Assembly: GCA_022414725.1 (NCBI GenBank)
Contig: CM039462.1
Span: 174,496,492-174,560,491 of the forward strand
Direction of reading: 5' to 3'
DNA from: Microglena sp. YARC
Lineage: Eukaryota > Chlorophyta > Chlorophyceae > Chlamydomonadales > Chlamydomonadaceae
DNA: 64,000 bases
The position numbers and the translations under genes were made by a program. Under the pieces are notes generated by a model that saw only the letters and a program-made list of their open reading frames with translations, ran no database searches and was not told where the DNA came from. Shown piece by piece: positions 1 through 64,000 of this stretch. How positions within the stretch are numbered: the stretch's first letter is position 1; every line of letters begins with the position of its first letter.

Positions 1-198
1 CCATTGTGCCCTCCAGCCCATTGTCAAGATTTTGCGCCAAGGCGCACAGCTGGCCCGCATTCAGGTCATGAGTGGGGGTCAGCCGGGCTAGGCCCCCCTT
101 GCGCAGCAGGAGGTCAGCAGTCAGTGTGTTAGCTGTGTTAAGGGAGAAGTCGCCCTCAAGAACTGGAATGGTGAGGCCCAGGCTTGGCACGTGAGCGC
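1..198 (-). CDS. U32 gene exon u17, cut by window edge
   Basis: The acceptor is at 199-201 and the exon runs off the left edge without a stop. It encodes EGDFSLNTANTLTADLLL and LTPTHDLNAGQL, the last conserved block of long U32 proteins. Roughly the final 50-100 residues should lie beyond the window. Confidence 0.94.
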
Positions 199-3100
199 CT
201 GCACAGTCAAATGGTGCAAGAGGGTGGTGATCATTAGTCAAATAATATAAGTCAGGTAATATTCAGATAAATGGTGCATGAGGGTGATGATCATAAGTCA
301 AATAATATAAGTCAGGTAATATTCAGATACATGGTGCAAGAGGGTGGTGATCAAATGGTGCAAGGGGGTGGTGATCATAAGTCAGTGCGTTGGCCATGTT
401 AAGGGAGAAATCGCCCTTGAGGATCGGAATGGTGAGGCTTATGTTTGGCACCTGAGCGCTAGCACAGTCAAACGCAGATACATATTAATTGACATGTGTA
501 GTGTTTGACAGTATTAAGAGGGTTGTAGTGACTAAGAGAACAAGTTCTATGTAGCGTCGCAAGCGACGTTAAAAATTGGCGGAGAGGTTCGCGACGGAGC
601 GACAGGTGGCACGGGAAGCGAGTTAGTTACGATACCGTTGGCTGACGTGTCAGGCTTCATCTCGGTCAGACGGTCGGTCAGTCAGTCGGACAGACAAATG
701 GGTAACCCTGGGGGCTCCCGCCCCCTTGAAGAGGGGACTCTGCCAAAAACACCAGACAAGTGAGCCAACATAGAAGAGTAATTTACTTTGAAACAAAGCG
801 TGCTTGCATGGCGTCAATGTACAACACCTACCTGTTCCTCCCAAGGTTTGCAACTTGTGCAGCAAACCAAGAGATCTGACCAGAAGAGCATCAGATCCCA
901 ACTTGAGGTAGAAGTTCCTGAAGGAGATAAGGACAAGAAATAGGTATGTGGTAAGACTACAGGATACTGTGATGATGGTGACGGTGATAGTGATGATGGT
1001 GAGGATGATGGCCAACCTACCACATCCTCTCCTCATCTGGCTTAATAATCCTAGGTGTGGCCACAACAACACACTTGCCTGCCTCGTTTACTAATGCCAT
1101 GGCATCTTTCAATCATTGAACAATACATTCTTGTACATGCAAAGATGGTTCATGTCAGGGGAGGGGCAGAGAGACAGATTTTGGACCGCACGCTCAATAT
1201 GGTGTCCGATTCAGATGGGAGTTGGAATTGTGGAAGTTTCATACAAAAAGAGGGGGGACATCAAGTTGGGAAAAAGGTTTTTTACCCCCCCCCCCCCCCC
1301 CCCCCTCCTAAAACCCGCTTACCTCACCCTACCCCCCCTAACATGGGGGTCATTCGAAAGATCAAGGTTCATGCGTTCATCAATTCACGTGTCCCTATTG
1401 ATTCCACCCAACCTACCACAGCCTCTCCTCGTCTGGTTTAAGGATCCTAGGTGTGGCGACAACAGCCCGCTTGCCTGCCTCCTTCACTGACGCCACAGCC
1501 TCTTTCAAGCCTTGGACTTCCAGGAAGTCCAGTACTATCTCGCCTAACCACTCCACTGTGCATGCTGCTTCAACCTACATTCACATGGTTGTGTTGTGTT
1601 GTGTTGGGTGGGGCTGAGTTGTGTTGTGTTGGGTTAGGTTAGGTTGGGTGGGTCCTTTCCATTAGCCTCCCCTGGTAATGTGGAGTTCTTGATCGTCCGA
1701 GCTTGCTTGAGTCCCTTTAGCCTGTTTGGTTAACCTTAGACTGGACCACATATTTGAACATACAGTTTTGATCGGCAGGGAAAACAACAGAAAGGTAGGT
1801 AAGGAAAAATAAGCACAACCAGAAGGGAATGAAAAATTCACATGCATAGGCCTATGCAAAAATCCTATCCTCTGTGATTGCTATATGGATCTGAGGCTTT
1901 GCCTCGCTTCCCACCCCCCCCCACACACACCCTAATCTCCCCCCAAGCACCCACCCATCAATCCTACCCCCAACAACACACCTTAACCCCCCACACACAC
2001 ACCTCTACCCCTATGCCTGGCCCACACAACACACATGTGAACCCACCTGTTCCTTTGAGCGGCACAACACTCTTAATGAGGCCAAATGCCGTGCCTCTGC
2101 CGCCTTCCTCACTGGCTTGCGGCCTGTACTGCTAGCTGCTGAGCTGGATGCTGACTGTGTAGCTGCTGCCATGAGGCGAGGCAGTACAGGTTCCTCTGCA
2201 AGACCATCTGCACACCTGTGGTCCCTTCGTAGTGCCAGCATGGAGTCAGCAGCCTCACGTCGTACTGCTTTCAGCTCACTTGAAGGCAGGAACAAGCCTG
2301 CATAGTGTGGGATGCAAATGACTTGGCTTCATGAAACAGCTGGTACATTTGGAGTTCAGTAGGGCACCAGGATGACACAAAAGTAATGAACCACATCAGT
2401 CCACTGAATAATTGATGACATGCACCAAGTCTATCCATATTCAGAGGATATGATCAAATCATGGAATCTACATATAAGGAATGAACATATAATTATAGAT
2501 AACATACACATACAATTCCAGATGTCCTAAAAATATGATTACAGATGGCATACAAGTATACAGCATATGGCACATATGTGAGTGGATACATGTTCAGTGC
2601 CCAGACCTAGGAATGAATGTACCCCAGAACCTTTGCGCATGAGGGGAATATTCTTCGCCCCTCATGTAGCCATACCAGGGAAGATGCTGTTTGACCTTCA
2701 AGCAAATGCTTCTTGCTGCAAGTAAGGGGAAGGCGGGGCCTCTGGCACAACCCCTCCCAGCAGGCAAGGTCACACAATGGTATTTGTATTTTGTTTAATT
2801 TATATGTTTTTGTATTTGAATTTGTCTGTGCATTTTTCTATGCACTAAAATCTGGATTTGTATCTGTATAAAATATATGTATTTGTATCTGTATAAAATA
2901 TCTGTATTTGTCTGTGCATTTTTATATGCACTAAAATCTGGATTTGTATCTGTATGTATTTGTATCTGTAAACAATATCTGTGTTTGGATCTGTATTTTT
3001 TACATATTTTCGAATTTGCATTTGTGTTTGCCTGCCAGCCTGTGGAGATTCTCTGATATATTTTCAATTTAGTTGGCTTGTTTTTGATGTTTCTGGAGGT

Positions 3101-6100
3101 TGATGGTCAGGGTATTCATGGAGCTGATGTTGGTGTACATCGGAGCCACGAGTTGCTCCGATGTACAGTCAGTTTATATATGTTATATTTGTTTGACCTG
3201 ATTTTTATGGTTGTGGAGGTGGTGGTTGCGGTGGTTATGTAGGTGATGGAAATTGGAGCCATGACTTGCTTGGTGAGTTGGTGAGTTAGTGCCCTTGATA
3301 GTCAGATGACTAAGATAGATGTTATCCAGATTCAGCAAGTGTTTGTTATTCGAGGTTGGGCAAGCCCACGGTCAATGGCAGTAGTAGTGGTGGTGGTGGT
3401 AGTTTAGCTGGTGTTTTTGGTGGTGGTGGTAATGTTGGCGGTGGCAGTGGTGGTGGTGGTTTAGGTGGTGCAACCTTGGCGGGGCCGGGACCCCCAAATT
3501 TGGCCACCCCCTGGACCATAATATAAAATATGCATAAATGTATAACAAAATTAGAACTTCAAACGTACCTTGATCCAACTTCAGGCCAGATGTATCCAAG
3601 CTCTTTGTATCAAGGCAGTTGGGCCCTAGCTGGCCGATGGCCTGGAGTGGGGACAACAATGATATGGTTGCTTTCAAATGTAGAGTGAAGGTGGAAGGGT
3701 AGGATAGGCAAATCATGTTTCATTCAAATCTCTTTTAAAGATCATGAAACTACACAATTGCTATGCGATCTGGAATGTCTTGTACCTATTGACATTCCCG
3801 TGGTTGCATTCTACACTCATTAAAACAACTGGAATTGCTTTATTCCAAATATGTTTGATTAGCCTAGCATATCATCTCTAGGAACAAGCAGAGCCATCAG
3901 CATCCTGGTAGTTTATGCCATATTTAATATTTTGGTATCCGCTGTACCACAGAGGCAGGGAGCAGTTGGCATAACACAAATCTGCACAATATTTTTGCAT
4001 TCTACAGGGTAGCGGATTGTGTTGATTCGGGTCCATGATTGTTTAAATGATTTTTACTGATTTGTAATCAATTTTAAATGTTTTTATGTCTCTAATCGGG
4101 TCTGGGGTAGGGGACATTTCGTCCCAAACGGGGTCCCAGGTAACGATCCCAAATTATAGCGGGAAACATATCCCTGTTTCTGCACTCAGTCGGTCGGTCT
4201 ATTTTAATGTTTTTATTTATACTTCCTGTAGTCACTGTACCAGAAAACTGTGAGCAGCCTGAAGGCTGACATATCATACAAGTACATAGATATTTAATCA
4301 CTACAATCTGCACACACACACATACACACACTCAAACACATAATGACCAAATTCAGGTTGATGAAGCTCACCGGTGACAGCCACAAATAAATAGGGTGTC
4401 TAAACCCACGTAGAACACACGTCATCTGGATCCCAACAGAGTTCATTCACCGCAAATAACTCTCATATCGAGGATGGTTTAAAACAAAGATTGGTGATTA
4501 GGCACAGCGTAATAAAACGGGCTGGTCCCCTCAACCTCACGCCTCGTCATAAAGCGTAACATGATTGATTCAAACAGAGTTCCTTCACAGCCAATAACAC
4601 TCATATTGAAGATGGTATTCAAATCCTAAACCCTAAACCCTACAGTTCATTCATGGTGAAGCCTCTCACCTTAGTGATGTCTGCAACAGCCATTGGGCGC
4701 TTGCTAGCTGGCGTTAATGACATGGAAGTAGAGGCGCTACAGGTTCGTCCCGCATCATCCCTACACAGATGATGGTGGTGATGCAGTACGGAGGTCAGGA
4801 TGCAGTTCTGCCCCCAGGATATGAAAATGACTTGCTGCACCAAATTATTTTTGTTGATGATAATGATAGAAGTGCTGTTGCAAAGGAAGTAGAAGCACAA
4901 GCGGTTTGTCCCGCATCATCCCTCAACATAGAATGGTGGTGATGCAGTATGAAGTTCAGTGTGCAGTTCTGCCATCAGGAAATGCAAATAACTTGCTGCA
5001 CCAAATTATTGTTGCCAATAATAATGATGGAAATGCTGCTGTTGTTGCTGGTGGACGGAAGTAGGGGTGCTGGCGATATATCCCGCATTATCCATACACA
5101 TATGATGGTGGTGAAGCAGTGCCAAGGTCCCTGTGCATTTATGCCACCAGGATATGCAAATTACTTGCTGCTTCAAAATATTCTTGCAGATGATAATGAT
5201 GGAATTGCTGCTGTTGTTGCTGGTGGATGGATGTAGAGGCGCTGACGATATGTCCCGCATTATCCATACACATATGATGGTGGAGAAGCAGCGCGAAGGT
5301 CCCTGTGCAGTTATGCCATCAGGATATGCAAATTGCTTGCCACTGCGAATTATTGTTGTCGATGATAATGATGAAAGTGCTGCTGTTGTTGCTGGTGGAT
5401 GGAAGTAGGGGTGCTGGCGATATGTCCAGCATTCGTACACATATGATGGTGGAGAAGCAGTGCAAAGGTCCGTGTGCAGTTTTCCCGCAAGGGTATGGAA
5501 ATGACTTGCTGCTGCAAATTGTAGTTGCCAGTGACAATAATGGAGGTGCTGTTGGATGGCAGTCAAGGCGCTTGCAGTATGTTTGCGCCATCCCTACATA
5601 GATGATGGTGGGGCAGGACACACTCCCGCCATCCAGTCTCCCGTTTTCCCACTAGGGCATCAAACAATGAGATGCATCGTTGCACAGTTGTTGCAGTCAT
5701 TGAGTCTCGACTTAGCTTCATTTGGCGCCACATAGAGATCCCTAATTAAACAAATATGGGTTAGCCAACTTTAGTTCAAGCTCAGGCGCAGTAGCCGTCT
5801 GCGAAAAAAAACTCACAGTAACCTTCCCCAGTGCAAGCAAACGGGAAGGTTCCTTAAATTGCACGCCCCGTGGCAAGGCGTAACACTTTCCAACTTCCGA
5901 TTTTCCTAGTGCAAACGAACGGGAAGGCTTCTTCAACTTCACGCCCGTGGTAAGACGTAACAATGTCCTTTTCAAGTTTTTACCTGAGGGTCAGCGTCAA
6001 CGGTTGGTCCAGCTCTCCTGTCACTTGCACATCAATAGGAATCTTGAGCTGTTGAGCTGAGCTAAGCTTGTTGTATGTTTCTTTCAGACGAGCCTCAGTC

Positions 6101-9100
6101 TTGGGGCTTCTTGTGCGCCATACCAAGTCACCAGGCTGAACAAAAAAGTGAGGTAACATCAGATCAGATCAGAACATACCAGATCACACCAGATCAGATC
6201 ACAACACATCCAATCACCAGGTCTAAGCACAAAATATAGCCAGATCACACCAGATCAGATCACAACACATCCGATCGCCAGGCTAAGCACAAAATAGAGC
6301 CAGATCACACCAGATCAGATCATAACACATCCGATGGCCAGGCCAAGCACAAAATAGAGCCAGATCACACCAGATCAGATCACAACACATCCGATCACCA
6401 GGCTAAGCACAAATTAGAGGCAGATCACACTAGATCAGATCACCAGGCCAAACACAAAATAGAGCCAGATCACACCAGATCAGATCACAATAGATAATAT
6501 CACAACAGATCAGATTACCAATCTATACATAAATGCAAGATCAGGCCGGATACGTTCCCCAGGCTACACAGAGATCCCAAGTTTTAGAGAGCGGGCTTCT
6601 AATCCCCTCCACATTCCTCATAACTTATAGCTGCCCTTCCAGCCTATCCGGTTGTTTGGCAAGTCACTTAAGCCAATTTGGCTACCCCTGGACTGTAGCA
6701 CATACATACATACATACATTTATATGTCAGATTACAAGCAAGATAAGGCAGTGCAACAAGCAGAAAGATAAAAGCAGGTATGCTCCCAAGGTGCTTGTTT
6801 CAGTATGGCCTGGTTATGTTGTCTGTAGGCGTCTGGTACCAGCTCACCAGCAGACACCAGCCTTTTAGATAGTGCCCTATGCTCCCTCGGGTAATTGCTG
6901 AAGCATCATTCAAATGTCAATGCACATGAAAATGCAAGCAGAACCAACCAAGGGCCCCAGGCATCTGCTGCAGAAGTTCTTAAAAAGAAGGTCAGGTCAG
7001 GATGGAAGGGGCACAAAAAATCCTCAACTCCTCTGATGAAACTAACACAGTGGACCGGGGGCATTATGAAGAATATTAGGAAGTCTGAATATGTTTGTTC
7101 AGACTTAACTTGGTCATCAACGTTAACTTCAAATGCACAAGCTATAAGAGGAGCTTATACATTTGAAAATGTATACTATAGAATAATATTTATATATAAT
7201 ATGTAATATTACTGTAGTAACGCAATAATGCATTTTTTTAATAAATTCAAAATTCTAGCGAAACAGCTCGTCCGTCTAATATTAACTAACATTCACTTAT
7301 ATTATTCATTCTGTAATATGAACTAATTTAGTCTTTCCCTACTCATAGGTTGGAGCCACGCATTTCAGCCTCACCTCCACATAGCTCAGCCCAGGCTTAT
7401 GGTTTGGGGTTTAGAAGTTAGTAAGGGTCCAACCATGCATGTCAGCTGTACCTCCACATATGCCAGGACCTGTTTATCATTTATGGTGTAGGGTTCAGTG
7501 CGTTAGAAGCTATTGTTTAGGTTCCAACCACACACGTTAGCCTTACCTGAATATATCCCAGGTCTAGGTTTTGATAGGTCACATTGGTCTGGAACACCAG
7601 CTTCACCAGACCCTCTGACACCATATCTTCTCCAATGGGCTTGCCACTCCCCTGCAGAACATTGTGCACAATGCCACCTGCATTGGATTGCGGGGCAGAG
7701 ATTTCGTTTTCCTCTTTGTATAATTTTTGCTACTTCTGACCCTGTTTTGGCCTAAATTGCCGCTATAGAGAACCCCAATATATGGGCCTCAATGGCCCTT
7801 AAAAGCTTTTAAAGGATTCTGTCACTGGAGGAGGCCTAAACCCATACAGCTATATAAAAAAACCACTTCCTGAACTGAAAAACAAATCTCTGTTGGGGAG
7901 GGGGGGTAGGCACACTGACTGTAGGTGCTGTAGTGATGTGTGAAACCAATTATAACCATGTGTAAATAATGCAAAAATTGTTGCATATCTGTAGTACAAT
8001 GATGTGTTATTGAATTAAACCTAAAGAAATGGACGGGGTACATACACTTTAGGAGCTGTTGTGACGTGAAACCAAGGGTTACCAAGGGTTAATGATTGTT
8101 AGTTAGTATTATTATGTGTTATTGAGTGCAAACGTAAGAGATGGGCTTGCCATTCCCACAGTAACCTTCCCCAGTGCAAGCGAATGGGAAATTTCCTTCA
8201 ACTTCACGCCCCGCGGCAAGGCACATCCATTTTCAAACATTGCACACCTTCTTCATGTTCCTCTGGGTTTCCAGCATCAAAGACAACACCGTCACCCTTT
8301 GAGATCGGCCCAGCCAGTTGCACTTCAACAGAACGGGGACTAACACTAACCACCTTGCCCACGTAGACCCCGCGGTGTCGTGGGGAGCGGCCACGCACAA
8401 GGCGCTGGTGTTGGACTCCTTCTAAGAAGCCGGGGGTGAGGCCAGTATGTTCACCGTCTTGACCACGAGCAAACACCTGCAGCATTGATCACAACATTGA
8501 ATGTTTCAGTCAATGTACTGCCAAAATCTTGGGGCTCAACCTAGTGCCTGGCTCAGGGAGCTGCCTAGAAGCTGCTACTTGTAGCTGAAAAGAAAAGCTA
8601 TGGATACATGGCCCCGATCATCCAACTGATATATTCAAGGTTGGGCAGGTCTATTAGCCTACATGTATATATGGATACATCGATACAATCATCCAAATGA
8701 TGTATTCAAGGTTAAACAGGTCTATTAGCCTATTTATGTGGATACATTGATACAATCATACAAATGATATATTCAAGGTTAAACAGGTCTATTAGCCTTT
8801 ATATATGGATGCACTGATGCAATCATACTACTGATATATTCAAGGTTGAGCATGTCTATTAGCCTATTTGTCAAACCATAGACAGAAATAAAGAGGCAAA
8901 AACACACTTTGCCTGTATACTCCATACCTGTTCAACATAGAACTGCCGGTCTTCCCACTTGAATTGAATGAAAGAAAAACTCACCCAGCTCAAGATCACG
9001 TCGCTCTTGGGTACTTAACTGAACTGCTTTCTTGGAAGCAACCATGGATGGGCTGATTTGCTAACGAGCCGGTTTCTTGGGGCATTATCTCTCAGCTGTG

Positions 9101-12100
9101 TCAATTGAAAGCAACAATTCCTCACCTGCTCAAAGTCACGCCGCTCTTGGGCGCCTATTTTAACCGGCTTCTTGGAAGCAAACATGGATGGGTTGATTTG
9201 CTAACAAGCCGGTTTCTTGGGGCATTATCTCTCAGCTGTGTCAATTGAAAGCAACAATTCCTCACCTGCTCAAAGTCTTGGGTGCCTATTTTAACCGGCT
9301 TCTTGGAAGCAAACATGGATGGTTGATGTGCTAACGAGCCAGTTTCTTGGGGCATTATCTCTCAGCCGTGCTAATTGAAAGTAGCACCTGCTCACCTGCT
9401 CAAGGCCACGTCGCTCTTCGGTACTCTGCCTAAGCGCCTTTTTGGTGGCAGCCGTCTTCTTGAGGCGATGTCTCTCAACTGCGATTCCCAGGGCCTCCTA
9501 GTCAGTTATAATTGAAAGAAACACTCTCGCACCTGCTCAAGGTCACGTCACTCTTGCGTGCTTACTTTAGTCGCCTTCTTGGTAGCAAATATGGAGGGGC
9601 TGATTTATTAATGAGCCAGCTTCTTGGGGCATTATCTCCCAGCTGTGTTAATTGAAAGCAACGCTTGTGTCAGCGTTTAGCTGTAGACTGCCTGACTGTC
9701 CTTCCGCCCCCCTTAGATGAAACCATACACATTCTAGCCTCCTGACTCTCTTGTTAACAAATCGCGCACCTGCTCAAGGTCACGTCGCTCCTGGGTGCTT
9801 AGCTTTGTCGCCTTCTTGGCAGCAGCCATGGAGGGGCTCATGCTTTTATCATCACTCCTCCTGGGGCGTTGTCTCTCAGCTGTATTTCCCAAAGCCTCCC
9901 AAGCCGCATCAATAGCCTTGCGGTACACTTGAGTGGTGAGCGATACGTACTCAGGACCCTTCAATCGACCTAGTGTTGTTTGGCATGGATTGGGTTGGGT
10001 TGGGCTGGGCTGGGTTGGGTTGGGCAGGTTTGGTTTGGTTTGGTTTGGTTTGGGCTGAGTCGGGTTGGGTTAAGCTGTTGGGCTGGGTTGGGCTGGTGTG
10101 CGGTATGGTGTAGGGTGGTAGATGTGGCATGGTGCTGTTGGGTGACTCTCTCATCATCACTTCTCTTCGGGTGTTGTCTCTCATCTGTGTTCCCAAGAGC
10201 CGCACATGCCGCATCAATTGCATTGCGGTACACTAGAGTGGTGAGCGATACGTACTCAGGACCCTTCAATCAACCTGGCATGGTTTGTCATAGAGTAGGT
10301 TGGTGTGGTGCGGTGTGGTGCGGTATTGGCTTGGCATGCATTGCAATATTGCATTGCACTCTATATATATGGAGTATACATTACCATATATGTTACCATA
10401 TATATTGCAATGCGCTCCACATGTACACAATATATATATTGCACTCCATTTCCTTCCACTACACAACACCCCATTCAATCACCTCAGCTAGTGAATGGAA
10501 CATGTTTTCCGGCTGCCTGGGCACAGCTACCTTGCAAACCTGACTGTTATCTCCTACCCATCCAACATACCATCAATTTAAAAGCAAGCCACAAATAAGG
10601 CTGGCTTGCAACATATCCACAAAGGACCATAAAGAAACAAGCAGACCCGCACTAAGAGAAAACAACTACACTTGCTTGCTGCTTTTTTGCTTGCTTGCTG
10701 CAATATTGTCTAGTTGTGAGGACTAGTTTGAAGACCCCTCCCAGATGTTGTGGAGCAGGCTTTCTTTGGGTCAACAATGGCCTGTTGATGACAACATAAT
10801 TAAATGCAATGTAACATGTAGGCACACACCCCAGGCCCCCGTGGTTTTTTATATGTATGAGTTTAATTCACAAGTGCTTGTTTTTCTAAACTGTCTTTCC
10901 TATTATAAGTTTAGCCACGTCCTTGTAGCCTAGTTGGCTACCCCTGGACTGTAAAAATACATACACATGTACATACAGACATATCAATCCAACATACCTT
11001 CAATTTTAAAGCAGGCCACACCAGCTTCGATGAGCTCTGGCACCTGAGGAGTTGCCAGATAATAAATTAGCAGCTTGGATCTACCAGGTGGATTAAAATG
11101 AGGCGTGAGTGGCTTCAGTGGTAGGGGGTTGAGTGGCTGCCAGTGTGGGAGAGAGGGTCTGTGTGGTAGCGTGTTATCTAGGTACGTAGCCTGTTAGTTA
11201 GGCATGACCCCATCCCCGTTCGGAACGGGATGGCTCTATCGAAGAGCGATCCCGATTCGGACAGAAGCATGTGCGGGGTCCCATCAGGTTGCTGGTTCGA
11301 ACCCCATCGAGGTCACCTGGGCCCACCCGGAGGGTCGTCGACCGGCATGGTAACTGGACTCAAGGCGTGATGTAAGCCCGTTCATTGCATACTTACCAGC
11401 CGGTTCCTTTAAAACCACGTCCTTAGAAGTGTCATTGTGACATACCTTGGAAGTTGAGATTTATTTATTTATTTATTTAGGCATGACCCCAGTGTCAGCA
11501 CGGTATACACATCCAATAATCAGTCCTTGGACATCACAAGCTACATATTCAAGCTACACTTTCAACCTGCCCTTTTGATATGCACAACTTTGTACAGCTT
11601 GTTACAGTCTGGGTGGAAGGATGGTACGTTGTAGGTGCTAGGTGGTAGGTGGTGCTAGGTGGAAGGATGATAGATTGTAGGTGCTAGGTGGTGGTAGGTG
11701 CTAGGTTGAAGGATAGTAGGTGGTAGGTGCTAGGTGGTCACCTGCATGTGCATGCAGCAGCAGTTGTGTACCTTTGTGTCAAACCAGCTACTGTCTGCCC
11801 ATGTAGACAATATGCAAACATCAGCCCATATGGATTTGCTTGATAAGCTGGGAGCTATTATACGATATATATTTGTCTGCCCAGGCTTCTGTAACGATTA
11901 TTCTTCAATCAATCAATAAATTAATTGAATAGTTAATCAGTTACTTGATTGGTTGATTGATTGATTGATTGGTATAACGTCAAAGGACTGACAGCACCAC
12001 TTCCGTGTTCTACAGCCTTCTACATCAATTACTATATATTGCCCACCTCCAAATATGGCAGCACAAACTTCAGTGATAGTTACTCCAACACATCAAACCA

Positions 12101-15100
12101 GCAGTTACAAGTTCTAAATCATGACACATTTAGGCAGCACATCAGTACATCTGGCAGTAGATCAGCAGCACACCAGGAACAATCATTCCACCGAGCCACA
12201 GCACCACTTACATGTTCAACAGCCATCAAGTCTTGAGGGCTGAGCAAGTACTTCATATCTCCCATCTCCTTCAGCTGTCCATCCAACAACAGCCCGTACG
12301 GCATACGGCAAGCTTGCGCACATTGGCCCCTGCATGTATGTTACAGGCCAATTAGGACAAAGGGACTGGGGTGTGGGTTGACCGCACCGACAATGCCTGA
12401 ATGTAATCAAGCACAGTTTATAACAGCCCATACGGTATACAGCACGCTTGCGCACACTGGCCCCTGCATGCACGTCAAAGTCCAGGGGTAGCCAATTAGG
12501 ATAAAGGGACTGGGGTGTGGGTCAGTAAAATCAATAATAACAGTAATCAAGATTATTCTAGACTACCAGTAGGGTCCGGTTTAACAAGCACAGTTTTAAG
12601 AGCCCCTGCGGCATGCTTACACAAACTGCCCCCTGTGGGATTTTAGCATCGAATTAAGAAGGACATTTCTAGCTATGGGTTTTCTACAATTGCCTATTCT
12701 CTTCTTCTACTGATTTGTCTGTGTTCTACACGTGTTTGCTTGTTGTATGTAGTAGTTAATAAGCATTTGTATATGCTTTGTTTAGGTTGCCTCTTGACTT
12801 GTATTTTCTTGTACGCTCTTTGTTTTTATTAGCAAATTAGCTTTGTTGTATTTGTAGTGATATTGTATTTGCAGTTGTGCAGCACATTCAGGTTCTGAAT
12901 ACAACAGGTCACACCGGGTTGACAAGTGCAAGGCACATGTGGCATCAGCAGTGTTCTCACCTGTTTGCTGACTACATGTCTGAGACAGATGACAGAGACA
13001 GCATGTCACTTGTCTATAAATGTCACTTGTCTCATCTGTTCCCTCTGTTGCAAACATGCTCATGTGGCTTCCACAGTGTGCTCACCTGTTTGCTGATTGT
13101 ACGTCAAAGACAGCATGTCACCTGTCTCTAGATGCCACCTGTCTCATCTGTTCCCTCTGTTCCAAACATGTTTGCTGATTATATGTCAGAGAAGGATGAC
13201 AGAGACAGCCTGTCACCTGTCTCTAGATGAAACCTGTCTCATCCACCACCACACCACACCATGCTTATGTGGCTTCAGCAGTGTGCTCACCTGTTTGCTG
13301 ATCGTCCACCCCATGCCTCAGAACTGAAGCACTGTCCTGAGTATGACACACATAGTGCACCATGCACAAAGGCCTCGACTTCAGCCTTGGAGCCATCTCG
13401 CACCTGCAACAAAATCATAGTTCAAATCAGTCAACATGATTCACGGAAGTGTATGTTGGATTAGGAAACACACAGAGAGCACCATGGACAAGGGCCTCTA
13501 CTTCAGCCCCCACTCAATTCCGTCGCCACGAGTTGCTCTGATAGCCAACACTCTTTGTCAATTTTCCGCGTTGCTTGCGACGCCGGGAGGAATTGTTCTA
13601 GACTCCTCTCAACTTGCATCCCACCCCATCCCGCCTCACCCCTTGTATCTTTTTGGCTTGCTTTAGAGATCTCTTTCAAGACAAGCTCCCTCCCCACCAC
13701 CACCGGGTCCACTCCCAACTGGTGGATGAAGACGGCCCCCTTTCAGTAGCATCTTTATTCCTGCCACCCTCCACTCTCAACCCACCCTTTTTTTGCTTGC
13801 CCCTTTCATCACACCCCACCCCTCCTTTCTTCAGATCACCTTGGATATTTCTTTCAAGCTCAGCTCCCTCCTCACCACAGCTCGGTCCACTCCCAGCTGG
13901 TGGGTGATGTCGGCCCAGTCCAAATCTCTGTTACAGTTCAACCTTTGCCCCCCTCTACTGCTATCCCACCCACCCAACCCCTCTTCAGCTCACCTTCAAG
14001 ATTTCTTTCAAGCTCAGCTCCCTCCTCACCACCACACTGTCCACTCCCAGCTGGTGGGTGATGTCGGCCCAGTCCAAAATCTCTGTTACAGTTCAACCTT
14101 TGCCCCCCTCTACTGCTATTCCACCACCCACCCACCCACCCCCTCTTCAGCTCACCTTCGAGATTTCTTTCAACCTCAGCTCCCTCCTCACCACCACACT
14201 GTCCACTCCCAGCTGGTGGATGATGACAGCACTGTCCAACTCTCTGTTACAGTTCAACCTTTGCCCCCCTCTACTGCTATCCCACCCACCCACCCCCTCT
14301 TCAGCTCACCTTCGAGATTTCTTTCAACCTCAGCTCCCTCCTCACCACCACACTGTCCACTCCCAGCTGGTGGATGATGACAGCCCTGTCCAACTCTCTG
14401 TTACAGTTCAACCCTTGCCCCCCTCCAATGCTATCTCATTCCCCCCTCCCCACCCCACCCCACCCCTTCTTCAGCTCACCTTCGATATCTCTTTCAAGCT
14501 CAGCTCCCTCCCCACCACCACACGGTCCACTCCCAGCTGGTGGATGATGACAGCCCTGTCCAACTCTCTGTTACAGTTCAACCCTTGCCCCCCTCCAATG
14601 CTATCTCATTCCCCCTCCCCCCCCCACCCCCCCCTTCTTCAGCTCACCTTCGATATCTCTTTCAAGCTCAGCTCCCTCCCCACCACCACACGGTCCACTC
14701 CCAGCTGGTGGATGAAGTCGGCCCCCTCAGCTGATGTGATTGTCATCTGTGTGCTTCCATGGACTGGGAGATTTGGCGCCACCTGAAAGGGTTCCAATAT
14801 ACAGTTGAATGGACTAGACGTTGGTAGACCAGGAAACAATAACGCTGCTGCTGTTGGTGCTGCTTTCGATGCTGTTGTTTATGCTGTTGTTTATGCTGTT
14901 GTTCATGCTTTTTACTGTTTTTTTAGTGTTGTTGCTTCTGATAACTGTTTTTTTTCCCTTCTTTTTTGAAGCCGGTAATGTTTTTTTTCTTTGCAATTGC
15001 TGTAGTGTTGCAGAAGCTCTTATTGATATCAGTGAAGCTCTTGTTGGTATCGCGTGTTAGTTGTACATCTTGCTACCTTCAAATACTCTATGATGATGAT

Positions 15101-17930
15101 GATGATGATGATCAGTGGAACATAAGAAGATGGCCTCACCTGTTTCATGTTGCTGCTGAGTATTCCCTCCCCCCCCCTTTTTGTGGCAGTTTTTTTCCTT
15201 TTCTTCTGCTTTGTTTATTGATATGGGACATAGGAAGATGTGCCCACCTCTCTCATCAGCTCCACCATGCCCAGGTTTTGCACGATGTAAGCATCCACAG
15301 GGTCCCCTTATATACAAAATCAAAGGTGCAACTTGATTTATCTTCGATCAGGACAACCCTGAGCAAGACCTCAATCAATAATGCGGTGCAATGCCCAGGT
15401 CTCAGGGCTGTTTTTAGCGCACATCTTGCACGATACAAGCATCCACAGGGTTGCCTAAAAGGTGCTACTTGAGGATCTATCGATAAAGACAACAATGAGC
15501 AAGACCTCAATCAATACTGCAGTGTAATGCCCAGGTCTCATGGTAGTCTTTGTCATACACCTTGCACGATGCAAGCATGCACGAGGTCTCTTTGTGCAAG
15601 AGCAGGAAGGCATTAAGAGTGCTCACCTGTCTCATCAGCTCCACGATGCCCAGGTCTTGCACGATGCAAGCATCCACACCGGCACGAGCAATGATGCGAA
15701 CGCAGTCTTCAACTGCCTGGAGCTCCTCATCGAAGACCAGGACGTTCAGAGTCACATAACCCTTGACGCCACGATCGTGCTGCAGGGAGGGGGAGGGGAA
15801 GGCAATTAGTCTCAAACAAATAAATGAATAAATAGTACCCATTATTACGAGGCGTGAGGTTGAGGGGGCCAGCCCATTTTATTACACTGGGGTCAACCAC
15901 CAAAGTCTCAAACCTATATCATCCATTTACGGCATTGCCCCGCACTTTACTGGGCCCCAAATACCAACATGATATCTTGTCTATAGCCCAAGGCCCCGTT
16001 GCAGGGAGGGAGGAGGGGAGGGAAGGGCGATATCACCTATTTCAGACTTGGGCCTGGGTCCCAAAGACACTAAGTAGCAATTGTTAGAGCAATGTGAACA
16101 TTAATCTGAAAGTATGATTATATAAACATCATTATTAAAGTATAGCACCTTCCCAACTAAACAAAATATATAACTCACTGTTTTCCCAGACTAACATGCA
16201 AACCAACAGGTTGTATTGAGTCTGTCCCCCCCACCCCTACCCCCTTTTATATCCCTCCCCCCCTCTAAATCTCCATCCCTCCCCCCCTAAACACAGCACT
16301 CAAAAGGTATCCCATAATCTCCGACACCTCCTCAGTCGTGATATGTGTAGCCCTAGCCCTAGCATTAAACACCGACAAGCCCAAGTACATAATCCTTTCC
16401 CCCTTCCTGTCTCTATCCCCGTCCCCTTACTTACAAGGTAATCCATAACCTCTGGCAGCTCCTCAGTTGTGAAATTTTCTGCCCTAGCCCTAGCATTAAA
16501 CTCGGACAAGCCGAAATACACGGCATCAGCTCCATTCTCAACTGCGGCAATCATTTGAGGCCAACCACCAGCTGGTGACAACAGCTCTGGCTTGATGAAG
16601 GATGACTTGCGTCCCGAATTCACTGAGACCTCCATGGAAACCGATGGAGCTTCCGCCTCACTTGGAGGCTTCAGTTCCTACATGGTGGCAAACAACGTAT
16701 GACTAAGAATTTCCTATGTTTTCACACATTATTAAGGATGTGTCACTGGGAGGGTTCAGTTCCTTCACCGTGCCAATACAACACAGATAAGACTTAGAGA
16801 GAACCATTGTTACACATTATATAGGATTTGTCACTAGGAGGCTTCAGTTCCTTCACTTTGTCAATACAACACAAATAATACTTAGAATTTACCATGTTCA
16901 CACATTATTTAGGATTTCCCATTCGTTGGGAACCATTTCATCACGTGCTTCTTTTAATTAGCCCTTCCTGGTACTGACCTGGCTTGCTTGAGGTTGGGCA
17001 AGTCCCTTTCGCCTAGTTGGCTACCCCTACAAGCATACAGACCAGGTGCTTGTATACTGGGACAATCGCATATTTGTGTTTTTGAATCAAAACTGGTTGC
17101 AGGCAGACACAACATGTACTGTGTCAGCATCACTGTCATTATATGCTTTATCCAGACCCCTGTCCTGGACAGGAATCCCGACTTAGAAACACCATGCACC
17201 CTCTTGTCACCCCAACACCCCACCCACAACCCCATCCCAGGCAAGCCTGATGCGTACTTCACGACTGTGTGAGCTCCACCATCACTCAATATCCAATCAG
17301 GACTCCTCCAACCAATTAGCTTAACTTAAGTTGTGCACCACCTTCTCCCCCACCCACCCCACCCCCACACACCACACTCACCCCCACCGCCCCCCAAACA
17401 CACACACACACCACGACCACACACACACCGTTACCACCCCCACCATACCCCACCGCCACCCGCAACACCCACACCTCCCCCACCACCACCCACCCACACC
17501 GTAATCCAACTCCTAACCACCCCCGCCCCCTATATAGCCCCACGCACCCCACCCAACACCCCCGCCCCTACCCCCACACCCCACCACCACTCCAAGACAC
17601 AAGGAGTACCATGCAGAAGGTGGGGGCCTGTCCTGGCGAAAAGCAGGCCACGCAAGCAATTCAAGACATAGAATAGACGCTGCGCAGCTTGTACCCGAAG
17701 CAATTGTCCAACTCGGAATCGAATCGGACAAGAAACGACAAGTCTAAGACTTTTCAACACACCTGGGTCAGAGTGTACAGGTCCGGGTTCTTTCGCGATT
17801 CTGGCTCCTCGTGCATCGTGCTTTGAGGTGCTTGTACGCATGCCCGCACTGGGCGCAGCTGGGCAGCGCTCATTCCTTGCTTCTTCAGCCGGTTGGCCGA
17901 CGGCCTCAAGGCCACAGGCTGAACCAACAT
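1..17930 (-). CDS. Peptidase U32 family protein (RlhA-like), plastid-targeted candidate, 17 exons, 3' end outside window
   Basis: I assembled this gene from 17 minus-strand exons (listed separately, u1-u17). Every junction has GT-AG borders and matching phase, giving about 840 residues before the window ends. The order of motifs is that of long U32 proteins: PELLSPAGG start, ADAVYFG, the U32 signature EAFVHGALCVSYSGQC followed by GQCAQAC, FKIEGRLKGPEY, FLEGVQHQRLVRGR, GDGVVFDAG, GDLVWRT, then a C-terminal half with DFLEVQG, ATPRILKP and GDFSLNTANTLTA. Bacterial long U32 proteins (RlhA) hydroxylate cytidine 2501 of 23S rRNA, and the shorter TrhP acts on tRNA wobble uridine. The family name 'peptidase' is historical for these. 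A role in plastid rRNA or tRNA hydroxylation is inference, supported by the transit-peptide-like N-terminus. Family identity is very secure; substrate is not. The gene is divergent from the ZRANB3-like gene. Confidence 0.93.
210..380. repeat. Short tandem repeat of about 60 bp in U32 intron
   Basis: About two and a half units with shared ATGGTGCAAGAGGGTGGTGAT and ATAATATAAGTCAGGTAATA segments. They lie between the true u17 acceptor and its decayed copy. Confidence 0.85.
381..470 (-). pseudogene. Decayed copy of U32 exon u17 with acceptor
   Basis: Reads as VPNISLTIPILKGDFSLN and MANALT on the minus strand, clearly paralogous to the start of u17, preceded by a CTAG acceptor. It breaks after TYD. 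It is a partial tandem duplicate of the exon and its 3' splice site. Confidence 0.9.
540..752. repeat. Dispersed repeat family D
   Basis: Motif series: AGCGTCGCAAGCGACG, AATTGGCGGAGAG, GAGCGACAGGTGGCA, CGTTGGCTGACGTGTCAGG, then CCCTGGGGGCTCCCGCCCCC as a potential hairpin. Other copies: 22050-22130 (partial), 23030-23245, 23820-24035, 33118-33635 (split), 52440-52670, 54175-54610 (interrupted), 58815-59020. The class is unknown. Confidence 0.85.
832..917 (-). CDS. U32 gene exon u16
   Basis: 86 nt encoding NFYLKLGSDALLVRSLGLLH. Phase 2 in and phase 1 out match u15 and u17. The donor is GTAGGT. Confidence 0.93.
1021..1112 (-). pseudogene. Decayed copy of U32 exon u15 with donor
   Basis: Minus-strand reading VNEAGKCVVVATPRIIKPDE matches u15 and ends at an identical GTAGGTTGG donor. 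The copy lies 396 bp downstream of the true donor. Confidence 0.9.
1417..1574 (-). CDS. U32 gene exon u15: C-terminal half
   Basis: 158 nt. It encodes VEAACTVEWLG, EIVLDFLEVQGLKEAVASVK and ATPRILKPDEERLW, typical of the second half of long U32 proteins. I chose acceptor TAG at 1575-1577 over a nearer TAG because it preserves phase 0 with u14. A diverged copy lies at 1021-1112. Confidence 0.93.
2047..2297 (-). CDS. U32 gene exon u14: LFLPSSELKAVRREA
   Basis: 251 nt. It starts LFLPSSELKAVRREAADSML, the conserved 'lPlseLN.lRRea...l' motif. An Ala/Ser-rich linker follows, then HLASLRVLCRSKEQ. The donor is GTGGGT. Confidence 0.94.
2795..3010. repeat. Degenerate TATTTGTATCTGTATAAAATA tandem repeat
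   Basis: AT-rich variant repeats within the intron between u13 and u14. No coding signal. Confidence 0.8.
3380..3470. repeat. GGT trinucleotide-rich tract
   Basis: Imperfect GGT/GGC repeats next to exon u13. The antisense poly-His/Asn frame is a shadow. Confidence 0.85.
3569..3641 (-). CDS. U32 gene exon u13: small exon
   Basis: 73 nt encoding AIGQLGPNCLDTKSLDTSGL then KLDQ, matching 'qLGrlGgT.f.l..l'. It leaves in phase 1 at donor GTACGT, and u14 completes Gly. Confidence 0.85.
4622..4642. repeat. Interstitial CCCTAAA telomere-type repeat
   Basis: Two full and partial CCCTAAA units directly beside exon u12. CCCTAAA/TTTAGGG is the plant and many-algae telomere unit. Confidence 0.8.
4670..4736 (-). 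CDS. U32 gene exon u12: small exon
   Basis: 67 nt encoding SLTPASKRPMAVADITK, corresponding to the 'A.krPlt.e.l.eql' stretch. Acceptor TAG and donor GTGAGA. Phase 2 in and phase 0 out agree with both neighbours. The acceptor and first bases are repeated in the array at 4737-5620. Confidence 0.82.
4737..5620. repeat. Array of about 173-bp units carrying the u12 acceptor
   Basis: About five units, each with GAAGTAG-GGCGCT (the u12 exon start and acceptor), CCCGCATTATCCATACACAT, GATGATGGTGG and ATATGCAAAT. The real exon is the end unit. Plus and minus reading frames across it are shadows. Confidence 0.9.
5770..5970. repeat. Dispersed repeat family C, two copies
   Basis: Shared blocks: CAGTAACCTTCCCCAGTGCA, AACGGGAAGGTTCC, CACGCCCCGTGGCAAGGCGT. 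Other copies: 8157-8225, 21290-21370, 24345-24405, 33440-33490. Confidence 0.8.
5984..6135 (-). CDS. U32 gene exon u11: GDLVWRT motif
   Basis: 152 nt. It encodes PGDLVWRTRSPKTEARLKET and ends in a beta-strand-like segment (GELDQPLTLTL), matching the 'GDlvwrtsDp.le..lr.ty' region. The donor is GTAAAA, and it leaves in phase 2. Confidence 0.92.
6150..6510. repeat. Tandem repeat of about 60 bp, AGATCACACCAGATCAGATC
   Basis: Six or so units in the intron upstream (gene sense) of u11, with shared CACAACACATCCGATC and CCAGGC-AAGCACAAAATAGA blocks. Confidence 0.9.
6640..6715. repeat. Dispersed repeat family A (representative)
   Basis: Core GGCAAGTC-CTTTAGCC-A-TTGGCTACCCCTGGACTGTA, usually followed by CATA repeats. 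Other copies near 10900, 16985, 26105, 26215, 26330, 32700, 34110, 39550, 39845, 39935, 53470, 53885, 56690, 57045, 57650, 58230, 59500, 60500 and 63040, in both orientations. This is the commonest dispersed repeat here; class unknown. Confidence 0.85.
6716..7546. other. U32 intron 10 remainder
   Basis: AT-rich unique sequence with two loose repeats (CCTCCACATA-GCCAG near 7370 and 7450). I see no exon in it. Confidence 0.5.
7547..7677 (-). CDS. U32 gene exon u10
   Basis: 131 nt. It encodes GIVHNVLQGSGKPIGEDMV and LVKLVFQTNVTYQNLDLGYIQ in one continuous frame. I chose the acceptor at 7677 rather than the nearer CAG at 7652 because only the former keeps phase with u9. The donor is GTAAGG. Confidence 0.85.
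7745..7860. repeat. Dispersed repeat family G, partial
   Basis: Contains GTCACTGGAGGAGGCCTAAA. Better copies at 40215-40385 (opposite strand), 49013-49175 and 23425-23500. Confidence 0.7.
8248..8476 (-). CDS. U32 gene exon u9: SPGFLEG-type domain
   Basis: 229 nt. It encodes GLTPGFLEGVQHQRLVRGR, RHRGVYVGKV and GDGVVFDAGNPEEHEE, the mid-region typical of long U32/RlhA proteins. It leaves in phase 1, and Gly is completed by u10. Confidence 0.95.
8600..8880. repeat. Tandem repeat of about 60-65 bp
   Basis: Four units with ATATTCAAGGTT-A-CAGGTC, TATTAGCCT and GGATAC-TGATACAATCAT. They lie between u9 and the u8 donor array. Confidence 0.9.
8975..9660 (-). repeat. Array of five decayed copies of the U32 u8 donor half
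   Basis: Units at about 8984, 9125, 9265, 9391 and 9530, each with CACCTGCTCAAGG-CACG-CGCTC (donor plus exon end), CTTCTTGG-AGCA and GGGGCATTATCTC-CAGCTGT. The real exon at 9770 is the sixth unit. Confidence 0.95.
9770..9969 (-). CDS. U32 gene exon u8: GRLKGPEY
   Basis: 200 nt with phase 1 in and phase 0 out. It begins GRLKGPEYVSLTTQVYRKAID, then a basic linker, and ends QERRDLEQ before donor GTGCGC. Copies of its donor half fill 8975-9660, and a copy of its 5' half with a stop codon lies at 10150-10277. Confidence 0.94.
9980..10110. repeat. TTGGG/TTGGT pentanucleotide-type repeat
   Basis: Imperfect GGGTT/GGTTT units between exon u8 and its upstream copy. Long frames here are shadows. Confidence 0.9.
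10150..10277 (-). pseudogene. Decayed copy of U32 exon u8 5' half with acceptor
   Basis: Reads LKGPEYVSLTTLVYRNAID on the minus strand with an AG acceptor. The third base group of the copy is TGA where u8 has CGA (Arg), so it would stop at once if spliced in. Confidence 0.93.
10558..10600 (-). pseudogene. Decayed copy of U32 u7 donor end
   Basis: CCAACATACCATCAATTTAA matches the u7 donor junction at 10989-11008 with small changes. Confidence 0.75.
10690..10800. repeat. Dispersed repeat family H
   Basis: Contains GACCCCTCCCAGATGTTGTG, then GGGTCAACAATGGCCTGTTG. Related copies at 46500-46615, 56225-56560 (inverted pair), 57920-57970, 58095-58140 and 60780-60830. Confidence 0.8.
10998..11043 (-). 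CDS. U32 gene exon u7: small exon with FKIEG
   Basis: 46 nt encoding PELIEAGVACFKIEG, the highly conserved 'L...GV.sfKIEGR' motif. The final G completes a Gly codon in u8. The donor is GTATGT. A copy of its donor end lies at 10558-10600. Confidence 0.92.
11100..11460. repeat. Possible tRNA-derived SINE region
   Basis: GCTGGTTCGAACCCCATC at about 11290 looks like a Pol III B box. The flanking sequence is GC-rich and unlike the rest of the intron. Full borders and target duplications are not clear. Confidence 0.35.
11640..11740. repeat. GGTAGGTGCTAGGTGG minisatellite
   Basis: Several imperfect units with GGAAGGATGATAG. It lies inside the intron between u6 and u7. Confidence 0.85.
12212..12329 (-). 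CDS. U32 gene exon u6: GQCAQAC motif
   Basis: 118 nt completing the Arg codon of u5. It encodes GQCAQACRMPYGLLLDG and YLLSPQDLMAVEH, matching 'nRGqCaqaCRlpY ... yllSpkDLcaie'. The donor is GTAAGT. Copies of its 5' half with acceptor are at 12415-12480 and 12595-12640. Confidence 0.95.
12415..12640 (-). repeat. Two decayed copies of U32 u6 5' half
   Basis: Copies at 12415-12480 and 12595-12640 repeat the TGCGCACA-TGGCCCCTGCATG junction of u6 and the following intron (AAAGGGACTGGGGTGTGGGT). Confidence 0.88.
12940..13190 (-). repeat. Three decayed copies of U32 u5 donor side
   Basis: Units at about 12948, 13078 and 13160 share GTGTGCTCACCTGTTTGCTG with u5 and add a GTCAGAG-A-GACAGAGACAGC block. 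Confidence 0.92.
13291..13403 (-). CDS. U32 gene exon u5: U32 signature with paired cysteines
   Basis: 113 nt, enters in phase 0 and leaves after two bases of an Arg codon. It encodes EAFVHGALCVSYSGQC followed by SSEAWGGRSANR, the PROSITE-type U32 signature. The two cysteines here and two in u6 are the conserved set proposed to hold a metal or Fe-S site in RlhA/TrhP-like proteins. Copies of the donor side lie at 12940-13190. Confidence 0.96.
13650..14600 (-). repeat. Array of six decayed copies of U32 u4 donor half
   Basis: Units of about 155-170 bp near 13655, 13832, 13984, 14146, 14300 and 14469. Each repeats TTCAGCTCACCTTCGA (donor), CTCAGCTCCCTCC-CACCAC and CCCAGCTGGTGGATGA. The real exon at 14648 is the seventh. 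In the gene sense they read HQLGVDxVVVxRELxLKEISK. Long plus-strand Pro/His frames are shadows. Confidence 0.96.
14648..14782 (-). CDS. U32 gene exon u4
   Basis: 45 codons, phase 0. It encodes VHGSTQMTITS and LGVDRVVVGRELSLKEISK, the U32 'lhlStQ...G..rvvlsRELsl.ei' segment. The donor side of this exon is copied six more times in the array at 13650-14600. Confidence 0.95.
15130..15590 (-). repeat. Decayed copies of U32 u3 donor half
   Basis: Copies near 15135, 15249, 15395 and 15535 repeat CTCACCTG-CTCATCAGCTCC, ATGCCCAGGTC and CTTGCACGAT-CAAGCAT from u3. The two middle ones lack the donor. Confidence 0.92.
15627..15779 (-). CDS. U32 gene exon u3
   Basis: 51 codons, phase 0. It encodes HDRGVKGYVTLNVLVFDEEL and GVDACIVQDLGIVELMRQ, matching the U32 strand order 'YvTlN..v' then 'aDaliv.DlG'. 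The donor is GTGAGC. Four decayed copies of the donor half follow downstream on the minus strand (15130-15590). Confidence 0.94.
16308..16395 (-). pseudogene. Open second copy of U32 u2 3' half
   Basis: Reads GLSVFNARARATHITTEE and VSEIMGYLLS, paralogous to GLSEFNARARAENFTTEE in u2 and open across the copied segment. No good acceptor is seen directly before it, and its 3' end lacks a GTAAGT donor. It is probably a relic, but could be an alternative exon. Confidence 0.9.
16435..16677 (-). CDS. U32 gene exon u2: N-terminal barrel strand, PELLSPAGG motif
   Basis: 81 codons, phase 0 on both sides, with acceptor TAG and donor GTAAGT. It encodes a short linker and then PELLSPAGGWPQMIAAVENG and ADAVYFGLSEFNARA, the canonical opening of U32 proteins. 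Tandem copies of its acceptor side lie at 16735-16880. A second, diverged and still open copy of its 3' half lies at 16308-16395. Confidence 0.95.
16735..16880 (-). repeat. Two decayed copies of U32 u2 acceptor
   Basis: Units of about 90 bp repeat GGAGGCTTCAGTTCCT-CA and GTGTCACT at 16740 and 16830, matching the u2 start at 16660-16685. Confidence 0.9.
17335..17590. repeat. C/A-rich low-complexity tract
   Basis: CCCCACC/CACACAC-rich sequence inside U32 intron 1. No exon is recognised between 16678 and 17762 apart from a family A repeat near 16985. Confidence 0.85.
17763..17930 (-). CDS. U32 gene exon u1: start codon and transit peptide
   Basis: The ATG at 17930-17928 opens 56 codons ending at a GT donor (phase 0). 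The N-terminus is rich in basic, Ala, Ser and Gln residues and almost free of acids for about 36 residues. It contains RPVRACVQA, which resembles a stromal-processing cleavage context (V-R-A-C). Acidic residues begin after that point. The end (YTLTQ) joins in frame to u2. I chose this start because the frame, the transit-like composition and the phase of u2 all agree. Plastid targeting is inferred; mitochondrial targeting is the alternative. Confidence 0.75.
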
Positions 17931-18467
17931 CAGCTCACTTGTATGATTTGTGCACCAAGATTGAGTGAATAACGATGGTGGTTGCAGTATCCGGGTGGAA
18001 GCAATTGCGCGGGGGAGAGGTGGGGGGATTGTATAAGCTTGGGAATGGTCGTGGGCGAGGTCCTGCAGTGTGGAAACTTGTGCTGTGACAGCTTGAGGCG
18101 GATTTGAGGATGGCGGATGGTGATGGTTGGAAAGTGGTTGGTGACCACTGTGCCCACGTCAGCTCAACTAAACATTTAAGGGGGCGCGCAGTTGAGCTGT
18201 CATCGTCCCGTTTTTAACCCTTTCGCTACCCTAGAATACTCCTCCCAACAGGGATTTATGAATTGGAAATTGAAAGCCCTCACGAGATCAGGTCTGGCAC
18301 CGTGCCAAGCTTTTCGCATTCCCATATCCATGGTCTATTAACATTGATACCCCTTGCTTTCATAAGTTTTGCTCGGGCAATGGCGCGCGACATGGTCCGG
18401 TAGATTCGGAATATGTTGCACATGCACGTAGCATTGTCAGATAAAGCTCATTCCAACCCATGCGGCC
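17931..18467. promoter_or_regulatory. Shared 5' region between divergent U32 and ZRANB3-like genes
   Basis: 537 bp separate the two start codons, so both 5' UTRs and promoters must lie here. The region is not repetitive, in contrast to the introns around it. I see no clear TATA box at a fixed distance. A bidirectional promoter is inferred from geometry only. Confidence 0.6.
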
Positions 18468-20149
18468 ATGCCAGATGAGCAGGAAGACTTCTATGACAGC
18501 GTGGACTGGGATGAAATTGAGTTTGGTGCCCATGGGAGGCCCGAGAAGGCTGTTGTTGAGAGGAAGAAAGGCACGACCCCAGTGGCAGCACGGCTTCAGC
18601 CCAAGTCAGCGATCTCCCAACTGGCCAGCATCTGCAGCCCTCCAATTCCCCCAGCACAGGCCCAGGGAGCTTTTGCCAGTAGCCATGCAGAATGGCCAGC
18701 TGCAAGACAGCTAACTCCAACAGCAGGGCCTGCATGGTCTTGTGGGAGGGGGGGCAGAGACCATGATGCAGGGCTCGCCCCAAGTCATCTAAATCCAGCA
18801 GTTGAGAATACCATGATGCCATATCCAACCGGGGGGGAGCCACCTCGTCACAACGCATGGCTTGCTCCAAGGCAGCTAAATACCACAACAGAGGACCCCT
18901 TACCATCATACCCAACAAGGGGGGACCAACAACCTCGTCCCCAGAATCCACCCACTGTAGATGGTCTAAACTCTCATGCATATGCCCATTCACATTTGCC
19001 AAGGGACCCACCACCCCACCCCCAACCTCCACAGGCTACAAATGGTCCAAACTCACTTGTCTACTCCCATTCAAATATGCCTGGTCCCCCATCGTTACAG
19101 CTGTCAATTCCACATGTCCCAGGCCTCCCATCTTTGCAGCTGTCAGCTCCACATGTCCCTGACCCCCCATCCTCAGCTGCTTGTCAGCATCCTAGTGAGG
19201 AGGAGGAGTGTGCGGCAAACAGGGGCTCCCTGTTCCAGCAGTTCTCTTTCAACTCGCCAAGAAAACTCCCAGGCAGTTCTTGGCAGGCCCCTACCCATCA
19301 GAACACAAGCTCTTTTTGGCTTGGTCGCGCATCGCACAGTGCCATGCCAGCTCAACCAAGCTCAGGTGAAAGCGATCTATGCGGAAGGAATTCTTCGGGG
19401 CCAGAAAAACAGCTAGGGCAGGATCCTGAGCCTCAGAGTTGTAAATGGCCAATTCCTGGCCGTGCGGGAGATGCTGTGGTGAGGGAGATGCATGAAGATC
19501 GGGAGATGCAACATCCAGGCTCATCTCATGAACAAGGAGCGATGCAGGAAGATGCAACTGACAAACCTGTACAGCACCATCTGCATCAACAGCAAAGGTG
19601 GTGTCGACCTCAACATCCTGGTCAGCAGCAACCACAGCAGGGAGGGCCGCAGCAGCAACCACAGCAGCAACAGCAGCAACCACCGCAGCAGCAGCAACCA
19701 CCACCACAACAACAGCAGCAACCACAGCAGAAACAGCAGCAATGGCAACAACATCAGCAGCAACCACAGCAGCAACAGCAGCAACCACCGCAGCAGCAGC
19801 AACCACCACAACAACAGCAGCAACCACAGCAGAAACAGCAGCAATGGCAACAACATCAGCAACAACCACAACAGCAACAGCAGCAACCACCGCAGCAGCA
19901 GCAACCACAACAACAACAGCAGCAATGGCAGCAGCAGCATCAACAGCAGCAGCAACCACAACAGCAGCAACAGCAGCAACAACAGCAGCAGCAGGAGCAA
20001 CCACAACAGCAACAGCAGCAACAGCAGCCGGATGGTGTGAAGGGACCACGTGACTGGCTCCAGCGGCATAGACAGCAGAGAGACCAGCTCCCAACTTCAA
20101 ACGAATATTGGAATCAAGGTCAATGGCAGAAGCCTCAGCAGCATCAACC

Positions 20150-20182
<33 letters not shown>

Positions 20183-20651
20183 ACAGCCACAACTGCATCC
20201 GCCTCTACCACTGCAGCAGCAGCACCAACATCAGCAGCCGCCGCCGCAGCAGCACCAGCACCAGCAACAACAGCAACAGCAACAACAGCAGCCGCAGCAG
20301 CAACACCAACATCAGCAGCAACATCAACAGCTTCCTCAGCAACAACAGCCGCCATTTGCACAGCAAGCACAGCCCCAGCAGCAACAGGCTGGGCCAGCTG
20401 GTCCTCCCCCCTTCCCCCCTCCCCCTCCCCCTGTCAAGAAGATTAAGAAGCCCAGGTGTCCCTTCAGCTCATGTCCTGGTGTGTACTCCCCATGCTTGGG
20501 AGCCTTGAAATGGGTGCAGTCTCGATACGCAGATTCGCAGGGCTTCTGGGGATGTGACCTCTTCCCCTCATGCAACTTCCGATACTTCCCCCCCACACCA
20601 GTGGATCACCCACAGCTGTCTCTGGAGATCTGTGCCGACAACCTGTTCAAA
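18468..20651 (+). CDS. ZRANB3: ZRANB3-like exon 1: acidic start, polyQ, Cys4 finger
   Basis: 728 codons from ATG to donor GTGAGT. It starts MPDEQEDFYDSVDWDEIEF. Pro/Ser/His-rich sequence follows, then a CAG/CAA tract of about 270 residues (19565-20390) interrupted by Pro, His and Trp. A PPPFPPPPPPV stretch leads to a finger at about residues 662-705: CPFSSCPG ... GFWGCDLFPSCNFRYF. The finger resembles GRF or topoisomerase C-terminal zinc fingers, which bind single-stranded or structured DNA; the class is inference. The long antisense and +1/+2 frames over the CAG tract are shadows. Confidence 0.9.
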
Positions 20652-23600
20652 GTGAGTGCCTCCATTTGATATCAGTAGGTCATGTATTTAAGATTGATGC
20701 GTAGTTTGGTTTATATTGGTTGTATGTTAGTTTATATTGGTTGTTGATGTAGTTTATATTGGTTGGTAATTTAGTTTAGATTGAGATCTGTGCCGACAAC
20801 CTGTTATTGCTGAGTGCTTCTGTTTCATAACTAAATAAATGGTACGCCTTATTACGAGGTGTGAGTTGAGGGGGCCAGCCCGTTCGCTTGCTCTGGGGCC
20901 AACCACCACGTCTGTTTGATATCAGTAGGTCATGAAATTAAGATGGATTGGTAATGCAGTTAAGATTGGCAGGTTGGTTTGATCACTCTTTGATTTTATC
21001 ACTCTTTGATTTGATCACTCTTTGATAAGATCACTCTTTGATTTGATCACTCTTTGATTTGATCACTGCTTGGTTGGTTTGTTTGCTGTCTCTGTCGATC
21101 GGTGCTGACAACATGTCCAAAGTGAGCGCTTCTGTTTGATACCAGGTTAGATTATGTAGTTTATATTGGTTGGTTATGTAGTTTACATTGGTTGGTCATG
21201 TAGTTTATATTGGCTGTTGATGTAGTTTAAATCGGTTGGTAATATACTAATAGGGTTAAGATCAAGGTGAGCGCTTCTGTTTGAAAATTGAACTTTGATA
21301 CGCCTTGCCACGGGGCTTCAAATTGAAGGAATCTACCCGTTCGCTTGCACTAGGGAAGGTTACTTGGGGTTTTGCTTTCGCAGACCGCTGCTGCGCCTGA
21401 GTTTGACTACTGCGCGACAGCACAGAGGAAAGTTATCATCCTTTTTCAAATCGGCAGGTTAGAAATCGTGAGCCTATCAATGGGTTCAAACCCCTGACCT
21501 GTCAGTCAAAGCTGGTACCACTGTATCAACATAGCCTGAGCTTATTTGTCTTCTGTCAGATAGCAGTGGGTCATGTAGCTTAGATGGGTTGGTAATGCAG
21601 TAAAGATTGGTTGGTTGGTTTGATTACTCTTTGTTTGGTTTGATCACTCTTCGGTTGGTGGTTTGATTTTTCTGTCAGAAAAATCAAACCACCAAACCTG
21701 CTGCCTACCGAGTGCGGGCGGAGTAAAAATTGTATTTTAAAAACTAGTACACCACACCCCTAAATACATAGTGCAATCAGATGGGTGTACTCCAGGGATA
21801 GCCAGGTAGGCTGCAGTACATTTAGTATCTGTAAAAAGACATATGTAAAAATAGTATTGCAGCATCGTGTGCAGTCTTTGTTCTCCGAAGATGCGTCGCC
21901 ACTGCAACGCATGGGTTTGGCGCTGCCCCCCACCGCCCCAGGATCCGCACTTTGCGCTCTGCAATGCAACGGCTACGCAACAATCTGAAAGCAGACTTGA
22001 GTAGCCAAAGTAGCTACTCAACCTGGCCTACATAAATCTGAAATAACAAGTTCTAGGCGGCGGCCCAAGCGATGCGGAAAAATTGGCGGAGAGTGTTATC
22101 AGAGCGACAGATGGCAACGGAATCCCCATCAACCGCTTTCCAACCTTCCTTTTATAAAGGTGGTGGCTGCACTAGGGTCAGAGGATGCTGTGATTATTGG
22201 AATTTATCATATTAACATGAATGTGAATATGAAGTAGTGTTAGTATTAGTATTAACACGTCCACCCTCCTCTTGTCTAGGTGGTGGCTGCACCCGGGTCA
22301 AAGAATGCTGTGATTATTGGAATTTATTATATTAACATGAATATGAATATGAATTAGTATTAGTATTAGTATTAGTATTAACACTTCCACCCTCCTCTTG
22401 TATAGGTGGTGGCTGCACCAGGGTCAGAGGATGCTGTGGAGGAGGCGGGTGGTGTGAATGTGGTATTACAAGGAGTGGGGGTTGATACGCGCCGCAGTGT
22501 GACGTTGAGGGCTGCAGCCAGACAAGGGGACACAGCCAGCCTGGACAAGCAGGGGGAAACATCCAGTCTGGATGATGGGAAGAAAAGCGCCAGCCTGGAC
22601 AAACGGGGGGAATTAGCCAGCCTGGACATTGGTGGAAAAAGTGCCAGCCTGGACAGGCAGGGAGAAACTGCCAGCCTGGACAGCATCATCTCCTTCTCAG
22701 GCAAAGAGATGAAATCTGGCAAGGAAGGGCCAGGTGGCTTGCCCCAAAGTCTTGGCAGACCTGACAGCCTGTCACTAGCCTGTACAGATAGGATACCTTG
22801 CGACGATAGCCAGGGTCTTCGCTTTTCACTCTCTGACGTTGAGTACGTGGAAGGCAAGTTAAGGCACTATAAGCGCAACATCCTCCCCGCTGCCGGAGGT
22901 GATATACCAACATACACCCTTCGCTCCTACAGGTGCGTACATGGCAAATGTTGAAATGTTAAATTGTATATTCTTGCTTTGGGTACTGGGTGGGCTGAGT
23001 GAATGTTTGCTGGTAGTAGAAGTAAATTAATTGGCAGAGCCCGCCCCCCCCCCCCCCCTTCTGGGGGGGGGGAGACCCCAGGGTCACCCCATTGTCCGTT
23101 TGTTTGTTTGTGCGACCGCCCCCCCGAGAAGCATGACAGGTCAGCCAGCAGTCTTGTTACTAACTAGCTTCCGTCTGCTCGATTTCGTTGCCAACGCTCT
23201 CTGCCAATTTTCTGCGTCACTTGCGACGCTGCCTAGGACTTGCCTTTGTAGATTCATACGTCATGATACCTTCAGTACAGGAGTTGAATGAATTGGGACT
23301 CAGTAGGTGCAGCATACCTGCATGCTGCCGGCGCTGCTATAGCTGCATACACCCTTCCATCTTACCGGTGCGTACATGGGCCTCATTGGGCTATGCCCCC
23401 CGGACCCCCTATACAACAACGGTGCTTCACACTAAATAAAGCTCTCAGAACGCTGTCACTGGTGGAGGCCTAAACCCAGAAAGCTAAATAAAGAAAAAAT
23501 GGAAAAAAACTATGTGGCTAATCCGGGCTAATGTAAACTTTACCACTGAAATATTGCTTTGGGTACTGGGTGGGGGTAAGTGTATCTATGCTGGCATTAG

Positions 23601-25181
23601 TAATCTAAATTAATAAGCAATGCTCCTTATTACAAGGCGTGAGGTTGAGGGGACAGCCCGTTTGCTTGTACTGGGGCCATCCACCAGTAGTAGTAATATG
23701 CTCATCTCCATCAGGGATCTCAATAGACTTTTTGTCTCCCAACCTTCAAGGCAGGACTTTAATGGATTTGGTCTCACTCAGTGTTGTAGAGATTTACCTT
23801 TATTTTTTGCTGTTGATTATTTGTCTTTATTTTTTGCGGAGCCCCCAGAGTCAACCCGCTGTCCGCCTGTATGTCTGACCAACGACCGAGACGAGGCCTG
23901 ACACGTCAGCCAACTATCTCGTAACTAACTGGCTTCGGTCCGCTCCGTTCCATTGCCACCTGTCGTTCTGATAGTCAACACTCTCCGCCAATTTTCCGCG
24001 TTGCTTGCGACGCTGACTAGGACTTGTTATTTATTTGTCTAGAATTCAAAAATCGTGAGTTAACCATATTTATTATATGAGGTTAGGCAAGTGCCTTTAG
24101 CCTATTTGGTATCATCAGCCGTTGTTGGTTTGGCCCAGCGTTAGCAAACAGGCAGACCCCCTCAACTTCAAGCCTCGTCATAAGGCCTAACATATATATA
24201 TATATATGTATTTATTTATTTATTTATTTATTGGCTAACCCCTGGGCTGTAACTATAAAAAAACTGATAGCTTGTAGGGGTCTGTCGGGATGTAGTCCAA
24301 GCTCAAGCTCAGTAGTGGTCTGCGACACCAAAACCTTCAGTAACCAACCCAGTGCAAGCAAACAGGAAGGTTCCAACCTCACGCCCCGAGGCAAGGTGCT
24401 GCAATTTTCAATTGTTTTTCTTGTAGGGGTCAGATGCTAATAGACGAGTGTTGCCTACAGTCGGATAAACCGACTTAAACATGTGTAAAGCCAATTCACA
24501 TGCTGGGACACGTATATTTGGTCTGTACACACATTGCTTGTATTGGTCAGCTGCTAGAATATGAGAGTGAGGAGTTGTTAGAACATGTATGGTGCATACA
24601 TACACATACATACACACACACATACAACATACATACGCAGGGGTCAGCTGCTCAAGTACGAGAGTGAGGAGTACATTCAGAGGCGGCTCTCATACATGCC
24701 AGCTCCTCTCGCAGATGCACTGATGGATTTCCAAAGGACTGGAGTTCGATTTGGATTAGAGCATAGCGGCCGATGCTTAATTGGAGATGAGGTCAGTGCT
24801 GCGGTGAAACAATCATCTGGTGCATGTAGACCGTGTGATTTATATATAGACCAGGTGATATATGTATAGACCGCGTGATTTATATATAGACCGCGTGATA
24901 TTTGTATATATAGACCGCGTGATATATGTATATATAGACTGCGTGATATATACATGGACCGCGTGATATATATATATATATAGACTGCGTGATATATATA
25001 TATATTGACCGCGTGATATATGTATATATAGACCACGTGATATATGTATATATAGACCGCGTGATATATATATAGACCGCGTGATATATATATAGACCGC
25101 GTGATATATGTATATATATACTGCGTGATATATATATAGACCACGTGATATATGTATATATAGACCGCGTGATATGTATAG

Positions 25182-25238
<57 letters not shown>

Positions 25239-26911
25239 CCGCGTGATATATAGACCGCATGATATATCCCGCTACATGCAGCAAATGCATGTACGTGGCA
25301 GGAGATATGCCATGCATAAACACGCATACCATGCATAAGCACGGGCGTGTGCCGTGGCATTTACACATATACTTAGGGACCGGCATATCATATGATGTTG
25401 ACCAAAGGCGAGTATGATATCATATGATATCATACAAATTGCATCATATGGCATTGTATATAAATGATAACTTTAGTCAGACTGCCGGCATCATATGATA
25501 TCATATGATATCATATTTCCGTTCCCTACATGCACTGCATGCGCCTTGTTTTTTGTCAAGCCATTGCATGGTATTTCGATTATGTTGATTGAGGCCTCTT
25601 GTCTGTGTGATGGTGTCTTGCCATGCTTACAAATGCCATGCACAATACGCTCACAATCACGTTATCCATGCATGCATACATGCATACATACATATAACAT
25701 AATACATACATACATACATACATACATACATACATACATACATACATACATACATACATACATACATACATACATACATGCATGCATGCATGCATGCATG
25801 CATACATACATACATACATACATACATACATACATACATACATACATACATACATACATACATACATCATGCTGTTTCTAGTTTCACACTCAACCACATA
25901 ATCCATGCAGATGGGAGTGGGCAAGACTATACAAGGAATGGCTATCGCCTCATGCTATAAAGTAAGTCCCCGTATGTATATACCTTCCCTCTATATATCT
26001 AGGTACCTTTATATATCTATGTCCCTCTTTACATCTACGTCCCTCTATATACCTTCGTCCCTCTACATATCTACGTCCCTCGATATATATACCTATGTTT
26101 GTTACAGACCAGGTGGTAGCCAAATAGGCTTAAGTGACTTGCCCATCCTCAATTAATTAAGATCATTTAGTTGATCCGGTGAGGCGATTAACAAGACGGA
26201 AGTGTGTTACACTCTAGGTGGTAGCCAAATAGGCTAAAGGGACTTGCCCAACCTTAAAAACACGAAATTCGGTTTCAGAATCAACTGGTGGACTGAACTT
26301 CGATGTGCGTGAAGCCATGTACTCTGTTACAGTCCAGGCGATAGTTGAATTGGCTAAAGAGACTTGTATTATTTGTTCAGCTTTAAGCCAAGATCACACT
26401 TAGGGCATTCTGGCTGCTTGGCTGTTTCACTTTATGTTGCAACACTGTTGTATCGCAGTGTTGTTGTATCGCAGTATCAGTTTGACACATTGTTAACTCC
26501 TTTTTTTTTATGTTTGAAGCAGGTTTGAAGTATTGATTTTCCCTTGACGGTGCTTTTCCGACCTGGATGAAATGCATTTTAGGGAACGTGCACAATCTGT
26601 ATCAAATTTTAGTCAAGTCATCTTAAGAGTAAAGTAAACAATTTAATTTAGATTTCATTTAGTTTGGTTTGGACTTATGCATATTCGTTTATGCTCCTTA
26701 CGTTAATTTAATATGAGTGGCATCTGCAGTGGTTAAACCATCTAGTTTGCTTCTGGATTGGTGGTTGGCCCCAGTGCAAGCAAACAGGCTGGCCCCCTAA
26801 ATCTCACGCCTCGTAATAAGGCGTAATATTTATTTATTTGTTGCTGTATTGACCGTTGGTTGTCCCTTGTCACACATGTTCTTACCCGCTTGATGTCATG
26901 ATATGTTGTTG

Positions 26912-26953
<42 letters not shown>

Positions 26954-29900
26954 GTTGTTGTTGTGTCCTATATCTCTGTAGGATAAATGGCCTCTGCTGA
27001 TGGTCTGTCCAGCTAGCTTGTTACCGTTTTGACTGTTGGTTGTCCCTTGCCACACTTGTTCTCACTTGGTTGATGTCATGATATGGTGGTCACCATCTCT
27101 ACATCAATGTAGGATGAATGCCCCCTGCTGGTGGTCTGTCCAGCTAGCTTATTACCATATTGACCGTTGGTTGTCCCTTGCCACACATGTTCTCACTTGG
27201 TTGATGTCTTGATATGGTGGTCACGATCTCTATATCAATGTAGGACGAATGGCCCCTGCTGGTGGTCTGTCCAGCTAGCTTATTACCGTATTGACCGCTG
27301 GTGTCCCTTGCCACACTTGTTCTCACTTGGTTGATATCATGATATGGTGGTCACGATTTCTTCATCAATGTAGGACGAATGGCCCCTGCTGATGGTCTGT
27401 CCAGCTAGCTTATTACCGTATTGACTGTTGGTGCCCCTTGCCACACTTGTTCTCACTTGGTTGATATCATGATATGGTGGTCACGATCTCTTCATCTATG
27501 TAGGACGAATTGCCCCTGCTGATGGTCTGTCCAGCTAGCTTGTTACCGTATTGACTGTTGGTGCCCCTTGCCACACTTGTTCTCACTTGGTTGATATCAT
27601 GATATGGTGTTCACGATCTCTTCATCTATGTAGGACGAATTGCCCCTGCTGATGGTCTGTCCAGCTAGCTTGTTACCGTATTGACTGTTGGTGCCCCTTG
27701 CCACACTTGTTCTCACTTGGTTGATATCATGATATGGTGTTCACGATCTCTTCATCTATGTAGGACGAATGGCCCCTGCTGATGGTCTGTCCAGCTAGCT
27801 TGTTACCGTATTGACCGTTGGTTGTCCCTTGCCACACATGTTCTCACTTGGTTGATATGGTGTTCGCGATCTCTACATCAATGTAGGATGAATGGCCCCT
27901 GCTGGTGGTCTGTCCAGCTAGCTTGTTACCGTATTGACCGTTGGTTGTCCCTTGCCACACATGTTCTCACTTGGTTGATATGGTGTTCGCGATCTCTACA
28001 TCAATGTAGGATGAATGGCCCCTGCTGGTGGTCTGTCCAGCTAGCTTGTTACCGTATTGACCGTTGGTTGTCCCTTGCCACACATGTTCTCACTTGGTTG
28101 ATATGGTGTTCGCGATCTCTCCATCAATGTAGGATGAGTGGCCCCTGGTGGTGGTTAGCCTAGCTAGATTGTTACTGTATTCACCGTTCATTGTACCTTG
28201 TTCTCACTTGTTCTCACTTGGTTGATATCATGATATGTTGCCACGTTCTCTATATCACTGTAGGACGAATGGCCCCTGCTGGTGGTCTGTCCAGCTAGTT
28301 TGCGACTGATGTGGGCAGAGGAGTTTGAGAAGTGGATGCCTCACCAACGTCCGTCTCAGGTGAAATCCCAAATCAAGTCGAAGTTGTGGCTGGGGCTGTT
28401 GCGTGTGGCTGTGTGTGTGGTATGTGGGTGTGCGGTGGAGATGAGGCTATGGTGTGGGAGAGAGGAAAGGTAGGGGTAGTGGTAGGAGGGGAGGGGAAGT
28501 AGGGCAGGGAAGCAGGACAGGGGAGGGAATGGTGGTGGTGGTGGTGGTGGTGGGGTGGGGTGGGTGGGTGTGTGTGTGGGGGGGGGGGGGGGGGGGGGCA
28601 AGGCGAGCTGAGCTACCGAGTGGCATTAGTCGGAAATATCAACTCTATTTCCATCCCCCCAACCCCAACTCCACCCCCCACCCAACCCAATCCCCCCCCC
28701 CCCCCCCCCCCCCTTCCCCCAACATGAGCCAATAATCCTCATGGACCTGTTGCAGGGATCCATGTGATCGAGGCTGGTCGATGTCGCTCACTTCTGGCCT
28801 GCCCCTCCCTCTCATCATTATCGCATCCTAAGAGATACTCCAGAGTGAATGAAAGGGAAGAAAGCTGGCAGTGGTGGTGGTGTGTGTGTGGGGGGGGGGG
28901 GGGGGGGGGGAGGCAAGGGGAGTTGAGCTGATTAGTGGGATTAGGTTGACAGATCAACTGTATCCTAACCTGAGCCCACCAACCTTGTGACATCGTTATG
29001 CATATCCATGTGGTTGAGGGCAAGAATGGTCGATTGCCGCTCACATCTGGCCAGTCCCTCCCTCTCATCACTGTTGCATCCTATGAGATGATGCTCAAGA
29101 GGGAATGAAAGGGAAGGGGGCTGGTGGTGGGGGCTTGTGGTGCTGGCTGGTGGTGCTGGTGGGGTGGGTGTGGGTGTGTATGGGGTGGGGTGGGGGGTGG
29201 GGGGGGGGGGGAGGGGGTGCAAGGCGAGCTGAGCTGATGAGTGGGTTAAGTCAGGCAGATCAACTTCATCCTAACCTGAGACCACCACCCGTGTGACATT
29301 GTTATACAGATCCATGTGATCGAGGGCAAGGATGGTAGACTGTCGCTCAATTCCAGCACGTCCCTCCCTCTCATCACTATCACGTCCTATGAGATGCTCC
29401 GGCGCCTGACGTGTGAGGTTTGTGGTAGGGTAACACAGACCTGGGCAGGTCAAGCCCCTCCAGGTCAAGCCCGAGGCCCCCCCTTTGGGCAAAGACCCCC
29501 TCCGTATGGTCAAGCCCCCCCCAACAGCACTGCAAACTCAGGGGGGTTCTTGTCTAGTTCTGCCCTCCAGGGGGGGCCTGAAGCTGGACCTGGGCCTGTG
29601 ACCTTGGGACCCCAATCTGGACAAAGGCCCCCCCCAGGGACATATGGGTCAGCCTGTGCAGCAGAGAGGGGGCCCTGTGTGCGTCCTACTACTTGTTTAG
29701 CCTCCCTTGGATGGAAGGTCATCATTGTGGATGAGAGCCATAACCTGAAGACGACCAATGCAAGGCACCAAGACTCTCCACAGGTGGGGGGCAGGAGTCA
29801 TGATGTAATTGTCTAACACAAATAAAATAGTTGCCTAATAATAATATGATTGTCAAATCATTTGTAGTTGTCTTATCAGGTCTAATAGTAAAAATAACTA

Positions 29901-32224
29901 ACTCAAGGCATACAGGCTCTTCGCAGGTGTGTGGGCAATAGTCATCATGTAATTGTCTAATAAAAATAATAGCAACTTCCTAATACTAATATAATTGTCT
30001 ACTCATGTATAAGTGTCTAATAGGAAAAATAACCAATGCTAAGACACCAAGACTCTCCACAGGTGCGTGGGCAATGCTTTGGCATATTTGATGTCAAAGG
30101 CTTCCGTATCATTGATGTTAATGTATGTGGTGGGTTGTACAGACAAAGGCACATCCCTAGAAAGACCTATTGGATCTTTCAAGGCAGGCAGTTAGCCAGT
30201 GTTTCTTTTTTCGACGATGCGTCGCCATTCCGACGAATGCTACACCCCCCAGACCCCCCGATATCAGGACACGCTGCCCCTCGACCCCCTCAGGCTCCGC
30301 GCTTTGCGCTCCGCCATGCAATGGCTACGCAAATATCCTGAAATCAGGGTTGAGTAGTCTAAGTAGCTACTCAACCTGTACTACAGAAATCTGAAATAAA
30401 AAACACTTCAGTTAGCATTTCCGTCAATTAATAATATTAACATCAGTTAACATCATTGAATAAAAGTCACATTTCAAATTGACGTTAGCAAACGTCCACT
30501 CAAAGTGTAATTTGTAAAAAACAAATGTTGATGTTATGTTTCCTTTCGTGAAATGACGAGCTCTTTTAATACCTTCCTTATTACCCCCCCCCCCCCCCCC
30601 CCTCCCTCCTTCTTACCCTCCTTATTACCTCCCTCCTTCTTACCCTCCTTATTACCTCCCTCCTTCTTACCCTCCTTATGTCCCTTACACTGCCACATCA
30701 TCACCCCTACAGACGGAAGCTTGTGTGACCGCTTTGAAGAAGTCCAAGCGTGTCATCTTGCTCACAGGGACGCCAAGTCTGTCAAGACCCTTCGACCTCT
30801 TTAGACAGGTAGGAGGTGTGTTTTAATTCGTAGCTAAGGTACTCATGTCTGCCTGTATTTATAGTATCTGCATTTGTACCGGTATATAAGTACCAGAGAT
30901 TTGTGTTCCGATATCAGCAGCATCGCTACCTGGGACCCTGTTTTGGCCAAACATTTCGCTAACATGAGACTCGAATCTTGGCCCCGACCCGATCCCCCCC
31001 GCGCCGGACCTTCAGACCACCTACCCAAATCGCTACCAGGAGCCCAACCTTGGAAGAGACCAAATCCCTGATCGATACCACAAGACCCCCTTTCTTAGAC
31101 GGAAAAAATATGACAATTACCTTGGATGTATGTATTGTACACACTTTGGGGATTGGCTAAAACACGTGTTGGCAAATCTGTTTAAGGCTTAGGGGTCCAT
31201 GGCTGGACAAACTCCAGATCAAACCTAATACCAGTCGGCAAAAACTCATTTTGCTTGTGTTACCTCGTGTAACTTGGGTCCTTAAATCTGCAAAAAAGGT
31301 TTACTTGCTGGTGGCCTAACACCAGGGTTAATGAAGGTGTAACTTGTGTACGATTAAGCACTGACCGTGGATAACTCAATAAATGTGGACATACAATACG
31401 AAAGTAAGTGCATATTGTGAAAGCTATTCAAAATTCCTTTCGAATGGCGTACTAAAATCAAAATTGATAAGACATGTGGTCTCACTGTACTGCCTAGTAC
31501 ATCAGATAGCCAGGAGGAACTTCGCCGAAGCAAGCCAGCTGGTACCGACTCATGCTTGACTCGAAACCCCTTTCTTCATTTTCGAAACTGTCGTTTACCG
31601 ACCCGTTTGTCAATTCTTAAAGCGCATACAGTATGCTTACAATAGCTATAATAGTTACAATATGTTCAATTTCAGGGGTTGCCAAATAAGCTTAAGGAAC
31701 TTGCTCAAGGTCCAACAAACTTTAGATTACCGGGGCGGTCTAACTCAACGAAACAAGCATGCAATATGTTTACTGCGGCAATCACATGAGCCAGAACCGT
31801 TCGCCCAGGTATCCTTGGTCCATCTGAGGATCACTTTTCTCAACAACAGTTGTGTGACAGATGTAAACATTTTAATTCAGAACCATAGAAAAACAGTCCA
31901 CACCCTCTCTGTCCACCCCATACTTATTTGATCCTTACGCAGCCTTACGGAATGATATTATATGATAGCATACCATCATATGATATCATATGATGCCGGC
32001 AGTTTGATTAGCCAAAGTTACCATTGATATGCAGTATCTGAATATCATTTGATGCAATTTGAATGATATCATCTGATATCGTACTCGCCTTTGGTCAACA
32101 TCATATGAAATGCTGGCCCCTAGGCATCCTTGGTCCATCCGAGGATTATTTGTCTCAACAACAATTCTGTGACTGACGTCTGGTCTCTGGATAAAGTTAC
32201 AGCTGACAGAGCCACTCGGCCAAC

Positions 32225-32293
<69 letters not shown>

Positions 32294-34179
32294 ACTCACA
32301 CAAACACACATACCCTCCCCCCCCCCCCCCCACACACACACACACACACACACACCCTGTCCACTCCATACTTCATGTTGCAGGTGGATGCCATCCGCCC
32401 TGGTATCCTTGGACCATCCAAGGATCACTTTGCTCAACGATACTGTGACAGGCGTCTGGTCCCCACAGTGTTGGGGGGTGGCTTCGGAGTCAGGAAGCGA
32501 TTTGACAACTCAGGTACCTTATTGATAATGGTCTGTTGCACTCCTTTACTATGTGGGTGGATTTACCACCATAAATAAATAAATAAATAAAAAGTATGCA
32601 TTATTACGAGGGGTGAGGTTGAGGGGGGCAGCCCTTTTGCTTGCACTGGGGCCAACCACTAATTGCATACCACCACTTCATTTGATCTGGATTAGTCAAG
32701 GTTGGGCAAGTCCTTATATCCTATTTGGCCAACCCTTTACAAAACAAACAGATACACATCTAAAACATGCATTCATACATACATATGACGCCCCAGGTGG
32801 GTCTCGCTTATACGAGCTTCATGGCTTGCTGAAGAGGGAGGTGATGGTGAGGAGGCTGAAGAAAGATGTGGCAGGACAGCTACCTCCGAAGCGACGTCAG
32901 GTGGTACGGCTTCCCAAGCCCCCTTTATCCAGGTATGTGCTTGCTGGGCAGGGTATGGTTTTGGTTGGTACTTTTGGAAGCAGCCATTCTACTCTGAAAG
33001 CGTAACAGCTCACTAGTTTAGCCTAACTAGTGTATGTATGTTTGGGTACGAGGGACTTCCCCAACCTTCAACAATAAATTCGACTCTAGATTACCAGAAG
33101 GGGCTAATTAACAATTCCTAGGCGCGTTGCAAGCAACGCAGAAAATTGGTGGAAAGTGTTGGCTATCGGAGCGACAGGTGGCAACAGAATGGAGTGCAGC
33201 GGACCGAAATCAAATTTAGAGCTCTGGGCTGTGTGGTATAGTAATACGGTCAACGATCAGACGGGTCAGAGGTGCGAGCTCTGGCCAGGCTCACAGAATC
33301 TCAGATTTTCCGGCTTGGAAGAGGTAGAGAACTTCCCTCTGTGCTGTAGCGCGGTATTCCAAGCTCAGGCGCAGAGGGTCTGCGAAACCAAATAAACCCA
33401 ACATGGTAGCTATTCTCCAGTATGTACACATGCATGCAAACGGGAGGGTTCCCTCAATCTCACGCCTGTGGCATGGTGTACTAATTTTCAATTTGTTTGC
33501 AGCGGACCAAAGCCAGGGTTTACGAGACAGTTAGGGTCAGGGTTCCTTGAGGTCGGACGGTCGGTCAACAAACGGACAACAGGGTGACCCTGGGGGCTCC
33601 CGCCACCCAGAAGGGGGAGGCTCGGCAAAAACTTGTCTGCGTATGGCACTGCATTCGTATCATACGGCCTTCACTTTGTCATTGAATCCATCCATGTGAG
33701 CAAAAACCCCAGGGTCAGAGCAGAATCCTTCCAGGAAGATACAGCACATGTGTCAAACGCTCATATGCCCTATTATGTATTCTTGAATCTATCCATGTGT
33801 ACAGGTGGCCAGGGGGAAAGCTGCCAAAGACTGCCCAGACTGAGAAAACCCAACAGAACAGAGCCGAATCTCTCCAAGTAGATACAGCATCTGTAACATG
33901 TGCCCTATAATTTTTTCTTCAATTCATCCGTGTGTGCAGATGGCCAGGGGGAAAGCTTCCAAAAACAGCCCAGACTGAGAAAACCCAAAAGATCAGAGCA
34001 GAATCTCCCCAAGAGGATGGGTTGGATGTTGAGGTGGAGAATGAGCTCGGCAGTGAGGAAGAAGACGGAGAGGAAGAGGAGCAAGATGACGGCATTGGAC
34101 CAGGTGTGTAGAGGTTGGGCAGGTCCCTTTGGCCCAGTTGGATACCCCTGAATTGTGACCTATTTACATGCAGACATGC

Positions 34180-34227
<48 letters not shown>

Positions 34228-37200
34228 TTACAGGGTTCTTAACCGTATACCTAGCTATTCTCCTGGTCTGTATGTTGGGATCATTCCCCAGTCTCAAGGA
34301 TACTTGAAGTACACAATGATAAGTATTTCGTTTAGAGTTTCCCAAATCTCTTCCCACAAATCTTTCCCCACCTGTCCATATCCACCCCTGCTTGCACTAC
34401 CACCACGACATCCGTCACATCCACCACCACCAATATCACCAACACCAATATCACCAACACCACCAACAACACCACCACCAACGCCACCACCACCACCACC
34501 ACCAACACATCCAATACCACCAACAACAACAGCTCCACCACCACCACGCATGCAGTCAATGGCCGCTACAGCGCTGATCCCTCCAGGATGTCTGATGCCT
34601 TCAAGACCGCCATTGCCAAGCTTCCTGACGTCATTGAATGGTTGACCGACGCTTTAGGGAGCGGAGGATTGGGCGGAGAGGGGCAGAACGAGGGCAGCCA
34701 GTCGGTGGATTCTGGTCCCAAATTCATTGTGTTTGCTCACCACATGTGAGTGACTGACAGATAGGCTGCAGTTATCAGATCAACAGGAGTGCATAATAGG
34801 ATATAGTAAACAAAAATTATACATGACTGGCATGAGTTAATACTGGTGTTGTGGTCCCGCCTTTGTTTTGTCTTTGTTGTCATTTTTGTTTTTGCTAATG
34901 GATAGGGTTTGGGTTAGGGCTGGGGTTATAATTCTTGTTGTCCTTGTCTGGGAGGAACCAATGTGGTTCGATGCATTTTTTCAGTTTTCTTTAGGTCCAG
35001 TTGTGTAGTAAAATTTGCGCCTCAAGCCTAATTTAGGGATTGTGGTGTAGTACGGTACTTGGCGGAGCGCGAAGCCTTGGGGTGTTCATGGGGCAGCGCG
35101 TCGCAGTGGGGTCGCACTGAGTCGCTCAATTTGTGACGTGTCACACAAATAATAACATTAAAATGAAGGAATACATGAACAAACAGTCCATCAGACAATG
35201 AAGCATGATGCAAACAAACATAATCAGCAACATCACCAATCAAGGCCATCACCAATCAATCAATACAAACGGAAAAACAGACTAACTAACTAACTGACTA
35301 TCTATCTAACTAACAAATAAACCAACCAACAGACTAATAACCAAACGCTACCACAAACAATCACTACTATAAACATATACAAATACACTAAGCGCCAGAC
35401 AAGACGCCAATGCCGACGACTCTACACATGCTTTGTGGACTTGTCGAAGGCCTTTGACACTATAGATAGACGCAAACTATGGGGCAGGTTAGATACACTA
35501 GGAGTACAGTGACGCATGAAAGTGGCCCTTGTTGCATACTATGCTAGGGTACAAGAGTGTGTACGCACTGATGATGGTCTCACCGACACTTTTGACTCTA
35601 ATATGGGGGTAAAACAAGGCTGCCCATTATCCCCCACTTTGTTTGGATTTTACATCGACGAAGTGGAGGGGTATGTAGACCAGTACATGGGTAGAGCTAG
35701 TTCTATACGCATTGGAAACTGCCGGATTATGATGCTACTTAACGCTGATGACATAGTGTTCCTGGCAACAAGCGACCACGAGCTCCAGAAACTAATCTCG
35801 GGTTTCTCCGAGTGTTGTGACTTGGAGGGTCTAACAGTAAACCTGACTAAGGCCCAGGTGGTTGTCTTCACCACAGAAAGAGTGGCAGAGCAACCAATTG
35901 CAGTCATTATGTTCAAGGGCAGGCCCTTAGAACAAGTTGAGGACTACAAGTACCTAGGCATAGTATTCCATTGGAAACAAGAGACTGCCCGGGGTGGCGA
36001 AGCCATGATAATAGCTGCCAAGAGGGCCTCCTTTGCAATGCAACAACGAGCAAGAGCCCAAAATATCTCAGAGCCCTCAATTATATGCCACATGTTTGAC
36101 GCCCTTGTGATGCCCATCCTGCTGTATGGATGCGAAGTATGGGGAACCAGCAAAAGGCTTGCTGACAGTGCAGACACCATGCACCACAAATCCCTCAAGA
36201 TTGTATATAAGCTACCAAAATGCACAGACACAATGTGCATGATGGCCAAGCTAGGCAGGACACAGATCAGCCATACTATTCTAGCTAGACAAGATGCCTT
36301 ATGGGATTGGCTTCGAGAGGTACCCTACCCTAGACTCTTGGCGATTGGGGCCAGGGAGAACTTTGACTGGCTGGCAAGGGGACATGACCGCGATAAATAT
36401 TGGGGGCAGGATATCTTACGAGCCACCCACAACCTAGGTACAACAATTGCAATACACATCGGGCAGGATGTGCCTGAATCAGCTATACCCAACGCGCGGG
36501 ACCTCCCAGCTGACTCCATCACAACGGCGCTTCAAACTGCCGTTAATGAAGGGCAACAGGACGACAGGATCTCTATAGGAGTACTCTATATGTTAGGACA
36601 GGTGGAGAACGACGCCGCACTTGGGCCAAGTATTTCTGGCTTCAGGATAGGCCGTACCGACAACGTGTACTGACCCACTTCAGGTTAGGTCATCACAACC
36701 TGGGCTGCCTCCACAGACGAGGACCTAGAATAGAAAGGGCAGACATGGAATGCAGAGTATGCTCTATGCAGGTGATCGAGGATGAATATCACTTCATGTT
36801 TGAGTGCCCCGTCTATCAGCAAGAACGACAGGATCACAGTGATCTCTTTGCGGCAGATATAGTGTCTACACATAAATAACACCCCCATTTTGATGTTGGG
36901 AGATACTGACCAACAGATGAACGCCCTCTTTGGAACATGCGACCAGAAGACAGTGGCCTCCTTCTTGTCTACGTGTTAGGAGTAGGACAAGGCTGACCAC
37001 TAATAGAGCCTAGACGGATTGACTGCTACATCTACCCATTTTGCTAGACGTGCCCCTAGCGTGCTTGGATCACAATTCTGGTTGGATTTATGTAGTCGGA
37101 TGACCGACGAAAAATTTCACCAATCAGAATGGCACATCAAATTATTTATTTTCCATTTCTTCTTTGTGCATGATGTTCATAAGTCCCCCTTGATTCTGTC

Positions 37201-37823
37201 AAGCCGAGGGCATATTTGGAGTCCAGTAGGGCACCAGGAAAATGTAATAATCATCAATCATCATCATAAACGAACACCCCTACAACAAACACCACGTGAA
37301 CAGTGAGGTGATGGACCGACTAGCCTCTGCTATTGGTGGCTCTGCAGCTGCTCATGGAGATGACCTACAAACAAACAAATGGATTCAATGGCAATGCCAT
37401 CATACATCAATCAATCAATGAATCAAACAATCATTCAATCAGTCAATCAATCAATCAAACGACCAATCAATCAAACATGCACTCACTCAGTACCGTTAAC
37501 AACTTCTCACAGTGAGGTTATGGACCGACTAGCCACTGCTCTCGGTGGCTTTGAGGCTGCTCACGGAGACGACCTAGAAACAAGCAAATGCATACTTAGG
37601 CAATGCCATCATACATCAATAGGGATCGGCAATATGATATCATATGATATCATATGATGACGGCAGTCTGACTAAGTAACTTTGGCCTGGGGCATCAAAT
37701 CATATGATATTAAATCATATGATTTTTGTATGATATCATATGATATCATACTCGTCTTTGGTCGACTTTATATGATTTGCCGTTCCCTATACATCAATCA
37801 ATCAATCAATCAATCAATCAATT

Positions 37824-37858
<35 letters not shown>

Positions 37859-38005
37859 CGATAAATAAAACAAGCCTTAACTCATTACTGTTAACAACTT
37901 ATTACAGTGAGGTGATAGATCGACTAGCCGCTGCTCTTGGTGGCTTTGAGGCTGCTCATGGAGACGACCTACACATAAACAAATGCATACACAGGTAATG
38001 CCATC

Positions 38006-38047
<42 letters not shown>

Positions 38048-41000
38048 CAAGCACTCACTCGTTACCGTTTACAACTTCTCATAGTGAGGTGATGGACCGA
38101 CTAGCCGCTGCTCTTGGTGGTTTTGAGACTGCTCAAGGGGGCGACCCTAGCGGCGCTGTCAGTGTAGAGAGCGACTCTCTTGATGAGATTTCAAACATGG
38201 ACGACCTGGTCAGACGCAACAACAACAGCAAGTCCGGAAGCTTTCCCGGTGTGGGCTATATCAGGATTGACGGGAGCCACGATTCTCAGGTGAGCCCAGG
38301 GTTTAGGGTTTAGGGTTTAAGGTTGCTGTTCAAACCTGAACCCTAAAACCCGAACCCCAAGAGCGCAAGCTTTCCTGGCGTGGGCTATGTCAGGATTGAC
38401 GGGAGCCACGATTTTCAGGAGGGAAGCCCATACATGGAGGTTCACATCTTCACTGCAAAGCGTCTAAGATGAAATATCTATGGATGTTATACGGATAACA
38501 TATATGATACATCTCATATATTGCTCTACATTCTGGTTCTCGCAAATGGCCTCTAGTCAGGGCGGATGGGAGCCACGATTATCATGTTTGTAGCGTATGT
38601 ATGGAAGCGATGCCATGTACTGCTAAGTGCATGAGATGTAATCTCTTTACATGTTATATGGATAACATATGCATCGTCTGTTGGTCTACACTCTGGCAAT
38701 CGCAAACGGCATCTTGGTGGATGGGAGCCACGATAATTCACAACACAACACAACACAACACAACACAACACAACACAACACAACACAACACAACACAACA
38801 CAACCCAACCCAACCCAACCCAACCCAACCCAACCCAACCCAACCCAACCCAACCCAACCCAACCCTACACAACCCTACACAACACAACACAACACAACA
38901 CAACACAACACAACACAACACAACACTACCCAACCCAACCCAACCCAACCCAACCCTACACAACACAACACAACACAACACAACACAACACAAACGGCAT
39001 CTAGGTGGATGGGAGCCACGATTATTAGGTGGTAGCACATACATGGAGGTTCACCTTTTCACTGAGCACTCGATGTTGGTATCAATTCAGTTGTGCATGC
39101 ATTTCTCCTGCAGGTAAGCATACCCTTGGCGTAAAGCGATAGCGATAGCAGGTCTTTTTATTTCGGTTTGTCTTGGCAGCTTCTCAGCCTGCCGCTGGGC
39201 TTCACCCAAAGGTTTCAGCATTGCTGGTTGTATCCGCTTCAAGGTGCACACCAGGTTGCACTAAGATTGGCCCAAAATTTAGTCAGGGGAGCTGCCTAGA
39301 AGCTGCTGCCCATAGCTGAAAAGAAAAGCAGTGGTTGCGAGTGTATATGAATCGTATCGATCATACCAATACGTAGGCTGTCCGGCTCATCCTTCGTTTT
39401 ATTATTTTGATTGGCTTATTACCTGCGCACCTGGAGAGGCCACTGCGACGTTCGATTATGTATCCATGAAGATTCTAACATACAAAATATTGCTAGAACA
39501 CACAAAAATACCGAAACACTTATATTGCTGCAAGTATCATGATTATTTGAGGTCGAGCAAGTCTCTCTAGCCTAGCTGGCTACCCCTAGACTACCACACA
39601 TCCATTCACATGCATACACATACATACACAAGCATGCATACGCATACACAAACGTACACATGCATACACATACATACACACAGATACACACATACACATA
39701 CAAACGCTTGCATACACATACATACACACACATACACAAACATACACATGCATACAAATAAATACACATACACACACATACATACACTTACATGCATGCA
39801 TGCAAATACACACACATACACATGCATCCATTAACGCCTGGTTTGCTACCCCTGGACTGTAACGTACCTACACATACAGTCACATACAAACACATACATA
39901 CACTTACATGCATATTCATATACATGCAGGAAACCCTGGTTGGCTGCCCGTGGACTGTATCATATTTACTAATATACACATACATGCACATACGTACACT
40001 TACAAACATGCACTGCTCCAGGCGAGACGTATGGCTGTGAATAAGTTCCGCGATGACCCGTCCATCCGCGTTGCTCTCCTCTCCATCACTGCTGCTGCCG
40101 TTGGTCTTGACTTCAGCAGGGCCAGTGTGGTGGTCTTTGTGGAGCTGCCCAATGAGGTACGCTCTTTTTTATGTTGCCTAAACCAGTGATTGTTTTTCAA
40201 ATCTGAAAGTGGGTTTTTTCTAGCTTAATGGATTTAGGCCTCCTCCAGGGACAGCTTTTTAGTATTTTTTACAGCTTTTTGTTGCTTTTTAGGTCCATCT
40301 AGGGCACACAACAAAAAAAAATTGTATAGCGACAATTTGCTAAAACGGGGTCAAAACTAGCGATCGCTATATATAGTGCGGGGGGAAATCCCTGCCCCAA
40401 ACATTTAGATCTAGATGTCTGTGCGGTAATTTCACTCTACTATAAATTTTTGTGTTTTTTAGTTGTGAAAGGAATTTCACCCCAGGAGGTTGGTCTCCTG
40501 ACACAAGCCAGCGGCACCAAGGATGGGTGAGGATGGGTGAGGCTAGTGGGATTGAGAAATGATGTCACAACGCACTATTCTTCTTTTCAGTTGCGAGGAG
40601 CAGCTTCTAGGCAGCTCCCTGACCCAGCCACTGGGCTGCGCCCCAAGATTTCACCAGAGCTGGAAAGCTGACAATGCCAGCTTCCAGGTGCACTAGCTTT
40701 CTTTAGGTTTGGCTGAATAAGCAGGCAAGGGAGCTGCCAAGAAGCTGCTACACATAGCCCATAACAAAAAACAATGTCACCACTTCAAGCTGCCCCGGCA
40801 GCCATGCTGAGGATATTCTCCCATTTCTCAATATATATATTTAGTCATATCTGGAACCAAATTTAATTTAAAGTACAACCACTTAGCTCAGCTCAGCTCA
40901 GCTCAGTCATTTGTAGGGACCGGTATATCATATGATGTTGACCAAAGGTGAGTAGATATCATATGATATCATACAAATTGCATCATATGATATTGTATGT

Positions 41001-41847
41001 AAATGGTAACTCTAGCCTAGTCAAACTGCCAGCATCATATGATATCATATGATGACAAGATATCATATGATATCATATTGCCGTCCCCTAGTCATTTACC
41101 ATCTTCCTTGATTGTCTTTAATCCAGGTTGAGTAACCAATAGCAAAACAACAGCCCTTAACACACCATCAAGCGCACGCTAACGCCCCCAGCTCTTCTCT
41201 GCCAAGGTGAATACCATGTTCACCTCAGGTCAGACAAAGTGTGTGAGCGTATCCTTCTTGTGATCCACTTTGAGTCACGTTAAATTCACGTTAAGAAGAA
41301 AACATCAACAGAACAGCCCTCCCCCCCCCCCAGCACACACACACCACCACCACCACCACTCACCACCCAATATACTACAACCACTCACCTCCCCACACCC
41401 CCACCCCCACCCCACCCCATGCACACACACGCAAACACACACACACACACTACACCTCTCCACCCCTCACCCCCCCACTCCCCAGGTGGCTCTTGTGTGC
41501 CAAGGTGAAGACCGTGCTCACCGCAAGGGCCAGACAAAGTGTGTGAACATATGCTTCTTGTGCGCCAAAGGGACATCTGACGACCGGAAGTAAGTCTACT
41601 CCTGCCATCTCCTGCCCAGTTTAACATTCAACCAATCACACTACCACATCCGCATCGTAAAGTTAGTCAGCAAGTACCACTCAGCAAGCTCGCGTTTGGA
41701 GGTTCCTATTCTTCCGCATCCCTGTCAGTATACCCCACTAAGCACAATCCCTTATCCCAAGCGCCATGTATAAAGAATGGCAATATGATATAATCTGAAA
41801 TCATATGATGCCGGCAGTCAGACTAGTCTAAAGGTACCATTTACCAT

Positions 41848-41878
<31 letters not shown>

Positions 41879-42128
41879 AGCAGCATCATAATCAATGTAC
41901 CACGTGTTGATGTAATGATGCGCATTGAAAAACCTACCGACTTACCCAGGCTCAGTTGGTGAAGGATTGTATGACTGTCGTAAATATCATTATCTATGGT
42001 GCATATTGGATTCATTTTTAATCGTGTTTAAAAATAATAAACAAAATTATCTGGGGTTTTTTAAATGCAGCGTACTAAAGGAGATGATTTGCAAAACATG
42101 GGCTAGATTTCATCTGATTTGGGTCGGA

Positions 42129-42161
<33 letters not shown>

Positions 42162-45100
42162 TTCCCTCCCCCCCTTTCAACGATTCCAACTTTTCTGGGG
42201 GGTACCAGATATTTTCCGTTTGTCATCCTGCTGCTTGGAACCTACCGTCTTACCCAGGCTCAGTTGGTGAAGAACTGTATGACAGTTGTAAACGTCATCA
42301 CTTGGAACCCTACAGGTGGCAGAAGCTGAACAACAGTCTTATCAACTTGAACCAGCTGCATGATGGCACCACTGGCGAGGAGCCAGCCGCCACCAACAGC
42401 GCACCCAATGCTCATGGACAAGCCTCCCTCCCGGCTGACTCCCACCAGGCTGTTTCAACAGGCGGTGCAGCAGGCGGGACAGCAGGCGGTGCAGCAGGGC
42501 AAAGAAATGGCCCCGCTCGAGGAGCACACCACAGGGGCTTGGTCTTAGACAGTGTGATTGATATGAAGGCTGGTAAGCCAAGAAGTGAGGCTCAGGACCA
42601 GTCTCATCCTGTCTTGTGTGTGTTTGTTACTTTTGTGTGTGTGTGTAACGTGTGTGTGTGTGTATGTAACTTGTGTGTGTGTGTGTGTTTGAATTGTGTA
42701 TGTGGGGGACTGTTTTCTGGATTCCTTCAGGATCCACAACATGAATTAATACATGGAAAATTCTGATGTTTGCTTCAAACATGTCCCCCCCTCCCCCCCC
42801 CCCTTAACCCACTCCCCCATAGTGGACCAGTCTCCTCCTGCATCTAAGACCTCAGCTGTGGTGGATGATGTGGATGCTGTCACAGGACGCCAACAGCAGC
42901 AGCAGGAGGAGGAGAAGCAGAAGCAGGGGAAGGAGCAGCTGCTGGAGCTGGAGCAGGATAAGGAGGGTATGGCAGTACGTGCTGATGCAGCTGCTGATGA
43001 GGATGAGGATGAAGATGCAGATTTTAAAGTAAGAGTCCAGCGCAGAAAGCAGCAGTTGGATCAGCAACAACAGCAGCAGGAGCAGGAGCAGCAACAGCAA
43101 CTAGAGGCGGTTGCCTGTGGTCCTTCACCTGTCTGTATAGATCTTGTCTCAGATGCTTCCCAGCCCACTTCCGATGTGGCCTGGAGCCCAGCTGCCTGGA
43201 AGCTAACTTCACCACCACCCGGGACACGATCACAACCTGGCAACACAAGTGTCCCTGTGGGGGCCAAGCCACCTGTGAAGGATTGTGTAGACCCAACCCA
43301 AAGCCCAGATTCACCACCCAGGCAAGCCATTGTCCTAAGCCCCCTTGAAGCCTCCTCCATTGTTGCTGTCAAGAAGAAGAGCATGACCCATCAGTGTGAC
43401 AGCGGAAGTGTGACCCTTACCCTGGGAGGGGGCCATGCCCAAGCTCTGGATCCAAGAGGGCTGGACTTGGATGATCTGGCAGTGGCAGGCATTGATGATG
43501 CTGATGGGCATGCCACTTTGAGATCTCCGAAGCCCCCTGCCTTAGCACCCACACACAGCCCGCTCCACCCCACACCCCCACCCCAAGCAACGCCTATGAC
43601 AGGTCCTGGCAACCGTAATCCCATATCGCCCAGTAAGTCCCAATCCCCAAGGCTTGCTACGCAAGCAGGACTGCTACCGCCAACTCCAGTCTCAAAAGGC
43701 ACCAGGGATGTGTCGAAGGCCAAGGCTCTGGACACCTACGCTGACTGCACCCCAAGGCTGGGCACACAGGCAGAGCCGCCACCCCCAGCACCCGACTCAA
43801 AGGGTAAAAGGGATGTGACAAATGCCAGGGCTAGTCACGGTCACGTCCACGGCACCCCAAGGCTTGGCTCTCATGCAGAGCTGCCGCCCCCAACACCCGA
43901 CTCACGGGGCGCAGGGGGTGCGGTCAAGGCCAGGTCCCATCAAAACCGCGTCCACTTCACTCCCAGGCTTGGCACGCAAGCAGAGCGGCCACTGCCCACT
44001 CCAGCCTCCAAGGGTGCAGGGGGTGCGGTGAAGGCCAGGACCCTTCACAGTCACGCTCACTGCACGCCCATGGCGCTCATGCTGCTACAGAGCTCGCAGC
44101 AAGTCGGAACAGGAGCCACTCCTGGAGCTGTCGCCCTCTCCCAGCATAAGGGGGGGCCTGACAAGCATGACAAGCATGAGAAGCAAAGAGATCATGACGA
44201 GTGTGAACAGTATGACCCCCTTGGAACGGGCAGATGCACTGAGGGCCCCGAGGGATCCAAGAGATTTTGACACAATTAGTCGCTGCTTGTTGTAATCATT
44301 CGTCCCCATCTCTTGTCTCCTCTTACTGCTGATTTCTCTTTTCAAAAATTTCGAATTGTATCCCTAGTACTCACTGCCCAGAAAGAAGCTTGTTTTCGCT
44401 ACCCCCACCCCACACCATCCCCACACCACCACCCAACCCACCCACACCACCCCCAACCCCAAACACACCCGCAAACACCCACTCCACTCCCACTTCAACC
44501 ATTCACCCCCACCCCCACCCACACCCCACACCCCAACCCACCCACACCACCCCAACCCCACACCACCACCAACCCTAACCCCAACCCCAACCCAACCCCA
44601 CCCCACCCCCTAACCCCACACCGACCCCAACCCCACACACCCCCCTAACCCCAGGTGCAAAAAGGGCCCCGAGGGATCCAAGCTGAACCCTGAGTTAGAA
44701 GCTCTGGCATCCATCCCCGCTCCACACCACCCCCACACAACCCCTCAACCACCCCCCACCACCTACACTCACACCCCACCAACACCACCCACACCCGCAC
44801 TCCCACACCACACCACACCACCCCCCAACCCACCCACACCCACACCCCGCCCCAGATGCACTGAGGGCCCCGAGGGATCCGATCTGAACCCTGAGTTAGA
44901 AGCCCTGGCATCCATCCCCGAGATTTGGTATGAAGTGAGCTCACACACAAGTAGAGTGCACCTCCACCTTGCGCCTGATGGCTCTGTGCCCCTGGGCCTG
45001 AGCATACCCCTAGAGCTCCTGGTAGCACACCAGGGGTCTGCTGTGGATCAGATTGTGAAGGGGCATGCCGGGGAGCTGGCGCGGTGGGAGGCGGAGCAGG

Positions 45101-48100
45101 AGGCGGAGAGGGGGCGGAGTGGCGGGTGTGGGGAGGAAGGCAGGGTGAAAGAGCTGGAGGCTGCTGGGGAGGAAGAGAGGGTGAGAGGACTGCAGGTCAG
45201 TGTGGAGGAGAGGATAACAGTGCAGCAGGCAAATTTGGAGGAGGAAAGGGTGAGAGGGCAGCAGGCCACTGTGGAGGAGAGGATGGCAGGGCAGGGGGGC
45301 AGTGTGGAGGAGGAGAGGGTGAGAGGGCAAGAGGCAAGTGAGGAGGGGGGGGGAGGAGAGTGGCTCTGGAGGAAGGGAGGGTGGCAGAGCGGGATGCAAC
45401 CCCCGAGGAGGAGAGGATGAGAGCGCAGGAGGCAATTGGGGAAGAGGAGAGGAACGGAGAATGTGAGGTGCATGGCGAGGGTTGGCGATTTCCACCTAGC
45501 TTGCGAGGTACAGCAGGCCGCTCTCTCACTGGGCTCGACCTGGGCCAGGCAGATATGGGTGTGAGCTTGGTGAATGATACCGGTCAGAGTGGGGGGCGGT
45601 CTGGAATTGATTTGCAGCCGACGCAGCAGAAGCAGAAGCAGCAGCACAATGCTATGCAAGAGGAACAGCAACAGCAGAAAGAGCCCCAGAACCTGGAGCA
45701 GCAGCAACCAGAGGGGCAGCAACAGGAGCAGCACTTGCATGAGGAGCAGCAGCAGCAACAACATCAGGGCCAAGCAGAAGAGTCCCCTGTAGCCGCCGCC
45801 CCACCACCCAAAGAGCAGCACTTGCACAAGCAGCAGCAACACCAGGGCCAGGCAGAAGAGGCCACAGTAGTATGCGCCGTCGCACCACCCAAAGAGCGGC
45901 GCCCAGGCGTGTCCTTTGTGGGCCCCTGTGGTCTTGTGGCAGTTGGACCCCAGCTAGATGCAGCACAGCTCCTGGAGGTGTTGCATGAAGCGCAGCTGTT
46001 TGCAAGAGACTGGAACGAGCTGCGCTCTGTGACTAAGAGCCGTCTGTTTGGACGTGTGATCAACGCAAATCTGCAGGTGAGGTGGTTTGTTGTAGGTGAG
46101 CTGATTTGGTGGTGTTGAGGTGATTTGGTGGTGTTGAGGTGATTTGGTGTAGGTGAGGTGAGGTGATTTGGTATAGGTGAGGTGATTTGGTGTAGGTGAG
46201 GTGAAGTGATTTGTTACAGGTGAGGTGATTTGTTATAGGTGAGGTGATTTGGTGTAGGTGAGGTGAAGTGATTTGTTATAGGTGAGGTGATTTGTTATAG
46301 GTGAGGTGATTTGGTGTAGTTGAGGTGAAGTGATTTGGTATAGGTGAGGTGATTTGGTGTAGGTGAGGTGATTTGATATAGGTGAGGTGATTTGGTGTAG
46401 GTGAGGTGAAGTGAGCTAGTGACTGTAGAGGTTACTGCATCCAGGGCTTGTAGCAGTAGTGGAGTAGCTGCAGCGGGTACATGAAATTAGTGCTGACAAA
46501 AATGCTAGCTTGCTGCAATATTGCCTGTATCTCATTCTGAGGATTGATTGGAGGACCCCTCCTGTACGTTGTGGAGTGGGCTTGTCTTGGGTCAACAACG
46601 GTCTGTGGCAGTAGTGCAGTACATAGCTTTCCTTTTCCGCTATGAGCAGCAGCTTCTAGGCTGCAGCGCATGCTTGCGGCAGAAGTGTGACATGGTGAAC
46701 TCAACTCCAACTATAAATTTAATTCAAATTGATTAGAGTCAGATTCAAGTTAAAGATTGTTTTTGAACTTACAGGATGCTGTGGAGCTAGTGACCGCTGA
46801 GGCTGCTGCAGTGCTTGCTGCAGGGCCTGCTTACAGCAGTAGTGTGACACGGTGAACTCCGCGCCAACTATAAATCTAAATCCAAATTCGTCAAGTCAGA
46901 TTCAAGTTAAAGGCATGTTTTTAAAACCTACAGGATGCCTTGAAGCTAGTGACCGCTTAGGCTGCTGCAGCGCCTGCTTGCAGCAGTAGTGTGACATGGT
47001 CAGCTCAACACCAACTATAAATCTAAATCCAAATTTATGTAAGTCAGATTCAAGTTCAAAACATGTTTTTTAAACCTACAGGATGCTGTGGAGCTAGTGA
47101 CCGCTGAGGCTGCTGCAGCGGGCGCTTTTGGCAGCAGTACGACGCGGTACATACAAGATGCTCCTAAGCAAGCCCTTCCGGAAGGGGCTGAGTGGAGAGT
47201 GGTTCGTATGAAGGCGAGAAATATGCATGGGAACCTGATGCGAGTCAGAGTCCCGGATGGAGAGGGTGGGTTGCCTGGACAGGACACGTTTGTACTACGA
47301 GAGTACCAACAGGCCTTCAAGGTGGATGGCTCCGCCAGGCTGTGCATACACTGTGTAAAGGAGGTGGCAGACTGCAAGCTTGCTGCTGACGTGGTGCTGG
47401 ACTCCACCATGCATCTCTTCTGTGGACCTGCCTGCGAGCATCGCTATTATCTCAAGGCCTCCTCAGGTACTCGCTACCATCTCGCTACTATCTTGCTATT
47501 ATACTAGCTATTACACTCGCTATTATCTTGCTATTATACTCACAACTCTACTTGCTACTATTTCGCTATTATACTTGCTACTATCTTGCCATTATACGCG
47601 CTACTATCTCGCTACTATCTGAAGGCATCCTCAGGTGCAGGCTAGGCTTTCGAGTCTTGACAAACGAGACAGTCTGTGATGAAGTGCTCCTATGGGGGGG
47701 GGAGGGGGGGGGGGGGAGGGGGGGGGGGGGGGATGTTTGTGATGGTGATACTGGAGGAGGAGGGTAATTGAAGCATTGATCCTTTGGCACTTGAAAACTT
47801 TGAAGCTTAACACTTTCAACAATAGCTTGACACTTTCAACAACAGCTTCAACAACAGCTTGACACTTTCAACAATAGAAGCCCACGTCCTACCCAGGTGC
47901 TATCCGTCGAGCCCTGAGCAAGCTTGAGCGCGGTGTCTGTGTAACTTGTCAGCTTGACTGCCGGGCTTTGGTCGCTCAGCTACAGTGCATTCGTTACGGC
48001 AGCAAGGACTGGAGTGCCAAGAGGATGTCTGTCATTCGCAAGATGTACCCCCGCCTTGCTGAGAAACAGTACAAGTCGTACTGCGAGCGTCTGCTCCAGA

Positions 48101-49770
48101 CCCCTACCGAGGGCATGGCGTGGAATGCAGACCATATCATTCCTGTGTACAAGGGGGGAGGACTGTGTGAGCTTGACAACCTGCGCACGCTGTGTGTTGC
48201 GTGCCACGCCGATGTGACAAAGGAGCAGGTGGGTGGATTGGGGAGGCGTGACAGGGTGCAGGTGGGGCAGGCATGGCAGGGTGGAGGGTGGGGAGGCATG
48301 GCACGGGGAAGGGTGGAGAGGCGTGACAGGCTGGAGGGTGGGGACTGCATGGGAGTTGTGATTTTTGTGTTGTGGGTGGCAGTACAAGTCTTAGTGTGAG
48401 CGTCTGGTCCAGACCCCTACAGAAGGCACGGCCTGGAATGCAGGCCATATCATCCCTGTGTTGGCTGGAAGCTACGACTAGCCCCAAAAACAAACTATGT
48501 TGTTGGTATAGATGTTCTGTAGCTTTCAAGAACGTACATTGAGCTCTACTTTAACTACACCTCCACCTCCAAACACAACATCATCCCGACCCACACCCTC
48601 ACCTAGACCCACACCCTCACCTTGACCCACAACCTCACCTAGACCCACATCCTCATCCCTAAACTGCATTCCTGTCCAACCTGAATGCATTGGCAGATGA
48701 AGGAACGGACAGCTGAGCGGCGCCAGAAAGCATTAAAGACTGCAGACATCCGAACCTTCTTCAGCCCATCGTCTCTTGCGAAGACTGATGCTTCAAGCAA
48801 GCAGGGAGAGAAAGGCAACAAGCGCAAGCGCGCGTCTAAAACTGCATTCGTTGATGAGGATGATGTCGACATCGTTGATCCAGAGGGGGGGAAAGGTGGA
48901 GGAGGGGCAAAGCCAAAAGCCAAGAAGCCAAGAGGGAAGGCTGACAAACCCCCGGCTAAGGTGAGGGCTTATTCCCAAGTGCACTTGTGCCATCAGGGAT
49001 TTTTTTCCCACTTTATATAGCGATCGCAAGTTTTGACCCCGTTTATCAAAATTATGGCTATAACATTTTTTTGATGCCCTAAATGCACCTACATAGCTAC
49101 AAATAGCTATAAAAGCTACAAAAAGTACTAAAACGCTGTCCCTGGAGGAGGCCTAAAACCATTAAGCTAAAAAAAAAACTTACAGATTTGAAAAAACATC
49201 ACCGTGGGCCATAGCTTTTCTTTTCAGCTGCTCGTAGCTAAGGGCAGCAACTTGTAGGCAGGTCCCCTGGCTTGCTACCCGACCAAACCTATAGCAATGT
49301 ATTGCAACTGGAGGCTGACATGATCATTCTTCTAGAATTGTTGAAATCTTGGGGCTTAGCCCAGTCGATGGCACATGGAGCTGCCTAGAAGCTGCTGCTT
49401 GTAGCGTGAAATAAAAGCTACGATGTGGACCTTGCTGTTCTCTAGACAGGCAGGCAGACAAACGCTCGCTCGCTTTGACACAATCAATAAAACATATTGA
49501 CAGAACAATTACAATGGAACCTGTCTTGAGGTTTGTAATTCGTTAAACTTCATCATTACTCTGTCCCCCTCTCTCTCTCTCACACTGGTTGATGGTGCAA
49601 CACAACCAAGCATCTGTCCGGCCGCACAGTAAACATAAACACGATCAGTCAGCAATAGGAATCAGTTATCTGTTTCTCTCTGGTTAACGGTGTTGCACAA
49701 TTATATTGCGGTCCAGCCGCACAGTAAAAATAAAAACATCTTAATTTAGAACCAAGAAACAATCTCTCTC

Positions 49771-49844
<74 letters not shown>

Positions 49845-51675
49845 TCTCTCTCTCACACACATACACACACACACACGCATACACACACATATGCGCAAAC
49901 ACACACTCATGCGCACACACAAACAAACACACTCACACACACACATTCACACTCTCTCACTGAAGGCTACCTCAGGAGCTGGGAGGAAAAAAGCCGTCAA
50001 AGGGGCTGGAAAAGCGGGACCCCAGTCCAAAACAGTTTGCCCCGCCCCCCAAGACCCAGCCATGTCCGAGTCTGTGATCATACTTGGCTCTCATACAGTG
50101 GGGAGTCGGTCATGTGGTCAGCCGCCGCCTGCTCGCTCCTTACAGAGCTTTGGGATCAGTGCTGCCAGTCGGCAGCCCAGTGGGGGTGGGAGTGTGGTGA
50201 CAATCAACTCTGAAGACACCAGCCTCAGTAAAGCTCAGAGGCTGAAGTCACTCCTGCCGAAGAGGAGACCCCCCGGAAGCAAGACCAGGCCACAGGGATC
50301 CACCCTCTCAGCGGGGGGCTGCGCCCAAGTGGACTTACTGGGCCCGAGCACGTCTGGGATAACGGTTGAGGCGTGTGCACGGAAGCCACCTCAGCCTGCT
50401 AAGGCCCAAGTGGACCTGCTTGGCCAGGCTAGGTCACAGGGAACCACCCTGTCAGGGGGCGGCTGCGCCCAAGTGGACCTGCTTGGTCCAACAACGTCAG
50501 GGCTGGCAGTTGAGGCTGGTGCACTTGCGCCCCCTGAGCTGGCTAAGTTGGTCGAAGGGGATGGTGAGACTCATGATGTATCCGCTTTGAGGGAGGAGGG
50601 CATAATGCTAACAGTAGAGTGTAATGCCTCTCAGGCTTCTGTTGCTGCTGTACAACAGCCTCGTGTACCATCACTGAACCCTGAGACAGCCAATGCCAGG
50701 CTGGACTGGCATGCCCCCACTGAGGCCGCTAATGCAAGGCTGGAGGGGCTTGCCCCCGGAGCAAAATCGAGGCAGCCGCCAGGTCACATTGCTGGCACAG
50801 TCACAACCAGTGGCAGGCCGCCCTTGCGACCTGCCAGATCAGAGGCCTCCCTGCGCTCGTTGCCTAATTTGGACGCCTTCAGGTTCACAGGAGGAGGCAG
50901 TGTGGGATCCGTTCTAGCAAACCCTAAACTATCGTCTGCCACCGCCACTAGTGCCGCATCTGCCCCAACATCGGCTCCTCTGAGATCACGTGGCTCAAGC
51001 CGTGCTGCAGCTCACGCAGATACCAATACAATAGGTGGACGAGTAAACAGTGAAATTAGCAACCAGGCTGATGGTTGCGGTGGCGCTGGTGGAAGTGGTG
51101 GTGGTGGTGAAAGTGGTGACGAATGTAAGACGGGCAATCCGACACGTGGACGATCGACTATCGAGGCTGGTAGCAGGGAAAAACACGCCAAGTGTATGAC
51201 GAGCGGGGGCCTTCACCAGGCTGACAGCAAGGCAGGTGTACGAAGCGGTGCAGCTGCGACAAGAACCACAAAGCGTGTGACCTCAGCAGTGAAGACACCT
51301 GCTTCTGCTACTGCTGCTGCTACAACCGTGGTAGAAACCCCGACCCAGGGTGGGTCAAAACCAGCAGCCCCTGCTGCTGCTGCTGCTGGCCAAGCGAGTG
51401 CCAAGGGTACTCGCAGCCGCCTCCCTGGAGGTGGGAAAGGGGGAAAGGGAGGGCAAGGACCCCCAAAAAGGGTCCGGCGGGGGGCTGCAGCTGTTATCGA
51501 TGAGCTGTTATCCCCTGTCCCAAGCAGTATGTTGGGGCAGGGGCGGGCTCCACCCCCCCTTGGGACTGCGCCTGACCTAAAGGATGGGGTACAGCAAGAG
51601 GGTAGGGCTGGTGCAGCTGAAGAGGTTGAAGTGGTTGAGTTGGTTGAAGATTGCAGTCAGCCCTCGCTGCCCTAG
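18468..51675 (+). CDS. ZRANB3: ZRANB3-type SNF2 helicase / HNH endonuclease, about 22 exons
   Basis: ZRANB3 proteins are PCNA-associated annealing helicases and structure-specific nucleases at stalled replication forks. All SNF2 motifs are present in order: GDE|MGVGKT (I, split by an intron), VVCPASL (Ia), DESH (II), ILLTGTP (III), KFIVFAHH (IV), SITAAAVGLDF (V), QGEDRAHRKGQ (VI). C-terminally come a WYEVSSHTSRVHLH segment, a Cys4 knuckle, an HNH domain (WNADHIIPV, CHADVT) and a PIP-box-like TADIRTFF. The HNH and Cys4 arrangement is that of plant SNF2-HNH homologues. I see no NZF ubiquitin-binding finger. At roughly 3,300 residues it is about three times the size of the human protein, because of polyQ, Pro/Ser and coiled-coil expansions. 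Junctions are phase-consistent except exon 17 to 18, and exon 18 contains a frameshift. Confidence 0.94.
20780..21290 (+). repeat. Three decayed copies of helicase exon 1 donor end
   Basis: Copies near 20783, 21090 and 21258 repeat GAGATCTGTGCCGACAACCT and AAAGTGAGTGC-TC-GTTTGA from 20628-20675, separated by TTTATATTGGTTGGT repeats and a GATCACTCTTTGATTT minisatellite. Confidence 0.9.
21470..21545 (-). other. Possible tRNA-like relic
   Basis: Minus-strand GGGGTTTGAACCC arm with downstream-compatible arms reading from about 21545 to 21480. It does not fold as a clean tRNA by eye and is probably SINE-derived. Confidence 0.3.
21880..22045. repeat. Dispersed repeat family F
   Basis: Shares GATGCGTCGCCA, CTTTGCGCTC-GC-ATGCAA, GGCTACGCAA and AGTAGCTACTCAACCTG with 30205-30400. 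Confidence 0.88.
22155..22330 (+). repeat. Two decayed copies of helicase exon 2 start
   Basis: GGTGGTGGCTGCAC-GGGTCA at 22159 and 22280, each followed by a common ATTATTGGAATTTAT intron block. The 22280 copy keeps a CTAG acceptor; the 22159 copy has lost it. Confidence 0.93.
22406..22932 (+). CDS. ZRANB3: ZRANB3-like exon 2: nine-residue repeats and pre-helicase segment
   Basis: 527 nt, acceptor TATAG and donor GTGCGT. It encodes five to six degenerate nine-residue repeats of the form xASLDxxGx (22530-22690), then FSLSDVEYVEGKLRHYKRNI and IPTYTLRSYR, which lead into the helicase. Its 5' end is copied twice upstream (22159 and 22280). Confidence 0.88.
23030..24235. repeat. Nested dispersed repeats in helicase intron 2
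   Basis: Family D at 23030-23245 and 23820-24035 (both reversed), family G at 23425-23500, family B (GAGGCGTGAGGTTGAGGGG..CTTGCACTGGGGCCAACCAC) at 23630-23695 and reversed at 24140-24190, then TATA and TTTA runs. A copy of the exon 2 end (CCATCTTACCGGTGCGTACA) lies at 23345. Confidence 0.85.
24420..24640 (+). repeat. Decayed copies of helicase exon 3 start
   Basis: GGTCAGCTGCTAGAATATGA at 24546 and a shorter GTAGGGGTCAGATGCTA at 24423 match the exon 3 start at 24638. Confidence 0.88.
24641..24791 (+). CDS. ZRANB3: ZRANB3-like exon 3: helicase entry, first half of Walker A
   Basis: 151 nt. It encodes YMPAPLADALMDFQRTGVRF then GRCLIGDE, matching the 'l...L.pFQkeGv.fal..gGR.liaDE' start of SMARCAL1/ZRANB3 helicases. 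It ends exactly between GDE and MGVGKT. Confidence 0.96.
24840..25270. repeat. Minisatellite of TATATAGACCGCGTGATATA units
   Basis: About 18 units of 21-30 bp immediately after the exon 3 donor, in the intron that splits Walker A. Length variation comes from TA runs. Confidence 0.95.
25374..25528. mobile_element. hAT-type MITE, copy 1
   Basis: Begins TAGGGACCGGCATATCATAT and ends CATATTTCCGTTCCCTA, with inner CCAAAGGCGAGTATGATATC. Flanks CATATACT and CATGCACT agree at 6 of 8 positions. TAGGG-type ends and 8-bp duplications point to the hAT superfamily. Confidence 0.82.
25678..25867. repeat. CATA/CATG tetranucleotide microsatellite
   Basis: Nearly pure CATA repeats with an inner CATG block, ending 44 bp before exon 4. 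Tyr/Cys/Val frames over it are shadows. Confidence 0.97.
25911..25961 (+). CDS. ZRANB3: ZRANB3-like exon 4: 51-nt exon with Walker A lysine
   Basis: 17 codons encoding MGVGKTIQGMAIASCYK between a CAG acceptor and GTAAGT donor, phase 0 on both sides. It supplies the ATP-binding GKT. It is isolated between a tandem AT-rich array plus CATA repeat upstream and a 2.3-kb intron downstream. Confidence 0.96.
26100..26380. repeat. Three family A copies in a row
   Basis: GTTACAG-CCAGG-GGTAGCCAAATAGGCT-AAG-GACTTGCCCA repeated near 26105, 26215 and 26330. Confidence 0.85.
26755..26830. repeat. Dispersed repeat family B (representative)
   Basis: GTTGGCCCCAGTGCAAGC, CAGGCTGGCCCCCT and CACGCCTCGTAATAAGGCGT. 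Other copies at 4505-4560, 15846-15905, 20846-20912, 23630-23695, 24140-24190, 32597-32660 and 56036-56100. About 65 bp long. Confidence 0.85.
26905..26960. repeat. GTT trinucleotide microsatellite
   Basis: About 17 GTT/GTGTT units just before the first member of the exon 5 array. Confidence 0.95.
26962..28263 (+). repeat. Array of ten decayed copies of helicase exon 5 acceptor
   Basis: Exon-like starts at 26982, 27113, 27244, 27374, 27504, 27634, 27764, 27887, 28010 and 28133; the true exon starts at 28264. Units are 123 or 130-131 bp. Each has TGTAG acceptor, GATGAATGGCCCCTGCTGG, TCTGTCCAGCTAGCTTGTTA, then intron-type CCGTTGGTTGTCCCTTGCCA and CTCACTTGGTTGAT. After 'CCAGCTAG' the copies diverge from the exon. 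Confidence 0.97.
28264..28359 (+). CDS. ZRANB3: ZRANB3-like exon 5: motif Ia
   Basis: 32 codons encoding DEWPLLVVCPASLRLMW and EEFEKWMPHQRPSQ. It is the last and only full-length member of an 11-copy array that repeats its acceptor and first 45 or so bases. The donor is GTGAAA. Confidence 0.96.
28540..28720. repeat. GGT, poly-G and poly-C tracts
   Basis: G-rich sequence with runs near 28576-28600, then a C run near 28686-28712. Shadow frames only. Confidence 0.9.
28755..29100 (+). repeat. Two decayed whole-exon copies of helicase exon 6
   Basis: ATCCATGTG-TCGAGG, TCCCTCCCTCTCATCA and CCTATGAGAT-CTC blocks at 28758-28835 and 29006-29100, paralogous to exon 6. G-runs lie between them. Confidence 0.93.
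29310..29424 (+). CDS. ZRANB3: ZRANB3-like exon 6
   Basis: 115 nt encoding IHVIEGKDGRLSLNSSTSLP and LITITSYEMLRRLTCEVC. The frame stays open through the next 276 bases, but using donor GTAGGG at 29425 with acceptor TTTAG at 29700 keeps phase and restores the usual short spacing to motif II. Retention would add a 92-residue Gly/Pro/Gln insert. Confidence 0.85.
29425..29700 (+). other. Stop-free intron of 276 nt, or retained coding insert
   Basis: GTAGGG ... TTTAG borders, length divisible by three, no in-frame stop, and it encodes Gly/Gln/Ala/Pro repeats (GQAPPGQARGPP). Splicing restores normal helicase spacing; retention would add 92 residues between motifs Ia and II. Confidence 0.7.
29701..29783 (+). 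CDS. ZRANB3: ZRANB3-like exon 7: motif II DESH
   Basis: 83 nt encoding SLGWKVIIVDESHNLKTTNA and RHQDSPQ. DESH is the Walker B box in the form seen in ZRANB3-type helicases. The donor is GTGGGG. Copies of its donor end lie at 29890-29935 and 30025-30075. Confidence 0.95.
29885..30080 (+). repeat. Two decayed copies of helicase exon 7 donor end
   Basis: CAAGACTCTCCACAGGTG-GTGGGCA at about 30045 and a weaker copy at 29905 repeat exon 7's end and its intron start (CATGATGTAATTGTCTAA). Confidence 0.9.
30205..30400. repeat. Dispersed repeat family F, second copy
   Basis: Matches 21880-22045 along its length, including CGACGATGCGTCGCCATTCC and AGTAGCTACTCAACCTGTAC. Confidence 0.88.
30584..30690. 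repeat. Poly-C then TCCCTCCTTCTTACCCTCCT repeats
   Basis: Pyrimidine-rich minisatellite ending 20 bp before the exon 8 acceptor region. Confidence 0.9.
30713..30808 (+). CDS. ZRANB3: ZRANB3-like exon 8: motif III
   Basis: 32 codons encoding TEACVTALKKSKRVILLTGT then PSLSRPFDLFRQ. Phase 0 on both sides. The SNF2 motif III 'LLTGTP' is intact. Confidence 0.96.
31806..31870 (+). pseudogene. Decayed copy of helicase exon 9
   Basis: GGTATCCTTGGTCCATCTGA and GGATCACTTTTCTCAACAA match exon 9 (GGTATCCTTGGACCATCCAA...). Confidence 0.9.
31946..32122. mobile_element. hAT-type MITE, copy 2 (reverse)
   Basis: The right end, AATGCTGGCCCCTA, is well kept and the left end (TACGGAATGATATTATATG) is worn. Flanks CGCAGCCT and GGCATCCT agree at 6 of 8. 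It is inserted in a decayed exon 9 copy. Confidence 0.72.
32123..32200 (+). pseudogene. Second decayed copy of helicase exon 9
   Basis: GCATCCTTGGTCCATCCGAG, TCTCAACAA and GACGTCTGGTC match exon 9. A stop interrupts the reading. Confidence 0.9.
32226..32356. repeat. Poly-C and CA microsatellites
   Basis: About 35 C residues, CA repeats, then another C run and more CA repeats. Confidence 0.97.
32384..32513 (+). CDS. ZRANB3: ZRANB3-like exon 9
   Basis: 130 nt encoding VDAIRPGILGPSKDHFAQRY and CDRRLVPTVLGGG, matching 'ieal.p..f....dya.RYC..r'. Decayed copies lie at 31806-31870 and 32123-32200. Confidence 0.93.
32797..32932 (+). CDS. ZRANB3: ZRANB3-like exon 10
   Basis: 136 nt encoding YELHGLLKREVMVRRLKKDV and GQLPPKRRQVVRLPKPPL, the conserved 'eLh.lL...imiRRlK.dVl..LPpK.R' block. 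It leaves in phase 2. Confidence 0.96.
33118..33635. repeat. Family D element interrupted by other repeat sequence
   Basis: The left part (GCGTTGCAAGCAACGCAGAA, GAGCGACAGGTGGCAACAGA) is at 33118-33200 and the right part (GACCCTGGGGGCTCCCG) at 33530-33635. Family C sequence sits between. Confidence 0.75.
33690..33895 (+). repeat. Two decayed copies of helicase exon 11
   Basis: The copy at 33803-33885 repeats TGGCCAGGGGGAAAGCT-CCAAA and GACTGAGAAAACCCAA with an AG acceptor. A shorter one lies at 33705-33760. Confidence 0.92.
33940..34103 (+). CDS. ZRANB3: ZRANB3-like exon 11: acidic linker
   Basis: 164 nt. The phase from exon 10 selects the frame QTEKTQKIRAESPQEDGLD followed by an acidic run (GSEEEDGEEEEQDDGI). 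Another open frame here is a shadow. Two decayed copies lie just upstream (33690-33895). Confidence 0.85.
34172..34222. repeat. GACA tetranucleotide repeat
   Basis: About 12 GACA units after a family A copy. Confidence 0.95.
34400..34545. repeat. ACC/AAC trinucleotide-rich tract
   Basis: CCACCAACACCAAT-type repeats ending at the exon 12 acceptor. Antisense Val/Gly frames are shadows. Confidence 0.93.
34556..34745 (+). CDS. ZRANB3: ZRANB3-like exon 12: motif IV
   Basis: 190 nt. It encodes MSDAFKTAIAKLPDVIEWL and ends PKFIVFAHH, the start of the second RecA lobe. The GTGAGT donor leaves phase 2, which exon 13 completes. Confidence 0.93.
35405..36880 (+). mobile_element. Degenerate non-LTR retrotransposon (LINE) reverse transcriptase fragment
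   Basis: In order it reads CFVDLSKAFDTIDRRKLWGR, an in-frame TGA at 35510-35512, then MGVKQGCPLSPTLFGFYIDE, a catalytic box reading LNADDIVFLA (usual form x-A-D-D with aromatic first residue), GLTVNLTKAQVVVF and YLGIVFHWK. The end has a zf-RVT-type motif: ECRVCSMQVIEDEYHFMFEC. That C-terminal part is in another frame, the shift lying near 36615-36630. It is 5'-truncated and cannot be autonomous. It sits in sense orientation in the intron between exons 12 and 13. Confidence 0.95.
37304..37592 (+). repeat. Decayed copies 1 and 2 of helicase exon 13
   Basis: Copies start at 37304 and 37513, each after an ACAG acceptor, and read EVMDRLASAIGGSAAAHGDD and EVMDRLATALGGFEAAHGDD. They run on into ATCA repeats or a MITE. 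Confidence 0.95.
37620..37789. mobile_element. hAT-type MITE, copy 3, with perfect 8-bp target duplication
   Basis: Begins TAGGGATCGGCAATATGATA and ends TTGCCGTTCCCTA. It is flanked by TACATCAA at 37612-37619 and TACATCAA at 37790-37797, a perfect 8-bp target-site duplication. This copy defines the family borders and supports hAT-type transposition. No coding capacity. Confidence 0.92.
37797..37862. repeat. ATCA tetranucleotide repeat
   Basis: CAAT/ATCA units, with a related run at 38005-38046. Confidence 0.95.
37908..37994 (+). pseudogene. Copy 3 of helicase exon 13, acceptor and donor intact
   Basis: Reads EVIDRLAAALGGFEAAHGDD then LHINKCIHR. It has ATTACAG before and GTAATG after. At 87 nt (phase-compatible entry, length divisible by three) it could be spliced in without breaking the frame. 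Confidence 0.85.
38085..38289 (+). CDS. ZRANB3: ZRANB3-like exon 13: RIDGS motif
   Basis: 205 nt encoding EVMDRLAAALGGFE, an acidic/Asn-rich insert, then VGYIRIDGSHDSQ. It is the fourth and only complete member of four tandem copies (37304, 37513, 37908, 38085), each with an AG acceptor. Copy three also has a usable GTAATG donor. Confidence 0.93.
38293..38320. repeat. Interstitial TTTAGGG repeat
   Basis: Three to four GGGTTTA units just after the exon 13 donor. Confidence 0.88.
38365..39030 (+). repeat. Decayed copies of helicase exon 13 end
   Basis: GTCAGGATTGACGGGAGCCA at 38388 and GATGGGAGCCACGAT pieces at 38566, 38719 and 39008 repeat the RIDGSHD codons. Confidence 0.9.
38738..38993. 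repeat. CAACA / CAACC pentanucleotide array
   Basis: Blocks of pure CAACA alternate with blocks of CAACC, about 50 units. It lies between two decayed exon 13 copies. Thr/Gln/Asn frames are shadows. Confidence 0.98.
39600..39830. repeat. ACAT/ACACAT-rich repeat
   Basis: Imperfect CATACA repeats following a family A copy. Cys/Val/Met antisense frames are shadows. Confidence 0.93.
40022..40156 (+). CDS. ZRANB3: ZRANB3-like exon 14: motif V
   Basis: 45 codons encoding RRMAVNKFRDDPSIRVALLS then ITAAAVGLDFSRASVVVFVE. Phase 0 on both sides. The preceding 1.7-kb intron is almost entirely repeats. Confidence 0.96.
40215..40385 (-). repeat. Dispersed repeat family G
   Basis: GCCTCCTCCAGGGACAG, AGCTTTTTGTTGCTTTTTAG and GGGGTCAAAACTAGCGATCG, the reverse complement of 49013-49175. 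Confidence 0.85.
40586..40775. mobile_element. Foldback element (family E)
   Basis: The left arm GAGCAGCTTCTAGGCAGCTC is inverted by the right arm GGGAGCTGCCAAGAAGCTGC, about 190 bp apart, with a common inner CCAAGATTTCA. MITE-like. Confidence 0.82.
40914..41090. mobile_element. hAT-type MITE, copy 4
   Basis: TAGGGACCGGTATATCATAT to TTGCCGTCCCCTA, flanked by GTCATTTG and GTCATTTA (7 of 8 match). Confidence 0.9.
41185..41265 (+). pseudogene. Decayed copy of helicase exon 15
   Basis: CTGCCAAGGTGAATACCATG and AGGTCAGACAAAGTGTGTGA match exon 15. The DRAH codons are changed and a TGA follows. Confidence 0.93.
41486..41589 (+). CDS. ZRANB3: ZRANB3-like exon 15: motif VI arginine finger
   Basis: 104 nt encoding QGEDRAHRKGQTKCVNICFL and AKGTSDDRK. 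QxEDRAHRxGQ is SNF2 motif VI. A near full-length decayed copy sits at 41185-41265, with the GEDRAH codons altered. Confidence 0.96.
41769..41850. mobile_element. Partial hAT-type MITE
   Basis: GAATGGCAATATGATATAAT and GATGCCGGCAGTCAGACTAG match one end of the MITE family; the other end is absent. Confidence 0.75.
41930..42300 (+). repeat. Duplicated intron segment before helicase exon 16
   Basis: CTTACCCAGGCTCAGTTGGT, GAAG-A-TGTATGAC and CGT-ATCAT occur at 41940 and again at 42251, the second directly before exon 16. A poly-C run of about 32 lies between (42130-42161). Confidence 0.88.
42316..42572 (+). CDS. ZRANB3: ZRANB3-like exon 16: end of helicase core
   Basis: 257 nt encoding KWQKLNNSLINLNQLHDG, which aligns with the end of the SNF2 C-lobe ('W..l..K...lg..ldG'). 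A Gly/Ala-rich linker and LVLDSVIDMKA follow. The donor is GTAAGC. Confidence 0.9.
42823..44209 (+). CDS. ZRANB3: ZRANB3-like exon 17: low-complexity linker with 36-residue repeats
   Basis: The acceptor CATAG keeps phase with exon 16. It holds Gln/Glu-rich sequence, then Pro/Ser-rich sequence, then about four copies of a unit around TPRLGTQAE-PPPTP-SKG (43650-44070). The frame would stop at 44268. To join exon 18 a phase-2 donor is needed, and GTATGA at 44210 or GTGTGA at 44201 both fit. The true donor is uncertain. Confidence 0.7.
44228..44855 (+). repeat. Two decayed copies of helicase exon 18 start and an ACCCC-rich tract
   Basis: GAGGGCCCCGAGGGATCCAA at 44239 and AAGGGCCCCGAGGGATCCAA at 44664 match exon 18 (GAGGGCCCCGAGGGATCCGA). 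The second continues through CTGAACCCTGAGTTAGAAG. CCCCAACC-type sequence fills 44400-44655 and 44720-44850. Confidence 0.94.
44856..46076 (+). CDS. ZRANB3: ZRANB3-like exon 18: recognition-like segment, coiled coil, polyQ; contains a frameshift
   Basis: It begins CTEGPEGSDLNPELEALASI then IWYEVSSHTSRVHLHLA, similar to the FEVS-x-TGR(I/V)HL segment of plant SNF2-HNH proteins. Glu-rich heptad-like repeats follow (VEEERVRGQ, 45170-45470). Within a run of nine G (45345-45353) the repeat pattern jumps to the next frame (ALEEGRVAERDATPEEERM), so one base is extra or missing. PolyQ and a conserved-looking LLEVLHEAQLFARDWNEL end follow. The donor is GTGAGG. Confidence 0.8.
46077..46412. repeat. GGTGATTTGGTGTAGGTGA minisatellite
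   Basis: About 15 units built from the exon 18 donor itself (GCAGGTGAGGTG) and its next bases, so the splice donor is the first unit. Confidence 0.95.
46768..47080 (+). repeat. Two decayed copies of helicase exon 19 start
   Basis: ACAGGATGCTGTGGAGCTAG at 46772 and ACAGGATGCCTTGAAGCTAG at 46932, each followed by GTGACCGCT-AGGCTGCTGC and a shared intron block (CCAACTATAAATCTAAATCC). A weaker copy is at 46425. Confidence 0.95.
47082..47466 (+). CDS. ZRANB3: ZRANB3-like exon 19: Cys4 knuckle
   Basis: 385 nt, phase 0 in and 1 out. It starts DAVELVTAEAAAAGAFG and includes FVLREYQQAFKVDGSARLC. The Cys4 set is LCIHC ... LFCGPACEHRY, placed just before the HNH domain as in plant homologues. Two decayed copies of its first part lie at 46773 and 46935. 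Confidence 0.92.
47467..47640. repeat. TCGCTACTATCTTGCTATTA repeats
   Basis: Degenerate tandem repeat starting at the exon 19 donor. Copies of GGCCTCCTCAGGT recur at the end as GGCATCCTCAGGTGC (47622). Confidence 0.9.
47692..47735. repeat. Poly-G tract
   Basis: G-rich run with few A interruptions in the intron before the HNH exon. Confidence 0.95.
47897..48228 (+). CDS. ZRANB3: ZRANB3-like exon 20: HNH endonuclease
   Basis: 332 nt. It encodes LERGVCVTCQLDCRALV, then WNADHIIPVYKGGG, LDNLRTLCVACHADVTKEQ. The catalytic His (ADHI), the Asn (DNL) and the distal His (CHADVT) are intact, and two CxxC pairs suggest a zinc-supported fold. The enzyme should nick DNA in an ATP-dependent manner if it behaves like ZRANB3. 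A broken copy lies at 48381-48466. Confidence 0.97.
48381..48466 (+). pseudogene. Decayed copy of the HNH core of helicase exon 20
   Basis: CAGTACAAGTCTTAGTGTGA to GGCCATATCATCCCTGTGTT matches 48069-48150. TAC-to-TAG gives a stop, and the catalytic ADHI becomes AGHI. Confidence 0.94.
48697..48960 (+). CDS. ZRANB3: ZRANB3-like exon 21: PIP-box-like motif
   Basis: 88 codons, phase 0. It encodes KALKTADIRTFFSPSS at 48730-48777, then basic, NLS-like stretches (KRKRASK, KPKAKKPRGK). TADIRTFF fits PIP-box Q-x-x-I-x-x-F-F apart from the first Gln. Human ZRANB3 also binds PCNA through a PIP box. Confidence 0.9.
49013..49175 (+). repeat. Dispersed repeat family G
   Basis: TATATAGCGATCGCAAGTTT, GCTATAAAAGCTACAAAAAG and TGTCCCTGGAGGAGGCCTAA. 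Confidence 0.85.
49215..49430. mobile_element. Foldback element (family E)
   Basis: CTTTTCTTTTCAGCTGCTCG at the left and AGAAGCTGCTGCTTGTAGCG at the right are inverted. The inner CTTGGGGCTTAGCCCAG is shared with other copies. Confidence 0.82.
49769..49860. repeat. CT dinucleotide microsatellite
   Basis: CT repeats followed by CACACA. They lie before the last helicase exon. Confidence 0.98.
49966..51675 (+). CDS. ZRANB3: ZRANB3-like exon 22: terminal low-complexity exon and stop
   Basis: 570 codons to TAG at 51673-51675. It is Gly/Ser/Ala/Pro-rich, with an internal repeat around GGCAQVDLLGP-TSG (50300-50540). No domain is recognised; the end is acidic (EEVEVVELVED). The acceptor TGAAG at 49965 keeps phase with exon 21. 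A 90-bp piece of this exon recurs downstream at 53170-53265. Confidence 0.85.
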   Translation, partial: ATSGAGRKKAVKGAGKAGPQSKTVCPAPQDPAMSESVIILGSHTVGSRSCGQPPPARSLQSFGISAASRQPSGGGSVVTINSEDTSLSKAQRLKSLLPKRRPPGSKTRPQGSTLSAGGCAQVDLLGPSTSGITVEACARKPPQPAKAQVDLLGQARSQGTTLSGGGCAQVDLLGPTTSGLAVEAGALAPPELAKLVEGDGETHDVSALREEGIMLTVECNASQASVAAVQQPRVPSLNPETANARLDWHAPTEAANARLEGLAPGAKSRQPPGHIAGTVTTSGRPPLRPARSEASLRSLPNLDAFRFTGGGSVGSVLANPKLSSATATSAASAPTSAPLRSRGSSRAAAHADTNTIGGRVNSEISNQADGCGGAGGSGGGGESGDECKTGNPTRGRSTIEAGSREKHAKCMTSGGLHQADSKAGVRSGAAATRTTKRVTSAVKTPASATAAATTVVETPTQGGSKPAAPAAAAAGQASAKGTRSRLPGGGKGGKGGQGPPKRVRRGAAAVIDELLSPVPSSMLGQGRAPPPLGTAPDLKDGVQQEGRAGAAEEVEVVELVEDCSQPSLP

Positions 51676-51739
51676 GTACTACATGCGGTTGAGGTGGTTG
51701 AGGAGGTTTATGAGTGTGTTTTGGTTCACTGCAGTAATG

Positions 51740-52935
51740 CAGTCTCCTGGGCAATACTTTTTCTTCTCAGCTACGAGCAGCAGTTTCTAGGCAGCTCCCC
51801 GAGCTTTCTCTTCATCCAAACCTTCAGCAATCAAGCGCACCTGGAAGCTAATATCGTCAGCTGTCCAGTGCTCCTGGAATCTTTGGGTTCGAACCAGGAA
51901 AAGGCGCATGGAGCTGCCTAGAAGCTGCTGCTGGTAGCAGAAAAGAAAAGCCTGTCTTGGGCAAATCAGTACCTTTTTCTATGCAAGATTTCCACTGTTT
52001 CTTTTGTGGGCTACTGGTGGCAGCTTTCTGCCAGCTCCAATAGCCAGCCACTGGGCCAAACCCAAAGCTTGCAGCTGCAGTGGAATGCCGGTCATGTCAG
52101 TTTTCATACGCACTATCTAGATCCAGGTTTGGCCCAGGGACAGTGAAAGGGAGCTGCCTAGAAGCTTCTATATGTAGCCAAAAAAAGAAACAGTGTCCCA
52201 TGCAAGCCCTTTCCATTCTAAGCCATCAGGGTTCGTTGTTTGCAACCGTGCACCACGGCTTTTCTTGTCAGCTTTTCTTACCGGCTTCTAGGCAGCTCCC
52301 TGAGCCAGCCATTGTTCAGCACCCAAACATTTCAGCAGTTCTGGACAGCTGATTGTGTCAGCTTCAAAGTGCACGAGGTTGCGTTAGGTTTAACTGAATA
52401 AATGGCCAGGGGATATGCCTGGAAGCTGCTACAATTAGACAGGGAACAAGTTCGATGCAGCGTCGCCTGCGACGCTAAAAATTGGCGGAGAGTGATCGCG
52501 ACGGAGCGACAGGTGGCAACAGAAGCGAGTTAGTTACGAGACCGTTGGCTAACGTGTCGGGCTTCATCGCGGTCAGACGGATGGATGGATGGATGGATGG
52601 ATGGTCGGACGGACAAATGGGTAACACTGGGGGCTCCCGCCCCCCAGAAGGGAGGGCTCCGCCAAAAAGCAGTGCCGTGCACCGTGTCTCATAGGAGACA
52701 TCATGCCATGCCTTGGCACTGTTTCATTTCAGGCTACGAGTAGCAGCTTCTTGAGAGACATTTCCTAGCCCATGGGCGGAATATGGATCTATCTAGCATA
52801 TCTGAAAGCTTACACGACGGGCATTATAATGCAGCTGAAACATTTTATATTTTTTTCACCTGATATATATGGGATTGACCCAGAGGCTAGCTAATGGAGC
52901 TGGCTGGAAGCTGACAAGTGAAGCCTGGGAAAGAA
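51740..52935. mobile_element. Cluster of four foldback elements (family E) with a family D insertion
   Basis: Units near 51755-51953, 51985-52187, 52254-52440 and 52715-52930 each pair GGCTTCTAGGCAGCTCC-type arms with inverted GGAGCTGCCTAGAAGCTGC arms. Family D sits at 52440-52670 in the middle. The cluster begins about 80 bp after the helicase stop, so it may contribute to the 3' UTR. Confidence 0.83.
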
Positions 52936-53169
52936 ATAGTTTGTCTTGGGACCGCCAGATAGGTCCAGTGGTAAATTATGATGACCTCAGCCAAAAACGT
53001 TGTGCATGCAACCATGTTAACAACTATAGACCCTGCATAAAAACTAAGCCAGAGACAAATGACGTGTCTCGTGTGCTATGTGCTATGTGCAGGATTGATT
53101 AGAACCACAATGATGGATGTATGCAGTTGTTGTTTCAAGCCGTTGCTTAGTTGGAGTTGGTACACGGTT

Positions 53170-53265
53170 TGTAGCCATCACCGGACCCTGAGACAGCCAA
53201 TGCCAGGCTGGACGGGCATGCCCCCACTGAGGCCGCTAATGCAAGGCTGGAGGGGCTTGTTGTTG
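53170..53265 (+). pseudogene. Displaced fragment of helicase exon 22
   Basis: CCCTGAGACAGCCAATGCCA through AGGCTGGAGGGGCTTG nearly equals 50679-50752. It is 2.5 kb downstream of its source, outside the gene, and flanked by GTTGGTACACG-TTTGTAG on both sides. Confidence 0.93.
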
Positions 53266-53464
53266 GTACACGTTTTGTAGTTGACAGCGTTTCAAGCGTA
53301 GTTGAGTTTTGAAATTGCTCCTTGGAAAGTTGTTCTAAAGACACAGACATGGTTGTGTGTCCTTTGTCTGATAACCGTATCATCAAATTGTTACTGTGGC
53401 ACGAACTCAGTACAACTATTGTCTGGGGTTCAGTTCATCACTTTTTGTTTTGTTTTATCCTCTC

Positions 53465-54174
53465 CTGATATCATGGTTGGGTAGGTCCCTTTAGCTACCC
53501 CTGGACTGTAAAAGTATACACGTAGCTTACAAAAGGACTCACCCAGGATTTTCGTAAGGACAGGAACCGGTGTCTGCACGTAGCATCATGGCATGGTGCC
53601 CCTAGGAGCTTTGGGGCAGTCAGCCTGTCACTAGCAGCTTTGGGGGCTCTGACAGCAAGACCCCAAACGACTCGAGCTCTAGCCTGGACTTGGCAGTGCT
53701 ACATAGTCTAGTTTTGGTTTGATGACATGGTCTACCAGCCCTCAGGCTGCTCACCCTCTGCGGGCAGAGTAAGCAGGGTAACATGGTTACCGTAGTATAA
53801 ACGCTACTACACCACACTCCAGAGTACAGAATACAATCATATATGTTCAGTTCATCTGTGCCTTTTTCGTGTTAGCCCCTCCTAATATCATGGTTGGGCG
53901 AGTTCCTTTAGCCTATTTGGCCTACCCCATAGACGATAACAACATACACACACATAGGTGTGTAGCCCTGAGTCTAGATGGGAGTCGCCCATCTCAAATT
54001 AGGTGACATTGGTCTACTAGATGAGCCTTCTTCCAGTGGGACTCTGTGGCCGTGCCATGTTCATTAGCGCAGCAGTATGTTGACTCATGATCAGGTTTCG
54101 TTTGCTCCCTTGTTTCCGTGGGTATCGTATGGGGGTACTAGGAACTGGAAGGCGGTGAGGAGCCCAGAGTTATC
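53465..54174. other. Intergenic sequence between helicase and kinase genes
   Basis: Family A copies near 53470 and 53885, with otherwise unique sequence. No exon is recognised. Confidence 0.5.
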
Positions 54175-54610
54175 TGAACAAGTCCTACGCAGCGTCGCAC
54201 GCGGAAAATTGGCGTAGTGTGTTGGCAACGGAACAACAGGTGGCAACGATGGAGCTGATTGAAGCCAGTTAGTTATGAGACAGTTAGCCCGTTTCAGTGA
54301 TATAGATTGGTCTAGTGGTATACCCAAATTTCTGAAACGAAGCAGGGTCGGGGGTTCGATTTCCCCTACGGTCGCCCTGAGCGTTGCAGGTCGTTGTCAA
54401 CTGCGACGGCACCTTGTCAAGTTTAGGTGGTAGACTGTTCTCTGCCCGCGTACGACGCTCCCTTAATACCACGCCCCACCTGGCGGTATCATTACTATGA
54501 GACAGCTAGCTGACGTCTCAGGCTTCAATTCTTCCGAAGGTCGGATGCACAAACGGACAAATGGGTAACCCTGGGGGCTCCCGCCCCCCAGAAGGGGGGG
54601 CTCCGCCAAA
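54175..54610. repeat. Family D element split by a SINE
   Basis: The left half is 54175-54287 and the right half 54496-54610 (ending CCCGCCCCCCAGAAGGGG). The break is occupied by the SINE at 54288-54495. Confidence 0.88.
54288..54495 (+). mobile_element. tRNA-derived SINE with 14-bp target duplication
   Basis: It has an A-box-like TGGTCTAGTGGTA, a B-box-like GGGTTCGATTTCC with an 8-base T-loop, then GGTCGCC and about 110 bp of body. The flanks TATGAGACAGTTAG (54274-54287) and TATGAGACAGCTAG (54496-54509) differ at one base. tRNA-like head plus a duplication of this length is the SINE pattern. Confidence 0.85.
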
Positions 54611-55594
54611 AAACATGTAACAATCCAATCCAATCCCTGATCAGCCTAGGGGTAAACGCTGGGGAGAATTGCACCGGACTGTGAGAGTGTGAGGGTGGGC
54701 TAGTAAAGCACAGTTTATTTATAACTTGACATCGAACTTGGTTACATGGCTCCTGTCTAGAAGGCTGCTCGCCGTCTTCGGCAGTAACATAATAAATTAA
54801 AATCGGTTAGGTTTTCCATTGAAGGGCCTTCAGGCTGCTCACTGTTTGCAGGCGGAGTGAACACTGGATTATACATATTACAACATCACTCTCTTGTGCA
54901 TCATGCTATCACTGCACCTGGTTACCTGACAAGGGAGCATAATTTCGCCAGAGTTAGACATGTGGTTTAGACTAAAGCATATATACGGTATATATACACT
55001 AGCTTCGTTGTAGGTGAAGAAAATTCAAAGACATGTCCAGGTATGTGTGTTCTAGTCGCAGACTAACAATCCAGAGGTATAATAGAATAGGCTTATGAAC
55101 TATCACAACGATGTATGATCAACTATCAATCCGAAAAGAAATGTACAGTCCATCAACCAGGCCCAACAAATCATATTGCAATCAAGCAACTCTGTCCCAT
55201 AATCTAGAACTTTCAGTCCCATGCTTCGACTTATCAGCACTGCAGTTAAGACTTTTCAGTCCCGGGGGTGTAGTCCAATTGTATGTAGAAATTACTCGGA
55301 CCAGGTGTAGCTTAAGGGACATGCCCTAAAATTGAAGATAATTGAAGCTTTGACGTGTATGGCCACGGACAGATCAGTGTATTGAATTAGATATGTTTTG
55401 CCCTGCTCCAGCCAATACGGCTGCTCTCCATCTTTGGCAGTAACATCAGCATTCAACGGATTCAGAAGTCCCCCAGGAATCCGTCAAGCCGTGGGCACAT
55501 TTGGAGTCCAGTAGGGCACGAGTATACTGTATCCATCATCATCATTATCATCACCATTGTTGTGACAGCTGATTTGTCTCGGGTCCAGTCATGT

Positions 55595-55641
<47 letters not shown>

Positions 55642-55775
55642 TGCGTCCCATGTGTCGTCATGCCACATGACACATGTGGGAGTCTCTGTGTCTGTCTGTC
55701 AAGCTACTAGCTACTCGATACTACATGAGCAGCCAGTGCCTCCTGAATGCAACTCAAAGCACTGCTGTTTGCAAC
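54611..55775. other. Intergenic sequence
   Basis: Mostly unique, moderately AT-rich, with short repeated phrases (CAGGCTGCTC, GGCAG-GTAA) and a long poly-C run at 55597-55641. No exon is recognised. It should contain the kinase 3' UTR. Confidence 0.5.
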
Positions 55776-55990
55776 TCAAATCAGTTTTTTGCTGCTGAAG
55801 ATCTTGCCCACAAATTTGCGCAAACCAGTCTTCCCCTTGCCATCCTTCGGGGAGTCCTTTGGAGAGTCTGTTTCCATGGGGGCAAAGCTTCCTTGGGGGG
55901 ACATGTCCAGACTCTCAATAGGAGCGCTCTGTGATGTGTTGATGGGAGTAGAAGGTGCTGGCAGGGGCGTAGGGACGCTGCCTGCTCTTT
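55776..55990 (-). CDS. Kinase exon k-e: terminal exon
   Basis: 215 nt ending in TGA at 55778-55776. It encodes a Pro/Ser-rich tail, then [17 protein letters not shown], a short basic amphipathic end. Acceptor CGCAG at 55991-55993. No known domain. Confidence 0.85.
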
Positions 55991-57884
55991 CTGCGAAGGG
56001 AGTAGAGAGAAGAGGGTATAAATAAATCAATAGTAAGCCTTGTTGCGGGGCGTGAGGTTGAGGGGGCCAGCCCGTTTGCTTTCACTGAGGCCAACCACAG
56101 AGAAGAGGGTTTAGACATATGTTGCAGCGATTCCATTCCAATATGGTATATCAGCCTGTGGACTGGATACCGTTTGAGGGCAGAGTAAGTGGGGGTAATA
56201 TAAACGCAACTGCACGACACTCCTGAGTACATATATTGCCTTTCTTTTTCTGACGATTTATTGGAAGACGCTTCCTGGATGCTGTGGAGCGGGCTTGTCT
56301 TGGGCCAACAATGGCCTGTCGATGACAATGTAATGTAATAATGCACTCAAGTGAATGTGGACAGTTCAAATACACGCCCAGATCAGGTGTACAAACTAGT
56401 ATCAATGAACACGTTCGTGCACATGTTTGCATTACATGACATTGTCATCAACAGGCCACTGTTGGCCCAAGAGAAGACCACTCCACAACATCTAAGAGGG
56501 GTCTTTCAACAAATACTAAGAAAAAGAAAGGAAATATTACAGCAAGCAAGGAAGCAAGATTCCAGCTAGCAAGTTTAGGAGACCCATCTTAGCATCCTTT
56601 GGGATCAAAATAATTTCCTTCAAAAAATAGGTGTGGGTACACCACACTCTTGAATACAGAACGCACTCAGATGGTGTGTGTCATTACATTATAGCCGGTT
56701 AAGGCATAGCCAAATAGGCTAAATAGACTGGCCCAACCTTCATATTGGGAAGGGATGTATGCAAAACAAGCACTGGTGAACTGAACCCCTACAAATCGTA
56801 AACGACAGAGGGGGGGGAGGGGGGGGGGGGGGGGGGGGGTAAGTGCAAGAAATATGATTTAACTTCAGGAGGATGCGGACAGTTCAATCAAGTACATGCT
56901 CAGGTTGTGTATACAATGTATCCAACATGAGCAGTTGCACACGTTTTTTCGTTCCTTTGTTGGTGCGTGTGTGTGGCTACCCCCAGATAAGCGACACCAA
57001 GGATTCAGTTTCAATGGCATTGCCACTCCTACAAAAGAGGGATTGGGCAAGTCCCTTTAGCCTATTTGGACTACCCCTGGAATGTAACAAACACTTAGGT
57101 GTCAAGTTGCAAGCTGGCTGTAGCATACATTTCAGTTGCAAACAAGAACAGGCAGTGCAACAGAATGCACACAGCAGTTATGCACCCATGACTGTAGCAT
57201 TTTTTTGCTTATCAAATAAACAAGTCCACTTGAAGGGCCTATGGGTAAGCTAGTACCGCCATACATAGGCGGACTAGCTCCAAGTACCTTTCAAGTATAC
57301 GTACATACACTTACCTGGAGGTCCCCAGGGGGATACGTACATGGAGGCAGTGCAACGTGGAGGTGGGGCCAGGAGGTGGGGCCAGGAGGTGGGGCCAGGA
57401 GGATACGTACCTGTAGGCAGTGTAACAGAATGCACACAGCAGTTATGCACCCATGACTGTAGCATACACACACTTACCTGGAGGTGGGGCCAGGTTCAGG
57501 TTCACCAGGCTATCAGACCCTGTAACACTGATTGAGTACGCCCTGGCTTTAGCCATCAGCCACTCCACGTTGCCAAGCTCCTACACACAATTGACACAAT
57601 CAGGGGGTCAGTTCATCAATGCTTTTTCTTTTTAGCCCTTCCGGTCACGTTTGGGCAAGTCCATTTAGCTTATTTGGCCTACCCCTGGACTGTAACATGT
57701 ATACATATATGCCACTAAGTAAGCTCATGTGTCCACTTCCCAGTCACTATATTACCCCTGGACTGTAACATACATACATACACTCAGGTGTTGTTGAAAG
57801 GTGATGGTGATGGACTGGCTTATCACATTTGACATATCTAAAGAAGTCACTGGGCTATACATACCTTGGGAGGATGGTTGGAAG

Positions 57885-57916
<32 letters not shown>

Positions 57917-59852
57917 ATGTGGTAAGGCGAGCTCGTCTTTGGTCAACTATGGCCTGTCCATGAAAATGTTATATATGTTTGTGCCACATTGGTACGTAGA
58001 AAAATACCCATTGAACGCTATCACTAGAAGTCCATTATTTATTAAGCCGCGGCGTTTAAAGCTAGTCATACAGGAATTAGTTACTGTAACAAACAACTTG
58101 TAGGCCAGTGTTGACCCAAGAGAAGGCCACGCCACACCACCAGTTGCCCAGATTGTGTCTTTCACTACCACCTGTGGGTTGGTAGTGAAAGGCACAATCT
58201 ACACATACACTGCGCTTGCGTATGTATGCTGTTACAGTCCAGGGGCATCCAAGCATACTGAAGGAACTTGTTCAACCTCAAATAATCAAATGATGCAAAA
58301 ACAAATCCCATTACTATTCCATGTCTGTGCACTATCTGTGCACTGCCACCACCATCACCCCACCATCACCCCCACCCCAGAGTAACTTACGCACCCCAAG
58401 GGTCTTCCTCTGAGGCACACTCAACATACCCACTACACGGGTAAACACAATTGCTTGTTACTGTCATTTATTTTAATATTCATCTATGAGCTATCTACCA
58501 GAGAAACTTACGCACCACCATGTCTTCCTCTAAGTCACACTCTACACACCCACTACACGCAAACAAAATTGCTTGGAACTGTCATATACTTTAATATTTA
58601 TCTATGAGCTATCTACCAGTGGAACTTCCGCACCCTGAATATCTTCCTATAAGGTACACACTACCCACTACATGCATAAATACAAACTTCCTCATAACTA
58701 TCATATATTTCCCTCTGAGCTACCGGAGTAACTTACAACCACCAAGTGTCTTCCTTGAAGGCACACTTTACAAACCCACTGCAAGCAAACAAAATTGCTT
58801 GTACCTATAATATATTTGGCAGAGCCCCCTCTTCAAGGGAGCAGGAGCTCCCATGTTTACCCTTTTGTCCGTCCGACCGAAAATTTCTTGAAGCCTGACA
58901 CGTCATCCAACGGTCGCGAAACTAACTCGCTTTGGTCAGCTCCATCGTTGCCACCTTTCGTTCCGTTGCCAACACACTCCGCCAATTTTCCGCGTCGCTT
59001 GCGACGCTGCAAATGACTTGTTTCCTCTGAGAAACCAGAGGAACGTAAGCACCCCAGGTGTCTTCCTCTAAGGCACACTCTACACACCCACTACACGTAA
59101 CAAAAAATGCTTGGGACTGACATATATTTTTATCTATGAGCTATCTAACAGAGAAACTTGCGCACCACGAGTGTCCTCCTCCAAGGCACACTCTACCTAC
59201 TACATGCATAAATACAAACTTCCCCGTAACCAACATACATTTCAAGGCACACTCTATACACCCACTACACACACACAAGATTGCTTTGTAACTATGATAT
59301 GCTTTCCTCCAAGAAACCAGAGAGTCGCGCGCATGTCATGTTGGATAGTGTAACCATGAGACTTCTAATAACAACTGAAAGTGGTCGTAACATGAACGCG
59401 CACCAAGAGTGTCCTCCTCTCCTTGACGTTCACCTTCAACTGCGTTCTGTGGGTTGGTAGTGAAAGGCACACTCTACACATACATTGCACTCGTGTATGC
59501 TGTTACAGTCCAGGGGCATCCAAGCATGCTACATGGGCTAGTCCAACCTCAAATAATCAGGATGATGCAAGAACAAATCCCATTTCTATTTCATATTTAT
59601 GAGTTGGAGGCCACAGGATCACGCAACTAGAGAAACGTACGCACCAAGAGTGTCTTCCTCTCCTTGACGTTCATTTTCAGCAAGCTGCAGATAAGCTCAC
59701 AGCTCTGTCGCTCACGTACCCTACCCCCCACCGCACACAGCCCTACTCTCCCCCCCCCCCCCCTCCCACCCACAAACACAACCCCTACCCCCCACTCCAG
59801 GGCAAAGAGCTTCCTGTGGACCGTGCTCCTGTTGACAGTGACAGCACACCCT

Positions 59853-59885
<33 letters not shown>

Positions 59886-62800
59886 ACACACACACACCCC
59901 ATGATCACGCACCAAGAGTGTCTTCCTCTCCTTGACGTTCACCTTCAGCAAGCTGCAGATAAGCTCACGGCTCTGAGGAGACACATGGGCAGGAAGGGGC
60001 GCATGCGGCCGGCAAGGACGTTGCCGATGGTCCGCGATAGGTTGTTGGGGTAGGCTGGATCCTGAGTTAAGAAAACGAAGAAGAATCAGTACAAGATGTT
60101 ATGCGCCAGAATATGCACATTGGCGATGGTACGTGACAGGTTGTTGGGGTAGGCTGGGTTCTGTGTTAAGAAGAAGAAGAATCGTTGCAAGCTGTTATAC
60201 GACGTAATATGCACATAGGTGATACAACACTGTCTGTGACATCCCCCCCCCCCCCCCCCCCCTAACCACCTCCCACCAACACCTAGCCACCTCCCACCAC
60301 CTCTTAAGCACCTCCCACCACCCCACCCCTAACCGCCAATTCAGCGTCTAACCGTCTGCAGGATACACTATTTCCCCCTGTGTCATAACCAAGATAACCA
60401 GGGTTCGAACTCAGACCAATTATAGACATGTCTAAGTCTCTACACCTACGGTTTAACGAATTGTTAAGGAACCTGTGTAAATAGATGGATGTGTATGTTG
60501 TTACAGTCCAGGGATAGCCAAATAGTCTTAAGAGACTCGTCCCGCCATGATATCAGGAAGGGCTATACAGAAAATGTTGGAAGCACAGTTTGAAGCAAAG
60601 AAAAGTATGATGTTTTTGGTTGAACAGCCTGAGGATGAATGGAGAGGGGTATGGCCATGGTAGGCCTGCATGTATGTGTATGTGTGTGTATTGGCAGAGA
60701 AGCATGTGCTTGCATCCACGAGAGCATGTATAGGGATTCAGGTTGAGTAATGCAAAAAACACAACTTTGTCAAAGCCTCGTAGGCAGGGTAAGCATTGTT
60801 GACCCAAGACAAGCCCACTCCACACATTCTGGTGGGGGTGGGGGTGGGGAGTGAGGGGGGGGTGGGGGTGGGGGTGGGGGGGATTGATCAAATAATAGAT
60901 GTAATTGACTTAATTAATTAACTAAATTAATAAACTAGATCATTTAAATTAATAAGTTAGATCAAGTTGGATCAGGTTAGATCGGATTAAAACCTGTGGG
61001 AAGCTGGTTACATGGTTGGGTGGGTGGGTGGGTGAGGTCTGGTGGTGGTGGGGTGGGGTGGGGGTGGGTGTGTGTGTGTGGGGGGGTGATGAACATTGGA
61101 GGTGAGTCTGTATGGAAAGAAGACCCAGCCCCCGGGTGACCCTCCCGGAAGAAGACCCGCCCTTAGATAAAAAGTGTGTGTGTGTATGTGTGTATGTGTG
61201 TATGTATGTATGTATGTGTGTGGGTGTGGGTGTGTGGGTGTGTGGGTGTGGGATGGGGTGTGTGTGTGTGGTTGTGTGTGTGTGGGTGTGTGTGTGTGTG
61301 TGTGTGTGTGGGTGTGTGTGGGTGTGTGTGTGTGGGGGGGGGGGGGGGGGGGGGGGGGGCTTCCAGCCAAAATGCAGGCGGGCAGGCACGGAATTCCCTG
61401 CTCAGTCATCCACGACTCACCTCGAATGGGTATGTCCCAGTAAGCAGAAGGAACATGAGCACACCCATGGCCTGCAGGCAGCAAGGATTGGATTGGATTG
61501 TTACAGGCATCAAGGATTTTACTGGATTGGATTGTTACATGTTTTTTCGGCCAACTCTAGGCTGCTCAATGTCTTCCAAGTCCCTCCATGCGATACCTGC
61601 GGAAACCAGGGATGCCAACAGCAAGAACAAGCCCAATGAGGCATTGCATAAAAACGCAAGTAGTGGGATCTGTGAAGCTGGTCTAGCTGGCTTATTGCAG
61701 TCTATATTATTATACCCTATAACTGACTGATTAAAATCTGAATTATTTACTTAACCCTCTAGCTGGATTAATACGGTCTGTACACATTGTGTGTATTAGC
61801 TTTGTGTATCAGGCTCACTCAGATTCAGTGTATGCAAATTGGTACACACTGTTAGAGTGTACCAATCTGCGTACACTGAATGTCAGTGAGTACAAGTTGA
61901 ATTCTTAAAGCCCCAGAATTTATGATAACGCCGGGTGGGGCTTGACATTGAGGGAGCCATGTCGTCCGGCGGTACAAAGCGGGCTGCTACTGTACCTGGA
62001 CAGTGCTACCATGGCGGTTGACAGCGACTGCGAACACTAAAGTGCACCCGTAGGGATTCAAACCCAGCACCTTCTTCAGTCCAGCAAAATGATCAACCAT
62101 TGAACCATTCGCCAAACTGGGAAGCCCCATAAAGGCCAACAGTAAGAACGAGCAAACGAGTGTGAGGGCTTGGGGTTGACATTTTTCAGATTGGCATAAA
62201 GTAAAGTTGCTGCACCTCCGAGGGTGCCAAGAAACTGAATGACGCATTGAATTTGTTAGGAGGAATAACTGAGGTGGGTTTAATGACTGTAACGCTACGG
62301 GAGATGAATCTAATGCATTGTCAGCAGTGGTATACGAGCAGCGTATATGAGTAGTGTACTCTTATATGCTACTCATGTTTGGTACTCATATATAGGAACT
62401 GTCGCAAATCATACGATGCTGACCAAAGGCGAGTATGATATCATACGATATTGCATATTAATGATAACTTTATTCTAGTCAGACTGCCAGCATCATATGA
62501 TATCATATTGCCGTTCCCTTCTCATAAAACGCCGCTGACTAATATATTGTCAGCGGCATTATATGAGTAGGGAACGGCAATATGATATTATATGATGCCG
62601 CCAGTCTGACTAGGATATTTAAGTCGAGGGGAGGGACTGATGCCAGATCAGTGCAGACCATATAAATAGGTTCGCTTTAAAAAATGTTTGCAACAATCTA
62701 ACAATCTAACCAACCAACCAACCAACCAACCAACCAACCAACCAACCAACCAACCAACCAACCAACCAACCAACCAACCAACCAACCAACCAACCAACCA

Positions 62801-62948
62801 ACCAACCAACCAACCAACCAACCAACCAACCAACCAACCAACCAACCAACCAACCAACCAACCAACCAACCAATAATTTGAAATCCAACCAGCTTAACCC
62901 TCACCCATGCATCAACCGCTCGAGCATCATACCGCCATGGAGGATGTG
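55776..62948 (-). CDS. SnRK2/CAMK-like protein kinase, C-terminal part, five exons in window
   Basis: Five minus-strand exons (k-a to k-e) give [10 protein letters not shown] | [17 protein letters not shown] | [20 protein letters not shown] ... [20 protein letters not shown] | [13 protein letters not shown] ... KIFSSKKLI stop. This is kinase subdomains IX to XI plus a tail. 'G-YPFEDP-x-P-N' followed by 'TI-x-x-V-L' is characteristic of plant SnRK2-type kinases. The ATP-binding lobe, catalytic loop and activation segment are upstream of the window or within the 63-kb repeats, so activity cannot be judged. Exon k-c is one base short of phase. Kinase family is confident; SnRK2 subfamily is likely. 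Confidence 0.87.
56036..56565. repeat. Family B and an inverted pair of family H copies
   Basis: Family B is at 56036-56100. TTGTCTTGGGCCAACAATGG (56297) and its inverse CCACTGTTGGCCCAAGAGAA (56456) form a foldback across 56225-56560, in the intron between k-d and k-e. Confidence 0.8.
56806..56842. repeat. Poly-G tract
   Basis: G run with a single A interruption, in a kinase intron. Confidence 0.95.
57240..57440 (-). repeat. Decayed copies of kinase k-d donor end
   Basis: CACTTACCTGGAGGT at 57310 equals the k-d donor at 57470. GGAGGTGGGGCCA follows in three tandem copies, and the AACAGAATGCACACAGCAGT block recurs at 57160 and 57424. Confidence 0.88.
57478..57580 (-). CDS. Kinase exon k-d
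   Basis: 103 nt encoding [20 protein letters not shown] and [10 protein letters not shown]. It follows the end of the kinase fold. Acceptor GTGTAG and donor GTAAGT; it leaves in phase 1 for k-e. Copies of the donor end lie at 57310-57400. Confidence 0.85.
57884..57916. repeat. Poly-C tract
   Basis: About 31 C residues, next to a family H fragment. Confidence 0.97.
58385..59710 (-). repeat. Array of decayed copies of kinase k-c donor end
   Basis: ACTTACGCACC-C-A-GTGTCTTCCTCT-type starts near 58387, 58508, 58624, 58733, 59045, 59158, 59398 and 59638. The last, 59638-59700, still reads [19 protein letters not shown]. Distal copies retain only the donor and four or five codons. A family D copy (58815-59020) interrupts the array. 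Confidence 0.93.
59913..60061 (-). CDS. Kinase exon k-c: subdomains X-XI, one base short
   Basis: 149 nt. The frame entering from k-b reads [25 protein letters not shown]. The frame needed for [20 protein letters not shown] is shifted by one from about the GGG at 59987-59989. An exon of 150 nt would satisfy the phase of both neighbours, so a single missing base is the simplest explanation. Donor GTGCGT. Many donor-side copies precede it on the plus strand (58385-59700). Confidence 0.88.
60105..60190 (-). repeat. Decayed copy of kinase k-c start
   Basis: GATGGTACGTGACAGGTTGT and TGGGGTAGGCTGGGTTCTG match the k-c 5' end and acceptor; reads [14 protein letters not shown] on the minus strand. 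Confidence 0.93.
60240..60900. other. Kinase intron: C-runs, family A and H copies
   Basis: Poly-C near 60242, CCTCCCACCAC repeats, a possible tRNA-like relic at 60375-60440 (GGGTTCGAACTC), family A near 60500, family H near 60785 and GGGGTGG repeats near 60833. No exon is seen. Confidence 0.6.
61020..61362. repeat. GGGT/GT repeats and poly-G run
   Basis: GGGTGGGTGGG, then GTGTGTATGTG repeats, ending in a run of about 25 G directly before the k-b donor side. Cys/Val frames are shadows. Confidence 0.95.
61421..61471 (-). CDS. Kinase exon k-b: 51-nt exon
   Basis: 17 codons encoding [17 protein letters not shown], phase 0 on both sides, acceptor TGCAG and donor GTGAGT. This is the strongly conserved helix F to 'G..PF' region. 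Confidence 0.95.
62040..62112 (-). other. Possible tRNA-like relic
   Basis: The minus strand carries GGGTTTGAATCCC about 50 bases after a TGGTTCAATGGTTGA-like A box. The spacing and boxes suggest a tRNA pseudogene or SINE head. No clean acceptor stem is seen. Confidence 0.4.
62393..62520. mobile_element. hAT-type MITE, copy 5
   Basis: TAGGAACTGTCGCAAATCAT to ATTGCCGTTCCCTT, flanked by CTCATATA and CTCATAAA (7 of 8). Confidence 0.83.
62531..62557. other. Perfect 9-bp inverted repeat
   Basis: GCCGCTGAC, nine AT-only bases, GTCAGCGGC. It lies between a complete and a partial MITE. Confidence 0.9.
62568..62622. mobile_element. Partial hAT-type MITE
   Basis: TAGGGAACGGCAATATGATA and GATGCCGCCAGTCTGACTAG match one end of the family; the rest is missing. 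Confidence 0.8.
62706..62873. repeat. CCAA tetranucleotide microsatellite
   Basis: About 41 perfect units, ending 30 bp before the k-a donor. Antisense Val-Gly-Trp-Leu frames are shadows. Confidence 0.99.
62905..62948 (-). CDS. Kinase exon k-a: subdomain IX
   Basis: It encodes [14 protein letters not shown] before donor GTGAGG, matching '..YdgkaaDvWs.GV'. The nearest acceptor is GTGTAG at 62949-62951. A longer exon starting near 63014 is also open, so the 5' border is uncertain. Confidence 0.75.
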
Positions 62949-63301
62949 CTACACCGACGGGTCCCGCATTTCCAGGTGAGCCTCCGCCCCACAAGGCCGC
63001 ACTTCCTCCTTGCTGTAGGAGCTCTGGAGCCCTGTATATGTGTAGCAGTCCAGGGATAAGCCAAATAGACTAAAAGAACTTGCCACACTGTGACAGGAAA
63101 GGCTAAACAGAAAACGCATTGATGAACTGAACCCCGAACAATCGGTTTACCGATGGGTGCCCTGAGTTTGTGCTGCAGTGACAATTGAATTCTACAATTC
63201 TACAATTCTAGCTATGTACCCCTAGGACAACAAACATTGATACACATCATTGTTAGATCATCGCATTTTTATGGATGCGTGCATTCCATGTTTATCTAGC
63301 T

Positions 63302-64000
<699 letters not shown>

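Follow-up and report, generated by a model that had tools for sequence, protein, structure and literature searches.

Decayed local copies of exon parts in the introns of two neighbouring genes of Microglena sp. YARC

Gene models

The analysed window, a stretch of 64,000 nucleotides from contig CM039462.1 of Microglena sp. YARC, contains two genes for which proteins of the same genome are available. Gene A (2..17930, minus strand), a U32-peptidase family gene, is truncated by the left edge of the window. Residues 1-909 of its protein P0121 map to it at 100 % over 20 exons, with GT-AG borders in 19 of 19 introns. Gene B (18468..51672, plus strand) encodes a ZRANB3-like SNF2 helicase with an HNH domain. 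It shows exact matches to the exon segments of protein P0241, with GT-AG borders in 21 of 23 introns, and one of its introns contains a reverse-transcriptase reading frame. Since P0121 and P0241 are identical to the exons of the window, most splice sites of both genes are fixed.

For the counts, curated models of genes A and B with 39 exons, numbered in transcript order (A1 and B1 onwards), were used. Exons 9-11 of P0121 and exons 13 and 20 of P0241 were treated as copies and dropped; their use as exons in the public models may be plain misprediction. Based on homologues, exons 25911-25961, 32797-32932 and 41486-41589 were added and exon 38085-38289 was lengthened, while exon 33940-34103 was added on reading frame and phase alone. 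The predicted introns 18742-19122, 19479-20438 and 43029-43106 were rejected, as they lie inside long open frames. The two non-canonical joins of gene B and, of 80 junctions, the two that were masked were left out of the counts. For a putative third gene at about 52-63 kb, a search of ten reading frames against Pfam gave no family above its cut-off, the one match being a weak zf-RING_15 match of 18.5 bits, under the cut-off of 30.8.

Local copies of exon parts in adjoining introns

Decayed local copies of exon parts in the adjoining introns are real. A direct local copy in an adjacent intron was found for 22 of the 39 curated exons, close to the 24 of about 44 exons given in an earlier note on this DNA. 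As that note had stated, the copies occur on both strands (minus in gene A, plus in gene B) and to either side of exons, with 16 acceptor-side and 12 donor-side cases among the 28 exon-anchored pairs, and reach ten at one acceptor. The exon portion per pair ranges from 15 to 122 bp with a median of 59.5.

In gene A (all minus strand), acceptor-side copies are found for exon A17 (acceptor end, 119..472, period 261), exon A12 (an array of four copies, 4722..5616, period 161-172), exon A8 (9848..10290, period 305), exon A6 (12288..12522, period 134) and exon A2 (16658..16917, period 85). An inner stretch of exon A5 is copied in its acceptor-side intron (13346..13508, period 122). Donor-side copies belong to exon A15 (donor end, 1012..1517, period 396, stopping 9 bp inside the intron), exon A7 (10560..11020, period 427), exon A5 (12933..13305, period 125, with an exon-anchored pair at 207), exon A3 (15235..15678, period 380) and exon A2 (donor end, 16298..16520, period 131). 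The donor end of exon A4 (RELSLKEISK) is present in six copies in the downstream intron (13663..14727), and three copies in the donor-end array of exon A8 (8962..9886) are exons 9-11 of P0121.

In gene B (all plus strand), the acceptor of exon B5 is present ten times together with about 40 bp of exon (DEWPLLVVCPASL; 26838..28308, period 130), each time with the AG kept. Other acceptor-side copies are those of exon B2 (22138..22438, period 120), exon B6 (acceptor end, 28757..29400), exon B10 (33716..34013, period 143), exon B18 (acceptor end, 45726..45900, period 87) and exon B19 (DAVELVTAEAAA; 46660..47139, period about 150), one of the latter being the P0241 exon 46775-46843. At the acceptor-end copy of exon B14 (41191..41562), P0241 takes 41192-41238 as an exon instead of the conserved exon 41486-41589. 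The start of exon B12 (EVMDRLAAALGG) has three upstream copies (37300..38146), and the 5' part of exon B8 (31802..32461) and the start of exon B17 (44231..44920) are also copied. Donor-side copies were found for exon B1 (20615..21676), exon B2 (22875..23379, period 434), exon B6 (29754..30075, period 143) and exon B12 (donor end, 38229..39064), and part of the interior of exon B20 is copied in the downstream intron (48067..48461, period 313). An exon-internal in-frame array (43747..44039, period 105) represents the control class.

Across the whole window, 178 direct and 14 inverted matches were found within 3 kb. The window holds 64 families, of which 49 lie wholly within genes A and B (15 were therefore left out); after exclusion of four with block gaps of more than 700 bp, 45 tandem-like families remained. 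These comprise 28 mixed families with exon and intron sequence, 12 intron-only and five exon-only families. Only 18 of the 45, all of them mixed, cross a curated junction with 10 bp or more to either side, so the claim of the earlier note that the copied unit nearly always spans a splice site was too strong. Its description of introns as largely built of repeated junctions was likewise overstated: 8,802 of 38,780 intron bp lie within exon-anchored families and 2,570 within intron-only tandem families, and about 29 % of intron bp are visible local repeats.

Decay of the copies

Between 46 copies and the functional sequence of 20 exons, the difference at codon positions 1, 2 and 3 is 0.116, 0.095 and 0.164, respectively. 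The comparison covered 36 of the 39 exons, three of more than 800 bp being skipped. Six exons have in-frame stops under the assumed phase, which makes the frame of the four copies there unreliable; without these copies the values are 0.121, 0.088 and 0.171 (calculated by hand). Such a pattern is expected if constraint acts on the functional copy only. Junction-spanning pairs have an identity of 0.876 in the exon part and 0.830 in the intron part, as expected if one copy drifts in the former and both in the latter, with K near 0.09 as estimated from the codon comparison.

Selection is very unlikely to maintain the copies for use as decoy splice sites or alternative exons. The splice dinucleotide persists in 32 of 38 copies (21 of 26 for AG and 11 of 12 for GT; one array supplies ten of the total), and five copies serve as exons in the public models P0121 and P0241. 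However, this retention is close to the roughly 31.5 of 38 expected by hand calculation under neutral drift at K near 0.09, the codon positions show no coding constraint on the copies, ten of the 46 carry frame-shifting gaps, and the exon calls themselves may be mispredictions. Both the codon-position decay and the dinucleotide retention fit unselected decoys.

The periods reported by TRF are divisible by three in 9/9 arrays inside curated exons, compared to 12/35 intron-only and 3/8 straddling arrays. Three of the nine exon-internal arrays (19086, 19650 and 20136) touch stretches of rejected introns, and without them the count is 6/6. Among the exon-anchored pairs, 12 of 28 have a period divisible by three.

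Placement relative to exons and splice sites

Exon-anchored families are more common than simple chance models predict. The 28 families mixing exon and intron sequence compare to 18.1 ± 2.7 after circular shifting, and none of 3000 shifts reached the observed number. The excess reaches significance among old families (19 vs. 11.8); young ones show a weak excess (9 vs. 6.3). Lying mostly in old families, the excess fits a slower decay of exon-anchored pairs. For strict junction-spanning families, the excess is not significant (18 vs. 15.0 ± 2.6, P = 0.17). The non-random placement proposed by the earlier note is supported for exon-anchored families. Per site, a spanning copy was present at 25 of 78 junctions of the curated models versus 26.7 % of circularly shifted positions (P = 0.16), a blunt test since sequence of exon-anchored families occupies much of the inner introns. 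As large arrays may land over exons, circular shifting overstates chance, and simulations were used in addition.

The position of the copy ends leaves a residue. Among pairs with a period above 250, 6/10 have their end between -15 and +16 bp relative to the splice site, versus 0.07-0.18 in simulations. Five of these wide pairs have an end inside the intron, at +9 to +16 bp; four show no further flank homology at z ≥ 2, and the fifth, at the B2 donor, has a z of 3.0 on the exon side. Flank scores of pairs with a period below 150 were not used because they include trivial overlap. For all pairs, the share is 9/28 versus 0.19-0.26 simulated; an initial count of 14/28 was dropped to this value under looser extension. 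The neutral simulations do not account for wide-period copies ending at the splice site.

These ends, together with an exon-anchored excess over circular-shift chance and over every simulated run ending near the present intron size, could point to duplication aimed at exon ends through transcription- or splicing-linked DNA damage, such as R-loops or polymerase stalled at splice sites. This reading is rather unlikely. Exon-internal and intron-only arrays occur as well, the donor and acceptor sides are similar (12 and 16), the strict spanning share is one that simulations starting from short ancestral introns also cover and is not significant by circular shift, and the junction-ending subset is post hoc, the full set of pairs giving 9/28 versus 0.19-0.26. 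That exon ends are true duplication hot spots, with a transcription- or splicing-linked process placing copies of the exon end and its adjoining 10-16 intron bases in the next intron, is likewise unlikely. If they were, introns would expand outward from the splice junctions that bound them and turn into stores of spare exon ends.

The earlier note had also raised duplication linked to splicing, to R-loops or to reverse-transcribed intermediates. Such a process may have acted but gains no support from the exon-only and intron-only arrays, the similarity of the two exon sides, the copies that do not enter the next exon or the intron bases that copies carry beyond the junction.

Neutral tandem duplication as a probable explanation

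The copies are probably neutral remnants of local tandem duplications that occurred often, mostly in units of 60-430 bp, and that splicing tolerates. The observed duplication is direct and local and is found in introns, within exons and across junctions. Candidate processes for such duplication are slippage, unequal exchange and repair of staggered nicks. Local tandem duplication would strike exons, introns and junctions alike, and selection on the mRNA would leave wholly intra-exon copies only if their period is a multiple of three. Copies across one splice site would survive whatever their period, as the functional copy remains available to splicing and the mRNA is unchanged. The functional junction would be the last copy for an acceptor and the first copy for a donor, and the superfluous exon end would then drift along with its splice site.

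Two causes may have contributed to the exon-anchored excess. If introns were once short, at an assumed length of about 200-500 bp, a unit of 60-430 bp touching an intron would usually have crossed a junction. In addition, a pair would be recognisable for longer if one copy is a conserved exon than if both are free to change. In this way, introns would grow outward from their splice junctions and gather decoy splice sites. The suggestion that selection keeps only copies beside exons is better recast as the removal of frame-breaking intra-exon copies combined with the slower decay of pairs with a conserved exon. The 538-bp spacer between genes A and B, with a repeat at 0 of 67 grid points, counts against the neutral reading.

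Neutral simulations, whose settings for mutation, indels, duplication and intron length are assumptions, reproduce the strict share if ancestral introns were about 250-500 bp long, a length that is itself assumed. Starting from introns of 250-300 bp that end near the present size, the simulated strict share is 0.32-0.34 compared to the observed 18/45 = 0.40, a value attained in 15-17.5 % of 40 runs. The exon-anchored share, 28 of the 40 mixed and intron-only families (0.70), is less easily obtained. In runs ending near the present mean intron length, its means are 0.40-0.49 under three settings, and 0/40 runs of each reached 0.70. Simpler simulations starting from 200-300 bp gave at best 0.59 ± 0.09, with 12 % of 24 runs at 0.70 or above, and ended with introns of 648-802 bp. 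Neutrally simulated duplication into introns of present length did not reproduce the exon-anchored share. Slower decay of exon-anchored pairs was rejected as the sole cause, since it raised the simulated share only from 0.21 to 0.30, or from 0.25 to 0.36 in the same simulation with collapsed introns.

If the pattern is valid genome-wide, this alga would show intron growth in progress, with duplicated junctions carrying a readable decay clock, and spare exon ends and decoy splice sites would adjoin about half of the exons. It would then allow tests of how splicing picks one working junction, as among the ten similar acceptor copies of exon B5, of how introns lengthen without transposons, and of whether gene predictors make false exons from copies, as is apparently the case here.

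Comparison with known systems

Human duplicated genes with internal tandem repeats at exon-intron boundaries have been described (De Grassi & Ciccarelli 2009, PMC2812944). According to that report, these repeats lie across exon-intron boundaries and are also found within exons, as in the window, and likewise alter gene structure or add introns; they are variable minisatellite expansions in recently duplicated paralogues. In the window, direct local repeats cross a curated junction in 18/45 families; unlike the human repeats as described there, they mostly have units of 60-430 bp, are decayed and private to each exon, and affect 22/39 exons in two genes that are unrelated.

A gain of introns through tandem duplication has been reported for a potato RdRp gene, where the duplicate contains intron-exon structure (PMC4974935), and for Drosophila (PMC2891723). 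In these reports, the duplication involves splice signals as it does here; in the window, by contrast, an existing junction is copied, the copy stays intronic, and the number of introns is unchanged except possibly at B16/B17. That the arrays are birth marks of new introns, gained by tandem duplication of exon sequence as in the Rogers model, is very unlikely. An exact 28-bp repeat stands on either side of the B16/B17 intron (44231-44258 and 44853-44880), in the same frame at both places, but no GT occurs in the scanned interval that runs from 44215 to an in-frame stop at 44268. Every family that spans a junction touches a single one, and among the families of the window, none but possibly B16/B17 holds the donor and acceptor of one intron in two copies of one unit.

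An origin as introner-like elements or as copies of spliced RNA is highly improbable, even with the reverse-transcriptase frame inside gene B. The copies include intron bases beyond the junction, and 13 of 13 tested copies end before the neighbouring spliced exon (highest z 1.6); spliced RNA was therefore not the template, and a cDNA origin was rejected. Introners, which are dispersed copies of one element, were rejected within the window, as for 0/28 exon-anchored families a similar sequence was found at a distance above 3 kb. Like introners, the repeats described here are intronic sequences bearing splice sites; unlike them, the families anchored on exons are each private and locally confined within the window.

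Results and discussion

A comparison of the window with itself yielded 178 direct matches no more than 3 kb apart and 14 inverted ones, and the repeats are therefore attributed to local direct duplication. Forty-five tandem-like families were identified in gene A, a U32-peptidase family gene, and gene B, a ZRANB3-like SNF2 helicase gene: 28 contain both exon and intron sequence (exon-anchored families), 12 are intron-only and 5 exon-only. In 18 of the 28, which form the strict class, the repeat extends 10 bp or more past a junction in both directions. Exon-anchored copies accompany 22 of the 39 curated exons of both genes, on the acceptor side in 16 pairs and on the donor side in 12, with an exon portion of 15-122 bp. 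The strongest case is the acceptor of exon B5, where a 130-bp unit occurs in ten copies. Of 38,780 bp of intron, 8,802 lie within exon-anchored and 2,570 within intron-only tandem families. Within the window, none of the 28 exon-anchored families resembled sequence more than 3 kb away; two of the 12 intron-only families did. The density was 0.87 tandem-like families per kb in genes A and B compared to 0.52 in the putative third-gene region (51.7-63.2 kb), and no repeats were found at any of 67 grid points in the 538 bp separating genes A and B. Further local repeat families, some with offsets near 100-120 bp, lie at 58381-60223 in the putative third-gene region.

These counts depend on curated gene models. 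A search with draft exon translations returned two public proteins matching the window exactly: P0121 (1043 aa, U32 peptidase), of which residues 1-909 lie inside the window, and P0241 (2638 aa, EukProt entry gene14800-20855_t, ZRANB3-like), whose identity to the window suggests an origin in the same genome. The nearest named relatives are from chlorophyte algae, e.g. Sanguina aurantia, Chlamydomonas eustigma and Chlorella, pointing to a green alga as the source. P0121 places 20 exons of gene A on the minus strand, with GT-AG borders in all 19 introns, and P0241 places 24 exons of gene B on the plus strand, with GT-AG borders in 21 of 23. Five of these public-model exons are tandem copies of neighbouring exons (P0121 exons 9-11 at 9126-9497; P0241 exons 13 and 20 at 41192-41238 and 46775-46843); they are probably mispredictions and were dropped as copies, and three predicted introns within long open frames were rejected. 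Homologues supported three additional exons (25911-25961, 32797-32932, 41486-41589) and a longer version of 38085-38289, while exon 33940-34103 was included on reading frame and phase alone. The curated set comprises 39 exons and 73 junctions. P0241 is without conserved exons such as 25911-25961, which encodes GVGKT, presumably helicase motif I.

The earlier note had claimed that intronic copies centre on splice junctions beyond chance. In this window, the claim is supported for the mixing of exon and intron sequence but not for the junctions themselves: by circular shift at the family level, 28 exon-mixing families were observed against 18.1 ± 2.7 expected (reached in 0 of 3000 shifts), whereas strictly junction-spanning families showed no significant excess (18 vs 15.0, P=0.17). 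With masked bases left in, an earlier circular shift had put the expectation at 17.3 for the 28 exon-mixing families and at 13.7 for the 18 junction-spanning ones (P=0.08 for the latter). Split by identity, the exon-mixing excess was significant below 84% (19 vs 11.8, P=0.005), and in the remaining families it was weak (9 vs 6.3, P=0.10). Per position, 25 of 78 own-model junctions were covered, against 26.7% after shifting (P=0.16). Coverage was equally frequent (26-34%) at intron positions lying over 60 bp from any exon, a comparison qualified by the fact that much of this interior coverage is due to exon-anchored families.

Neutral duplication was simulated and scored by the exon-anchored share of all exon-anchored and intron-only families combined, observed at 28/40. 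Present-day introns gave a share of about 0.2-0.3. Starting from introns of 200-300 bp raised the mean to between 0.44 and 0.59. The two most successful settings averaged 0.59 ± 0.09; 12% of 24 runs reached at least 0.70, and mean introns were finally 648 and 802 bp long (observed 1,048 bp). In runs with added unique DNA that ended near 1,048 bp, the share was 0.40-0.49 and 0.70 was attained in 0 of 40 runs per setting; the strict share was 0.28-0.34, with the observed 0.40 attained in 12-18% of these runs. Neither value was attained in any run from 700 bp introns. Short-intron geometry and decay can therefore explain the strict class, but not every exon-limited copy.

Among the ten pairs with a period above 250 bp, a subset picked after data inspection, six end -15 to +16 bp from a splice junction compared to a simulated fraction of 0.07-0.18, and for five of these six the end lies between +9 and +16; over all pairs, the count is 9/28 against 0.19-0.26 simulated. 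Further flank homology was absent in five of the six (all z <2), and the sixth, at the B2 donor, reached z 3.0 on the exon side. These pairs form a residue for which the neutral simulations do not account. Spliced RNA is not the source of the tested copies: in none of the 13 did the flank run on into the neighbouring exon (top z 1.6), and in four it resembled the opening bases of the intron next to it (z at least 2.5).

Three results, on array periods, codon positions and splice dinucleotides, favour a model of neutral decay filtered by splicing. The period is divisible by 3 in all nine TRF arrays within curated exons (6/6 when three arrays in sequence modelled fully or in part as intron by P0241 are excluded), in 12 of 35 intron-only arrays and in 3 of 8 straddling arrays. 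Tandem duplication thus strikes exons too, and reading-frame selection would discard copies of other periods. In 46 copies, which derive from 20 exons (36 of the 39 were examined), differences from the functional exon were 0.116, 0.095 and 0.164 at codon positions 1, 2 and 3, and ten copies bear frame-shifting gaps. This is the pattern of a constrained exon compared with an unconstrained copy at K near 0.09; the exon would stay under constraint while its intronic copy drifts. At this K, an intron-part identity near 0.82 is expected, and about 83% of copies should retain the splice dinucleotide. Since the observed values of 0.830 and 32/38 (84%) are close to this expectation, decoy splice sites show neither purging nor preservation within the limits of a sample of 38 copies, ten of which belong to a single array.

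Tandem repeats at exon-intron boundaries that alter splicing or create introns are described in human duplicated genes (PMC2812944), and intron gain through tandem duplication in potato (PMC4974935) and Drosophila (PMC2891723); genes A and B differ from these cases in density and in the copying of existing junctions. No description of introns filled with their own decayed junction copies was found in the titles and abstract openings searched, which included few subscription papers. In the alga Limnomonas spitsbergensis, introns are reported to average 720-823 bp (PMC11228838).

An exact 28-bp direct repeat at the end of exon B16 (44231-44258) and the start of exon B17 (44853-44880), in the same frame, may be the trace of intron gain through tandem duplication; from 44215 to an in-frame stop at 44268 the sequence contains no GT. 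A gene B intron carries a plus-strand reverse-transcriptase reading frame (35513-36673; Pfam RVT_1, E 1.3e-13), probably a LINE-like element. A segment of gene B's final exon (50664-50752) recurs at 95.6% identity past the gene, about 2.5 kb downstream (53170-53259), and a GCTGAT hexamer satellite of about 116 units (63299-63999) extends to the right window end.
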